NCBI GenBank assembly: GCA_905221615.1
Contig: CAJNDT010004713.1
Coordinates: 338,001-402,000, forward strand
Length of the DNA: 64,000 nt
Reading direction: 5' to 3'
Source: Symbiodinium sp. CCMP2592
Lineage: Eukaryota; Sar; Dinophyceae; Suessiales; Symbiodiniaceae
Numbering within the stretch: position 1 is the stretch's first letter; each line of letters opens with the position of its first letter. Of the stretch, positions 1-64,000 are shown in pieces. The translations under genes were made by a program, and so were the position numbers. The notes beneath the pieces were generated by a model. It made no database searches. It saw only the letters and a program-made list of their open reading frames with translations, and was not told the DNA's origin.

Positions 1-930
1 GCATTTGCAGCTCTGATGAAGGATGGCAGCGTGTCCGCTTGGGGCGATCCCGATCGGGGAGGTGGCACTCCTTTTGTGGTTGAGCCCTGGCACGACGGCC
101 CGGATCCTCTCCTGGACTCCGTGGTCTCGATCCAGGCCACGTCTACCGCTTTTGCCGCGCTGCGACGGGATGGTACCGTCGTGGCTTGGGGCTTTGGCAG
201 AGCAGGTAATGACGCCTGGGAGCTCCGGGATCGCCTTAGAAACGTGGTGAAGATTCAAGCCAATCGGGCAGCTTTCGCTGCAACCTTGGCTGATGGATCG
301 GTCGTTTGCTGGGGAGATCCTGACTTCGGTGGCGAAGGCTACCAATTCGTCGACGGAGAGGCTCTGTGCAACGTCCAGGACATCCAGTCCGCGACACGGG
401 CTTTCGCTGCAATCTTGGCTGATGGATCGGTCGTTTGCTGGGGAGACGAGATCGGCGGAGGGCTTCTCCAGGACCACATCGTCTCTGCTAGGGCGGCCCA
501 AGGGAATCACTACAGTTTCGCCGCCATCCTGGACGATGGATCGGTGACGACCTGGGGAGATCCTGACTTCGGTGGATGCAGTGCAGACGTGCAAAAACTG
601 CTTGTGGATGTCCGGCAGATCCAGTCTACCTCTCGCGCCTTTGCGGCCATACTGGGCGACGGCTCCGTCGTGTGCTGGGGCGAACCCGCATACGGCGGGC
701 AAGGCAACAGGCATCGACTGCAGAATGTGAGGCGCATACAATCCACGATCAGCGCCTTCGCCGCGATCCTCGATGACGGCTCCGTGGTCACCTGGGGTTT
801 TGCACTCGAGGGCGGAGACAGCAGCCGAGTTCAGGGCCAACTGCAGGGCGTTGTCAACATCGCCGCCGGGCGTCGCTACTTCACAGCCATCCGCAACGAC
901 GGATCGGTCGTGAGCTGGGGGCTGCTGTGA
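1..930 (+). CDS. RCC1-type repeat protein, 3' end (partial)
   Basis: The frame is open from base 1, so the gene continues upstream; the stop is TGA at 928-930. About 309 residues are visible as eight repeats of roughly 38-48 residues. Each starts near AFAA(I/L), then xDGSVVxWGDPxxGG, and ends in a VxxIQ strand; the last repeat is cut short at SWGLL. This is the RCC1/HERC beta-propeller repeat pattern as expanded in dinoflagellates. RCC1 propellers bind proteins or nucleotides, and in HERC proteins they sit beside a HECT ubiquitin-ligase domain. No HECT domain, signal peptide or membrane segment is visible, so the exact role is open. The part seen has no intron, unlike the next genes. GC content is clearly higher than in the AT-rich DNA downstream of 1.9 kb. 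Confidence 0.85.
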   Translation, partial: AFAALMKDGSVSAWGDPDRGGGTPFVVEPWHDGPDPLLDSVVSIQATSTAFAALRRDGTVVAWGFGRAGNDAWELRDRLRNVVKIQANRAAFAATLADGSVVCWGDPDFGGEGYQFVDGEALCNVQDIQSATRAFAAILADGSVVCWGDEIGGGLLQDHIVSARAAQGNHYSFAAILDDGSVTTWGDPDFGGCSADVQKLLVDVRQIQSTSRAFAAILGDGSVVCWGEPAYGGQGNRHRLQNVRRIQSTISAFAAILDDGSVVTWGFALEGGDSSRVQGQLQGVVNIAAGRRYFTAIRNDGSVVSWGLL

Positions 931-1324
931 CAAAGATGTGCTGCTGCGCGGTTCCCTGCCACGTAAGCCCTTCCTTCCCTTAAGTTTTCAGGGCACCCTA
1001 AAACCCTTTCGACCCGATGTGGGCTGCCCGCCCCCCCTTCTGCCCTGCAAGTGAGCCGAGTGCGTGATTCCTTTTTTACTCCCCTAGAATCCCGACCCTT
1101 CGGCCCTGCGTTTAGCCTTTTTTTCCGCGCTCGCAGGTTCAAGCCGGTCGGGTGGGCGGGGGGTAGAGGCTTGTGGGCTGGCGTCGCTGGAGCCTCAGAT
1201 TCTTTTGCGCTTGAGAGCTTGCCTGGGGATCGTCACGTGCAGCTGTTGTGCTTTGATCGCAGCCGACTAGAGCTCGAACTTGGAGAGCATCCAGCTACCC
1301 AACAGCCTCCGGCGGTGGGCACCC
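931..1324. other. Spacer between the RCC1-type gene and the next gene
   Basis: GC-rich, with C- and T-tracts (1031-1040, 1070-1085). No conserved coding segment recognised; it probably holds the 3' UTR of the first gene and the start of the next. Confidence 0.4.
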
Positions 1325-1883
1325 ATGAAGCTCGGCCGCTTCGCTCGTGAAGTTGCCCTGAAGAGGAGGCGAGTGCTGCGGTACAAGTGGAAGGCTCTCC
1401 ACGCGGCGATGCTTGCAGCAGATCGCGAAAAGAAGGACGCGGACCGCCTGAAGGAGAGCTTCAAGAGAGATGACGACGACCGCGACGACGAGGAGCGCTG
1501 GAAGCTGGTGGTGCTGAGGTGTCTCTACGAGAAGGGGCAGCTTGATCTCTTTTGCCGCTGAGTAGGTGAGAAGGAAAAAGAAGCGTCGGTTTGTGGTTGC
1601 GCCGAGCAGTGCTTGCTTTCTCCGTGCATGCGTGGGTGCCCAGGTCCGGACCTCTTCTTGCTCGGTGCCGACCCTCGGAGGGTTCTTAAGGGTTTGTTCG
1701 GGTTTCGGCCCCTCTCATCCTACCCAGGTCCGAAGTCTTCAGCGGCGCCGACTTCATCTCGCAACGCCTGGACCTTGGTGCACAGCTCGTTGCCTCTTCT
1801 GCTGTTCGAGCGCAGGTAGGAGTGCCTTGTCGCCCGGTAATCTAGAGCGCCTTGCATTCCGGAAACCTCGCAGCACGGTTTGC

Positions 1884-1924
<41 letters not shown>

Positions 1925-2953
1925 CTGCCTTTTATATAGATCCTCTACAGATGATATCCTCGAGCCCTGCCTAGGTATATAGGTGTTATACTATTATTTA
2001 TCCTACTTGTCGGGTATCACGAGGAACTATATACTATGGTTATATATATATATATATGTAGAGAGAGAGGGATTATATAGGGTTCTACCTACTCTATATA
2101 GTACTAGAATATAGACGTAGGGAAGCCGCAAAAACTGTAGCTGAGCTCTTTCGAAGTCAGCACTGCAAACCCCACGACCTGGTGTACAAACAGCTCGTGA
2201 GTCCATATATACACGCTATATACACACCTATGAACCTCCACGATACCCGCAATCCTATAAACCCGAACTATAAGCCCTAATAAGGGATTGCTGTATTAGC
2301 ATCCTCCGTCCTTGCCACTATATTGCTGCCATGCCCCGTGCAGGATGTCTTCCACGAGCTCATGCAGGAAGCAGCGGCAGAAGGGCCGATGGTGGTAGAC
2401 GACAGTGACGAGGAGCAGGCCCTTTGCCTGGAAGAGGTTTTGTATGTTTTACAATACGGTTGATATATACGGTTTCGCATGGGCTTATATATTAGGGTAT
2501 ATATATATATATGTAGAGAGAGAAAGTCTATATCGGAAAATGGAGCTCCCGGTTCGGGGCTTATAAAAGCTTTTTATATAGTACTTAGATTATACAGGCT
2601 TCGTGACTTCGGCCTTATTCTTAATTAGGGTTGCAAAGTGTTTTACACCTATATAGTATATAAAACCTTTTATAAACCCTGCGAGACCCCGAAGCACAAA
2701 TATAGCCTATATCCGAGTTAGGGTTAGTTTTTCTAGTGAACCAGTGGATGCACAGGAGTCTGAGCCGAGTTGTGAAACCGAGAAGACGTTGCTAGGATTG
2801 CAGGGTGAAGCAGTGGCCTGTGAATGTGTGCGGCATGAACAGCAGCATCGTGCCTCAAGCGAACCTAGCGGAGATCCTTCCGACCTAGGACCTCGTGATG
2901 CCAGCCATGGACGCAGAACGCACATTCATGCCCTGGCCATTGGAAAGCTTTGA
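1325..2953 (+). CDS. Hypothetical protein, probable four-exon gene
   Basis: I join 1325-1556, 2141-2196, 2344-2436 and 2804-2953 (531 nt, 176 residues). The introns start GCTGAG, GTGAGT and GTTTTG and end TAG, CAG and CAG, and all three joins keep the frame. Exon 1 starts at ATG 1325 and is rich in K/R then D/E (KRRRVLRYKWKAL, then a DDDDRDDEE run); exon 3 has an acidic VVDDSDEEQ stretch. The stop is TGA 2951-2953. An upstream in-frame TTG at 1280 would add 15 residues but ATG is preferred. If exon 1 is not spliced it ends at TGA 1559-1561 as a 78-residue protein. I do not recognise the family. The charged, probably helical composition suggests a soluble nuclear or RNA-associated protein, but that is a guess. 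It lies downstream of the RCC1 gene and upstream of the NAT10 gene on the same strand. Confidence 0.45.
1887..1923. repeat. (AT)n microsatellite
   Basis: About 18 AT units inside the first intron of the hypothetical gene. The flanking DNA to about 2.75 kb is strongly AT-rich. Confidence 0.95.
2041..2530. repeat. AT-rich intron DNA with two copies of a TATATATGTAGAGAGAG motif
   Basis: The motif occurs at 2041-2070 and 2499-2524, one in each of two successive introns of the hypothetical gene. Exon 2344-2436 lies between them and is not repeat DNA. A related TATATAGAGAGAG occurs at 44455-44475. Confidence 0.5.
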
Positions 2954-3522
2954 GGCACGACCTGGTTTAAGGACTGCTGCTGTTTTCTCATCCAATTGGA
3001 GTAAGTTGGGTAGTGCCCCCACTCCGTAACAGTATATGTATATATGTTGGATAAACTTTATATAGGGCCGTTTATGATAGTAGCCTGGTTTGTGAATGAT
3101 AAAATAACCAACCATGATGAATTGCAGCATTTAAACAAGAAAAGTGTAAACCCTGAAACATTCCTATAAGGCTACATAGGGTCGAGCTTGTGCAGCGACC
3201 GTGATGTGATGTGTCTATCCCTGTTCTGTAGTTGAATAATTCCCAAAGTCTCCCCGTGTTCTGAGTCTGATACGATCAAGGCTCATCTGCACACAGCCGC
3301 TTTGTCACCTGGAAGCCGTGCAATTGGGCTATCCTTATCCGGGGTGCAGGTGTAAGTTTATGCGGGCGGGCAAACACACACATGCATGTGTGTGTGTGTG
3401 TGTATATATATATATGTATATATGTATACTCATGTATGCATGTGTGTAGATATCTGCACATCTTCGCCCCGCATGTCACATTGAAGCCCGACAGGCTTCT
3501 GCTTTTGCTGGTGGAGACGCAG
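2954..3522. other. Non-coding stretch with TG/TA simple repeat
   Basis: Nothing coding was recognised. It holds (TG)n followed by (TA)n at 3383-3430. The missing N-terminal exons of the NAT10 gene would be expected here, but none was seen. Confidence 0.5.
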
Positions 3523-3559
3523 AGATGGAAGAGACGCTTCTTGAATCTGAGCCTCCGCC
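3523..3559 (+). CDS. Tentative NAT10 exon (RWKRRFLNLSL)
   Basis: After an AG acceptor the frame reads RWKRRFLNLSLRL. This resembles the family stretch RFNERF(I/L)LSL that lies just before the CLVVDDELN motif found in the next exon. A GT donor follows at 3560. Identity is weak, so this is only a candidate. Confidence 0.3.
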
Positions 3560-3703
3560 TGGTCTGGGAAGGATGAGCTCGGAAGATGGCCAGGGCCAGC
3601 CAATCGGGCATTGTCTGTCCATTGTTCCCTCTTTGAACACAGGCAGCCTGTACCCGCAGCAGGAGCCCGAGCTGAGTCCACCAAAGGCGACAGAAGCAAT
3701 GGC

Positions 3704-4420
3704 CAATCCGAGTCCGACAACGGCAGGATCCCCACCAGCTCCCGAACAGATGGCTGCAGAAACTCAGGCAACGGCCCCGCCAGCACTGGCCAATCCGAGC
3801 CCGACGCCAGCTCTTCCCGAGCAGACCAATCCGAGCCCAACGACTGCAGGATCCCCGCCAGCTCTTCCCGAGCAGACCAATCCGAGCCCGACGACTACAG
3901 GATCCCCGCCAGCTCTTCCCAAGCAGACCAATCCGAGCCCGACGACTACAGGATCCCCGCCAGCTCTTCCCAAGCAGACCAATCCGAGCCCGACGACTGC
4001 AGGATCCCCGCCAGCTCTTCCCAAGCAGACCAATCCAACCCTGAGCCCGACGACTGCAGGATCCCCGCCAGCTCTTCCCAAGCACCCCTTGCTGGTGTCA
4101 AAAGCTCATGCACGCCTCAACAGGACACGTCCGCAAGAGCTGCCGAGTCCACCAAAGTCACCGCAAGCACCGCTCTTGACAGAACTTCATGCAGCGGCCC
4201 CGCCAGGGCTGGCCAATCCGAGCCCGACGACTGCAGGATCCCCGCCAGCTCCTCCCAAGCAGAGCTTGCTTCAGACAAAAGCTCGTGCACCTTCCGCCCC
4301 CCCTTCCGCGACACCTCAGCAGGAGCTGCCTGTGCCGAGTCTGCCAAAGCCGCCGCAAGCGCCACCGCTCGTGCCGAGCCCGACGACGGCTGGATCCCCA
4401 CCAGCTCTTCCCAAGCAGAT
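3704..4420. repeat. 51-bp minisatellite (17-residue Pro-rich unit)
   Basis: The cleanest copies run 3829-3879, 3880-3930, 3931-3981 and 3982-4032. Diverged or truncated copies occur at 3704, 3785, 4033, 4214 and 4376. The unit is 51 bases, so one phase reads NPSPTTTGSPPALPKQT and the frame is never lost. Both other + frames and parts of the minus strand are open too, so the 356-residue ORF at 3525-4595 is weak evidence of a gene. It sits just before a NAT10 exon and is most likely intronic. Confidence 0.8.
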
Positions 4421-4488
4421 TTTGCTTTTGACGGATGATGGACATGGCCAGCCGAGTGGCCACTCTCTGGCTCTTGTTCTCGCGAACA

Positions 4489-4606
4489 CAAACAATAAAT
4501 CCCTAAACCCTAAATCCCTAAACCTTAAATCCCCAAACCCTAAATCCCTAAACCCTAAATCCCTAAGCCCTAAATCCCTAGTCCCTAATCCCTAAATCCC
4601 TAAGCC
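4489..4606 (-). repeat. Telomere-like CCCTAAA array, degenerate
   Basis: About 15 units of CCCTAAA/CCCTAAAT with variants. It abuts the acceptor side of the next exon, 4605-4690. Confidence 0.85.
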
Positions 4607-4690
4607 CCCAAGCAGATGCCTGGTTGTCGACGACGAGCTCAACATCCTTCCCTTGTCCCGGCATGCCAAAGCCAGCCTCCCATCGTTCCT
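4605..4690 (+). CDS. NAT10: NAT10 exon: CLVVDDELNILPLSRHAKASLP
   Basis: The frame is fixed by TGC at 4617-4619. It matches the family motif C(L/V)V(I/V)DDELN(I/V)LP(I/L)S that precedes the helicase domain. The start may be 4605 or 4616 and the donor is uncertain (4681-4690). Confidence 0.8.
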
Positions 4691-7600
4691 CGTGTTTCTT
4701 ACCTTTGGTTAGTAGGTTCCTTTAAAGGGATCTATAGGGTACTGCAGGGTATCATAGGGTTTAGGGTTTGGGGTTTACTTACCTTTGGTTAGTAGGGAAT
4801 GGTAGGGTTCCTTTAAAGGGGTCTATAGCTGTTTAGGGTTCCTTTAAAGGGATCTTTACCTTTGGCGGAGGAATATGGGGTACAGTTATAGCTACGATTA
4901 CTACCATTCTTCCATTCCCTACTAACCAAAGGTAAGGTTTTGGGAATTTAGGACTTAGGTTTTAGGGTTCAAGGTTGAGGGGTGTGGTTCGGCTGTGAAA
5001 GGGCTTTGTGAGATTTCCTTAGGCTTTTGTAGGGTTTTTTTGGGTCTGGCTTCAGAGGTATTGCAGAGCTTTTGTGGGTTCGTCGAATCGTGAAAGGGTT
5101 TCGGCTTAGGGTCGAGGTGTACAGAGTCAATGGGTTTACATCTGGGGTGTCAAGGCAACCTCCGTTTATGGATTCAGGGCTCAGCGCCGTAGAACGTCGA
5201 GCTTCGGCATGTAGTTGCGGAGCCGGGCTAAAGTCGGCTAGAGTCCCACGCATTCGCTTCGAGCCAGAACCCCTTCACCACAGCGCACACCCTAGAACCC
5301 CAAAGTCCGAGACCCAACTCCCTTAGACCCCACAAAACAAGAAAACAAGCAACCGAGGACCCAACAAGAGGCCGGTGACCCTCAAATCCTCAGGCCCCGT
5401 TGTTTGGCAAAGCAAAACGCACTAGTATAGAAGCCCGAAGAACTACACGCAGCTATTCTTCATTAACATAAGTATGTATAATATAGCATCCCGTCAACCC
5501 TAAACCCTCTCCGCCTGTAACCCTAAGCCTTATAATCCTAAACCCCACAACTCTAAACCCTATAACCCCAAACCCTATGACCCTGAACCCCCTAAGCCTC
5601 TATGGAGCTCTTAGACAGAGCCTCCCCCCTCATTTTCAAAAGAAACCTGTAGCTTTTTAGGATTCCTTATTATGGTTTCTATATATAGTTCCTTAAAATC
5701 CCTAAACCTTGAACCCTATAACCCTAAACCCAGTTCCTTAAAAATGTAGGTCTTTTCGCTTTCAAAAGGAAGGCCCGGTCTCCTTTCCTAGCCCTGCCGA
5801 GGCCGTGAAGGCGCTGAAGGCCCGGGTTTCAGGGCTTCGGAGCTTTCGGGTTTAGGGGTTACAGTAGAAGCCAGAAAGTTGGAATATCATTATCGTAACC
5901 CCTTCAAGGTAAATTATAGGGGATCCTACCATTAATCCATATTCCAACTTTCTGGAGTTCCCTTTAGCAAGTAGGGACCCAGAGACTCCAATACCCCCTA
6001 ATTAAGGAATATTCCTTACATCATATTCGGGGTACTATAATTTAAGGTATAGGGATTTTGGAGTTTCCGATAATTTGGGGTACCTTATTTTGGGGCCTTT
6101 ATAATAACGATCCTACTAATTAGGGTACTAGATTAGGGTCCCTTGTTTTCGGAAACTCCCATTTTGGATTTACGGCTTCCAAACAGAAGGGTGTAGGGTT
6201 AAGGGGTTTAGGGGTTAGGGATTTTTTTGATTTAGGGCTTCCAAACAGAAGGGTTAGGGTTAAGGGGTTTAGGGGTTAGGGATTTTTTGGATTTAGGGCT
6301 TCCAAACAGAAGGGTTTAGGGTTAAGGGGTTTAGGGGTTAGGGATTTTTTGGATTTAAGGCTTCCAAACAGAAGGGTTTAGGGTTAAGGGGCTTATGGGT
6401 TAGGATTTTTTGGATTTAGGGCTTCCAACCCCTTCTGTTTAGGGTTAACGGGTTTAGGTGTTGGGGATTTTGGATTTAGGGCTTTTGGCGCTTTTCGGTG
6501 GAAGGGCTCTTGTGGATCCCTTAAAGCGGGATTGGAAGGGTTCCTTGAAAAAGGGTGATGAGAAGGGTTCAGGGCAGGGCTTTTGGGGCTTAGGGCTACT
6601 TGGGATTTTCATTGGGTTCCAATCGAGGGTATTATGAGGGTTCCTTCCTAGAGAACCCAATACCCCTTAATTAAGGAATATACCTTATAATTATAGAGGC
6701 CCTAATATTATGATTTAAGGTATATTCCTTAATTAAAGGGTATTGGGATCTCTGGGTTTAAAGGGGTCGATCAGGCTTTGGGATTCCGACGGCAAGAGCT
6801 TACCCAGGGTTCAGGATTAGTTACTTGGGTTTAGGGTTCAGAGTTTAGGGGTAAGCTGAGGTTTAGGTTTCAGGGTTTATGGTTTCTTAGGCTTTTTTCA
6901 GGCTGAGTTTAGGTTTCAAGGGTTTTAGCACCATTTAGGGTTTTATAGGGCGGGTCTGGGCTTTGAGGGATGTTGGCATATTTAAGGCTTTTTGGGGGAG
7001 GATTTGGGCTTTGAGTGTTTGGGATTCAAGGATTTAGGGCTGCTGTTTGGGGTTGAGAGTTTGGGGTCAGGGTTCAGGGTTTTGAGAGTTCTTGCCTAGG
7101 GCTGCGAAAGTTTAGGGCTTAGGGTCCAGGACTTTCTGGGTTAGGAAAGGTATGCGTGGTTTTTGAGGAGGGTGAAAGTGGCAGCAATATGGGGGTTTCC
7201 GAAAATAGGGCCTTATTACAAGGACCCCGCAAAACCAGGGTGCCCCTAATTTTCGGAAGCCCTAAACCCTTATAGTAGCCCTTTAAAGGAACGAACCCTC
7301 ATAGTAACCCTTTAAAAGGACCCTAAGAGTACCCTCAATTTTCGGAAACCATATCCAGCAAAAGTCTCTGCAGCAGTTCGGTGCGCCAGGGCAGGGGCCA
7401 TACACCCCGCGGTTCGAGGACAGCATCACTGTACTCGCTGACTAAGCCCTAAGCTCCTGAACCTGAGACTAAACCCTAAACTGAGTTCCTAAAGCAGCTT
7501 TTCGCAGGATGAGGACGAAGAGGAGGGCGACAGCGAGAGGCCACCAATTTCGGGGCTGGAGTGGAAGGGCTTCTTTATCATCCGGACCTCCATTATAAAG

Positions 7601-10600
7601 AGACCCTTGAAAACATCCTTATCTTAAACCCCGTTCCTTACCCATATCAGTGAAGGATACCTTGTTGGTGGTAATACCTGATAATTCAAGGCACGCCGGT
7701 AGAAGTCCCCAAAGACTTGTGGACCGACAGGAAGGCAGGTTTGACTGTGTCAGTATGCCTCGCTCGAAGGGAAACGCTATTCCAAGATGCTTCAAGATGC
7801 TTTCAGAGCCAGAAGCCCTCGACACAGAGATTTGCCTCTGAGGTCATTTCTGAACGGTTTGGGGCTGCCGGGTCAGGTTTCGGGCTCGGGCTCGGGGGAA
7901 CTCAAGGGCTTCAGGCTAGCATATTGGAATCTCCATTGAAACTCAAGTCTGCAAGGCTTCCTTCAAGGGCTCTACAAGGGCTCTATCGCTACCATGACCA
8001 ACTTCATCGCTACTGATGTTCCCATACATATGCACATCACATCCAACACTTGGGCTTACTTTGGGGTCTTGACGAAGGCAGGTATTGGTACATGTTCTAC
8101 AGTTTCGAGTGCTGAGGGTAATGCAAGACCCTGTCCATCAACAGGACTTCTCAAGGGCTCAAATCCCTAAAGCCCTCAACCCTAAACCCTACACCCCAAG
8201 CCAACAAACCTAAGCCCACAAATCCTCATGAAAGAGGCCCGTATAGTGCCTTTCGGGGAGCCTGTGGACCGCCAAAAAATGATTTTGGAACTGCGAGGGC
8301 GGCGAGGCATCAAGCAGCGAGAGTGATAAAAGCAAGCGATGCTTCCTTCAAGCCATGTTCAACAGGGTTTAGGGTTTACGGTTCGGGGTGTCGGAAGAAG
8401 CTGTACATTGTAATGTCTGTTTTATTTTTTGCATCGATGTAAAAAAAAAAAACATACATTACACTGTTCAAGTACATAGGTGGCACCGACATGGAACGGC
8501 TCTTTCTTGACACAGAACACTTGGCAGCTGGTCCCGGTGTCAAAGCTTGAGGAACACTGAGCAAGGAGGAGCGCGAGATGCCAGCAGAGTTCCCTGATCT
8601 TTTCTTCGGTTTCCCATGCTAACATGTGGGGAGTTTCCGAAAATAGGGGATCCCAATATAGTACCCTAAATAGTAGGATCCTTATTATAGGGAACCCAAA
8701 ATAAGGTACCCCCATTTTCGGGAACTCCCATGTGTCGAAGCCCAAAATGCAGAGCAGAAGGCGAACCAAGACACGGACAAGGATGGAAGTCTTCGTACAG
8801 GAAAAACCTTCACCCAGCAGGTGATGTCCTCTCTGAATAAGCGAGCCGCACGTGGCGCTGGGCCCGTGGCCTTTCCGAAAGGCGCCGCAGGACGTGGGCA
8901 TCTCGGAAGAGAACCCCCGACAAGGTCCACACGAGGGAGTCTTCCTTCCAGCCACGCGTCAGGTTTTCTTCATGCGGTGATCAAATCATGGCTGCGCACA
9001 GCAACCTCCTTGCGCAGGTCCACGCTTCTCCTGACGTTGCATCTGAAGCACTACCGCAAGTTGACAGTATTCAAGCCTGAAAAGCTAGCAATACGATTCG
9101 GGGTTTCAGATTGTAGCTACGCTGTGCTCGTCTCCAAAAGCCGATTCCCCTTGTTCAGATCCCCACACTAGAGGAAGTCTTTAGGGAACTTCACTATTGA
9201 AGCCTTCAGTCCCTTGAGTTCTCTGAGATCCAAATACCCCTTAGTTAACAAATATACCATAAACCATAATATTACGGCCCCTAGTTGTTTATTTAGGGCA
9301 TATTCCTTAATTCAGGAATATACCTTAAAGCCTACGGCCCCTATAGTTTAAAGTATATTCCTTAATTAAGGGGTATTGGGATCTCTGAGTCCCTTGCGTT
9401 CCGGCCCGGGGCTCCTGCAGGCCGAAGACTGCCAACGAGAAAGAGCTGGAGGAGCTGAAGGCAACGACGGCCCCCTGGCGGAAATCACATCATCCTAACG
9501 ATGAAAAGTCATAAGAACACTAGGTTGGATTTTGGAACATTTTTTTACTTTCCTTATTTGGGTTTATAAGGGACCCTATATATAAATATTTTTCAGGGTG
9601 TTTAAAGGCCAACCCAGAACAATAGCCAACAATACCAAGGGGCCCATTGATCATAGATTAATAGTCATGATGAGAACAGCAGCAATGTTACTCGGGGTCC
9701 AAATGATGTAACCTGGACTTAGTGAGGCAGTGTATGATGCTTTCCAGTCCAGTTGCTTCAGCCCTTTGTTCACGGTCTGAGCCTTAAGGTTTCTACGGTT
9801 TACTTTGCTGGGGGTCTTTGGGCTTTAGGCTTCCAAGGTTTAGGGTTTCTGGATGTCTGGTCCGAGACCGAATCTAGAGAGGCCAAGACACCGGAGTTTA
9901 GTCAGGGTCAGGATCTCTTAGCAAGTTAAGGTAATTTAGGGGCCTAACTAATTACAAATACTATTTTGGGGGTTCCTTAGTATTCGCATAGTATAGTTGT
10001 CCCCCCAACCCCTATTCTAATTATTAAGGCCCTTATAGTATGTTTCTTTCTTTGCTTTGTTTATGTCTGTACACAAGAGACATTGATACTGGGTGATCTT
10101 TAACTTTAGGGTAAAAGGCTTGGGGCTTGGGGTTTATTCACGTTTGCACGACGTTGGTTTCTAGTCCCTGTCCCAAAGAACCCTCGACAAAACGAACCTT
10201 TAAATATTCCTAAGAAACCATTACTATACTCTGGTAAAGGAACCCTGTAGAAGTTTCTTTTGTAGTTCCTTTTTACCAAACCCTAAGGAACCCTAAGAAA
10301 CCCTTACAGTTTCCTTTTATCCTTCCTTTAACGTTCCTAAGAAACTCCGCATCTCCTAAACTGCTTAGAGGCCGAAGCGGTTCCTTTGGGACCGATTGTG
10401 GCCGCGTCGCGGACGCTCGACCAGGTGCGAAGCGTGAGGGCGGGTTTAGGGCTTTAGGGTACTAAGGTTTTAGGGTTCAGGGCTTTAAGATTTAGGAGTT
10501 TAGGGGTTTTTAAGGTTTTAAGGTTTAGGGTTGAGGGTTGGGATTGGGGTTCCAAGGGAGTGGTTTGTGGTTTTAGGACTCAGGGCCTTAGTAGGGTTCA

Positions 10601-13600
10601 GGAAGGGTTGGGATTCGGTTTCGCTCTGAATCTTAACACCCTAACATCCTTCATATAGCGGCCTGAAGGACTAATAATAATAATTATTATTATTGTTATT
10701 ATAGTAATAGTAATAGTAATACTAACACTAAAATAATAATAATAATAATAATAATATAACGCGATCACTCCGTCAGGCGCCTTGTTCTACTTCTGGTAAT
10801 ACTAGACCCCAAACCCCAACTTAAATTAGTGAGGCCCCTATGGTAAACCATTCTGGGCAAACCCTTATAATGCCCTGGAGGAGCCCTACAGACCAGGACA
10901 GCTATTCTTGGAGTCAGCTTTCAAAGTTCTTCAGAGCTTGCATGCGTGCGTGTTAAAGTGTTTGTGGGAGCTTGGGTATCAAGTTTCAGAGTTAAGGATT
11001 TCGAAGTCTCGCGCATCAATTTCAGCTCTGGGCTTTCACGCACTGAAGCCCTACGTGGTAGGCACCCGCGTGGTATGTCCGTACAAGCCGCTGATAAGAC
11101 CTTTGGTAAATCTAAGCCCGAGAACCGAGAACCCGAACAGCAAAACCGCTTAAAATTAAAGCGAAAGCACACAATAAAAACATTCCAAGTCCTAAAGCCT
11201 AAGCCCTAAACCCGTGCCTAAACAGACTCCAATCCTCTGTTCTTTCCGTTCAGGCAAAAGCCGTCATGAGTTTCGTGGATGCGATCTCGGAGAAGAGCTT
11301 GAATCGAACGTGCCTTGGACCTTATTTCAGTGCTTTATGGGATTGCGTGAGAGCTTTTTGGGTTTGTACAAGGGGGAGAAAGTGCCATGCAGGGCGTGCT
11401 CTGGGTTTTTGTCACGTGTTTAAGGCTTTACCAACCAGTTTCTGTGATTTCAGGTTGGCAGTTTCGGGGCTGGCAATCCATAGACCCTACATGTTTAAGA
11501 CCCGAAAAGCTTCTGGCAATCGCAAACTCACTTAAAACGACAAGGCCTTGCAAGTAGAGCCCCCTACCTGCTCCCCGTCTCTCCGAGGATGGCGCTGACT
11601 GCAGCGCGTGGCCGTGGCAAGCACTTGGGCGGCAGGGATCAGTAGGTAGGGCCTCTGCAGGATTTCACGAGCCGGCTTTGGGGATTCGGGGTGGACCGTT
11701 TGCAGCTACATCTCATTCGAAAGGACTGTCTCCATAAGCTTTCAGTAGGTCTTACGGTGCTCTTCGCAAGCGGATATAAAGGTCTGAAGTGGGTTTCTCA
11801 CCGTGGGATTGAGTGTACATTTTGAGAGTTGGAGTTCGCACAGCGTGCTTGGATTCCTACGTGTTGCATGTCGAATAGTCGATTTGAAAGCGATTGCTTT
11901 CAGGATTTAGCGTTTACCTAGTCCGCCAAAGTACACACGCTGGCTGCCGTCCGTTGAGATTGAAAGCGATGTTCATACATCGGTCTAGAAACTGTGTACC
12001 TATGTGTATCTCTAGGTGTTGCTTTCCTGGGGGGACTTTGTTGGATGAGGTTCGTAGAATCAACACATAAGATAGCCCAAAAGTTACACTTTGAGGTCTT
12101 GGACGGTGTGCAGGTTTAGGACTGTGACAGTGCGAGTCTAGGGTGTTCTGGAGTCCTTTAGAGACCCCCTTTTTGGGATTCTTAGAACTTCTTTGGGGTT
12201 TTAGCTTTTATGGATCCCTTTCAAGGCCCCCTTTGTTGATTCTAGCCGCTAGCCCCCTTTAAAGCCCCCCCCCTTTTTGGGGGGGACTCCTTCTAGACTC
12301 CTGTAGATGCCCCTTTTTGGATTCTTAGAAAGGCCCCGCCCTTTTTTGGGGGACTAAACCCCTAAACCCTAAACCCCTAAACCCTAAACCCCCAAACCCC
12401 TAAACCCTAAACCCCTAAACCCTAAACCCCTAAACCCTAAACCCCTAAACCCCCAAACCCCCAAACCCTACTCCTTGGGCCGAGAGAGACGCCGAGGTCC
12501 GCAGCCCTGGGCCTGGCGATCTCGGCGGCCGTGGCCTACGGCTACTCCAACATCTTCGTGACGGCACCGAAGGGAGGGGGGGGGGGGTTAAGGGTTTAGG
12601 GTTTAGGGTTTAAGGGTTTTGGGTTTAGGGTTTAAGGGTTTTGGGGTTTAGGGTTTAAGGGTTTAGGGGTTCCTTTAAAGGGGTCTATAGGTCACCATCT
12701 TCCTGACGGCACGAAGAGGGGAGGAGGGGGGGTTAGCTAGGAATCCCAGTAGTACCCTTATTCCCTTTTTGTAGTCCTAGGTTCCTTATAAGGTTACCCA
12801 ATACCAAAAAGAGAGGCCTTCTTATTCTTAGGTTACTGGGTATCCTAGTTAGGTAGTTAGGGCTTAGGGGTTCCTTTAAAGGGATTTATAGGTCACTATC
12901 TTTGTGACGGCAGAAGGGGGGTTCAAGGGTTTAGGGGTTCCTTTAAAGGGACTTTTAGGGTATTGTAGTGTATCCAACATCTTCGTGACGGCAGAAGGGG
13001 GAAGAGGGTTTTGGTGTTATTAACATAAAAAGCAACCTATAGGGTACCATCTTCATGACGGCAGAGGGGGGAGGCGGGATCTAGGGTACGGTGATTAAGG
13101 ATTTAGGGTTCTAAAGGTCTTGGGATTTTGGAGCGGGGGCTTCAGGAACTCAGTCACGGCAAAAGGGGGGTATTTAGGGCGTAGGAATTCCTTTGAAAGG
13201 ATCTATAGGGTACGAGAGCGCACTTAGGATTTAGGGGTATGAAGGGTTTCGGGGCTTAGGGTTGTGTAGGGGTTTAGGGGTTATGTTAGGGCTTAGGGGT
13301 TAAAGGGTTTAGGGTTGTGTAGGGGTTTAGGGGTTCGGTCGGGGCTTGTTTAAACAGAGATCTTGGAAGGGTATCGTAGGGTTAGCGTGGGGTTAAGGGA
13401 CTTATCAGCAGGGTTTAGGATTCCTTTAGCACTGGGATCTTATCAGGAGACTGTAGTGTTTAGGGTTGGTTCAGGGTCAGGCATCCTTCAGGCGTATTAT
13501 AGGATGTAGCATCTACGGTTCAGGGTTCCTTGCCACATGGAACATTTAGAGATTCGAGTTCAAGGGTTTTTAAAGGTGCCCTTTAACCCTAAACCCTAAA

Positions 13601-16600
13601 CCCTAAATTTAAGTGTACCAAAGGGTTTACGACAAATTGAGAACATCGGTCTTGGCCTTCGGGAGCTCTTGAACCCGTACTTGGTTGCAGGGGTGGATGG
13701 CAAGCATGTCCTGGGCGTTCCTTCTGGATAATTACATAATCTAATCATATACCAGAATATACCTCTCAAGCTCTTTTCCAACAAATTCGGCACCTATTTT
13801 ACCCACAGTAGTCTTCGCGCCTGCAGTTTCAGCTCCATCCTGAAATCTGCTGAGGGTTTTGAGCTTACAGTGTTTAGCAGAAGTCATCGAGGTGCTAGCT
13901 AATGTCAACGGGGATGACTGGGATTGCGTGGAAGGGCAAAACACACCAGTTCCATTCACGCAGAAGCCAGCGGAACCTGTCCTTGCGGGTTTTCGAAGGT
14001 CAAGAAGTAGTCGCCACAACAGTTGTAGGAATATTCGGCTACACGGACCGGTTTTTTTGCAAGAGCAGGACCAGAAGTTGCGCATCCACCCAGAGAGGTA
14101 CACGGAGGATGCACAAAAGAAAGCCGCAGATAAGCTTGCCAAGACCATGGATTAGCTCGGGTTGCAGAGCATCTGCATCAAGGACTTTGTCCAAAAACTT
14201 GGCAAGGGCTGCGCACAAGGCGTGCAACAAGCAGTCACGATCTGAATGAGCAATCCAAGCATCTGGAGTTTGAGCATCCTGCTACGGATGCAGTCCGTGC
14301 TTATGTGAAGCACAAGGTCGAACACGACAAGGTGCCTCCCCGAATGGTGTGTAACTTCGATCAAGTTTGGTGCCAAGACACATACAAGCATTGAAGACTT
14401 AACGCATCAAACTGCGACACCCTAGAAACCCAAAAACCTTGAAGTCCGCAAGCCCTCCCAAGCCATAAAACCCGAAAACACTCAACCCAGAAACGCAAAA
14501 GCCGGAACCCATGCGTACGTTTAAAGGAGCCTTATAGCACCCACAACGGGGGCCAACCCAAGACCCCTAAAACCCAAACCAGAATCTAGGGGCCTTCATA
14601 ATTACCTACACTATTCTGGGGGGGGGGGGGGGTCCTTATCATATTTATAGTAGAATGAGCCCCCAAACCCCTACATTATCCCATAAGCATCAAAATAAGG
14701 AAGCCTCAAAATAGTATTGGCAATTATTTAGGCCACTATTCTACCAAAATAAAGCAAGAGTCCCCAGAGGCCCCTTCCCCGGAGAACCTGAGCACCGTCT
14801 TCGAGTTCATACTCAAGGGCTTCGATGCCTTGGGCATGAAGGAGACCGCCTTAGCAGGATTTGGGAGATGGGTTTTTGGGATTAGAATTTGGGATTGAGG
14901 GTGTGGGATTTGAGAGTTGGGTTTTCGGGTTTAGAATGTGGGATTTAGGGTTTGGGATTTGAGTTGGGTTTTTGGCTTTAAGATTTGGGATTTAGGGTTT
15001 GGGATTTGAGAGTTAGGTTTTCGGGTTTAGAATTTGGGATTGAGGGTTTGGGATTTGAGAGTTAGGTTTTCGGGTTTAGAATTTGGGATTGAGGGTTTGG
15101 GATTGGAGAGTTGTGTTTTTGGGTTTAGAATTTGGGATTTCGGGTTTGGGATTGGAGAGTTGTGTTTTTGGGTTTAGAATTTGGGATTTAGGGTTTGGGA
15201 TTGGAGAGTTGTGTTTTTGGGTGCAGAATTTGGGATTTAGAGTTTGGGATTTGAGAGTTGGGTTTTCGGGTTTAGAATTTGGGGTTGGGGGTTTGGGATT
15301 GGAGAGTTGTGTTTTTGGGTTTGGAATTTGGGATTTCGGGTTTGGGATTTGAGAGTTGGGTTTTCGGGTTTAGAATTTGGGATTGAGGGTTTGGGATGGG
15401 AGAGTTGGGTTTTTGGGTTTAGAATTCGGGATTTAGGGTTTGGGATTGGAGAGTTGGGTTTTTGGGTTTAGAGTTTGGGATTTGGGATTGGAGAGCTGTG
15501 TTTTTGGGTTTAGAATTTGAGATTTAGAGTTTGGGATTTGAGAGTTGGGTTTTTGGGTTTAGAATTTGGGATTGAGGGTTTGGGATTGGAGAGTTGTGTT
15601 TTTGGGTTTAGAATTGGGGATTTCGGGTTTGGGATTTGAGAGTTTGTTTTTTGGGTTTAGAATGTGGGATTTAGGGTTTGGGATTGGAGAGTTGTGTTTT
15701 TGGGTTTAGAATTTGGGATTTCAGGTTTGGGATTTGAGAGTTGGGTTTTTGGGTTTAGAATTTGGGATTTAGGGTTTGGGATTGGAGACTTGTGTTTTTG
15801 GGTGCAGAATTTGGGATTTAGGGTTTGGGATTGGAGAGTTGTTTTTTTAGGTGTAGAATGTGGGATTTCGGGTTTGGGATTTGAGAGTTGTGTTTTTGGG
15901 TTTAGAATTTGGGATTTCAGGTTTGGGATTTGAGAGTTGGGTTTTTGGGTTTAGAATTTGGGATTTAGGGTTTGGGATTTGAGTTTGGTTTTTGGGTTTA
16001 GGATTTGGGATTTAGGGTTTGGGATTTGGGATGTGCTTAGGACTATAAAGCTTTGAGGGGTAGTTTACCGTTTTATGGGTCACTGTGTTCTCCGAGAGTT
16101 CATGAAGGATTGAGGTTTTACACCCACGGATCTTAAGAGGCTGTCATGAGGTTTTGAGGTGCTAGAAGTTGTACGGGTTGTGTATGCGCGTTGGAAAGGT
16201 CTTGCAGTGGCTTTGTGGTGTTTCTGTCCGGGTCAGATAGGGTTCTGCCTGTTCATGTTACACTTGTAGCTGGGATTGTTAGGCGGTTGCGGGCTTAAGG
16301 GTGTCAGGTAGTGGCAGTGAGGATCAGGAAATTTCGAACTTGAATGCACTGTTCGATAGGTTTTTGGTCATGGTGTCAGGGCTCGTTAGGGCTCCAAACA
16401 ACGTCAAGGTTACGGTGTTTTCAGAGATTGTCGTAAGGAGCCAGCCCCATGCGCAGCCCCAAAAACCGGGCGGCGCCAGGAGCATCAGGAGTATGAGCTG
16501 GTGCAAGCAGAGAACCCTGAGCTCAACAAGGCCAGAAGACTTTCAAAATTCGGATGGTTCCCTGAGAGCCGTCTTTTTTGAAGGGAGGGGGTGGTGATGA

Positions 16601-19600
16601 CCATATTGATATCCTGAGCTCAAGTACCCAAAAATGAGATCCGTTGGACCGCTACAGCTCTGGAGGCGGGGATCTTTCTTCAAGCATATTTAACGGAGCC
16701 TACAAGGATTAGAAGTGTGGTGCTGTTTTCTGGGCCGCGGGTTGGGTGTCCTGGGGTCAACACAGGCCTAAGGACTACTACTTTCCCTGAGTGCTGCTCC
16801 GAATCGTCGTTAAGAACCCAAACCCCTAGGCCAGTTATTCAAGCCCCCTTTTTCTGTACCCTGACAGGAACTCTCAGGGTTCCTTTCAGGTGACTAAAGG
16901 GGGCAGTTCATGCTGTGTGGGGAGGGGGGCATATTGGGCTCTACTGATTTTTGAAGCTCCCACCGTCTCCAGCGGTGTGTTGTGGAGAATGTACAGGGAA
17001 GCTTGGTGTTCGCTAAGCCCTTGGGTCCTAGAACTGATTTTGGAGAGCCCCCGGACCTGAAGCTCATGCCCCTCCCTTAATCAAGAAATATGGCTTAAAT
17101 GATAACAATATGCCGCCAAAGAATTCACGGTACGTTCCTTAAGTAAGGGGTATTGGGCTCTCTGGGTGCTTGAGGCGCTGGTCAGGGTAAACATCTTCAA
17201 GGACGGATCCCGCTGCTTGTTTAGCATGCCATGTTCCCGGAAGTCAAGACTGCCATACGTCGTAAGTCCTAGCCCTTACGGGCCTTACGGACTAAAGCCG
17301 CCATCTGGGAGTCGGTCTATAGGCTTTGGGATCTGTATGGATTACTATAAGGGTACTATTGGGGCTTTAGAGTTTTTTGGTGGTTCCTTCGAGGGATCTA
17401 CACGGGTTACTATAAGGGTACCATTGGGGTAATACGGGGGCGTAAGCTCCAACGGATCTCAGGCGTAGGACTAGGACCCTCCTTCTGTGATCCGGTTTGC
17501 TGGTGGGGTTGCAGTAGGGCTTCAGGATTTTTATGCGTTTCGGGTTTAGGGCGGCGGATAACTGGGCGATAGGCTCAGGGTTCTGGGTCTGAGTTTGTAT
17601 GAACACTTACTTTTTAAAGGGCAATTCAAGATATTAGTATGGCTCTGGATGTTCTGGGCCTTTCGGATATAGAGTCTGGAGTTTATGGCGGAGCATGTAA
17701 TACACTGAGGGGTCCTTCCCAGTCTTACATCCTGTGGCAGATACTCTTCCGTTTGGGATGGATCGGGATTGGGACTGGGAATCCACCGGGGTTCGAATTC
17801 TAATTTCAAGCAGTTCTACAAAGTACGCAACAGCCCTTGTGACTGTTCGATATTTCGTCGGCGGGGTGCAGAAAATGCCAAAGATTACAAGCAGCTGCAG
17901 TAGCGAGCACGCAAACGCTTGCTGCAAGCACAAGCAGGCACGTCCCAATCCGTCCAGGGCTCCTTTGCTTAACACTACAACCCCACAGCTTCTCCGTAGT
18001 TGAGGGATAACATGACGAGCAGCGGCAAGGGTAAAAGGCCAGGGTGCCCGCGCGTCAACCGAGTTTTTATAGTCGTTCTTCATCTTGTGCCTGGTTCTTG
18101 GCTGAAGAGATTCTGCTTTGGCGCCCCTTTTCTTGAAAATCTCTGTCGCCTGTGCTTGTTTGACGGCGTTGTGGTCGCGAGATCAAGCGGCATGGAGCAT
18201 CATGGAATCTCGGTGAGTGCCTCACATGCTGATTGTAGACGCATTGTGCGTGACACATTCCCGTTCACTTACACCCGTCCAGCACCGCTCTCGCCCACAC
18301 CCAGCGCCTCGTCGACGCCTCAGCGAGGCCACAGTTGTACCCCTGTCCCACAGATCCATCGTGCCTGCTTTTGACGTCACCATGTGCGCCCCCGCGTCAG
18401 CATGGTCGGTGGTTAAATGATCAGCAGCCCGACCCTCCCGCCTGCCCGTGCCTCTCTCCTTGTCCAGCCCCCTGCAATGGTGCAAAGCTCATGCCCCGCA
18501 GTGGGTTTAACAGTTCGACCTTAAACCTTGGAATGTTGCTGCTGGCGGAGACGCCCTTTTCACGACCTACTGGCCCCCGTCTCCCAAAGCCAAAACAGAA
18601 CACGTTCTCAAGTGAGTTTGTTTTCCATGGCGCCAACAGTTTTGTTCTCGTGCTCTGCAGGACTTTGCCGTGGCCCTTGTTCTTCTACACGACTGTTGCG
18701 CACAAGCACAAGTGTTGAGCCATGGTACGAGCTAGGTTGAACTTCGTTTCTCACCTTGAACCCCTGCCGATACACGAGTACCGCGCTACATCTATGTTCA
18801 GGTGTCCCAAAATCAGTGCTCTTCAAAGTTGATATCAAGCAAGTGCTAGCGGCCAAAAACCCCGAATGCCATGAGCAAATGCCAAACTTTTCAGATGGAA
18901 GTCCCTGAGCTCCTAAACCTAAACCTCTAAAGCCGCAGGATCACCGCCAGACCGTCCAGTACATCAGTCCTTCCGACTGGCAGCATCTGGCACAGGCAGG
19001 AGGGTTTTACAGCTTAGGGGCCCCGATGCCTAAATTGAAGGGAGGTTTGGTTGATGACCGGACAGATTCAGTCGTTTCAACCCTGTGAGTGGTTGAGGTA
19101 GTCCCCTAGGGTTAGGGTCCATGTCCTGGGGGATCCCCATAGTCTACTTGGCGGCCCAGGGGACTTAGTAAGTAGGTTATAAGTAGGGTTATACTTGGGG
19201 TAGCTCCATCTAGTGTACTCATAGCCCTACTTATAACCTACTTACTAAGTCCCCCCGGCCTCTAAGTATTGTTCACGTTGGGGTTTTTCGGGATTGTCAA
19301 AGCACAGGTTTAGGTTCTGTTCCCACGGGTGCAACGGCCCAAATAGCAGGAACTCTAGTATTTAAAGCTGCTAAGGGTAACGGGGCCAGAGGACTCACAA
19401 TTTAAGGTTTGGGCCGCAACACCACATTCGGCCAGCGCAACAAGCCCCGAACCATACAACTCGTGCAGAATTGGTATACGACCCGGAGTCAACATTCCTA
19501 CGAAAGGTTCTGGACCCGCACGGTAAGTTGCAGTCATAAGTTGATAATTCGAGCATCCATCGCGCACATGTCCAGCAAACACCGAAGCCTCCTGGATACG

Positions 19601-22600
19601 GTGTAGGATTTTCAGGCGTAGAGTTCAGCATCTAGACAGTGTAGTAGAGATTCAAGGGTTAACACCTACGATGTCGGGACGTTGTAGCAAGTTTCGTTTC
19701 TGGCTGCAGGATGCTTTGGGAAGTTCAACGTAGCACCCTTGGTGTAAGTACCCAGGAACTTGAAAATTTAAGAAGCCAAACTGTCGAAGCGAAGCCCTAA
19801 ATCGCTTGAATAAACTTTGCACTAGAGGCCATTGAGCATTGAATCTCTGTCAAGCCATGCTAAAGACACACAAAAAGTAAGCCCTGAAGCCTTAAACGTG
19901 GGTTCGAAACCCTCCAACAGGATTCGAAACGCATCAACAAGACTCACATCGATACCAATAAAGTAGATTTTGAAACCCTCCCAGTAGACAGAAGAGCAGA
20001 CTTTACTCACAGTACAATGTGACAGAATAAAATGAATGTTAAACCATAAGAAGTTTTTCTGCGGCGTGCAAAGGCCGAGCTGTTGGTGGTTGACGAAGCC
20101 GCCGCAATTCCGCGACCCGACTTCTTCATTTTGGGGTTCCCTTAACCATAGTCCCTTTAGGAATTCTTTCTTATTTTTGTTCATATAAAACCCAAGAGAG
20201 TATTACAAATATTATTTTCATTAGGATTCTAAGGGGGGTATAGTTAAGGGTTTCCTAACTTTATCGGTTAGTTTGAAGCTACTCTAGGGTGTTAGGGTCA
20301 CTTCAGGGTTTGGGGTTTATGCATTATTGGTTTAGGTGGTTCAGGTTTCTATTTGGGGTTTAGGGGTTTGAAGTTCGAGCAGAGGGAGTAATTGTTCTTC
20401 TAGTTTTTCGGCGTTCCGGGTGTGTTTGTTCTTTACTCTGAACGGTACCTATTTCTAGTCAAGGTAAGAGGCATTGGGCTTTGTGAACTCTAGCAAATTT
20501 TAGGAAGCTGATTGCTTTATTTCTTTCATGTCGTCACTTTTGGTAAAATGCAACTTGCGACGTTCCTTGTATCATCACAGAAACTTTACGGCTTTTGGTT
20601 GACTTTACTGCTTTTAGTTGCGGAGTCTCGGGCTGTAGGGCTCTAGGAGTGGGGAGCTTCAGGGTGTTGCTTTAGGCCCGGACCACGAGTCATGCGAGGC
20701 GCCCAGAGGTGAAATGAACTCCGCGGCACGCCGCGGTCTTCTTTCCGAGTCTGGTCGCAGCCGGAAAACCTTAAAGCCCAAAAACCTGAAGCTATCTACT
20801 CATGATTATGAGCGCCAAGAAAAGACATGAAACACGACAACAAGAAAAGAGTTTCAACAACTCGCGGAATAATGAACAAGGAAGCTGCAACACACCGCAA
20901 CTACGCGCAGCCATGGACCGTGGTGTAAACATCATGAGTATATGTAAGGACAGTATAGTATACTCTAGTATAGTATAGTATAGCATAGTAAAGTACAGAT
21001 ACTGTGATGAAAGTATATATTTGAGCTAACTTGTAGCATCTCTTACGTGCAATTTCAAAAACCCCCGAAAGCCAAGCGCCCAGGCTGCCCATTGTGAAGA
21101 AGCTGCTCGGGTCCCGAACTCAGCGCAGCGAGGGACTAGGTAGGGCTTTGGGACATGTTATATTTTCTCTTATTGGGCTTAAGAGGAACTTAGCTACTAA
21201 TATTTTTCAAAGGCTTTAAAAGCACCTCCTAGGGGATCCTCTGGAAAACTTGGGTTTTCGTGGCTAGGTACTGTGGGGGCCTTTTGGAATAGCATTCCTG
21301 TAAAGGGTTCATTACAAGGAATACTACAAGGTTCCGAAAAAATCTGGCTTTCCGCTTCAGGGGTTTAAGGTTTAAGGTGTAGGGGTTTAGGGTTCAGGCA
21401 AAACTCCATAGAAACCATTAGGGGGCCAGGGTGTAGGGGTTCAGGCGTTAAGGCTTTGGATTTTTGTCAGCGTGTGCGCATTGCGGGAGCTGTTGTTCTA
21501 AGCCGAAAGTCTACGCCGTTTTGGAGCTCTCAATGAACGGCGCGACTGACCGGAAAGCAAACTGGTGACGAGCATCCTTTTTCGTGTAAAGCGAAAGGAT
21601 CCTCCGTCCCAGGCCATATCCAATATCTCATTTCTAGTATCTACTGTCAAATATGAGCTGCTTACGATACTATACTATAGCATTATATTATGTATGTTTT
21701 ACATATATATATATACATATAATACATATTCCAAATTCCAAAGCATCCTCGGCCCCAGGCCATACCTGGTGCTCCTGGCTTCCACTGTGAATGGCTATGA
21801 AGGAGCCAACGAGCAGTCAAGTGGCTTCCTAGAGTCAAGCAGCATGGCTGATGGACAAAATCCTGCATTACCCATTATAAGGAATATACCATAGTTCCCA
21901 TAGTTTAGGGTCCTTAGGGTCATGCAGGATTTTGTCCGTCAACAGTATGGAAGCTTGAATACTTATTTACACTACACCTGCGATACTTAGAGTATAGTAT
22001 ACCCCAATTGAATTCGGGTGTCAGGTCTGTTTAGCAGTATCTGACGCGGTTTAGGGTCTCCCCTTGTTTGTCGAAGGGATTTCCGTTCGCTCCCAGAGGC
22101 TGGAATCGGTTTGGGTTTGTGTTTGGGGGTGTTGCGTTTGTCATGTCGTATTTACATGCATACCTCTGTATACGCATACATATATATATATAATGTATAC
22201 ATACATCACGTACGTATGTATGCATATACACATATGTAGAGAGGCTACTTGTGGGTTACGGTTCAGGGTTTTTGGGCTTTGGGTGTTGTTTTTTTGAATG
22301 TAAGAGATCTTATCCGCAGCTCACTCCTGAGCCCCACGCCAACCCGAAGCCACAAGCCATGAACCCCGAACCTTCAAATTTCAGGCACCTTGAATCTTCC
22401 CAGAATGAAACCAGACTCACAAGACCGCAAGCCCTACCCTAAAACGCTAAGAGCAGGCACCGGCCGAGCCTTGTCCTTGAAACTCATCGAGGACCTGGGA
22501 TCCATGCTTGGCTTCGGTTTCTGGGGATTTACAGGATGTCTTAGGCTTCCTGTGTGTTCGGATTGTGTTGTATTGGTTACCCGAATGGTGCGGGAACACC

Positions 22601-25600
22601 GTCGGCTGCAGTTCCGGCTAGGCACACCCGCATGTGCATGCGCTGCAGGGGAACGGGCCGGTCCCGTTTCCGCTGTGACGCTGTGCTCGCTAACTACGTG
22701 TTTGTTCAGATTTCCGCCCATTCGCTACGCTCATTCTGCCCAAAGTCGTTGCAATGCCACGTTGTTCAACCTCTCGAGCGTGGTTTGCTGAATCCCGTCA
22801 AGGGTTTTCTTGAAACTTGAGATTTGAGAAAGCCTCGATGCCGAAGGTCCTAGCAGCACGCTGTGAGGATCCTGTGTGTAGTCTCCTACTCGGGATGTGG
22901 CCCCGGTGTGGTCTTCCAGTCTTCGTCTTTGTAAACCTGAAACGCTCGATCGAGAAGCGTTCGATCGAAAGCCAAAGGATCACAGAAAGTCCTGATGACG
23001 GAAATGCTACATGGGGATTCCGGTTTAGGGTTTTAAGGTCCGCGGCTTTAAGGTCCAGGTTCGTTTCGTCGCAAGGACTACTCGAGGAAGGAAGTACTTT
23101 GTTGTCGCCCTTCGCGCCATTTGAGCAACTTGATCCCAAGAGCCGCACCATAAGTATTGATATTGGGGATCTAACATAGTATAAAAGCACGACTCTCCAC
23201 TAGGTAGGCACTTGGTAACCTTCGGGGTACATGATGGGGAACCACAAGCTTTCAGAAAGTACGGGACCCCCAATATGGACACTGGACAGAAGATATTAGG
23301 ATAAGTAAGGGCCACCTATTTCCCTGGCATATGTGCGGTAGAATTTTCCTACCAGCCCCCAGACCCAAACCCAACAATACTACATGCCGTGCCAGCCAAG
23401 CCAGTAGCACCGTACTTGTACGTAAGTAGCGCAAGTTGAGGGTGCAAGGTTTCCCCATTTGGATCAACCACGATGCTTAACAACTTGATCATTGACAAAC
23501 CGTGGATCTCAATGGATTCCTTGTTATATGGATCCCATCAGGTGGGTTTTGCTGGAACCTGATTCAGGTTCCCCCATTGCTCACGAAAGCTGGTTCCCTT
23601 CTCGTCCGCGCATGTCCTCGGAAGGATCTGAAAGCCGGCAAGGGCGTCGGGGGAAGCGCCAAGAAAGGCAGGGCGGCAATCCCGAAGCCCAAACCCTGAA
23701 CCTAACCCAAGAGCCGAGCCAGATAAGATCCGCGTGGGTCAAAGGAGCTTCTTGCCTGTAAAAGATTTGAATACTTATTTCTGGCACTCGTGTATGTGGG
23801 TCACGATATGCACAAAGCGGATACCTGCAAGCAAGCCTACGTTGGTTTGGGTTGGGTGATGTGCCACAACGATTTGGCCATGCAGTCAGTTGTCCTCTTC
23901 AGGCTGCCTTCTATATTTCGGTGATCCCAGGCATTCTGCCAGGATCCAAGGTCGTGGTCGTCTTGCCTCTGCTGAGGCAGGAGGATTTCCAAGGCGAGGG
24001 TCGCTGCCATCCTGGAGGAAGGTCGGCAGGCCCAGAGTGGCCTTGGAAAGAATCTTCTGAAGGCTCTGTTCGAACCCTGACACGGGACTCTGTTTGCCGA
24101 GGACGTGCGTCTGGTGTGCGGCGACCGCGGCGACGACCCGGGACACCGGACTCCCTGTCTTTTGGCCGCTGGACAACCTCCCACATCTTCAAGATGGCGA
24201 GGACATCCGTTCCCCTCTGCCCTCGAAATCGAAGCCTAAGCAGGCTCGGTTTCTCTTGGCCAAGATGGAAACGTTAAGATAGAAACGCCCCATGGATAAA
24301 TCACCGAATCCCCATATCCCCATGCCGGCTCAGGGAGGCATTCTGCTTGTTCCTGGCTCCAAAGCGGGTTCATATCAGCATTCCCGAAGGCTGTCGAATT
24401 CAAGGTAGAAGTGTTAAACCGCAGCTAAACCCCAAACCTCCTGAAATGCTGTAAGATTTTCGCGTGAGACTTTACTGCTACCACGCTCAGCCCACGTATC
24501 AAATCATGTCGGTAGTTCTGCATGTTAGGTCCTGACATTCTTGGTGAGGCAAACGTATGGACTATATAGGCATATGAGAGTTTCCGAAAATTAGGGCTAC
24601 CTCATTTTGGGGCCTTCATACTAAGGTTCCTACTATTTAGGGTACCATATTAGGATCCCCAAATTTTGGGAAAATCCCATATGGGTCCTGCGAGAAATCA
24701 GTCTTGGATCTGCGTGGGTTCAAGATTTAGTGTTCCGGCTCAGGGTCCAGAGTTCAAGCTAAAACGAATTCAGGGGAGCCTATGAATGAGCCCTAAACCC
24801 CCAGACCCTCAACTCAAAAGGATAGAAAGCCGTGAACAGGATCCTTTGGGAACTTCGCAGCAGAAACCTTGATCGAAAGAAACCTTTGTCGAAACCTGAA
24901 GCACAAGCCATCATAGAAGCAAACCTTAGGTAGTTCGTGGCTGTTCAGGAACCCAGAATTGAGCCATAAAGAACCCTTTTCAACCCCATAGAGCCGCTAA
25001 AGTATATTATATAAACCCCATATGACCCGAATTCTTGAACCTTCGACTAATCATCCCAGGAAACTCCCCTAGACCCTAAGGACCCTGACCCTGAGAGCCT
25101 CTCCGTTCTTGCCTTCTTTGCCCAGGGCCCTCCAGCGATCGAACCTTGCGGGAGCTTTCCTTGGAGGCAAGGGTTTTTGTTCTTTCGTCTCTAGGTCAGT
25201 TATGGTTTGGGTTTTGGATTTACGTTTGTAAGGATTTTTGATCATGTTAGAGATGTTTTGTGATAGCAGTTATATTGGTTTTTATTGGCATTGTCATCGC
25301 TTCTTGTGTCTTTCTGTTCCTGGTGTGTGACGATTGTCAGTAGTTTGTTTGGTCAGGATTTGCCGGTTCTGTTTGAGGGCGCATGTCAATTTAGGATGGC
25401 TTCTGTGTAACAGTGGGTTTTTCCTGTCCAACTGCTGGGGGTGTCATACCCACTTCCAAAGACAGCTTCAAACTTCTCGCTAGACTCTAAACGACTACTG
25501 CGCTGATCACTGGACTTCTCCAACATGAATGGCCTGTCTCCCTCTCTTGGGGTAACACAGTCTGGCTATGTCTCGCTCTCAGCAAGAGCCCCTGCAGTGC

Positions 25601-28600
25601 TCCTTATCATGGCAGATGCTATCTCCTCGTCTGTCCATTTGCAGCCAGGCTAGACTTGGTAGCTGAGAAAGTGAGTTGTGATCCTGCGGGGTTCAAGAAT
25701 CTATAGCTGCTATTTTCGAACCTCCAACACCTTTGCTGCAAGCAAGGAGCCAATCCGCTATGCGCCTGGAGATCCCGTTGAGGCACCGCTCGGTTTGGGG
25801 CTTTGGGGGTTCCTTTATGGGGATCCATGGGGTAGTATAGGGTATTATGGGGCAGGCTTCAGGGTTTCATGACCCTTTTAAGGTTTAGGGCTTTTGGGGC
25901 TTCCGGGTTTTACAAGAGGGCAATACGGGTTTGGAGGTGTAGGATTTAGGGCTAGTTTGTTCAGTGATTCTATGATTCTATAATTGGTGTTAGCTTCCAC
26001 ATCTTCGTGGTTAAGGCTGTCGGGCTTGATTCCAGAGACAATTGGATACTCTAGTTGTGCTTGCGGGTGGGGGTAGGGGCCGAACTAACTTTTCCACTGT
26101 TTACGAGATGTTGCGAGGCTTAGGGTGTTCGTGATGCTTTTTAGGTCCAGTGTTTCGGGTCTGGGAAGTCTGAAAATTCTATCGGGTTTACCTGGAAGCT
26201 GCAAGAGTCTTCATTCATCCCTTGCACGCATGCTCTATCGACAACAACACCGCAATTGAGCATCACACATAGCAGCAGCTGCCTATTCGCAATCTCACCA
26301 GTGCAGAATGATCTTCGTTTTCGACCAATCAATACTCTGAATGCTGTTGACCTTTGTGCGGGCAAAATCCTCACGACTACAGGGGTTGACTGGCTTGTCG
26401 CTGTGAAACCTGTCCAACACTCGGATGACCCTGGAAACCTTTGCAAGCGCAATAGCATGTGTAGTGATCGTAAACTACGGTATACCTTTCTTCGAGCTTT
26501 GATGTTTCGTGGATGCATACATACATACATACACAGATATTTTACATATGTATATATACACACACGCACACATGGAGCGAGACAGTGCGCCGATATACCG
26601 TGGCTTTACATAAACTAACCATTGATATCGGAGGAGCTAAGGAGCCAGGGATGATGATAATCCCTAGTAAATAAGGAGCTAAAGAGCCCAGGGAACCCCA
26701 AAACCACTGCTTGGTAAACCTCTTGGCAGTCCTGGCTCGGGCGGTTACTTTGCCTGGACGCTGCGCAGGCCCTCACCCCCTCCCAGAGAGCCCAAGGGGC
26801 CCCTTAATTAAGGAATATGGCTTAAATGATATAGGGATTCATATTATGATTTAAGCCATATTCCTTAATTAAGGGGTATTGGGCTCTCTGGGCTGATCGG
26901 GTGTTTGGGTGCTGTTGACTTCGCTTCTTTGAAACGAGGGTTTAAGACTTGGAGCAAGGGCTTCCGGGTGTTCCTGGAGCAAGCCAGGATTTGACCATGA
27001 CCTGGTGTAGTCACGGTGGGGAGGGGTTGAGATATGGGTTCTTGTATTTTTGTTTCCCTCCAGGTTCCTGTGGTCAACGGGGCTTGCTACTACAAAGACC
27101 GTCACGCTGGAAACTCCAAAACACAAATACCAGGAGGCACCATGCGAGAACGCCACAGTACCTCCAGCACTTGGAGAATCATGCAATAAGCAGACTTTGT
27201 GATGCTCATGACTGCCGTGCTTGCGGATATTATTTTCCATATACTGAGTCTTCAGCACTTTCAGGCAATCTGGAACCTCTGAGAAACCGCAGCCATGAAA
27301 GAATCAATGCGAACATTTGAGACACACACAGAGAGAAATTGCAGCAAAATCTTTTGATCTCAAGATAGCCTGCATCATAAGGTACCCTTGTTCCACGACT
27401 GCCCGCTGAAGCGTCGGTTGAATGCCAAACCCTGAAGTTTTAAACCCATACCCTTGAAGCCTGAATCCTCAAAACCCCTGAAGCGTTGAATTCGACGCAG
27501 CCTAAATGCCCTATTTGCAGAGATCGGGTCCCGAAGAATCCCATGAAGATGGATCAAAAGTCGTACCTGCAGCCATTCATGACGATAGAAGCCATGCTTC
27601 ATAAAGAACCATAACCCTCACAAGCAAAATCCTAAGCAAAATCCTAAAGCCTTGGAGCTCCTTGCGACCCCAAAACAAGCCGTGAAAAAAACACAGAGAG
27701 CACGCCAAAAGCCGCTTCGATGACTACTATTTGCTTAAGAACCCCCAAATATATTCCTTATAGGGATAATATAGGGATTATATTTTTCTATTTTTTGGTG
27801 GGTTCTTAAGCAAATAGTAGATGAGGTTCCGAAGTTGCAGATGAACTCTTTGCCTCTGCCGGCCGAGTCGGAGTCCCAGGAGCTGCCTTTCGTTTCAACG
27901 ACTCTAGAGGGGCCTTAGTAAATCTAGGGTTCCTACAGTTCCGTTTAAAGGGATTTATAGTAGGATCCTATGGTATAGGGGCCTTAATAAGAAGAATCTA
28001 CTAGTCCTTAGGGTTTCTTTCAAGGGGTCGATAAGGGCTACTATAAGGGTGCTATAATATAGTGGCCTAAATAATCACCTATACCAGTTTGGGGGTTCCT
28101 TATTATAATGGGCCCTATTCTAGACTATTGTTAATATCATTATGATTGTTAAGGCCCCTATATTAGCTGGCACGTTGGGAAACTGTTGGCTTGCTGTTAT
28201 AGTTTCTATACAGGTACCTATTCGTAATACTCTTCAGGGCCCCTAAGCTCCGACCCAGTAAACTTTGTAAGAAGACTACTTGTAACGTATAGCACAGTAC
28301 CCGTTCTGAATTCGAAAGAAGATACCGTAACATGTTTGATCTTGAAGACTATTGGTAATAAGCATAATCACAAAAGTAAGTACAATTCTACTAGTAAGTT
28401 ATTGATATAGTATATATATATATACCCCGCAAACGTGAGGGTCTTGGGGGCTGGAGCACAAGAGATTTTTGGGTCCGTTTGAACCCCTGGGGCGAGCCTG
28501 GATTCAAGACGGTTCACCCAGACCTTCCAGTACCCCTCAACAATGGAATAGACCTTAAATAATAGTAGGACCCTTACTACGATTTAAGGCATACTCCTCA

Positions 28601-31600
28601 ATTAAGGGATATTGGAAGGTCTGTGCATCTGAGAGACGGTTTGCGTTTGGGTTTGCAGATGGGCTCCTTAGGAGAAAGGCAAGTGCTTGGTTTTGGTTTC
28701 CTTTCGGTAAAACTGGAAGCACAAAACTCGACGTATTTTACAAATTTTAAAAAATGTGCAACAACGGGAAGACCTGAAGAGTTCAAGGTTTTTGGTTTGG
28801 GATTTAGGGCTGGAAGGGTGGAGGCTTTCTGGTTGCAGTCTGTATGGCAATCAGGGGTTACGGGTTCAAGGTTTCTTGTCGTGGGTTTCAGGGTTCTCTC
28901 CCAGGTGCAGCCTTTTCTGGGTGAACCGCGATGCTCTCTTCTCGTACCATGTGCTGAGCTCAGATTTGGTTTGGTCAATTTGCTTTAAAGCCTGAAGGAA
29001 GCCGCAAACGCCTCAATGAAAAATCCGCAAGCCCTAAACCCCCTGATAGACACGATTCGCAAACTGCGGAGGTCATTCTGCATGGCCTGCGTTGTTTCGT
29101 GGTTTTCCAGCCTTCAACACATGGGTCCACTAGTTCATCGATTGAAGACATCTGGGTCATCCCGGCTCCCCAGTGTAAGCTGAAAAAGGGACCTCAACAA
29201 CCCCTTAAACGCTAAACACCCCTAAATCCTTAAACCCCTAGTCCCTAAATCCTTAAACCCCCAATCCCTAAATCCTTAAACCCCTAACCCCTAAATCCTT
29301 AAACCCCTAGTCCCTAAACCCCGACTATTGGGAAGAGTATCAAGAAGAGCAGCTCCAGGCTCCCTTACTAGGCCTTGGGCCCCGAACCTTATGCCCTACA
29401 CTAACCACTTGGAGGTGAAGGGGTAGCTATAAGTAGGCTCCTTTAATGGTCCCTTTAAAGGGATCCCATAGGGATTCTATACGGGTATAGGGTTTACGGT
29501 TCAGGGGTAGCTATAAGTAGGGTTATAAGCAGGGTAACTCTACTTCTAACCCATATTTAGGGGACCTATAACCCTAACCCTACTTATAACTACCCATGAA
29601 CCTCCAAGCACCCTAAACTTCAGCATCGGAAAACCCCCAAGCAAGAATCTTGAACATCACGCGCTCCAACCCAAAGCCTAAGCCCGAAGCCAACAACACT
29701 AAACCTGAACAATTAGGCCCAAACGAGACCACATGGGCTTGGTGGTCCAAATGAGCTTAGCTGGAAGATGAGGGGCGTGTTATACCGAATGATCTGGGGC
29801 GTCCCGGTCCGCAGCAAACTAGAAGGGGTTTAAGGTTTAAGGCTGAGGGTTTTGAGTTGATTGTACGACGCCCCGCCCTCCAAAAGTAGGGTTGACTCGG
29901 TAAAAGTGGGGCGTCAGAGAAGCTCTCAGGTGAACAGACAGAGGGATTTCATTGTTTTGGATAGGGCTTTGGGGCCGTACTACTGTACGCTTGTATCCAG
30001 GAACCCTGAGGAATTTCACCGGTACTCATTCAGGCTTCTACCTTGATAGATCGTGGCTTGCATTATGTTTGTCTACAGCTTCGACCTATAGAACAACACG
30101 AATACTGCGCCTACTCTCTATGCAAACAGTGAACAGTTCGTACGCCTTTGCGACTTTCTCTGCTTCACCTGTCTTTCCAAGTTGGTATGTCTGCTACGGT
30201 GGTTTGTTCGGGGTTCTCCGAGGGACTGGCCATGCAATCGGCAGCTGACATAGAAGGGCAAGGATGCAACGAGCTTCTGGTAGGGTCGCGTCGGAAAGCA
30301 TCTCAGAAGCTCTTGATAAAGCCTAGGCCCTGAAGCCTATACCCTCCAGATCTCGACGTGTCAGGAAGCATCTGAGAAGTTCCTCTTCAAGATGATGTCT
30401 CTTTTCGTTTCCAGCAGGCACCCTAGTGCTTTTTGAAAGCAAGCCTTTGTACTGTTCTTGCATGAGCAGCAGCAGCGGCGATGTCAATGGTCCCTACAAC
30501 CACCACCATCGACCACGCAGCTACAGCAGCCACGACGACGGCGAACGGAAACGACACAAGCAGGAGCAGCAGCAACAACAACAACAACAACAAGAAAACA
30601 CGACCATCGACGCCACGACCACAGCGGTCACTACCACCCCCACAAACGACGAGGACGCCTCCGGCATCAAGACGACGACGAAGAACGGCGGCAGCGGCAT
30701 TGGCAACAGTGTCAACATCAATAGCAACAGCTAGAGTCTTGCACGGAGCCAAGATCATATTTCTACGATGCCGGCAACATGCTGGGCTCCATCGTTCCCC
30801 GAGGCCACTACAAGAACTCACCCAACGACCTCCTGCTCATGGCGGATGCGCCCGCCCATCATCTGCTGGTACTGCCTGGAGCTCAGAGAGAGCTTGGGCT
30901 TACTTACGGGTTTGGAGTTTGGGAACGCTTAGGCTTTAGGTTCAGAGGGGTCTACGGGTTTGAGGGGGGGTTTTATTCGGCTTCTATCGGGGGGCAGCCT
31001 GGGTTGTACATTGTTTCTTGTGCTAGAGATCAAAGGGAGTTGGACTGAGAAGGCCAAGGTACCATCCACAATCGTCCCTGGATTCCGGGGTCTGTTTCAG
31101 TTCACACGTCAAGATTTATGTGTTTGTGTCTAGTGCCTGCATGCTCCACATAGTTATGTATGTATTACTTACACCACCACCACCACCACTACTAGTCGTT
31201 TGCCTTCAGGCTTCTTCTGTTACATATATGCATATGCCGGCTTAATAACAGTTTGTACCTAACCGTCTGTTTCTACGCACATACAGAGTGTCGAAAGTCG
31301 AAGTCTTCTGTGGCAAACATTTCTGCAAGTGCCGGCAGAAACCTACGGGAACCTACGAAGTAGCCAGTTTCAGGTTCACGATTTACAGTAGGGTTCTTGT
31401 AAGGAAGACACGTCTTTCTCAAGGACAGCAGCACAGTCTCCGCTCTGATCGTTGCTCTTCCTATTTGTGGGAGCCAGCTATCGTTTTCTTGATGTCTGGG
31501 TCTTGGGGTTGAAGGTTCTGAGAGTATCATGTGCCTGATCTGCCAGCAAAATACCCAGCACCTCATCGTCCAAAAGCAACCTCATGTGAAGTAGGGGTTG

Positions 31601-34600
31601 GCTGAGCATACTCCTGCAGAGTTTTGGGTCTTGGGTTTGGAGGTCCTTGGGTTCTTTTGCTGGCGGTAGCCTTATTCTTTTACTTAGGGTCCAAGCGTTT
31701 CTCATCCAGATCCAGGAGGTAGTTTCGTTTATACGACGTAGCCTCTGCCGTTTAGGCTAGGTGAGGGGGCCGGGTAAAGAACTTTCGGGGCTCCGTCTGG
31801 CACACTTTGGGGTAAACTTCCCTCCTCCCCCAAAGGCTCCATGTACCTTTATAGTAGATACTTAGGCCTTAAAGGGGTCTCTATATAGGTACTTTAAGGC
31901 CTATGTATGTACTATATGGGTACATGGAGCCTGAGGGACCCCGAGCAAACCTGCTGCAGGCTGCCTCCCATCGACGCAGGCTCGAACTCCGCAGAATTGC
32001 CAGAGGTGTTGGTCGCCATCCAGATTCTTGGACCTTGTCTTTTTGGGGTTGGCGGATTGAGGTTCAAGGTTTAGGGATTAGGGGGGTTGAGGAGTTTAGA
32101 CATGTGGGATGCCGTGCTTTTTGATGTTCTGGAGTTTTTGGGGCTGCGGTTGGCGAGTTAAGGTTGACAGAGCTTTGGGCTTCAGGCTTCTATGAAGAAG
32201 GCAGGGAGTCTCAACAACCCTAAACTCTAAACCCTACTGATTCAGGGTGTAACTTGGGGCTTCTAGGGCCCCTGTCGAGGTCTGGCTGTGGCCCCCGACA
32301 GCACGAGTTTGGCTTAGGGTTCAGAGTTAGGATTTATGGCTGAGGTTCGATGGTCCTGGGCTTCAACACTTAAAATTTCGAGCATTGAGCATCTGGGAAG
32401 GGGGCAAGAGCGCAGATATAGCCCCCGACACTGGGGGGGTTCAAGATTGGGGGTTTGGGCTTCAAGGCTTGGGGTTTAACGTTTAGACTTTAGGGTACAG
32501 GGTTTGGGGTGCTGGAGTTTAGGGTTCATGGTGTAGGCTTTAGGGGATTATAAGGGAACCTGAACCCTGACAGATGAAATAAGGGCTTGCTCTGGGTCCT
32601 AGTATAGGTAGGGACTATTATGGGGACCCATTCCCCCATTCCTTACTAAGCACCAGATCCTAGACCCTAAACCCTATGATAGTAAATTAAGGGTCCCTTA
32701 TAGTATTCCCTAGAACTCATTTCCGCCATTAAGAACCTAAACTCAAAGGGGAAAAGGAGGGACCCATAAGGGGGACCCCTTCCCTATAATGGGCTATATA
32801 ATGGGTCTATAATAGCTATATTAAGGGTACATACCTAGGGGTCCTTATTAAGGGTCCCTCCTTTTCCTCTTGGATAAACCAAGCACCAGGGAGGATAGGG
32901 TTAGACAGAAGTCCCAGAGCTCACATCTAGGATCAAAGCCCCTAGCCCGGAAACCCTCGAGTCCCTTTAAGGGTTCCTTTAAGGGTCCCTGTAAAGGGAT
33001 CTATAGGAATTCTAGAAGGGTATTGGGTTCTGGGGTAGTTGTAAGTAGGGTTATAAGTCCCTTAATATGGGTTATAAGTATAGTTACCCTACTTATAGCC
33101 CTGCTTAGAACTACCCATGAACCTCCAAGCAGAGACTGCAGGTGGATATGCTTTGTCCTGGGATGCCCTCCCGTATTGGGTGTATATAATGCACTTGTAC
33201 GAGGATCCATGTTCCTTGGTCGGCTGCATTGCATCTGCTGTTTGGACAGTCACTACAGACAGTGGCTCGAAGGAATGGGCCCAGAGTTCTTGACCAAGGA
33301 GGTGCTCGATGCGATGTCGCGCAATCTGTTTGCAGTCGTGGCTTGTCTTTGGAGGGGCTTTGCTATTTGAACAAAGGTCGTCGGACTGCATGTTAATTTC
33401 GGCGGATTGTTTTACATCACGGCGTGAATACACGGGCCTGGCTGGCTTGACAGAGCATAGATCAACAATTTCTGAGCACGTCTCGGTTGACGGTGCGGGC
33501 TGGAGTCTAACCAAGGACGTTCAACACGAAGCCGATCTTACATGTCAGATCGGCCGAGTCTTCGACTCGTGCAGTTTGTCTTGGAGAGTTACAGTCTGCT
33601 GCATGCCCATATCGTGACGATCGTCCGGCGTGGCCTCTTATGCCAGTGGGAAGAATCCACGGGAAGCTTCCAGGGCCAGGACGGAAAGCTCAGCACTGTG
33701 TACCACGAGCTGCTGATATGCCGCTACTGTAGACTCAGAGTGTCATGGCTCACAGTGACAGATGAGACGGTGCGCACGCTGACATGCGGCGGGGTTGCAA
33801 ACCAGGCAGATCCTCAAACTCAGCCAGATCTTGGAAGGGCTAGGTCATACGAGCTTAGCCACTACTCCAAAAACTTACCTTTGGTTTGTAGGGAATGGAG
33901 GAATGGGGTAGAATTAATTATATCTACTATTACTACCATTCTTCCATTCCCTAATAACCCAAGATAAGAAAAGCCGCCATGTTAAGGGTTGTGCACTGTT
34001 CCGTACGGCTTGCGGTCAGTACAGTTCGTCGTGCCTGTAGACGGGTGTAGAATTTTTTCTGCAGCAACCAATTCGGGGAACAAGACCTTCTCTGGACAGC
34101 GAACTTGTTAGACCCTCTAACCAACCGATGCAGTATTGCAACAATAGTAAGCCTGTGGTTTTGCTCCATTAAGCGATCCTTTTAATAGTGCCGTCCGGCT
34201 CCGGGGAGTAGCTCTCATGTTTGGAGTTTTATTACCTCTCATCCGAAGCCTGCAACACCAAGTCCTGTAGATCATCCGCCCAAACCCCAGAACCTAAGCC
34301 CTTAGTCTCTGGAGATTTAGGATTTAGGGCCTAGAATCTAGGAGTCAAAGTTTAGCATTCTGCTCACTCGGTAGGGTTTCTATGCGTCGAGAAGGAGTCT
34401 CCAAGGCAAGTCTTAGAACATCTCCAATGGGTTGAGCCCCCTGCTAACCCTGAACCTTAAATCCTTCTCATGGCCCAAAAGAATTCTCTGAGCCTTAATT
34501 CCCAAGGGTTTAGGGTTTAAGGCCTTCTATGGGGGTCCTTGTTTTCCTTTTAACGCCAAGCCTTTGCTATACGGGTTACGCTAATGATTCGGTGGGGCCC

Positions 34601-37600
34601 AGGATCTGCATGGAGGGTGCTCTGTCGCAGGACAGTGTCAAGGCCCTGCGAGGGTTTGAGGGTGTTGGGTTTTTGGGGGTCATTGGTTTAGGGCTTCAGG
34701 GTTGCAGGTTTCAGGGACATTTAGGATTTTTCGGCTTGAAGATTGGAGGCGTTCTAGGGTTGCTTCAGGTTTTCCTAGGTGTCGATGGGGTTTGGCCTGG
34801 GCTTTGTAGCATCTCATGGAATCGTCATGGTTTCTTTCTATCAGGCTTTGTCCTAATCGGCTTTGCAGTGGCCTCCAGGCTTCTTCAAGGTCTGCTTGGA
34901 TGATCAGGGATCAGGCACCATGTGGGATCTTGGCCAACCGGGACCTAATTTGAACCTGCTGGTTTAATCAGTGGAGATAAATCCTTTGGTTCTTCCAGGG
35001 CGGCGTTCGTGGCACGACTTTTGGCATCTGTGGTCCGCCAAGAGAGTATAGAGAACTGAAGAGTGGGAGTAGCGCTTGGGAGTTTGAGTACTTGCAAAAG
35101 GGTAGCAGGGAACGGAAAGGAATGATGTTGCTGTTTCATGCGAGTTCTAAGCACCCCCAAGCCAAAAAACACTCGGCTGGGTCCAAAGCCTGCGAGCCGA
35201 ACCGACAGTCCCGAAGCCTCCAGTGGAGACTGGTAGTTCCTTAATTTCGGGTACAGTTCTTATCTGGGTCCCAAGATGGTACGACACCCCGGTGAGAAGG
35301 ATCTTAACAGGGGTTTGGAGAACTACCCTTATCGGAATATTTCAATGAGAGCCTCATACATACTCATCGAAACCCTGATGAACCCCTGCTTTAGGAATGG
35401 TTCTCCAAAAAGGGTCCCTTTCTGAATCCCCGAGAATAGTACGCGGCTCTGGTAAGTGTCCGAGAAGGAACCCAATCATTGATGACCCCCCTCCCTCATA
35501 TGGTATGACTTAAATCCTGAATTCAAGACCCCAAGCCGTAAAGCCCTTTAGCCTCAAGCCTTAGAAATCCCCAATGACATCATGAAACACATGTTTTTGT
35601 AAAGGAGCCTTCAATGCCAGGCCTCACTGAAGCGTGGCTTGCGGCCCTCGGGCGATCTCATTCCGCGTCTGGGACAGCTTTCGGATTTATCAAGGTATTG
35701 CACTGCACGTATCCAGCGTGAGCCTCTCTATCGCAGAGCCGAGCCCGCGGAAGTTGCTCTGTTCCTTCTTGGGTCCTATCCTGGAGCCTTGCACCTACAG
35801 TGTTCTGATGAGCATTACAGTTGGCTCAGCTACATCATGCTGCAAGCAACTCCTTGAACTTGTTTCTGGGACCTTTCAGTACGAAGGAGTGCATTACAGA
35901 GACGCTTTGGTGCTTCGTGACATGTCTTGCACTGAGGTGGACACTGACGCAGCACTTCTTGCACGATGGTCCATTGCCAAGCTTCTGTTTCTGGCCCCAA
36001 GCCCTATGAGACCCCTATAGTTGGCTGGCGTGTCCGCGCCTACACAGCAAAAGCAGCACGTGAAAGTTTACTGTTGCTCTAGATTCTTTTTGCTGGATGG
36101 CAGATCTCTGCGGTTTCGGTTTTAGGCCGCTTTGCCACGGTGATAAGAGTTCTAATGAACTGAACTTTGTCGATGTCCTGCCTGTGTTCTGCGATGTTGT
36201 GTACATATGCTATGCTGTGACATTTAATCATTCTTGGGTGGATTTGCTGGAGCTTCGGAAGCACACCCTTTTGATTGATTGGTCAAGGGTCTAACCAGGC
36301 CCAATCAATAGCCCCAAAGATTAAGAACAAACTGTCAGTCAGAATTGCATCATGGGAGCAACAAGACTCAACAATAATCGCGCTAAGAAAAACAACATAT
36401 AGACCTTAACCCTAGCCTGATGTAAGCTCAAATCCCCCAGCTTCAATCTTACAGGCTTTGGGCAGCTGTCTGGCGCCCGCATCGTTCGCATCGCGACCCA
36501 CCCCGCGCTGCAACGCAAAGGCCACCAGTTCTTGGCTGCAGGATTTCCTGTGGAGTCGGCACGAAGTCCGCCCTGAAACCAATAACCGAAAACCCGAGCC
36601 CCAAAACTGTGGAGGGATGCCAAACTTGTGTCACCTTTAACTTTGTTCAGTTACTATAGTTCCAATACTATCCCAAAGGTTAACCTTTAGTTTTCGGGGA
36701 ATTGGACCAGTAAGCTTCAATGGCAGCGGTGCAACCCAAACTGAGGATGCAGATACTTAGAGCCATGGACCGACCGTAACAGCAAAGCCTTCCACATGGT
36801 GCAGGCTATGCATCCGAAGCGGTGAAGCAGATGATCGTCCTGCCCAGCTGTATTGCGATCTCTGGCTTGGGGGAGAGACTCTTACGCGGGCGATGAGAAG
36901 GTTGCAGGTGTGTGCCAAGTGGGGCAGCAATGAATTTACATCATGAAGGTCCTGATGTATCTTAGGCCCGTCATACCATGGGACGATGGTCTCCCCTGTC
37001 TCGCAACTGCAGGGTTTCGTTCCTGAAACCAGGATGTCCTGTACTGCTGCGGCATATTGTCCCGCCGAATGCCCAAAAGATAGTCAATACTTCCTGTCGT
37101 CAGGGCAGGGAGGCAAGCGTCGGAGCTTTGAGGAGACGAGCTGACCCTTCCTGCTTAAATGCCCAACTGTTGGCACCCCTTTGTCCCTTATTGGAAGCCT
37201 GCACGGATTCGTAATCAATCTTCGACACTGCCAGGCCTGGTTCGAGCAAAAGACTCGCGGCGTCGCGTCCTTCGGCGAGGAGGGTGCCAGGTGGCCGCGA
37301 GAGCGAGATAAGGTTCGGGTTTAGGAATGATGCGCGGCTTGGAGAACAGGGCTTCAATTTGTTAGAGCTGCAATTCCTGCAAGCTGCTATCTTAAGGAGG
37401 TTGCAGGTCTTGGAGCGGGACATGTTTCTAGAAATAGGCATGCCCTATTTTAGTGTCGTCGCAAGCCAGCCCACGATGTGGGATCTATATTGGGTTTAGT
37501 TACGTTCGGATTTCTAAATGACTGTATGGGGCTGTGCTTGAAGATTTTATCACATGCATACTAGGAAACTAGCCTGCAACATCAACCCGTTCTTCCTTGC

Positions 37601-40600
37601 CAGTCTCTCAGCATGTGAATACTCGGAGTACACCGGAAAGCGTTGCCGTCTCCGCCGTAAGCCCTGGATCTAAATGCAATAGATGCAGGATCAACCCCAA
37701 AGCCCTTAAGCCTTCCAGGGCTCTGAACAGATCCCGCCGGGTCCAAATACACAATACGCAGCCATTCGGCAACACGCGATGCTTCCCGTGGTTTCCAGAT
37801 TGGTGCGTGCCTGTGTGTTTGTGTGTAAATGCATTTGTCATAGCATCATGTAGACAGGGAGCGATATAGGAGAGAGGGGGAGGGGAGATAGAGTCAGATA
37901 GAGAAAGCGAGCAACGTATGTACGCGTTGACACAGAGAAACCCCAAGAATTCTACCAACATCCTGAACCCCAAAACCCCTGAGTTTTCAGGAGCAAGAAG
38001 AGCAAAGCCGGCGATGCTTCAGCAGGCCAACCCGTGGTGTGCATCCGATTCCTCCAACCAACTTCCCGGAGAGCCCAATACCCCTTAATTAAGCAATATA
38101 GCTTAAATCATACTATGAAGCCCTATATAATTCAAGCCATATTCCTTAATTAAGGGTATGGGGCTCTCTGGGTTTCGCAACCGTAAGATTCATGTCCAGG
38201 GTTCATTGTCGGGCCGACGCTTTAGAGTAATTAAGGGTTCGGGAGTTTGGTTTGCCTGAAGCCAGGGACAGAGGGATGCGGCTTTTTCGTTAGTCAGCTA
38301 GCACCTTCTTCTACCAGGGGCAACTATCCTGGCAGTATGTCCACCATGCATGCGTGCGAGTGTGTTAAACGTGCAATGTTTTCTCAAGCTCACAATCGTA
38401 GTGTTCAAATAGAGTCACCGCATGTTCGTAAATCCATTTGGCTTGTCGTGGCTTGTCACTCCTTCTCATGAAGATCGGGTGCCAGAGGATTTTCACCAGT
38501 GTATCACGTGATGTCCATATCCATCGTAATCCCCCAGATACTGAGCGGAAGCCATGAGCCTCAATAATTACTAATGCTATTCTTGTTGCTGAGGGTTCCC
38601 TACTGTAATTTAAGTACCTCGAATTCTAATCAAGTTAATGAGGCCTTTGTGCTAATGGTTCTCCCCGAGCCCAGCCATACCAGTCCACCGTGCAGGAAAG
38701 CTTCATGAAGAGGACACGGCCATGGAGCTGGCTTCAATTTTGGTGGTTAGCGCTCCTAAGCCCGAGGCCCCCAAAGCCCTGTAGAATAGGTTTCAAGGTT
38801 CAGACTCCAAGTAACCAAAACTCTTTTTCGCTGGTGTCAACAGTGCAGAAGTGTTTCTACCTTGGGCTAGGGGGGGGGGCATAAGACTACCTGTAGCCGA
38901 AAAGACCTACCTTTTAAGGATCTATATATAGAAACCAGAACAAGGAACCCTAGAAAGGTAGGTCTTTTCGGCTACAGGTAGACTCTTCTATACCAGCTTA
39001 CTTGCAACCCTGGACTCGAAACTCATAGAGTGGCTTTCTGGTTTTAGACGAAGGGATTTAGGGTTTAGAGACTTAGGTTGGTCAACTTGCAACGGTCTTG
39101 CATTGTAGGATTTTAGGTTTGCCGTAGAACTCCGCCTTCGATTAAGGCAGAACATGAAGCTGTTGGTGTTCAGGGCTTCTGGGCCAGATTACAGGAATCG
39201 GATACACCCTGAATCCTGAAAGATTAGACCCTCAAGCACGGTCTCAGCTCAAGGGCCCTTCACGAAGCCCTAGTAGACACTGTGTACAAAACAGCTTTTT
39301 TCACCCCCGCATAAACAGTTAAACGGCCCTCCACAGCAGGAGTTGGCACCCCGAGAGGTACCGCCTCTCTTGGAGGCGCCGCAGGGTTGAGCCTTCACTG
39401 GCCGATTGCGCAGCGGGCTGCTGTAGGGCCTGAGGTGGGTGAAACATTCGGTGGGTTTTAGGCTCCCCGGGGCTGGGTTGGGGATTAAGGGCTTAAGGTT
39501 TGGGCGCATGTGAATACGAAGGTCTTGAGATTTAGGGCTAAGGGTTCAGCGTGTAGGATTCAAGATTCAGGGTATAGGCTTTATCGTTTCGGGTTCGGAG
39601 CTCAACTAAGTCTGGGGGCTTATGTAGGGTTTGGTATTCAGGGTTTTCGGCTTTCGGGCGAAGGCTTCTGGGTCGCAGGAAGCACCTGGCTCAAGCACGA
39701 TTGCTAGAATGAGCACACAGCAAGATGTGTTATGAGTGCTATCCGAACTGACCCCGATGCCACATGTCTGAAATCACCCTTGATGCTATCCGAACACCAG
39801 ACTGTGGATGACTCTTTAACATTGAACCCTAGACCGCACATATACAAGACTTGCAGCACTTGCCAATTAGGCTTCGAGATTTGCATCAGCACACCAGGCC
39901 TGAATTCGAAGCCTTCGCCACAGCATGGACCTTGAATGCCATGTGCACCCCCAGCCAGGTTTAGTCCCCAAATGCGCCTGCATAGCGTTTGAATCTAGCA
40001 CAAACCGAAGACCAAACCCACAGCCTCAAGCCCTGAGACCCTAAACCCTACTCAGAGGCCCAGGGGACTGGGTAAGTCGGGTAAGTCGGTTAACATAAGA
40101 AGGGTTACAATTGGGGGCAACTCCATTTAGGGTACTTATAACCCTACTCATAACCTACTTACTAAGTCCCTGGGCCTCCAAGTAAGCCCCCGAAACCCTA
40201 AGCCCCCAAGTCCGAAAGCATCCACGAGCCAACGAGGCCACGGCGGAAGTGCCGCCGCCCTACGACTTAGACTATGCCCGGGCCCTGCTGCGTGAAAGCT
40301 GGAACTCAGGCTTTGTATGGCTTAAGTTTAGAGTGTAAAAGCTTGAAGGAGAATCCCCAAACTCGAAATTGGGGTTGGGAAGCGTACTAGGCATGGAATG
40401 CCGAGTGTCCAAGGGGCTATTGGGGTTTAGGGTTTAGGGTGGAGTTCACAGTTTGAATTGAGTAACAGCAGAGTAGGTTCTTGGCTTAAGGTCTTGGGTC
40501 TTCGTGTCATGAGCTGGAGATTGTACCCCTTGATCTTGCATTGAAGCCCAAACTCTAACGTGGCACAGACACATCTGGGCTTTCTACCAGCCCGACATTC

Positions 40601-43600
40601 GGCCAGTGACGCCGAGATGACGACAGCCGCCGAGAGCCACTAAACCTGGAGCCCTGAAGCTGGTCAAGGCCCCCTGAAGACCTCTGGAGGTTGGAACCTC
40701 TTTTGGTCTCACATACGAGCTCTTCGAGCTCTTGCCTCAGATGCATGTGGTTTCTCAGACTCCTTGGGGGCGGGTATCTAGAATTTGGAGAGGTTTGGGG
40801 TTTTAAGTTAGAGCTTTTCGAGCTTGCGTGGGGTTTAGGGGAGGATGTAGAAAGTCGAAGTATAAGCCCAGTTCAGGTGTACGGTATCCTGGGTATGGCA
40901 ATGTTCAGAGGAAACCGCCCCAAGGCTCCAGTGAATCCTGTCTGACACTGCTCCCCAGGATTGCTGTTTGCTTTATCTAACTACTAAGGCCCTTGTATTG
41001 CTGTTAGAAGCCGTAAACCGCGAAGATTCCGGAAACCCGAAGCCCCAATCCAAAATCCAAATCCAAGGTTCTGGCGACGCTCCGGCTTCCGCCCGGTGTA
41101 CTTGCGCCATCCTCGGTTTGGGCGTTCTAGGAGTTTCAGAGCCTAGTCTCTCGTGTAGACTTGGCGGTGCCTGCGGCTTCAGGATAAACTTTCCGTCTTC
41201 CGGGAGTTAGAGTAAGAAAACAGGGGTGAGCTCGGTACTGTGTTCTTCGGTTGCTTCGGACTTCACACCCTCCCCTCCCAAGCATGGCATGTTTCTCATC
41301 GGAGTTTCCGAAAATTAAGGGAGCCCTTATAACAAGGATCCTACCATATAGGGTGCTATATTAGGGTCCCCTATTTTCGGCAGCTCCCTTATGTCTCCCT
41401 GGCATCTGAGCTGTGAAGGGAGTCTGAGGGTTTAACTCGTCCACAGCTGTGGATGGCTTAGTAGGGCAAAGAGATGAATGCTAACCCCCGAAACCCTGAA
41501 CTCAAAAATCTCAGCGCACACGGTTCCGGTCATGGATTCCTGCATAAACCCAGAATAACCTTTACCACGCCTGCAAACCGTTCATACGTTCCGTGTTAGA
41601 AGATCTTTGCTTCTTGACGGTCTGAAAAGCGAAGCTATGCAGGCGCCAGCAGCCTCACTCTGCGACAGGCCCGATGGATTTGGGTTCCTGTAGAACAAGA
41701 GTTTGGGACGTGCCGCACCAATGCCGTGAGCATGGACTTCAAAAGTCCATGCTTCCGGCATATGCCCGACTTGAGAGTTTGTATCGGAGCGAGACGTCAC
41801 ACCTACAGGATGACATGGCAATGCAGACTTGTTATTTGACGCGTGCTACAGCGATTCTTTCAATCTGCACAAAACTCGCTTCATCTGTGGGTTGACCATT
41901 GATGCCGCCAGGATGCGGACAAGTCTTGTCTTGCCATTCTGGTTCAGCCAAGGGCGAAGGGATCCACTGGGAAAACGCGCACTGCAGAGGTGGAGTTTGG
42001 GCCAGAAGCTGCACGTGTGTGACTCTTTACACACTGAAAGCCAGAGGGGCCTTGAAGCCCTAAATCGTTGTCTGAACCTAGACCAGAAACAAAACGCCGC
42101 AACCTTACTCCCTCAAAGCAGCACCGAATCTCAAACAAACTCACCACCGTACCCCCAGGGGCTCTCAGACTCGTATTCCCTGAGCTCCCAACAAGTACCT
42201 TTGAGAAATTTGCCAGGAGAGCATTCTTGCATCCTGCTCCGTACGATGGCTCCACTGGAGGGCGAACCACGTGCAGAGCCGGCCACTTCAGCGGCAAGCT
42301 GGGGTTGCCAGTTGCCCTACGGATCCATGCATCTTGTAATCATACACTACTAAATACTGGCCTAGTTGTAATTATTGTCCTTTAGGCCTAACATATCTAT
42401 CATGAAAGATGCAGACCGATCACGGTCGATCATTGTTGATTCCTTGCAACTGGTAAGTGGGTTCTGGGCATGTGTGTGTTGGCAAGGACCTTCGGTAGAG
42501 TGCCTGGGAAATCATGATTTTCCACCACCTCAGCAGCAATCTATGGCAGTAACTGCAGTAGTGATCGGAGCGGGGGCAGACGGAACAGGAGTTAGCAGCT
42601 GGCCCTCTACTACTTGTACCACTACAACTATCGTGCAACTTAAAAGTTTTGGCTACTGCAAAGGTTGTAAAGGGGAGTGTGAAGATCAGCCTTAGAAACG
42701 TCTGCATTTTGTGCGCTGGAAAACAAGCCCATCAAGGTAGCGGCCACCGGGGTGAGGATCTGTGACGGGTTCTGTCTGTTATGTTATATAATGTTAAAAG
42801 CTATTGTGTTTGTTATGCTATATCATATGATGTTATACTACAGCAACATATATCATATATCATGTTATATGAGAGTATACTATGTCATATTAAACTGTAT
42901 TGTATTTGTTGTATCGTAGCGTGTTACACAAAACAACGTTTCGTTGTATTATGTTAGAGTGTATTATACTATGTTATGTTGTATTATGCTGAACCATGTT
43001 ATACGGTGGTACAACATGCTATATTGTGTTTCATCAGAGTGTCTGGCGGTCTAATATGTTACATTCTGTTATATCATACTATATTATGGTTTGTGCTACG
43101 TTGCGTTATGTCATAGTATATTGTGTTATACTATAGTTGTATGTTATACTGTAAGCTACCCTTAGCCTCTTCAGGTGATCGACCACTTCGCAGCGGACTT
43201 CCGCTTGCGCTTCTTGCGACTGCTGCAAGGGTGGCGACCCCAGCAGGGATCACGCAACTTAGAGGCCCCAATACTATCTTGCTGGTTCCTTTTTCTCCTC
43301 ATAATATATTGTTTTTTCCTAAGTACTACTTAGAGGCTCGGAGGATTTAGTAAGTAGCTTATATGTAGAGCTGTAAGTACCCTCAATGGAGTCAATCGCA
43401 GGTACCCCAAGCATGACTTTACATATCACCGACTTATTACGTCCCTGGGCCTCTAAGTGTAGAAGAGCTGTAAAACAGTAGTATAAGCTGGCCCTGTACT
43501 TGCAACGGACTCAAACTATGTAGGCCATGTGCTCGGTGCTGTGGCTTACCGCTGAGAGTTTCAGGGCTGAGAAGGCCAAACTCTGAACTCGTTTTGCTGC

Positions 43601-46600
43601 TTCGTGGCTTAATGCAAGAGCCGCAGGGCATATTATAGCAACATCAGGGCACTGTTTTGCAGGATTCCCAGTGTTTTCAGGGCATACAATCTCGAAAAGC
43701 ATGTTCTCTAGATTACAATGAGACTCTGCTATGTTGTACAGCTCACGAGTCTACATTCACTGATGCAAACATAAAACCAAGCGAGGTGTCAAACTGAATG
43801 AACATCGCTTAGCAGTTCTACAAAGCCCCCACCCTATAACCTGCAACGTTTACACCTGAACCCTGCAACAAGTGTTCCCATTTAGGGGTCCTGATGTTGA
43901 AGAACCCTACATGTGCTGCTTCGGGTTTTGAGTTTAGGGCTTCGGCGCATGTTGGTCATGTCGTGGTCCCTGGTTCATTGAAACCCCGGAGTAGTCAGCT
44001 GTACACGTTTGGCTACAACAGTAGACCCTGCATCACAAAACTTCGAGCTTTCGGTGTTCAGGAACGGCATATAAGCCCTAAGCCCAATCAATAATCCAGA
44101 AACAGACGCCTTCATAGGAAACTTTTCGCCAACACAATGTTCAGGCCGTTCTCGAAGCAGCCCACGCGACTTGCCCTGTCGGTGGTGGACCCGCCGCCAG
44201 CAGACGCTTCGGCCTCAGTAAAGCATCAAAATCTGTTTTATTCTATTGCAATTTCTGAAAATGCAAAGCATGATATCAGATTGACTGTATATTCTCATGT
44301 CATCTTTAACCATGTAATGAAACCTGAAATGTACAATACAATGCAGTACATCATTCACCTATCATGGACCATGTACAAAACATGTGTATATATATATATG
44401 TATGTTTATTTAGTTATTATACTTGTATGCATATACACATGTGTGTGTACATACATATATATAGAGAGAGAGTATGTCTATACATACACAATACTAGTAT
44501 ATAATACAACATTTGCTGCATATATTCACAAACCATATGATATCACGTAGCGTTACATGACATAAATACAAAGACATTTATAGTATAGCTTCATACAAAA
44601 TATTCTTGTATAGCACAAGATGCTCGACTTCAATACAGCATATTCCAAGATCACATGGTATGATATAATATACGATATGTTTTGGTGTAATAAAACCTTT
44701 AGTAATGGGAAAACATTGAATATATTACAACAAACAATAACATAGTAGAACATAGAAAATTATACGGCCCTATTAAATCCCATGCAGTTTCATGAACCCT
44801 TTTCAAACAAAATGCAATCAACCATAACATGACATTGCATAGCACAATACAATACGACGTGATATCACATCGCACACTGTTATGTCATGCCATCTCATGT
44901 AGCATAATATACTATAATACGAGATAAGGTAACATAGTAGAATATCACATAATATATCATGTTATACCATAGTGTATTTTCATATCATATCGTATAGTAT
45001 ACTATCAAACAAGTTCACATAGTATATAGCGTAATGAAGAACAATGCATATTCTCATAATTAAATACACTGTACATGTGTGTGTGACATCAGATTTTGAG
45101 AGTTTGGGGTTGAGGGCTAACCCCCCACACGCACCCTCGGCCGACTAGCTGTCGCTGCTCAGTTCCTGGGGCGAAGCGCTTCTTTCTACCAAGCCAAACC
45201 CGAATTCGGGAGCCCGAAAACCTAAATATGCGCATTCCAAAACCAAGCCCTGGGGTCGAGGTGGAGGGTAGGGATAGTGGACTCAGCCGATCCATCGCAT
45301 CGGGTCCATACACAACTGCAGCATCCTTTTGGTGGGATGGCGGAGCCGGGGGGCGATTTGGTTCTGGCTTTGGTGGTTTTCGTCCAAAGAAAGACCAAAA
45401 CTTCGCATCGCCAACAGTCTGCGAAGGGGAGTTGAGGGGGATGCCAAGCGTCGGCAGGGGTTAAGCGTTTAGAGAATGCAACAGGCCTCGTGTTTTGAGA
45501 GTCTAGACTCCAGTGATTTGGCCTTGTTCGTTCATCTAGCTTACCTTTGGTTAGTAGGGAATGGAAGAATGGTGGTAATAGTAGTCTTAATTGTACCCCA
45601 TTTCTCCATGCCTTACTAACCCAAGGTATGTCTAGGGGGGGTATACGCAAGGAAGTTTTTGTCACTGGGTACACAGTCCGACTGAGACGTAAGTGCGCTA
45701 ATGCCGGACCATTTTTTAAGCGAAAGGTTGCTCACAGAGACTCCCAAAACCTTGACAGCAGCAACAGACTGTAAATCGCAGTAAGTTTCGTGTGGCAGTG
45801 TGAGCTTCTGCTGAGATTTTGGGGTCGGCAGGGTGGGTTCCCTACGGGAGAAACAGTGTTTCAGAAGGCTGGAAAATCATGAGGCATAAGACCTTGCTAT
45901 AGGGACATGTACTGACATTTTTCAACAGCTTGAAAAATGTCACCCAAGAAGAGCTAGGTGAGACATGCTCGAGAATCAATTCACCCTGTCCGACTTAGAT
46001 CACGCGGGAGGATGCAGACGGCGAGCCTAGAGCTAAGTGAGGTCAGTTCACTTAGGATGTCCTTCAAGGCTTCCTTCAAGGATTCTTTGCACGGTTCCGT
46101 AAGGGGCTCGGGGTTTAGGGCATAGGATTTAAAGTTTGGGCATTGGGTTTAGGGCTTCTGTCAGTTTCGTCTGTGGGCTATTGAACAACGTTTGAGAATA
46201 GTCTGAAGTCATATATATATATACATATATATATATGAAGGAGCATGTGTTCTTCGTTTCGAAAGTTTGCGCTGCGCATGAACGGATACGTGAGTTTCAA
46301 CTCAGAGAAAGCTTGCTCGAGAGTTCTCGCATGCAGACTTGATTGCCAAAGGCTTTATGCGGGTGATGGCTAGGGTTCAGGGCTTCCCATGCAAAGGGTC
46401 TCATGGTCGCAAGCTCCTGCTAACATGGGAGTTTCCGAAAATGGGGGACCCTAATATGGTACCCCAAATAGTAGGATCCTTATTATAAGGATCCCCGAAA
46501 TAAAGTACCCCTAATTTTCGGAAACTCGCGGGAGCAGAAATGGCTGGGAACGCTGTGCCTAGCACTTCCTGAAACCGGAAATGCGTTTAGAATCTAGACC

Positions 46601-49600
46601 CCATCACACCTTCAGAAATACCACAACTCCCTGGTGCTTAGTAGGGAATTTGCGAATGAATCCCAACAGTAGTCCCCATATAATCCCCAACATAGTCCCC
46701 ATAATCCATTCTCCCATTCCCCACTAAGAACTATATCCAGTCCATGCGAAGTGAGGTCTCCGGTTGAGAGCCAGCAGCCGCTGACTGCCGCGTCCTTGCT
46801 GCAGTTCCTGTCGCGCGACGACATCCACAGGCCGAGCGTGACAAAATCGAAAGACCCTACCTAAACCTTGAAGCCCTAAGAGCTACCCCCGGGCCCAAAC
46901 CCTTAAGGTTTAGAATCCGGAATCTGCGACAAACCCCGAAAGTCTAGAGTCCTGGAGGATCTCACGCATTCTAAACTAGTGTCGATAGTCGAGTCTAGCT
47001 TAACCACCAACGTCTTGTACCTGTTTTAAGAACGCACATGGGTAGTTCTCTAAATTTAGGTTCCTTCTTTGAGAACCCAAAGGCGACTCAAAAGGGACCG
47101 TAAGGAGATGAAAATAAGAAGTCTTCAATACGCATGCTCCATCGGGTTCCCAAGTTCCTGTCAGCATGCTTCCTAAGAAGGATGAAGCACCGAAAGACAC
47201 ATGAACGTAGCATAGCGAGCCCTCCTCCTAATAAGACCTCTAAAGTTCGTGGTTCTTTGTTTGCGCAGGCTTTGAAAGGACAGTCAGGAAGTTAGGGTTA
47301 AGGGCTGAGGAGGCCGTCAGTCGGACTGAAACCATGTGGTTTCGAGGCTTTCTAGGACAATGCGAGCATTATGGGGCTGAGCAGGTTGGAGCAATATGGC
47401 AAGAACCTCGTGGAATATGCCCTGGTCCTAGACATCGTGCCGCTCCGCGCATGCTTGAATCCTCCAATGGGCCTAAAGCGTATAGAGCTGACACACGGGT
47501 TTAGCTTACCACCCTTTTGCTTGTATACCGTATATGCACCCTTTTAGAGACGGTTGTCTTCGCAACGCCGTTGCCTCATACCAGGTTGCGGAGCCACTAC
47601 AGTCCTGATCCTCTCAAACCCACCCTAGAAGACAGCCAAAAAGCCGAAACCCTGATACTACAGTCGCTTTACCAGAGAGATCGTAAGTTGAGGTGTTTAT
47701 GTCAGTGTTTGGTATTTTGCTAGGGTTGCTTCGTATTTAGGTATTTTGGGCTTTATAAGGGTTTCGACTTTTTTGCGCGTCCGTGGTGTTAACAGTAACA
47801 TTACTTTAGAGCCGGTGGCTGTACATGGCCAGTCATGTCAAGGGCCAGCTAGGCCCTCTCATCCAGGGACTGAACCTACTGTTTTCGGCTGCAGTAAGGA
47901 GGTCTGCCGCCACCTAAGGCGGCATCGGCTTCGGTTTCGTAGGGTTTGGGGCCACTGGTACAACCAGCATCCGCAGCTCGTCTGTCGCCTGCAGCACCCA
48001 GAACACGAAAACTTGGGAGGCTGCAAGGCTATCCCCCTCCAAGCCCAGCATTGACCCTCAAACTCGAAACTCGGAAAGCTCTAGATCCTGAAGCTTGCAC
48101 TCTTCCAGGCAAGGGGCGGAGAGAAGTTTCTTCGTTCCCACACTCATAGTCTTTTAGACCTTCTTTCTTCTCCGTCTCTCTTGCAGGACGAAGTCCGCCC
48201 CATCGCGTCTAGGGGCGGATAGAAAAAGATGACAACAACCGATCCGGCCATCCATCCGCATCCAGAGAGGCTTCCACTTTGTTTCATCTTTCGTTCTCGT
48301 GTTTCGCACTTTCCCATATATCATCCTAATGAAACATCATGAATCCACCCCGCCGTGTGGTGGGGCGGGGATTTCAGCTTCATCTTCCATGTTTACGCGG
48401 CTGGATGGCGGGCGCGAGCTTGTTGACTCTAATCCTGAAGTCCAACGTGTTTCTTTCCACCTACACCCTAACCCCGAAATCCCCGAAATCCTAAACCTGG
48501 AGCCCTAAACCCTATACTTTCTGCATAATATGAAACCAAGCCCCAAAAACAGTTTTTTCTTGATCTGCTCCTGAAAGCACAGCCTTGAGCAGACCACCTA
48601 TGGCAGTTTTGCAGTTTTTGGTGTTTTTAGGAAGTTTGGGGCTTCAAGCTACAAAGTAAAGTGATTTTACAAGGTTCCGAGGTTTTCTGCGTTTCGGGTT
48701 GGCCAGGCCGACATTGGCCACGCTGTTCCTCTCCCGGAGGATGCCAGAAGTCCCCTGGCTGGCGATTGGACTTTCTTGAACTTAAAATGAAAGACCCAAC
48801 ATTAAAAAGTTGCTCTTTTGATGGTTTCTGTGAGAGTTGAGCGAATACAGTTTAGGGGTCTAAAGACCAAAGGGGCTCAGGGTTCTTTTGGGTGGAGAGG
48901 ATCCGAGTCTCGGCTTGAAGCGCCCTTTTATGTAGGGAGACGAGGAATGAACCACCTGTTTGCTGAGCTTTGAAACCGAAGAGTAGAACTTGCGTTTGTA
49001 TTGTAGGACTGCGGGATACATGTCTTTTGTTCACATTGCAACATGCAATGCCCCAAGACAGTACCCCACTGGCTACACATGCAACTGGGCTTCTACGGCT
49101 ACGGAACACCCGGACGCGCGTCGTTTGTTGGCAGACGGAGGTGCGTTTGTCAACACTTCAGTGCCGTGACCTCAGCAAACTGGCAGGGCTTCAGGTTTCC
49201 AAGAAGAAAAAATACATAGTGGCCGGTTTGAAGCAACTAATGCCTTGCTCCGGAGGTGCCTATAGAAGACTGTTCAGCTGGCATCATCGTAAGAACTTGA
49301 AAAGCCAACGTGCAAGTCAGGATCTATTCCTTCATTCAGGGGGTTCACGCTCGGGCTTCAAGGCACCAGTTTGAGGTGGGGGGTTTAAGGCTCTGGGCTC
49401 GGTGGTTTACCCGGTTCAGCGTTTCAATATGTCGCCTGCAAAACTCCAAGATCCTGACATGGCCGAATGCCAGCTACAGCCTAGTTCCACCAACCCAAGC
49501 TGGGATATAGGGCCTTATACTTTAACGGACATCCTAACTAGGAGCCAGAAGATGTAGCCTCTATCGGGTTGAAGTATAAAGTTATATCAAGAGTTCAGGG

Positions 49601-52600
49601 CGTACGTCTTGGGCGAGTTCCCGCTTAGCGGGGTGGACGATTGCCCGCTGTCTTTTGAAAATCCTCGTTGCCAGGCTCGCCCTGGAGCGCAATGCATGTC
49701 GGAAGTTTTTCCCTAGGGTTGCAAGAGGCTCTATCGGAGGCGGAAGAAATTATTGAAGGTTTAATCCCATGGATCGTCCCCAAAACACCATTTCAATTGC
49801 GAAAGGCTTCTATGCTGTTCCTCTCAATGATGTACGAACTAGATTAGGGCCTTATCGATAATGTTGATGAACGCTGTAAGCTCAGGAATATAGGACTGAA
49901 CCGTTAACGTTAGACCTGAAACCCTAATTCAGGGATGTTGGTGTCTCTGGCAATTCCACGCCGGAGGCGCTATTCTGGTGGCCGTCGGGTGCCAGCATCG
50001 AAGCTTCGACGAGGCGCCAGTCTGCCACGAAGTCAGCGTTTCGGCTTCAGGCCGATACCGGGTTAACTCGAATAGGGTTCTTGTTAGGGGTTTTACTCTG
50101 TTTGAGAGATGTTTACAGTTGTTTAGTAAAGAAGCCTCAAACATTAGAATAGGCTATTTGGGGTATACAGTGCTGTTGCATTCAGGAAGCTTGAGGAACA
50201 GTACTGCAAATAGTTCAAGATTCTTTGGCACCTTAAATTGCTCAGTATTAAGAAATTCACTTCAAAGTACCATGAAGAACAGCCCTTATATCAGTGTACC
50301 CATAATCTACCCCAAAGGCAGTGATTCTAATCATTAAGGCCCACTCGCAAAAAAGTTGTCTCTGTCTCCGGGGACAGGTGGCGCAAGACTTCAATGCTCC
50401 GGCTTCGCAGCTGCTCGCATTGTTTAACAAGGCGGGTGTCGATATACCGAGGGGGCCAAAGTAATTCAGGGTTTTACACCCAAAAGCTCCGATTCTAGTA
50501 GTTCTTGAGGCCCGCGAGACTCGAAGTCAGCCTGTTTCGGAATTTGTTGATGGCGGAGGAGGTACCCTTGAACCTCCGCAACGTTCTTAACATCCTACAA
50601 CAGTGAGATGGTAGTTAGACCTTCCATTTCTTGTCCGAAGGCTCCACAGAACAACCAAATAGGTCGGCGACAAGCGTCCAAGCCCGTCTGGGGGTTTGCA
50701 GCATGAAGAAGGAGAACAAATTTCGAGGTCCAAGAAGACTCTTGACAGAATGTCGATTTTGCAGCCTATCTATTCGTATGTTGCGGATCTTCAAAACTCC
50801 TGCAAGGCAATGCACAAGCTGTCGAATCATTGTCGCGCGCTTCTGGAGCGGCAAGTGCCTAGGCTTCACCAGGAGATAGTTCCATCTTGCGTGCGTTGTG
50901 GCTGTTGTTTGTTTGGTTCTTGGGTGGTCCGGGGTCACAAACCCAAATTCTACGACCGACCATCAACCCGCCCGCAAGCCGGACGCCGAAACCCAAAACG
51001 CACAAGCTCCAAACCGCAAAGTCATGAGCGCAGCCTCATGTTGAACCTAGTTTCATGTCAGAGTCAGGGAGTGTCTTCCAGAATAAGAACCCCAAAAACG
51101 GACACTCAGAACACGTGCCAACTCTACAAGGATCCTACGAGCTTCTAGCAACCAGGGCTGGGGCCGTTAGATCTTAGGGTTGTATACGGGTCAAAACAGC
51201 GGTCCTTTTGGGAATATTTTTGTACTGAGTCTGTCATTATTTCACCGTTGACATTCCCCTCTGGCTAAACCCTACTGTGATGATTGCACGATACTTCAAG
51301 CAGCCTTCTTACAAAGCCAAAAAACCTTCCGTTGGTATTTTGTGTTGCGGGTGTAGGGTTCCTCAAACGCCGAATGATAGTGTTACAGATAGTTCCCATA
51401 ATCCGTTCCCCCATTCCCTACTAAGAACCAGACTCTAAGGCGGCTTAAGCCTTAGTAGACCGCAAGATGCCACGCATGAGTCCTTAGCCACACTTGGGAG
51501 TTTCGGAAAATAAACGACCGCGAATCAAGAGCTTTTAAGCAGCGGGATCCAGAGCCACTCGCACCCAACGTTCTGGTTTCGAATCTTTCCAAACCCCCCC
51601 ATTCGAGGTTGAAGAGGAGGGAGAGGCGGAGGGGCTGCCTGGCCCTCGGACGTGCTTTGTTTCTGCCTGCCTACGGTAAGGTTCTTTGGTCTCAGTGTTC
51701 CTCAGAGTGAAACAGGAAACTCGATGTGTTTCTGGCCTTCACTATGGCAGGTCGCATGTATTTGTGTGTGACTCCATGGTTGAAATCATCAGCCGTGCTC
51801 GAAATGTCACACATTGCTGGGTGGTAGTAGGTTCCTATACTTACCTTTGGTTGGTAGGGCATGGAGGAATGGGGTACAATTATAACTACCTGCTATTACT
51901 ACCATTCTTCCATTCCCTACTAACCAAAGGTAAGGAATGCAGGATTCTGCGTCCGAGTTGCGAGTTGAGGCTTTGTAGGCGCTCGGTTCAACCAGGCGAA
52001 AGAGCCTCGTAAACTTCGGTCGTCCGGTAGTTGCTCTTTCAAAGTAGTCTCTGCTGTGACGTGTTTTCATGTTCCGACGTGAACACCAAGATCACCCCGA
52101 AGGCAAGTTCAGCTGTACGAGCCTTGCTGTAGGAGGCTGGACATGCACACCCGAATCCCCTGAGCCAGCTCATGAAGCTCCAAAGAAAGATGCCTCTTAT
52201 TTCTTGCAGTCTCTCCCAAACCCTACCTGCGACCCTGAAGTGCACTGCATTTTTCTTTAATTTTTTGACGGAATCGGACTCAAGATCCATACAATAGTCC
52301 TTGTACTTCTTGAAATCCCCATGTTCCCGCATTTTGGCAGGTTTCCTGATAGTCTGAAGACCGAAACTTCGGCGGTTGGCCCAGGTCCCAACGGCCAATG
52401 CAGTCGGGTGAGGTGGGGATGCCACATTAACACAAGAAGAACATCGGGAGGCTTTGGTTTCACGGCAATGCAGGGTATGTAAGGAGTTCGCCTTCGGATC
52501 GTGGCAGAGTGAAGGCTTCGAGCGGAAGGTGCAAGAATGCTGAGAATGTTGGATTCTGGATTTTAGTCGTAGCTCTTGGGTTTCGGGTTCGGATTTCGGC

Positions 52601-55600
52601 TTTATTTCGAAGCTCACAGAAAGAGGTTTGCAAAAAACAGTCCCGATGGTTGCGACTGGTTGAAGGTCTGGAAGCTGAGATATGTAAAACCCTGATCAGT
52701 CAATCCCGTTCACACGGACTGCAACAAGTATCTTACCATAAAGACCCTGAAGCCCGAAATCTTACACCCCTTAGTGCGACACCCGAGTGCTCCATATACA
52801 ACGACCGCCTACATCTGCATTCAATTCTGGCGTAATGTGTCAGATTTAGTCCTGTCAGGGTTGGGTTTCACGTAGATGTGGGCTGCGCCTTGGAGCCGAA
52901 TGACGACGTTTGCAGGATGAGTGTTGATCTCGTCAAGGCAACACCAACTTCGCTTTCTCGTGAAAGACCAAAAGGAGCCATGAGCAGCTGAGAAATTCAC
53001 AATAGTACTGTTTTGATGAACCTTCTATAAATATGACGGGCCCGAAAACCCCAGTCTACTTGATTGTTAAGGCCCCTATAAAAATAACCTGGCGGCTCAA
53101 CAAGCTGGTAGAAAGAACCCTGGAGCATTTAAACCCAAAACCCTAGACACGAAAGCCGACTTAAGGGTTGTCTTGGATAGCCAAAGTCTGATTTTTGGCT
53201 ACCTTCGCTCGTGTTGTCGGATGCCAACCAGGAAGAAGGTTATCCAGGTAAAGGCGGGGCAACCCAATTACACTACACCGCGAACCAGCCCTCAACGTTT
53301 GAATGTAAGCTCGAAGCATTTAACCCTTATCTGCACTCTATACAAACCCTGTGCCCCAAGCCCCAAAAGCTTTGAGCCGAAGGTGGTGGCCGGCGGCAGC
53401 TTTGTGAAAGATTCCCTGAAGCGTGGCGCCCAGTTCCGTGTTTCCGACGACTCGCACACGAAATGATGCGAAATCTGGCGCTCTCCTAGAGTAAACTTAT
53501 ATTGTTATGGGTAGTGTTTCAGACAACGAACCCCCAACCGTCGGCGCTCTGGCGAGTTTCCCAATCTAGTTGCCATGAAGCTTGTGGCGATTCACTGGGC
53601 TGAAGGATTGAGGGTTTAGGTCAGGGGTCAGATGCTCAGGCTCGAGCACAACCTCTGGTTCAGGGGTCTAGGGCCAATCTTGGACCCCTGGAATGAAAAA
53701 TGCTCGTATCGTGTGCAGCAACCCGGGTCCTAGGTACCGCAGGTCATTTCGGCCTCCGCACTACGTATCTCCTCCTAAGCCCCCCAAAGCCGGAATCTCC
53801 CAGAATCTGATGAAAAAACAAATAAATTTCCTATAAAAATTCATCAAGACATTTTATCCAGAGGAGAAGCCCAGAAGAGAAACAAGGTTCTGAAAACAAC
53901 GAAAGCCCTGAAAAGCCATACGAAGTTTATGTGGGCTTCCGGCCTTTCCGCAGAGGTCGGATCAGGAGATCGCAGGACAGAAGGCCACGGGTTTGGGGTC
54001 TTTGCTATAGGGGCTTAGAGAATTACCAATACCATTATCGGGCTCCTGATTTTCATTGTAGTATGATATACCTGCATACTCTAATCATTAAGGCTTCTGG
54101 TTTAGGGTCTAGGATCGAGCTTAGGGTGGAGAGTTTGTACGATTTTGAGTCCTAAAGGGCATGGTGTTTGTGGTTTCAAGTTTGAGGCTTCCGCAGTTCA
54201 CAATCCGGTTAGAGTTCAGGTGTGACGTTTGTGGGTATAGGTTTGTTCAGGAGGGCATGAAAGGCACTACCAGTCGTTCTGCAATCTGCCTTTTTGAGCT
54301 AGGGCTTTTGGTTTGGTGCCACATACCCTACGTAACAAATGACCTGCGAACTAAGCTCCTTGATCATTCAAGGAATATAGAAGCCTGGTGTTTACCAATG
54401 CTTTTCCTTATAAAGTACCCCAGACTCCGCCATTGCTTCAAGGATTGATTCTATATTTGTATATCATGTTGTGTTCGTTTGAAGTTCATCCCGACGGCCC
54501 TGAGTTTGAAGCGGCTGAACAAGACTCAGACGTTGGTTGGGATTCAGTTCCTGTGTGACCGCTTTTCGCCGATGTATTTTTGAATGTTGCTGTCATTTGG
54601 GGGTTGCGCTGCTATCTAGGATGCATTCAGTTTCGCCCAGTCAAACTCATGGGCGCCATTTCGACATCAGTCCTATTCTGTCTCCATTTTGATTTCATGC
54701 GGAGTGGGGGACGCTTGTGGAGACTTATTGTTGATCCCCTGTACCTTCAATTGGAAAGCATTTCTTGGCACTGCCCGCCCCGGGTATCCTGCACTCTGCA
54801 GTAACGGGTCGAAGTTCTCTTCAGACCTTCTACAGGGGAATTGGAAAAGTGCCACAAAGCCTCATGCCTAAATGCGCGCCTCAAAACATGACTCCAACCA
54901 GATTGAAAACCAGAGACTCGAAATTGAGGTCAACAAGAAGCTTCAAGAGAAAAGAAAGGACCTGTCGCGCCCTCAGTGTTAATTCAAGAGGTCTGCATAG
55001 TCAGAAATATTATCGATTCTTGCCCCTACATAATTAAACCGCCATGTAGCCCCCAAAATCCTGTTTCAAACATTACGGCCCCCACGTTTTGACAAGCACT
55101 TCTCCTGGGAAGTGGACATGTCTCAGCTGTTTTGCTTCGGCCACTATGTAGGACTGTAGGAGTTTACAGTTCAGGCTTTATGTGTATGTATATATATACA
55201 TGTACATATGTATGTATGTATATATATATACATATGAGACCATCCGACAGTCGTAAGTTTGGATAAACTAGGTTGTGTTACTGCGCAGACAAGCCGGACA
55301 ACCAAAACGGCAATGTTCAAGCAAGCTCTTGATTGCCCTCTTTCTGTAGATCCTGCTTTCAAGCCAACAACCACAAGGACGCTGCTCAAGTAAGCTCTTG
55401 ACTTCGTTCTTTCTATGTTGCCCGCCGGGGCAAACACGTGATCTTGAAGAACGATTTCGGCCTTCCGAAAGGCAGGAACCTCCCTCTGCAGGTCAAAGCA
55501 GGAAAGCTGTTAGATACAGAGCCTGCTTGTATGGTCTACGACGAGTGTTCTTTTCGCTGCACAAGTCTCGCATACCCCAACGCTTTCAACCTGCAACCCA

Positions 55601-57295
55601 ATGCGTGGATCTAAAGCCCCGAAACTCGAAAATGCTAAGCCTTGTTTAGGGACTGAGAGCTCAACCTGAACAGCTCCCTTATTCGGGGTCATGTCGCGCA
55701 AACAGTTCAGAGCCAAAGGGGGCGAACTGTTACCGCACATCCCGAGGCTGAATGAAGGATTTTACATTAATGAGGGTTTGTCCTGTATAAGCGGTTTACG
55801 TTCACCGGCCTTCGCCAAGGCTGGCGTCCTTGACCAACGAGAGCTTTGCCGTGGCTCCGAGCACGGTGGCTTGCTTTCAGCTGGAGCTGAGGTTTTGGTC
55901 AAAGCATTGTCGGGGTTCCTAAACACCCCAACTAGGACCTAGAGTAGGCCCTTATTCTCTCTTTAAGGGTTCAGGGCTTTAAACCGAAAAGGGCACCCTT
56001 TTTATTCCTAGGTTACTCTTGGGTCTAGCCAAATTCCAACAACCTTAGACGGTAAACCTTGACCGAAAGGATTCGGAAAAGTGCTTTGCATCTCGATGGC
56101 TCAGAATCTTCCTCAAACACCTGCCCAGGCGCCCAAGGTGTAAAACTGACGAAGGAATACAGGTCGATAGTTAGCCTTTTCTGTGAACACTACAGGAGCA
56201 TGTAAGCTTCCCCTAAACCTTAAGGCCTCTGGTATGAATCACCCCTATGAGACCCTTCCACAACACATAAAGACAAGTCTTCGAAACCTGCTTCGTGCGG
56301 GCCGGGGCCGGGCCGGGTCACAGTGTGATCGAATGGTGTCTACCTGCAACAGAAAAGCCCTACCTTTGTAGGGTTGTTCATTATGGTTTCTATATACAGT
56401 TGCTCAAAACGGTAGGTCTTTTCGGCTACAGGTATACTTTAGACCGGTTTCACAGGGTCTGCACGGAGCTTATGGAAGGGCGCCGGTGGGGTGTAGTAAG
56501 ATTTGCCTCCGAGGAAGATTTTGCCGAAGCGCTTGGTGGCAGCACACCAGCTTCAGGTGGGGCCTAGAGAGGAACCTTTTTCTTAAACCGCTATAGGACT
56601 GGATGGAGCGCTGCTGGTGTGCAGATGCCTGCAATACCGTAGGGACCCTAAATTATGGAACGCATCGTTTATCCCCTAAGGTGTATGATGCAGGCTCTTG
56701 TCCATCAGCAACACATTTAGGGTTTTGAATTCGGTTCACTCTCGTTGAGAGAGAAAGCCCCTGAAGCATCAAGTGTTCAAAACTCTCGAAGTAAGGCCTC
56801 AAAGACTCTACTCAGAGATCCCTAGGCGCTTCACCCCAAGAGGACCTGTAAAGGAGGAGCCTATGCCCGCTGGAAGACGGATGTGTAAGTCTCCTAGAAT
56901 ATGGTTCAAGGTTAGACATGAAGATGTTTCTTGCTTGTTCGAGGCTGCATTCTACTACCAGGACAAGTCAAACGGCTTGAGGCTTAAGCCTAAACCCTAA
57001 ACCTTAAAACCTTGAGCTCCGAAGATGTCGCACTTTGCAGCTGTAAACCTCGATGCCAGAAAGCCAGAAGCCCTTCCCCCAGGCCTGACTTCAAGATGTG
57101 GGTTTCGAACAGAGCCGCAACCCCTCCCTTCGATTCCTGATTCCCTCCTTCCTCTTTGTCGGACCGGGAAGCGCTGCAGGCATCGTGTCCGTGAAGAAGA
57201 AAAGGCAAGCAGAGGAAGCTGCCAATGCTGGCGGGCGGAAGCCAGGCTCGGTTTTACCGGTAGCCTTTGAAGCTGATGGCCCACCGCAAGTTTAG
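4605..57295 (+). CDS. NAT10: RNA cytidine acetyltransferase (NAT10/Kre33 family), micro-exon gene
   Basis: The family makes N4-acetylcytidine in 18S rRNA and in tRNA-Ser/Leu, uses ATP and acetyl-CoA, and acts in the nucleolus during small-subunit maturation. About 41 exons listed below follow the family order: CLVVDDELN; Walker A GRGKSAALG split over two exons; YGYSNIFVT; Walker B LLVVDEAAAIP; ASTVNGYEG; IRYAPGDPVE; VNRDALFSYH; HYKNSPNDL; a GNAT core ARIVRIATHP with an acetyl-CoA loop QRKGYA; GEHSCILL; then the C-terminal RNA-binding part ending IVSVKKKR. Exons are 19-116 bases, introns about 0.2-3.6 kb. Donors are mostly GC, then GT and GA; acceptors are AG|G. Wherever both sides of a junction could be set, the phase fits, which argues for a working gene rather than a pseudogene. 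The N-terminal ~200 residues (TmcA N-terminal domain) and some internal stretches were not found. Boundaries are hand-set. Confidence 0.85.
4778..4936. mobile_element. Hairpin element family A, copy 1 (composite)
   Basis: Ends are CTTACCTTTGGTTAGTAGGG and its reverse complement. A third arm lies just outside at 4698-4716 and part of another at 4855, so copies are nested or duplicated. It carries two copies of the dispersed TTCCTTTAAAGGG motif. Confidence 0.8.
5635..5776. mobile_element. Hairpin element family H, copy 1 (diverged)
   Basis: Contains CTGTAGC...GGTTTCTATATATAG...GTAGGTCTTTTCG, as in the copies at 38.9 and 56.4 kb, but its left arm is degraded. Confidence 0.55.
5871..5955. repeat. 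Perfect inverted repeat (17-bp arms)
   Basis: CCAGAAAGTTGGAATAT at the left end is matched by its reverse complement at the right end. The loop contains GGGATCC as in other hairpin elements. Only copy seen. Confidence 0.85.
5978..6053. mobile_element. Half copy of hairpin family C
   Basis: Left arm CCAGAGACTCCAATACCCCC and TTAAGGAATATTCC are present. The right arm is missing and a family B element follows directly. Confidence 0.55.
6061..6148. mobile_element. Hairpin element family B, copy 1
   Basis: Arms are GAGTTTCCGATAATTTGGGG and TTTTCGGAAACTC. The interior has CCTACTAATTAGGGTAC, shared with other B copies. Confidence 0.75.
6176..6440 (+). repeat. ~62-bp tandem repeat containing TTTAGGG
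   Basis: CTTCCAAACAGAAGGG recurs at 6176, 6238, 6299 and 6361, and a diverged copy at 6422. Between them are TTTAGGGTTAAGGGG-type sequences. Confidence 0.85.
6647..6756. mobile_element. Hairpin element family C, copy 1
   Basis: Arms of about 40 bases: AGAGAACCCAATACCCCTTA, then ATTAAGGAATATACC, mirrored at the right end by GGTATATTCCTTAATT and GGGTATTGGGATCTCTGGG. Confidence 0.85.
7193..7262. mobile_element. Hairpin element family B, copy 2 (short)
   Basis: GGGTTTCCGAAAATAGGG is mirrored by CCCTAATTTTCGGAAGCCC. A lone right arm follows at 7333-7350. Confidence 0.7.
7508..7539 (+). CDS. NAT10: NAT10 exon: acidic DEDEEEGDSE linker
   Basis: Acceptor CGCAG|G and GC donor (GCCACC). It ends in phase 2 and the next exon supplies exactly one base. 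An acidic stretch before the ELxELK helix is known in some family members. Confidence 0.6.
8623..8732. mobile_element. Hairpin element family B, copy 3
   Basis: CATGTGGGGAGTTTCCGAAA at the left, TTTTCGGGAACTCCCATGTG at the right. The interior is CCTAAATAGTAGGATCCTTA. Confidence 0.85.
9208..9400. mobile_element. Hairpin element family C, copy 2, with candidate target-site duplication
   Basis: The element (9221-9387) has CTCTGAGATCC and AATACCCCTTAGTTAA at the left, and TTAATTAAGGGGTATTGGG with ATCTCTGAG at the right. A third arm lies in the middle (9297-9330). It is flanked by AGTCCCTTGAGTT (9208-9220) and AGTCCCTTGCGTT (9388-9400), 12 of 13 bases identical. Confidence 0.75.
9421..9469 (+). 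CDS. NAT10: NAT10 exon: TANEKELEELKAT
   Basis: Acceptor TGCAG|G, GC donor (GCCCCC). The first base completes AGG with the previous exon. Matches the family helix ExxELKxxL between the DDELN motif and the helicase domain. Confidence 0.8.
9938..10033. mobile_element. Hairpin element family G, copy 1
   Basis: GGGGCCTAACTAATTAC...CTATTTTGGGGGTTCC is mirrored by CCCCCAACCCCTATTCTAA and TTATTAAGGCCC. Confidence 0.8.
10371..10424 (+). CDS. NAT10: NAT10 exon: PLGPIVAASRTLDQ
   Basis: Acceptor TTAGAG|G, GT donor (GTGCGA). Matches family (P)VGxLVxxCKTLDQ with the same residue count from the previous exon. Confidence 0.85.
10672..10762. repeat. (AAT)n/(ATT)n simple repeat forming an inverted repeat
   Basis: AAT units run into ATT units and back to AAT units, so the segment can fold on itself. 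Confidence 0.85.
10795..10843. mobile_element. Half copy of hairpin family G
   Basis: Right half only: ACCCCAAACCCCAAC then TTAGTGAGGCCCCTATGG. Confidence 0.45.
11254..11309 (+). CDS. NAT10: NAT10 exon: AKAVMSFVDAISEKSLNR
   Basis: Acceptor TTCAG|G, GT donor (GTGCCT). Matches family AKAVLxFIxAISEKTLRS and joins residue-for-residue with the exons either side. Confidence 0.9.
11588..11620 (+). CDS. NAT10: NAT10 exon: MALTAARGRGK (first half of Walker A)
   Basis: Acceptor CCGAG|G, GC donor (GCACTT). 33 bases. The intron cuts the lysine codon of the nucleotide-binding GRGKS motif after AA; the next exon supplies the G. Confidence 0.9.
12358..12475 (-). repeat. Telomere-like CCCTAAA/CCCCTAAA array
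   Basis: About 16 units, ending 21 bases before the acceptor of the next exon. It may serve as the pyrimidine-rich tract. Confidence 0.9.
12497..12563 (+). CDS. NAT10: NAT10 exon: SAALGLAISAAVAYGYSNIF
   Basis: Acceptor CCGAG|G, GC donor (GCACCG). Near-identical to family SAALGL(A/S)IAGAVAFGYSNIFVT, the second half of Walker A plus the following strand. Flanked on both sides by telomere-like arrays in opposite orientation. Confidence 0.95.
12588..12665 (+). repeat. Telomere-like TTTAGGG array after a poly-G tract
   Basis: A run of 12 or more G (12575-12587) is followed by GGTTTAGGGTTTAGGG and variants, starting about 25 bases after the splice donor. Confidence 0.9.
12690..13175 (+). repeat. 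Decayed tandem copies of the exon end plus donor
   Basis: The segment CATCTTCGTGACGGCAC...AAGGG at 12549-12575 (exon end and start of the intron) recurs at 12693-12720, 12893-12921, 12969-13001, 13046-13078 and weakly at 13146-13170. Each copy is followed by G-rich DNA, and several are followed by TTCCTTTAAAGGGATCTATAGG. Confidence 0.8.
12735..12853. mobile_element. Hairpin element family F, copy 1
   Basis: CTAGGAATCCCAGTAGTACC is mirrored imperfectly by GGTTACTGGGTATCCTAG. It sits inside the array of exon-end copies. Confidence 0.6.
13588..13613 (-). repeat. Short CCCTAAA run
   Basis: Three perfect CCCTAAA units. Confidence 0.8.
14588..14740. mobile_element. Hairpin element family G, copy 2 (composite)
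   Basis: GGGGCCTTCATAATTACC...CTATTCTGGGG with a poly-G tract at the left; GCCCCCAAACCCCTAC and an extra half arm CAATTATTTAGGCC at the right. Confidence 0.6.
14770..14841 (+). CDS. NAT10: NAT10 exon: APSPENLSTVFEFILKGFD
   Basis: Acceptor CAGAG|G; the exon ends ATG AAG and the intron starts GAGACC (GA donor). Near-identical to family SPSPENLxTLFEFVxKGFDAL. Confidence 0.95.
14868..16035 (+). repeat. 49-bp minisatellite of TTTGGGATTTAGGG type
   Basis: GAGAGTTG recurs at exactly 49-base steps (15106, 15155, 15204, 15253) and the pattern fills about 1.17 kb, roughly 24 units. 49 is not a multiple of three, so each unit changes frame; the ORFs here repeat every three units and are artefacts. Wholly inside one NAT10 intron. 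Confidence 0.95.
16480..16530 (+). CDS. NAT10: NAT10 exon: EHQEYELVQAENPELNK
   Basis: Acceptor GCCAG|G, GC donor (GCCAGA). Matches family EHxDYExIQSxNPEFNKA. Confidence 0.9.
17043..17166. mobile_element. Hairpin element family C, copy 3 (diverged)
   Basis: GAGAGCCC...CCCTTAATCAAGAAATATGG at the left, TTCCTTAAGTAAGGGGTATT and GGGCTCTCTGGG at the right. It ends nine bases before the next NAT10 exon. Confidence 0.75.
17175..17201 (+). CDS. NAT10: NAT10 exon: ALVRVNIFK (27 bases)
   Basis: Acceptor CTTGAG|G, GA donor (GACGGA). Matches family AV(I/V)RVNVFR. Only nine codons. Confidence 0.85.
17202..18938. other. Intron
   Basis: Mostly unique-looking DNA with scattered short ORFs on both strands; no family hairpin or known coding motif recognised. 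Confidence 0.4.
18939..18995 (+). CDS. NAT10: NAT10 exon: DHRQTVQYISPSDWQHLAQ
   Basis: Acceptor CGCAG|G, GC donor (GCAGGA). Matches family EHRQT(I/V)QYIxPxDxxxL. Confidence 0.92.
19145..19268. mobile_element. Hairpin element family D, copy 1
   Basis: CCCAGGGGACTTAGTAAGTA and GGTTATAAGTAGGG at the left; CCCTACTTATAACC and TACTTACTAAGTCCCCC at the right; arms over 40 bases. Confidence 0.9.
20074..20111 (+). CDS. NAT10: NAT10 exon: AELLVVDEAAAIP (Walker B)
   Basis: Acceptor CAAAG|G, GC donor (GCGACC). Carries the DEAA ATPase motif. Ends in phase 2, completed by the next exon. Confidence 0.95.
20932..20998. repeat. TATAG-rich simple repeat
   Basis: Repeated ATAGTATAGTATAG units. Confidence 0.6.
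21084..21110 (+). CDS. NAT10: NAT10 exon: LPIVKKLLG (27 bases)
   Basis: Acceptor CCCAG|G, GT donor (GTCCCG). Matches family LPLVK(S/K)LLG after the Walker B motif. Confidence 0.9.
21759..21802 (+). CDS. NAT10: NAT10 exon: PYLVLLASTVNGYEG
   Basis: Acceptor CCCAG|G; the exon ends GAA G and the intron starts GAGCCA (GA donor). Matches family PYLVFxASTINGYEGTGRSLSLKL, which continues in the next exon. Confidence 0.95.
21853..21937. repeat. Perfect inverted repeat (16-bp arms)
   Basis: GGACAAAATCCTGCAT and its exact complement at 21922-21937. It lies about 50 bases after a splice donor. Single copy seen. Confidence 0.85.
22457..22497 (+). CDS. NAT10: NAT10 exon: TGRALSLKLIEDL
   Basis: Acceptor AGCAG|GC supplies two bases to complete a glycine codon. 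Matches family TGRSLSLKLI. The donor is uncertain. Confidence 0.92.
23973..24237 (+). pseudogene. Coding-like island with one in-frame stop
   Basis: GC-rich, reading RISKARVAAILEEGRQAQSG..., then a TGA near 24078, then LFAEDVRLVCGDRGDDPGHR... to a TAA at about 24237. Composition is like real dinoflagellate coding DNA and unlike the intron around it. Family not recognised. It may be a decayed gene or retro-element fragment in the NAT10 intron, or an unrelated exon. Confidence 0.3.
24571..24683. mobile_element. Hairpin element family B, copy 4
   Basis: CATATGAGAGTTTCCGAAAA at the left and GGGAAAATCCCATATG at the right. The interior CCTACTATTTAGGGTACC is shared with other B copies. Confidence 0.85.
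25747..25782 (+). CDS. NAT10: NAT10 exon: EPIRYAPGDPVE
   Basis: Acceptor GCAAG|G, GC donor (GCACCG). Near-identical to family ExIRYAPGDxVE. Confidence 0.95.
26730..26768 (+). CDS. NAT10: NAT10 exon: SWLGRLLCLDAAQ
   Basis: Acceptor GGCAG|T, GC donor (GCCCTC). Matches family KWLNxLLCLD directly after PGDPVE. A family C hairpin starts 14 bases past the exon end. Confidence 0.88.
26782..26892. mobile_element. Hairpin element family C, copy 4
   Basis: CCCAGAGAGCCCAAGGGGCC and TTAATTAAGGAATATGGC at the left; GCCATATTCCTTAATTAAGG, GGTATTGGG and CTCTCTGGG at the right. The longest and cleanest arms of the family. Confidence 0.9.
27724..27820. repeat. Perfect inverted repeat (20-bp arms)
   Basis: CTACTATTTGCTTAAGAACC is mirrored at 27801-27820. 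AT-rich loop. Single copy seen. Confidence 0.85.
28063..28157. mobile_element. Hairpin element family G, copy 3
   Basis: TGGCCTAAATAATCACC...GGGGGTTCC at the left and GATTGTTAAGGCCCC at the right. Confidence 0.65.
28515..28625. mobile_element. Hairpin element family C, diverged subfamily
   Basis: CACCCAGACCTTCCAGTACC at the left and GGATATTGGAAGGTCTGTG at the right, with the family's CCTTAAAT...ATTTAAGG inner palindrome. Confidence 0.7.
28905..28950 (+). CDS. NAT10: NAT10 exon: CSLFWVNRDALFSYH
   Basis: Acceptor CCCAG|G, GT donor (GTGCTG). Matches family CELYxVNRDTLFxYH. Confidence 0.92.
29205..29325 (-). repeat. Telomere-like CCCCTAAATCCTTAAA array
   Basis: Five or six units of about 22 bases built from CCCTAAA-like parts. 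Confidence 0.75.
29407..29609. mobile_element. Hairpin element family E, copy 1 (nested arm)
   Basis: CTTGGAGGTGAAGGGGTAGC at the left, CTACTTATAACTACCCATGA and ACCTCCAAG at the right, with a second left arm at 29500-29525. The inner part carries CCCTTTAAAGGGATCCCATA. Confidence 0.75.
30365..30413 (+). CDS. NAT10: NAT10 exon: EASEKFLFKMMSLFVS
   Basis: Acceptor GTCAG|G, GC donor (GCAGGC). Matches family KASExFLQxxMxLYVASHYKNSPND, which continues in the next exon. Confidence 0.9.
30462..30730 (+). repeat. Triplet-rich low-complexity segment (CAG/CAA/CGA)
   Basis: AGCAGCAGCAGCGG and a CAACAACAACAA run at 30566-30595, with related triplets to 30730. All frames give poly-Q/N/T/H or poly-L/V type ORFs. 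It lies between two NAT10 exons and is called intronic. Confidence 0.7.
30804..30878 (+). CDS. NAT10: NAT10 exon: HYKNSPNDLLLMADAPAHHL
   Basis: Acceptor CCGAG|GC, GA donor (GAGCTC). Near-identical to family SHYKNSPNDLQxLSDAPAHHLF. 75 bases, the longest internal exon found. Confidence 0.95.
31172..31189 (+). repeat. (CAC)n microsatellite
   Basis: Six CAC units. Confidence 0.9.
31834..31932. repeat. Inverted repeat with 14-bp arms
   Basis: AGGCTCCATGTACC is mirrored by GGGTACATGGAGCCT; the inner part is also palindromic (CCTTAAAG...CTTTAAGG). Single copy seen. Confidence 0.8.
31995..32022 (+). CDS. NAT10: NAT10 exon: ELPEVLVAIQ
   Basis: Acceptor CGCAG|AA completes a codon from the previous exon; GA donor (GATTCT). 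Matches family LPEVLxVIQVCLEG. Confidence 0.8.
32588..32660. mobile_element. Hairpin element family I, copy 1 (short)
   Basis: CTGGGTCCTAGTATAGG at the left; ATTCCTTACTAAGCACCAGA at the right. Confidence 0.5.
32749..32870. repeat. Inverted repeat with ~30-bp arms
   Basis: GGGGAAAAGGAGGGACCC...AAGGGGGACCCC at the left; GGGGTCCTTATTAAGGG and TCCCTCCTTTTCCTC at the right. Single copy seen. Confidence 0.8.
33026..33129. mobile_element. Hairpin element family E, copy 2
   Basis: GGTTCTGGGGTAGTTGTAAG at the left; GCTTAGAACTACCCATGAAC at the right. The CCCTGTAAAGGGATCTATAGG upstream resembles the interior of copy 1. Confidence 0.7.
33874..33968. mobile_element. Hairpin element family A, copy 2
   Basis: CTTACCTTTGGTTTGTAGGG at the left; CATTCTTCCATTCCCTAATA and ACCCAAGATAAG at the right. 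Confidence 0.85.
35621..35664 (+). CDS. NAT10: NAT10 exon: SLKRGLRPSGDLIP
   Basis: Acceptor GCCAG|G, GC donor (GCGTCT). Matches family SLxRGxxxSGDLIPW. Confidence 0.92.
35937..35968 (+). CDS. NAT10: NAT10 exon: WTLTQHFLHD
   Basis: Acceptor ACTGAG|G, GT donor (GTCCAT). Matches family W(T/)(V/L)SxQFQD; the first base completes the preceding proline codon. Confidence 0.85.
36455..36520 (+). CDS. NAT10: NAT10 exon: FGQLSGARIVRIATHPALQR
   Basis: Acceptor TACAG|GC, GC donor (GCCACC). Near-identical to family FxxLSGxRVVRIAVHPDYQ, the core strand of the GNAT acetyltransferase fold. Confidence 0.95.
36805..36836 (+). CDS. NAT10: NAT10 exon: YASEAVKQMI (acetyl-CoA loop)
   Basis: Acceptor TGCAG|GC, GT donor (GTCCTG). 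Joined to the previous exon it gives QRKGYA, fitting the GNAT Q/R-x-x-G-x-G/A pattern followed by a helix. Confidence 0.85.
38065..38172. mobile_element. Hairpin element family C, copy 5
   Basis: CCCGGAGAGCCCAATACCCC and TTAATTAAGCAATATAGC at the left; GCCATATTCCTTAATTAAGG and GGGCTCTCTGGG at the right. Confidence 0.9.
38556..38646. mobile_element. Hairpin element family G, copy 4
   Basis: GAGCCTCAATAATTACTAAT at the left; TTCTAATCAAGTTAATGAGG at the right. Confidence 0.65.
38884..38984. mobile_element. Hairpin element family H, copy 2
   Basis: TACCTGTAGCCGAAAAGACC is mirrored exactly by GGTCTTTTCGGCTACAGGTA; the arms extend to about 27 bases. Confidence 0.9.
39340..39375 (+). CDS. NAT10: NAT10 exon: ELAPREVPPLLE
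   Basis: Acceptor AGCAG|G, GC donor (GCGCCG). Matches family (T)PRxxLPPLLxxL. Confidence 0.75.
40050..40184. mobile_element. Hairpin element family D, copy 2
   Basis: CAGAGGCCCAGGGGACTGGG at the left; TACTAAGTCCCTGGGCCTCC at the right. It ends 52 bases before a NAT10 exon. Confidence 0.85.
40237..40289 (+). CDS. NAT10: NAT10 exon (likely): VPPPYDLDYARALL
   Basis: Acceptor ACGAG|G, GC donor (GCGTGA). It corresponds to the ERPxxLDYLGVSxGLTxxLL region before FWxRxGF. Identity is modest but both phases fit. Confidence 0.55.
41068..41103 (+). CDS. NAT10: NAT10 exon: FWRRSGFRPVYL
   Basis: Acceptor CCAAG|G, GC donor (GCGCCA). Near-identical to family FWKRxGFxPVYLRQT. Confidence 0.92.
41301..41388. 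mobile_element. Hairpin element family B, copy 5
   Basis: GGAGTTTCCGAAAATTAAGG at the left; CCCTATTTTCGGCAGCTCC at the right. Confidence 0.8.
42217..42248 (+). CDS. NAT10: NAT10 exon: EHSCILLRTM
   Basis: Acceptor GCCAG|GA, GC donor (GCTCCA). Near-identical to family (T)GEHSCIMLKTL, the last part of the GNAT domain. A tiny exon for RQTxNDLT just before it was not found. Confidence 0.9.
42770..43165 (+). repeat. AT-rich island of TGTTATAC-type units
   Basis: Dozens of TATGTTAT, TATATCAT and GTTATACTA units, T-rich on the + strand, ending about 10 bases before the next exon. Confidence 0.8.
43175..43230 (+). CDS. NAT10: NAT10 exon: VIDHFAADFRLRFLRLL
   Basis: Acceptor TTCAG|G, GT donor (GTGGCG). 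Matches family W(L)xxFxxDFRRRFLxLL at the start of the C-terminal RNA-binding part. Confidence 0.92.
43328..43458. mobile_element. Hairpin element family D, copy 3 (diverged)
   Basis: ACTTAGAGGCTCGGAGGATT and TAGTAAGTAG at the left; GGGCCTCTAAGT at the right. Confidence 0.75.
44145..44192 (+). CDS. NAT10: NAT10 exon: PFSKQPTRLALSVVD
   Basis: Acceptor TTCAG|G, GC donor (GCCGCC). Matches family F(S/R)xxxxxLALxIL in spacing with the previous exon. Confidence 0.88.
44225..45075 (-). repeat. AT-rich island of ACATAATATA-type units
   Basis: A/C-rich on the + strand (CATAGTA, CATAATATA, ATACAATAC), i.e. the complement of the units at 42.8-43.2 kb. Includes TATATA/TGTGTG tracts near 44390-44475. 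Confidence 0.75.
45540..45630. mobile_element. Hairpin element family A, copy 3
   Basis: CTTACCTTTGGTTAGTAGGG and AATGGAAGAATGG at the left; CCATGCCTTACTAACCCAAG at the right. Confidence 0.88.
45914..45941. repeat. Short perfect hairpin (12-bp stem, 4-base loop)
   Basis: GACATTTTTCAA, CAGC, TTGAAAAATGTC. Intronic; no T-run follows. Confidence 0.8.
46424..46530. mobile_element. Hairpin element family B, copy 6
   Basis: CATGGGAGTTTCCGAAAATG at the left; CCCTAATTTTCGGAAACTC at the right; interior AAATAGTAGGATCCTTATTA as in copy 3. Confidence 0.88.
46630..46741. mobile_element. Hairpin element family I, copy 2
   Basis: CCTGGTGCTTAGTAGGGAAT at the left; ATTCCCCACTAAGAACTATA and TCCAG at the right. 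It ends 29 bases before a NAT10 exon. Confidence 0.75.
46771..46830 (+). CDS. NAT10: NAT10 exon: PLTAASLLQFLSRDDIH
   Basis: Acceptor GAGAG|C, GC donor (GCCGAG). It corresponds to family LSxEELxxxLxPYDLKRLE; phases fit on both sides. Confidence 0.75.
47385..47438 (+). CDS. NAT10: NAT10 exon: LEQYGKNLVEYALVLDI
   Basis: Acceptor AGCAG|G, GC donor (GCCGCT). Near-identical to family RLExYxRN(L/M)VDYHLIxDxIP. Confidence 0.93.
47439..48706. other. Intron
   Basis: Short ORFs on the + strand, no recognisable motif and no family hairpin. Confidence 0.4.
48707..48749 (+). CDS. NAT10: NAT10 exon: PTLATLFLSRRMPE
   Basis: Acceptor GCCAG|G; likely GT donor (GTCCCC). Matches family (V/I)PxLARLFFxxxxP. Confidence 0.85.
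49675..49693 (+). CDS. NAT10: NAT10 exon (tentative): LALERN (19 bases)
   Basis: Acceptor GCCAG|G, GC donor (GCATGT). Could be the end of family LLLGLGLQHK. The QAA(I/L)L strand before it was not found. Confidence 0.35.
50378..50431 (+). CDS. NAT10: NAT10 exon: VAQDFNAPASQLLALFNK
   Basis: Acceptor GACAG|G, GC donor (GCGGGT). Matches family LEKELxLPSxQLxALFNK. Confidence 0.92.
51390..51437. mobile_element. Half copy of hairpin family I
   Basis: Right half only: CATAATCCGTTCCCCCATTC and CCTACTAAGAACCAGA. A lone family B arm lies at 51495-51515. Confidence 0.5.
51608..51640 (+). CDS. NAT10: NAT10 exon (tentative): VEEEGEAEGLP
   Basis: Acceptor TCGAG|G. The acidic helix could match family (E)VQExxIEEQM after the LFNK motif. 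Donor not resolved and phase unproven. Confidence 0.35.
51840..51934. mobile_element. Hairpin element family A, copy 4
   Basis: CTTACCTTTGGTTGGTAGGG at the left; CATTCTTCCATTCCCTACTA and ACCAAAGGTAAG at the right. Confidence 0.9.
52995..53080. mobile_element. Degenerate hairpin family G
   Basis: Right arm TTGATTGTTAAGGCCCC is clear; the left arm is poor. Confidence 0.4.
53383..53427 (+). CDS. NAT10: NAT10 exon (likely): VVAGGSFVKDSLKRG
   Basis: Acceptor CGAAG|G, GC donor (GCCCAG). It corresponds to the family stretch (T)LxxDLxEA before the last helix; phase agrees with the next exon. Confidence 0.55.
54009..54097. mobile_element. Hairpin element family G, copy 5
   Basis: AGGGGCTTAGAGAATTACC at the left; TCTAATCATTAAGGCTTCT at the right. 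Confidence 0.6.
54929..54966 (+). CDS. NAT10: NAT10 exon: VNKKLQEKRKDL
   Basis: Acceptor TTGAG|G, GC donor (GCGCCC). Ends CTG TC; joined to the next exon it gives KDLSFASEEDF, matching the family (L)DLSxYxxxxDDEEW region. Confidence 0.75.
55175..55235. repeat. TATATA/TGTATG simple repeat
   Basis: TGTATGTATATATATACATG, its near mirror, and TGTATGTATGTA units. Confidence 0.7.
55929..56030. mobile_element. Hairpin element family F, copy 2 (weak)
   Basis: ACTAGGACCTAGAGTAGGCC at the left; CCTAGGTTACTCTTGGG and TCTAGCC at the right. Resembles the 12.7-12.85 kb element. Confidence 0.45.
56339..56438. mobile_element. Hairpin element family H, copy 3
   Basis: TCTACCTGCAACAGAAAAGC at the left; GGTCTTTTCGGCTACAGGTA at the right; interior TATGGTTTCTATATACAG as in copy 1. 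Confidence 0.8.
56501..56538 (+). CDS. NAT10: NAT10 exon: FASEEDFAEALG
   Basis: Acceptor AGTAAG|A, GC donor (GCAGCA). Matches the family acidic segment before the lysine-rich tail. Confidence 0.75.
57180..57295 (+). CDS. NAT10: NAT10 last exon: IVSVKKKRQAEEAANAGGR...
   Basis: Acceptor TGCAG|GC completes a glycine codon. The segment equals the family tail (I)ISLKSxKKRK. It reads on to TAG 57293-57295; an earlier splice or stop cannot be excluded. Confidence 0.75.
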
Positions 57296-57970
57296 GGTGT
57301 CGGGTTTGTCGTCGAAGCTGAGACAAGCTGTATCCAAGTCTTAAAAGTCTTCCAGTTCCTGCTATAGTCCGACAACGATTGGACGGGTCAGTCTTCTGTG
57401 GTCAGGGAGCTCAGCATGTTGCAGTGCTGTCGAGGAGGTGTTCGTGATTCAACCTAGGCTGAAGGCTCAGCTTGGGTATTTTGGTGTCCAGGCAGTTGTA
57501 AACGGGATAGTGGACCCAAAAAAAAAGTACGCTAAACGGCAGACTGCTTCGATAGAGGGGTGGGGGGGGTTGTTGTTCATGGATTTGAGGAACAACAACC
57601 CCCCCCCCCCCACCCCCCACCCCCCCCTTGTTGTTTCCATTTTGAGAGAACAATAAACCCCCCCCCCCCCCTGTTCTTCTTCCCCTTCGTTTCTTCGAAC
57701 AACAACCCCCCCCCTGTTTGCGTAAACCTCTAAAGGGGTAGCTCTAACAGGTACCTACAGCAATGGCTGCATGCTCATACATATACATTCCGCTGCCCAT
57801 TGGCTCACAGTGGTTTTACCATATTGAGACAAGACAAGCTCTCCTTGCGTAGCAAGACAAAACAACTACTGTCCGTGTGCAGGGCGCTGCCCTTTGATCC
57901 TTAGGGAATAAACTGGTCATACACCTCCTAACAAGGAGCATTTCCTTGTGGGTGTATCGGCTCAGTTTTC
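57296..57970. other. NAT10 3' flank and candidate left LTR
   Basis: Holds the poly-C/poly-G hairpin (57557-57616), further C-tracts to 57716, then 57717-57964. The last part could be a short LTR (TG... start, TCA end), with an imperfect hairpin ATACACC...CAAGGA/TCCTTG...GGTGTAT at 57919-57959. LTR limits cannot be fixed without the right LTR. Confidence 0.35.
57557..57616. repeat. G-rich/C-rich inverted repeat
   Basis: GGGGTGGGGGGGGTTGTTGTTC is followed after 11 bases by GAACAACAACC and a C-run with CACCCC. The AACAACAACC/GTTGTT motif and C-runs recur at 57627-57672 and 57700-57716. Confidence 0.9.
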
Positions 57971-57987
57971 TGGTAGCGGAGCCCGGA
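57971..57987 (+). promoter_or_regulatory. Candidate tRNA primer-binding site
   Basis: TGGTAGCGGAGCCCGG starts with TGG, complementary to a tRNA CCA end, and resembles initiator tRNA-Met sites (TGGTA(T/G)C(A/G)GAG) used by many copia elements. It lies 96 bases before the gag ATG. Confidence 0.45.
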
Positions 57988-58066
57988 AAGGGCCGCCCGC
58001 CTCCCAAAGTCCGCTACAGCGGTCGGCCTCGCCGAACGCTTAACCAAGCGGATAAGAGGCAGCACA

Positions 58067-58744
58067 ATGTCGAGCTCGCATAGCGAAGCCGACGACAGTT
58101 CCCAATCCTCCGGGGGATATGAGAACGAAGAGACCTCCCAAGGTCCAGCCACTTATGTCGCACAGTCATATGCAACATCTGACCGCATGCTTGCATCATT
58201 AGGCATAACGCCCAAGATCGCGCCTGCCTATGATGGCACCACCTCGTGGTTTGAGTATGAACAGTTGATTGACGACTGGTGCGACATAACAACGCTGGAT
58301 GACACCAAAAGAGGTCCGTCTCTCAAGACGAGGCTCTCCGGATTGGCCGCAGTACAAAAGGAATCACTGAACCGAGAAAGGCTTGCAGCCCCAGATGGAG
58401 TAGATTACTTCAAGAAGAAGATGCGTCCATTTTTCGTGAAAGGAGAACAGTACGTTTTCCTGTGGCGTTTCCTCGGCCTATTCAAGGCATGGAAGGGCAA
58501 CCAAGACTTTGTGACTTGGATTGCCAAGTTTGAGATCGTGCTACAGCGCGTGAAAAACTCATGGATGGATCTCTTACCAGAGATAGCTCTGGAGGATGCC
58601 CATCCAGATTTCATGCAAGCTGTGCAGGCAGACCAAACCTTCTTGCGCATGCAGGATGCACCGAGAGAGACACATATGCCGCACGCTATTTCGAAACATG
58701 GAACAAGGAACGCCTTGACAATCATCGAAGAGCGTTTCCTCTGA
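58067..58744 (+). CDS. Copia-type gag-like ORF
   Basis: Starts ATG 58067 and ends TGA 58742-58744 (225 residues). It opens with an acidic Ser-rich stretch, then APAYDGTTSWFEYEQLIDDW and FFVKGEQYVFLWRF, typical of the gag region of dinoflagellate copia polyproteins (from memory). The conserved frame is left at about 58660-58676; the gag continues in the -1 frame as YAARYFETWNKERL. The last ~23 codons of this ORF are therefore out of frame with the protein family. No classic CCHC knuckle is visible here. Expected role is packaging element RNA into particles. Confidence 0.75.
   Translation: MSSSHSEADDSSQSSGGYENEETSQGPATYVAQSYATSDRMLASLGITPKIAPAYDGTTSWFEYEQLIDDWCDITTLDDTKRGPSLKTRLSGLAAVQKESLNRERLAAPDGVDYFKKKMRPFFVKGEQYVFLWRFLGLFKAWKGNQDFVTWIAKFEIVLQRVKNSWMDLLPEIALEDAHPDFMQAVQADQTFLRMQDAPRETHMPHAISKHGTRNALTIIEERFL
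58645..58678 (+). other. Gag-to-pol frame change (-1)
   Basis: Frame 58067+3n matches the family up to LRMQDAPRE; frame 58660+3n matches from TYAARYF. Both frames are open over 58534-58744. A GAGAGAGA tract sits at 58663-58670. A one-base deletion or a programmed -1 slip would both explain it. Confidence 0.65.
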
Positions 58745-61700
58745 ACGATAATCTCCTAGCTCTCCTCTTCCTAGTGCAGTCCGACCTAAATGAGATGCAA
58801 CGTGAGAGGTTGGTAACAGCATTGACCAACCAAGGTCACCGAATTGAGACCTACACGTACCCTGTGGTACGGCAGACCATGTTCGATCAGTTCTCAACGA
58901 CCAGAACTGGTCTGCAGGATCCCAACATTCGGCACTCTTCTCACAAGAAGGACCGCCATGGAAGGAGAGACCAACGCCGCAAACGCGGAGGTCGAAACTT
59001 CCTCATCCTCGATCAGGGTGAATACGATGGAGTCGATGGATTCTGGCTCCAAGACGAAGACACCCTTGAGGAAGGCTTTCTTGCCGCCGAGGATGAAGAA
59101 GCTGTCTTCTGGACAGTTGATGACCATGAGGCCTTCGTTGCAAGGAGATTCAAAAAGGGAAGAAGACCAAGAATGCGTCCCGGATCACCGGGAAGAGCAA
59201 AGGGTGGCAAGCGAAAAGGACGTGGCCGTTTTAGGTCATACCGCGGAAAAGGGAGAGCCAACCAGGCAGAACATGATCCAACTGATTCCAGCTATTTCGG
59301 TAAAGGTAAAGGAAAGGAAAAAGGAAAAGGTGGAAAAGGCAAAGGAAAAGGAAAGGACAAAGGAGATAAAGGAAGCTCCTTCAAAGGCGCAAAGGCAAAA
59401 GGCAAAGGTAAGGATACAGCTAAGTCTGCCTCCTTACAAGGAGACCAAACTGGATCTCCACAGGCCTATGAGAGTTCCACCGCACCGAGCTGGGATTCAT
59501 GGTATGAGGACAGTTATTATACTGACTCCAGTTGGAATTATGCCGCTTATGACGATCAAACGTCTTATACATACTATGCATCACAAGCCTCACGAAGAAA
59601 AACACGGAGAAAGAAGAGAAGAAATCAAGCAGGATCATCAGGTAGAGGCACAGATCCGAGCGCGCACCAAGAACCCGTGTTCAACTCATCAGTGAGTTAC
59701 GTGCCCCAGGTCTTTGAACCATCCGAGGGGCAAGGTGTTGAAACTGCAACAGCGGTGTTTCCGTTGCAGCACACCGTCCTATCTGCTCTCACAGAGCGGA
59801 TCAATCTTGATAAGAACCCTACCTTTGTCATACTTGACTCAGGTTGTACTAGGGCTATGGGTTCCCGCTATGCGGTGAACAGGCTTATCAAGGCCGTGAA
59901 GCAACGTGCCCCAGGCATGATTGATTTCACTTTCTCACCTTCGAACACGAAGTTCTCTTTCGCAGATAGTGAAACAGCTCTTATCAAGGAGCGTGTAACT
60001 CTATGGTTCAACACAACTCCAAGAAGAGATACAACCATAGAAGTTCTGGATCAAGGGAGAGTTCCCATTTTGTTCTCCATTGAACAGATGAGGAATCTAA
60101 GAATGACCCTCGAGTGTAGTCCCACAGCTGACCTAGCAACGTGTGAAGCTTTCGGTTTGTACAAAACCCCCCTTCCGATTAGTACCAATAACCATTTGGT
60201 ATTGGACCTTCTAGGCTTCACTTCCACCAGGAAGTATCTCCCTAAGTCAGGTACGTCGTTCAGTGCGACGGAGACTGCTCTAGGAGCTAAGAAGCCAAAG
60301 GAAGAAAGAAGATCTTATAAGAAGATCCCGGAAGGTCGCTGTCCAGCCTGCGCAGGACAGAAAAAGCCTCATACGTTCCTCAAAGGTTGCGACAAAGCAC
60401 CTGAAGGAGCAGCTGATCCACCACCGAAGGGCATTCCAGGTAAGAAGAAGCCTCTTCCATCTGATCCGGCAGAATCATCTGCCAAGAAACCTGATCCACC
60501 AGAACCATCTGGTGATGCTCCTGAGCCTTCCGAACCATCGGAACCATCATCAGGCTCTAGAGACAAACCTGCAGAATCATCTGCACCGCACGAACCTCCA
60601 GAAGAAGAAAGACTTGAGGTTCCACCTGCGAAGACAAAGACTCCAAAGGGTCTTAAAAACCTTCTGAAGAAAACCCGCAAATATGCGGTCAAACCTCCTG
60701 TTGAGGAGAAGTCTATGGTCCCAGGAGCTGATGACGGGACGGAGGTAAGACCACTTGAGTCAAGAGAATACCCGGCTCCTGGTACAGACTCACCTACAGG
60801 TGAAGAGATTGTCGCAGAACCATCGCCATCTCTTCCCATTGCTCTTCGCAGGATTCATGAGAAGCTTAAGGACCCTGTAGAACTCTATAAGCTTCACCTT
60901 AAGCACCGTCATATGAGTACGGATCAGTTCAAGCGACGCACGAAAGCCTTACAGATCCCAAAGGAGATATATGAGCTATATGACCAACTGGTCAAAAAGT
61001 GTTCAGCCTGTCAGGAACACGTGAGAGCTCCTTCAAGAGCGAAGATTTCCGGTTTAAGATCAGAGACTTTCGGTGATCTCACCTTCGTAGATCACGGTGA
61101 GCTTCCAATTCCCGGCAAGAATAGTCGCTTAATATTTCTTATTCTCTATGACGGAGCAACAAACCTGTTGACTTCCGAAGTAGTCCAGGATAAAGAAGAG
61201 CATACTACAATGTCGATTATGAATGACTACTTTGAGAAATTTCAGATCAACCCAAAGGTTGTAGTTGGAGATCAAGCATTCATGACTCCAAAAATGGAGG
61301 CTTATTACAATCGGCAGAATATCAAGCCTGTAGCAACAGGACCTGGAACACCATGGCCCAACAGGGCCGAAGCTGCTGTAAGATTGCTGAAGCATCAGAT
61401 TAAGATCATACTTCAGATCCTGAAGGATGGTGACCCGCAGTATAACGGAATCACCATGAAGTATGGCAACCTCGTTCGACAAGCATGTTTGGCAAGAAAC
61501 TCTTCGATTACCTATGGAGGAGTTACTCCTTTAGAAATGGCCTTTGGTAGGCGTCCTCGAGATGTTATAACACCAGAGAACGCTGATCCCAATCAGTTGA
61601 CAGGTAATCCAACTGATACGGAAGTCACTGCGAGAGCCATTAAGGAGCTTGCCAACAGGGCTTACCAAGAGGCACGCCAATCTGATGATCTGCGCAGAGA

Positions 61701-64000
61701 TCTTGCGGCCAGACTGTCAATGACCGAAGGACCTTTCTCTTTGGGAGATAAGGTTTTCTACTGGTCAGAGGATAAGTCTAAGATTGGATCAACTGGGTCC
61801 AAACATGGATCTTGGCTAAAAGGAAAGGTGATCTCCGAACTCGGAGGATCCATGGTAGGTGTGGATCTTGGAACACGCATCGTCCGCGTTAATATCTCAA
61901 AACTGAGGAAAAATTATGACATAACATCTGATGTGGAGATTCCTCTCGCGCCTGATGAGGAAACTCTGACGTCAGAAGGTTCTGACCACGCAAGTTGCAT
62001 GGTCACCTTTGATGCTTCCCTGCAGTCGACAGACCTAACGGTTCCGCATCAAGAGTGTCACTGGCAGGTCACCAGCACTGGGAAGATTGACTTCCTAGAA
62101 CTCTACGGTGGATCTCCCCGTATGAGTCACAAGGCTGCCCTGTCAGGTCTGCGAGTAGGTCAGCCAGTCGACTTGCGTAGTGGTCTAGATCTTGAGCAAC
62201 CGCAAGGTCGCTCCAATCTTCTTAGGATCATCAAGGAACAAGAACCTACTATTATTGTTATGTCACCCGATCACTCTCAGTGGTCTAGCTGGTACTCACA
62301 GTGGAAGAAAGGCTCTGCCAAGAGACTTTCTGTTTTAAAATTCTGTGAATCGGTCGCAGACCACCAAATGAAGCTCGGACGTTACTTTGTTCTTGAGAAC
62401 CCATACTACAGCAGGCTCTGGTCTTCACCAGAAGCAAAACGCCTGTTTTCCAACCGCAAGATCAGCTATGAGGTCTGTAACCTACAAGCCTATGGCATGA
62501 AAGATCCAAAAGGATACTATGAATCGAAATCCTCGATTTTCATGCACAACCTGCCACCGCAGGTTCTAACTCCTCTCCAGAGGCATTCTGCCAAAACGAA
62601 ATCTCCAACATCTCCACCAGGAGACGAAAAGGGTATTCAAGGCTACGGTCTTAAAACGAAACTCGCACAAGTGTATCCTTATGAATTCTGTGAGACCTTT
62701 GCCTCGTGTTTGGCAAGATTCCTGAAGAGAGATACATATGCATCTCATCTTTCTTTAGTCACAGACATACTAGGATACTCTGGAGATGAATGCCTCCAGG
62801 GACTTTCGGAACTTCTTGACCAAGAGTATTCACTTTTGACAGCAAATCCTCTCAAGGATTCCAAACTCCTGCAAGATCCGAAAATCAGATCACTTGTTGC
62901 TAGAGTAAATTCCTTATCGAGTAAAACTGAATTACCATTGCATCATTCCAAACCATCACCGTCCCTTGATGCCTTGGTGTCAGACATTACTCGCCTTAGA
63001 TCAAGACTCTTACCAGGGTCTGGTTTCGAACAGTGTACTCTATACAGAGGTACATTTGGAACAGTCAAAGCACTCACCAGTGTAACTGATGGCGTTCTTG
63101 TCTTCTGGAACAAGAAGAAGCCCAATTCGACTATGACGTGTTGCTTGCCGCACCAGGTTTCCTGGAATAAAGTACACCCATCAACCTTCTCGGGGGTGCT
63201 CTTCCAGATGACAGGCGGCAAGACTTCACCGTCCGTGCGAACACCGCCGGATGTTATCATGTCGGACGAAGAGGTTTCGCCGTCAGACCCGTCAGAACCC
63301 ATGAGCACTAATCGCTCACGGATCACATCTGACGATGTCTCTATGCCGGAACCAGATCAGCCGATGCCTCCCGGCACGCCGCCGTCGCGTCCTCCTCCTC
63401 CCATACCTCCACCGCGACTACCGGCCGTTTCCTCCGATGAGCCCGTGGCTCCTGCTCGGGCTAAGCCTCGCGTGCATCCGCCTCCTCGCGTTCCGTCTCC
63501 TCGGCGTCTGGGGGGTGATGTGTCGCCAAGGTCTTCATCGGAAAGGAAAGTTTCGCCGCACAAACAGAAATCACCTTCACAGGTGCCGACACCAAAACCT
63601 AAACCGAAGGCACATCCACAGGGACCCATTCTTCCGTTACAACAAGATGAAGAAGATTCTGAAGAAGAACTGGTCCCGGACGACCCCGGACAACCGTCCG
63701 CTCCTCCTCACACCTCTGGTTCACCAGAACCGGAGAGCGATGCCGAGTCAGAAGACACAAGGTATTACTCTGATGAGGAAGGTGACCTGGTCGTAGATGA
63801 GAAGGACTGGATCCTTCTCACAGAAGAACAGAAACTGTGCAGTAACACAGGTTCTTTCTCCATGCCTCGGTACATGCATGGCGGACCCGTAGACATCAGA
63901 GAGGTAACATCAAGAGTGAGGTCAGACCGAACACGGTATAAACCCACCAAAAGGTTCCGATCTGACATCCGTGAAGAGTATGATCTTCTCACGGAAGAGG
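58660..64000 (+). CDS. Copia-type polyprotein (partial, runs off the window)
   Basis: One frame stays open to base 64000, about 1,780 codons. In order: rest of gag; basic Gly/Lys run (GKGKGK, 59297-59420); aspartic protease with LDSGCT (catalytic Asp at 59836-59838); C-x2-C-x6-H-x5-C zinc motif (60340-60390); integrase zinc finger HLKHRH...CSAC (60895-61011); integrase core with Asp 61090, Asp 61270 and Glu 61369; SH3-like DNA-binding end (61735-61915); methyltransferase-like domain (62089-62560); Ser/Pro-rich linker (63240-63760). Integrase before any reverse transcriptase gives the copia order. RT and RNase H would lie to the right. No stop is seen, so the element may be young, apart from the frame change. 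Confidence 0.85.
61060..61500 (+). other. Integrase catalytic core of the copia element
   Basis: FVDHGE, VVGDQAF and PNRAEAAV hold the D-D-E triad; 32 residues separate the second Asp from the Glu, near the usual 35. All three acidic residues are present. Confidence 0.8.
62089..62560 (+). other. Degenerate methyltransferase-like domain in the polyprotein
   Basis: DFLELYGGSPRMS then PVDLRSGLDLE look like the SAM-binding motif I region of a C5-methyltransferase-type fold. IIVMSPDHSQWSSW sits where the catalytic PPC motif would be, and VLENPYYSRLW where motif VI (ENV/ENP) would be. The catalytic Cys is absent, so activity is unlikely. Confidence 0.5.

Follow-up and report, generated by a model that had tools for sequence, protein, structure and literature searches.

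A probable NAT10/Kre33 ortholog divided into at least 57 micro-exons over about 53 kb in Symbiodinium

Enzymes of the NAT10/Kre33 family produce N4-acetylcytidine (ac4C) on 18S rRNA and tRNA. The question raised by this locus is whether a gene of this family could be present as a long series of micro-exons, as a first-pass annotation had proposed from the letters. The window, i.e., the whole stretch of DNA analysed (64,000 nt, 49% GC, zero N), was compared by tblastn with an approximate NAT10 query, which gave many short colinear plus-strand matches amid chance ones. These were linked into one chain by a spliced protein-to-DNA dynamic programme (DP; allowed donors GT, GC or GA, acceptors AG), and the chain gave a draft protein. 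The draft was then searched against a protein database, and the final model was built with Symbiodinium microadriaticum protein P0001 as the query.

Spliced protein-to-genome alignment, the check suggested with the annotation, yielded one colinear in-frame chain (score 3298) of plus-strand micro-exons at the place originally indicated. It comprises 57 exons from 4602/4616 to 57245 (Table 1), so that "about 41" was an undercount. The estimate of about 2 kb of exon in about 53 kb holds for the span (approximately 53,000 bases) and falls short for the exon total, since the coding region in the window, counted from 4616, amounts to 2,504 nt (about 2.5 kb). All 56 joins keep one frame, in agreement with the earlier reading of the junctions, and 839 residues are read from the joined exons with 0 stops in 839 codons.

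Table 1. Exons of the gene model and repeats in or beside its introns (positions in the window). All exons come from the spliced alignment with P0001; exons 2-56 are each uniquely placed.
Feature	Position	Strand	Remarks
Exon 1	4616-4670	+	CLVVDDELNILPLSRHAKA; start set after AGCAG|A; DP start 4602
Exon 2	5802-5819	+	18 nt; missed with P0004 query
Exon 3	7508-7539	+	
Exon 4	9421-9469	+	
Exon 5	10371-10424	+	
Exon 6	11254-11309	+	
Exon 7	11588-11620	+	Walker A, first part
Exon 8	12497-12563	+	Walker A remainder (SAALG)
Exon 9	14770-14841	+	
Exon 10	16480-16530	+	
Exon 11	17175-17201	+	27 nt
Exon 12	18939-18995	+	
Exon 13	20074-20111	+	Walker B-type LLVVDEAAA
Exon 14	21084-21110	+	27 nt
Exon 15	21759-21802	+	
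Exon 16	22457-22491	+	GA donor
Exon 17	23625-23667	+	one extra Gly relative to P0001
Exon 18	25126-25166	+	
Exon 19	25747-25782	+	
Exon 20	26730-26768	+	acceptor AG|T
Exon 21	27826-27866	+	
Exon 22	28905-28950	+	
Exon 23	30365-30413	+	
Exon 24	30804-30873	+	NSPNDLLLMADAPAHHLL
Exon 25	31960-32022	+	
Exon 26	34603-34642	+	
Exon 27	35621-35664	+	
Exon 28	35937-35968	+	
Exon 29	36455-36520	+	GNAT motif HPALQRKGYASEA, first part
Exon 30	36805-36836	+	GNAT motif remainder
Exon 31	37235-37290	+	
Exon 32	37991-38025	+	
Exon 33	38696-38712	+	17 nt, shortest; missed with P0004 query
Exon 34	39340-39375	+	
Exon 35	40237-40275	+	
Exon 36	40690-40727	+	GTSFGLT
Exon 37	41068-41103	+	FWRRSGFRPVYL
Exon 38	41643-41668	+	26 nt
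Exon 39	42217-42281	+	
Exon 40	43175-43230	+	
Exon 41	44145-44205	+	
Exon 42	45999-46024	+	26 nt; acceptor AG|A; missed with P0004 query
Exon 43	46756-46830	+	75 nt, longest internal
Exon 44	47385-47438	+	
Exon 45	48707-48749	+	
Exon 46	49141-49162	+	22 nt
Exon 47	49967-50013	+	
Exon 48	50378-50431	+	
Exon 49	50807-50854	+	
Exon 50	51608-51636	+	29 nt
Exon 51	52385-52412	+	28 nt
Exon 52	53383-53420	+	
Exon 53	53956-53983	+	28 nt
Exon 54	54929-54963	+	
Exon 55	55820-55865	+	
Exon 56	56514-56556	+	
Exon 57	57180-57245	+	GIVSVKKKRQAEEAANAGGRKPG; end set at CAG|GCTCGG; DP ends 57250 or 57220
Foldback repeats, group one	6643-6759, 26778-26895, 38062-38175		introns
Foldback repeats, group two	6048-6165, 46418-46527, 8617-8734		introns
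Foldback repeats, group three	33867-33976, 45530-45636, 51831-51942		introns
Foldback repeats, group four	19144-19268, 40048-40184, 43327-43458		introns
Telomere-like (TTTAGGG/CCCTAAA) or related satellites	4496-4603, 5496-5591, 6162-6484, 10442-10539		in or beside introns
Telomere-like or related satellites, continued	12354-12668, 13230-13344, 14857-16028, 29220-29322		in or beside introns

Very short exons could be matched by chance in 53 kb, and the DP strings 52-74 pieces together even in the 11 control sequences. A chain of chance matches put together by the alignment has, however, next to no probability and was rejected, since the controls attain only about a tenth of the real score (318-360 with P0001 residues 87-916 as the query: reverse complement 339, reversed sequence 318, nine dinucleotide shuffles 338-360) and the placements are unique. 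When all other AG...G[TCA] placements that fit between the adjacent exons with unchanged length and phase were scored, none of the 55 internal exons had an equal or better alternative (smallest margin 21 half-bits, exon 2). Borders of exons 2-56 were identical with or without a preference for AG|G, and unchanged even in a run penalising GC and GA donors. Exon-internal codons match P0001 in 784 of 802 cases.

With a more distant query, P0004 (80.3% identical), identical borders were recovered for 45 of 57 exons; three were missed (Table 1), and other borders were given for exons 1, 3, 17, 18, 31, 32, 34, 41 and 57. These 12 differing exons show that, where conservation is weak, the borders depend on P0001. 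The P0004 chain adds pieces before exon 1, at 24018-24036, at 52003-52008 and after exon 57. The P0001 chain extends into five pieces upstream of exon 1 and four downstream of exon 57, which were left out of the model because they bear no resemblance to the query and fall beyond the conserved region.

The assembled protein is identical at 818 of 838 aligned residues (97.6%) to the annotated UPF0202 protein KRE33 (RNA cytidine acetyltransferase) of S. microadriaticum, i.e., P0001, from which it differs by 20 residues and one extra Gly codon. Both proteins contain PF05127 (RecD-like helicase/ATPase, E 1.6e-56 here), PF13718 (GNAT acetyltransferase, E 8.7e-82) and PF13725 (C-terminal tRNA-binding, E 9.3e-50, profile positions 3-232 of 233), and all three matches are well above their Pfam cut-offs. 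The Walker A motif GRGKSAALG is divided between exons 7 and 8. The GNAT motif, read as QRKGYA across exons 29 and 30, agrees with the rule Q/R-x-x-G-x-G/A. In the PDB, matches were obtained to 6ke6 (E 5.8e-229) and 7mq8 (E 1.3e-218), both named RNA cytidine acetyltransferase, which we take to be yeast Kre33 and human NAT10, respectively. The proposed family identity, with intact ATPase and GNAT motifs, is thus supported by Pfam, by the PDB and by the reading of the motifs.

The database search with the draft protein scored 7,993 proteins, 5,720 of them at E <= 0.001. Among the best 120 of these 5,720, S. microadriaticum KRE33 (P0001) ranked first, with 73% identity to the draft, the second by score was a protein assigned to Brassica cretica (P0002; 925 bits, 53% identity in a match covering 68% of the query), and Effrenium voratum (P0003, 71%) came next, with Prorocentrum cordatum (P0005, 61%) fifth. 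P0004 has 968 aa and comes from a 3,214-base contig; a relative therefore has a copy free of introns, probably a transcript. Judged by sequence, the locus is predicted to be an ordinary NAT10/Kre33 ortholog with an extremely split structure.

The internal exons (n = 55) measure 17-75 nt, with a mean of 43.3 and a median of 41; 40 of them do not exceed 51 nt and all 55 fall within 75 nt. The range of 19-116 bases given earlier has to be corrected accordingly, and its upper value is most likely, as our guess, exon 57 read through to a TAG at 57293-57295. Introns (n = 56) extend from 272 to 2580 nt (mean 895), in phases 0/1/2 in 28, 9 and 19 cases. The donors are GC in 35, GT in 15 and GA in 6, and 54 of the 56 acceptors read AG|G (exons 2-57: 54 AGG, 1 AGT, 1 AGA), the combination of the dinoflagellate (Symbiodinium) nuclear intron type. 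Together with the 97.6% identity to the S. microadriaticum protein, these signals indicate a species of Symbiodinium. GC content is 59.7% in exons vs 47.8% in introns.

Such a gene would be missed by ORF tools, as had been anticipated: the median length of the stop-to-stop frames around the exons is 56 aa (at least 100 aa in 12 of 57), and both motifs are split by introns. A six-frame scan with nine hand-made patterns gave chance-like matches only. This is weak evidence, because Walker A and GYEGTG are intron-split and several other patterns misfit the letters of the protein. The whole window contained no tRNA and no Rfam family at gathering score. Nested genes were considered and rejected: seven ORFs in or across introns (28 listed) were scanned without a Pfam match at 1e-3. 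Three of the seven overlap exons 16, 39 and 46. Four ORFs at the window ends were scanned as well.

In the numbering of the 7mq8 NAT10 chain, coverage starts near residue 196, and P0001 extends 86 residues further at its N-terminus (roughly the last 45 of which appear conserved on visual inspection) and 64 residues further at its C-terminus. N-terminal exons were not found in 1-4612 by tblastn or by spliced alignment on both strands, where scores resembled those of shuffles. Four N-terminal queries scored 34-53 on the plus and 35-49 on the minus strand, while 12 shuffles of each gave means of 36-52 and maxima of 45-62; for three long queries the plus-strand scores were 50-53 vs shuffle means of 44-52. 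Positive controls in this search scored 331 and 306. The PF08351 (TmcA_N) domain is lacking in database proteins P0001 and P0003 and present in P0004, P0005, P0006, P0009, P0011 and P0012. The acceptor of exon 1 is atypical (AG|A), and the exon begins 12 nt after a (TAAATCCCTAAACCC)n satellite array.

At the other end, the match of exon 57 to P0001 extends to ...GGRKPG, where the DNA continues with CAG|GCTCGG, which fits a GC donor. Relatives end in short Lys/Arg-rich tails, e.g., KKRKP or KKQKW. A search for a Lys-rich last exon after 57245 was made twice, with 2 and 21 candidates, none of them convincing. Alternatively, exon 57 itself could be the last exon: read unspliced, it reaches its stop at the TAG named above, the endpoint chosen in the first-pass annotation. 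Contrary to the earlier description as "whole", the window contains only part of the gene, since the PF08351 domain was not found in the upstream 4.6 kb and a last exon was not identified; this domain and probably the last exon lie outside the window or escaped the search.

Three further open frames are located on the plus strand near the ends. An uninterrupted 304-aa ORF of RCC1 repeats (16-930; PF13540, E 2.9e-30) is either a separate upstream gene or lies inside a long first intron. A 356-aa ORF (3525-4595) is composed of tandem repeats with a 51-nt (17-aa) unit and a high content of Pro, Thr and Ser; it has no Pfam match at 1e-3 and terminates shortly before exon 1, with which it is in frame. 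A stop-free frame of at least 1,822 aa (58534-63999) starts about 1.3 kb past exon 57 and reaches the window end. As a whole it has no Pfam match at 1e-3; one stretch is integrase-like (PF00665, E 0.0037, 17.9 bits, under the cut-off of 32.6), and a DSG motif is protease-like. By its sequence, this frame resembles an LTR retroelement polyprotein.

These surroundings could be explained by a truncated or disrupted copy, the 5' part of which was replaced by the RCC1 ORF and satellites and the 3' part by a retroelement, the intact gene being elsewhere. The lack of any N-terminal exon in 1-4612, the satellite array and non-AGG acceptor at exon 1 and the retroelement-like frame would fit it. We consider it improbable, however, given 839 codons free of stops and frameshifts, 97.6% identity, and splice borders that are kept, as the acceptors of exons 2-57 indicate; that P0001 and P0003 lack PF08351 too suggests distant or hard-to-find first exons and not damage at this locus. 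A misjoin of the assembly at satellites or repeats, affecting the 5' 4.6 kb and/or the 3' 6.7 kb, is slightly less probable still: a satellite array does border exon 1, but the central 53 kb are colinear and in frame, as is not expected of misassembly, an argument that concerns the centre and not the ends.

The origin of so many introns could be sought in introner activity. Direct repeats at the borders of the 56 introns have a mean match of 2.89 vs 2.74 +/- 0.12 for re-paired borders, a value reached by 67 of 500 controls. Terminal inverted repeats of at least 8 nt near intron ends are found in 3 of 56 introns vs a mean of 1.85 in 20 re-pairings. Since direct and inverted repeats are both near expectation, the gene gives no indication of recently inserted introner elements, either by target-site duplications or by terminal inverted repeats.

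The introns carry several families of approximately 100-bp foldback (MITE-like) repeats (examples in Table 1), the copies of which are roughly 70-90% alike and in many cases match in both orientations. Folding was more than 2 SD better than that of shuffles for 20 of 23 listed copies (exceptions: 9219, 17074 and 5640). The window contains 15 strong hairpins, in 12 of the 56 introns, whereas none occurred in any of 10 local mononucleotide shuffles. In the first foldback family, as observed post hoc, 4 of 6 copies are situated within 40 nt of an intron end. TTTAGGG occurs 86 times and CCCTAAA 51 times in the window, with 52 and 32 of these, respectively, in 4,001-16,000.

Traces of the exon structure could be recognized in other gene models. 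In P0011 (a eukprot gene model), a 78-residue gap matches exons 15-20 (218-296 vs junctions at 216.7 and 296.0), a 26-residue insert is located at the junction of exons 6 and 7 (93 vs 92.7), and a further gap, with filler residues, corresponds roughly to exons 10-12 (157-190 vs 150 and 195). Similarity of P0008 starts near the start of exon 12 (175 vs 176). P0009 (three gaps) and P0012 (six gaps), both from contigs of about 3 kb, have one gap each near one exon (42 and 3, respectively), and the remaining seven fit no exon at both ends; being in variable linkers, these gaps argue neither way. The pattern in P0011, a single model, suggests micro-exons dropped in annotation and shared intron positions. 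Domain counts in dinoflagellates may thus miss real domains, because motifs are cut by introns and P0011 lacks blocks matching runs of exons.

Taken together, the window most probably (about 0.93) contains a nuclear NAT10/Kre33 ortholog gene of a Symbiodinium close to S. microadriaticum, in 57 in-frame micro-exons with G[C/T/A]...AG|G borders. Transcription of the locus would give a pre-mRNA exceeding 53 kb, from which the spliceosome would remove at least 56 introns, and the predicted protein would use ATP and acetyl-CoA to form N4-acetylcytidine on 18S rRNA and tRNA, as in its family. An intron of at least 4.6 kb would separate the exons found from those for the N-terminal domain, which would lie beyond the 5' edge of the window, and a short last exon would follow downstream. 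The division into micro-exons may be old and not the product of fresh intron-making transposons, and the introns may have been enlarged since by satellite and hairpin repeats.

This NAT10 locus illustrates cleanly, and in a form that can be checked, the extent to which a conserved gene may be fragmented; it could also serve to study how 57 exons of about 43 nt are located by a spliceosome that has weak border signals to rely on. That Symbiodinium has a class of conserved genes built wholly of micro-exons (mean about 43 nt, more than 20 introns per kb of CDS) and needing special splicing seems doubtful. If it were true, a splicing mode would be required in which G[C/T/A] and AG|G signals alone suffice to recognise exons below the size needed for ordinary exon definition, and the long intron foldback repeats could perhaps help splicing by shortening or shielding introns.

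Compared with human NAT10 and yeast Kre33 (7mq8 and 6ke6), the protein gives a single match over residues 5-828 and 5-831 of 840 and has the same helicase/ATPase, GNAT and tRNA-binding domains; PF08351 was not found in the window. The GNAT motif is QRKGYAS here, QGMGYGS in the 7mq8 and 9j3c chains and ASMGYGS in 6ke6.

No published account of the structure of this gene was found in limited searches of the literature on dinoflagellate micro-exons and Symbiodinium intron density. In the available excerpt of PMC10666404, S. natans donors are GC (58%), GT (23.6%) and GA (18.4%), with AGG acceptors in 97.1%, proportions near those here, except that GA donors are rarer in this gene (6 of 56, 10.7%). 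Mean values in the accessible part of PMC5177918 for S. microadriaticum are 21.8 exons per gene, 109.5 nt per exon, a coding region of 2,389 nt and introns of 505 nt, and for S. natans the excerpt of PMC10666404 gives 106 nt per exon and 15.7 exons per gene, whereas the present gene has at least 57 exons of 43 nt. The extreme split first noted here is confirmed by intron density: about 22 introns per kb of CDS (56 in about 2.5 kb, window alone) vs about 8.7 by our own division of the S. microadriaticum means (PMC5177918, as accessible). Introner activity and one intron of 26,372 bp appear in the accessible text of a dinoflagellate review (PMC11453091). The intron-rich kind of gene is already known, and the degree of fragmentation is well off the published mean. 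A comparable architecture is that of the Schistosoma micro-exon genes (MEGs), in which, according to the available part of PMC10526429, short exons of 3-81 bp are placed between long introns; as here, the gene consists mostly of micro-exons, a likeness of architecture only, with no homology claimed. The MEGs, as described there, encode highly variable secreted proteins, whereas the Symbiodinium locus encodes a conserved enzyme.
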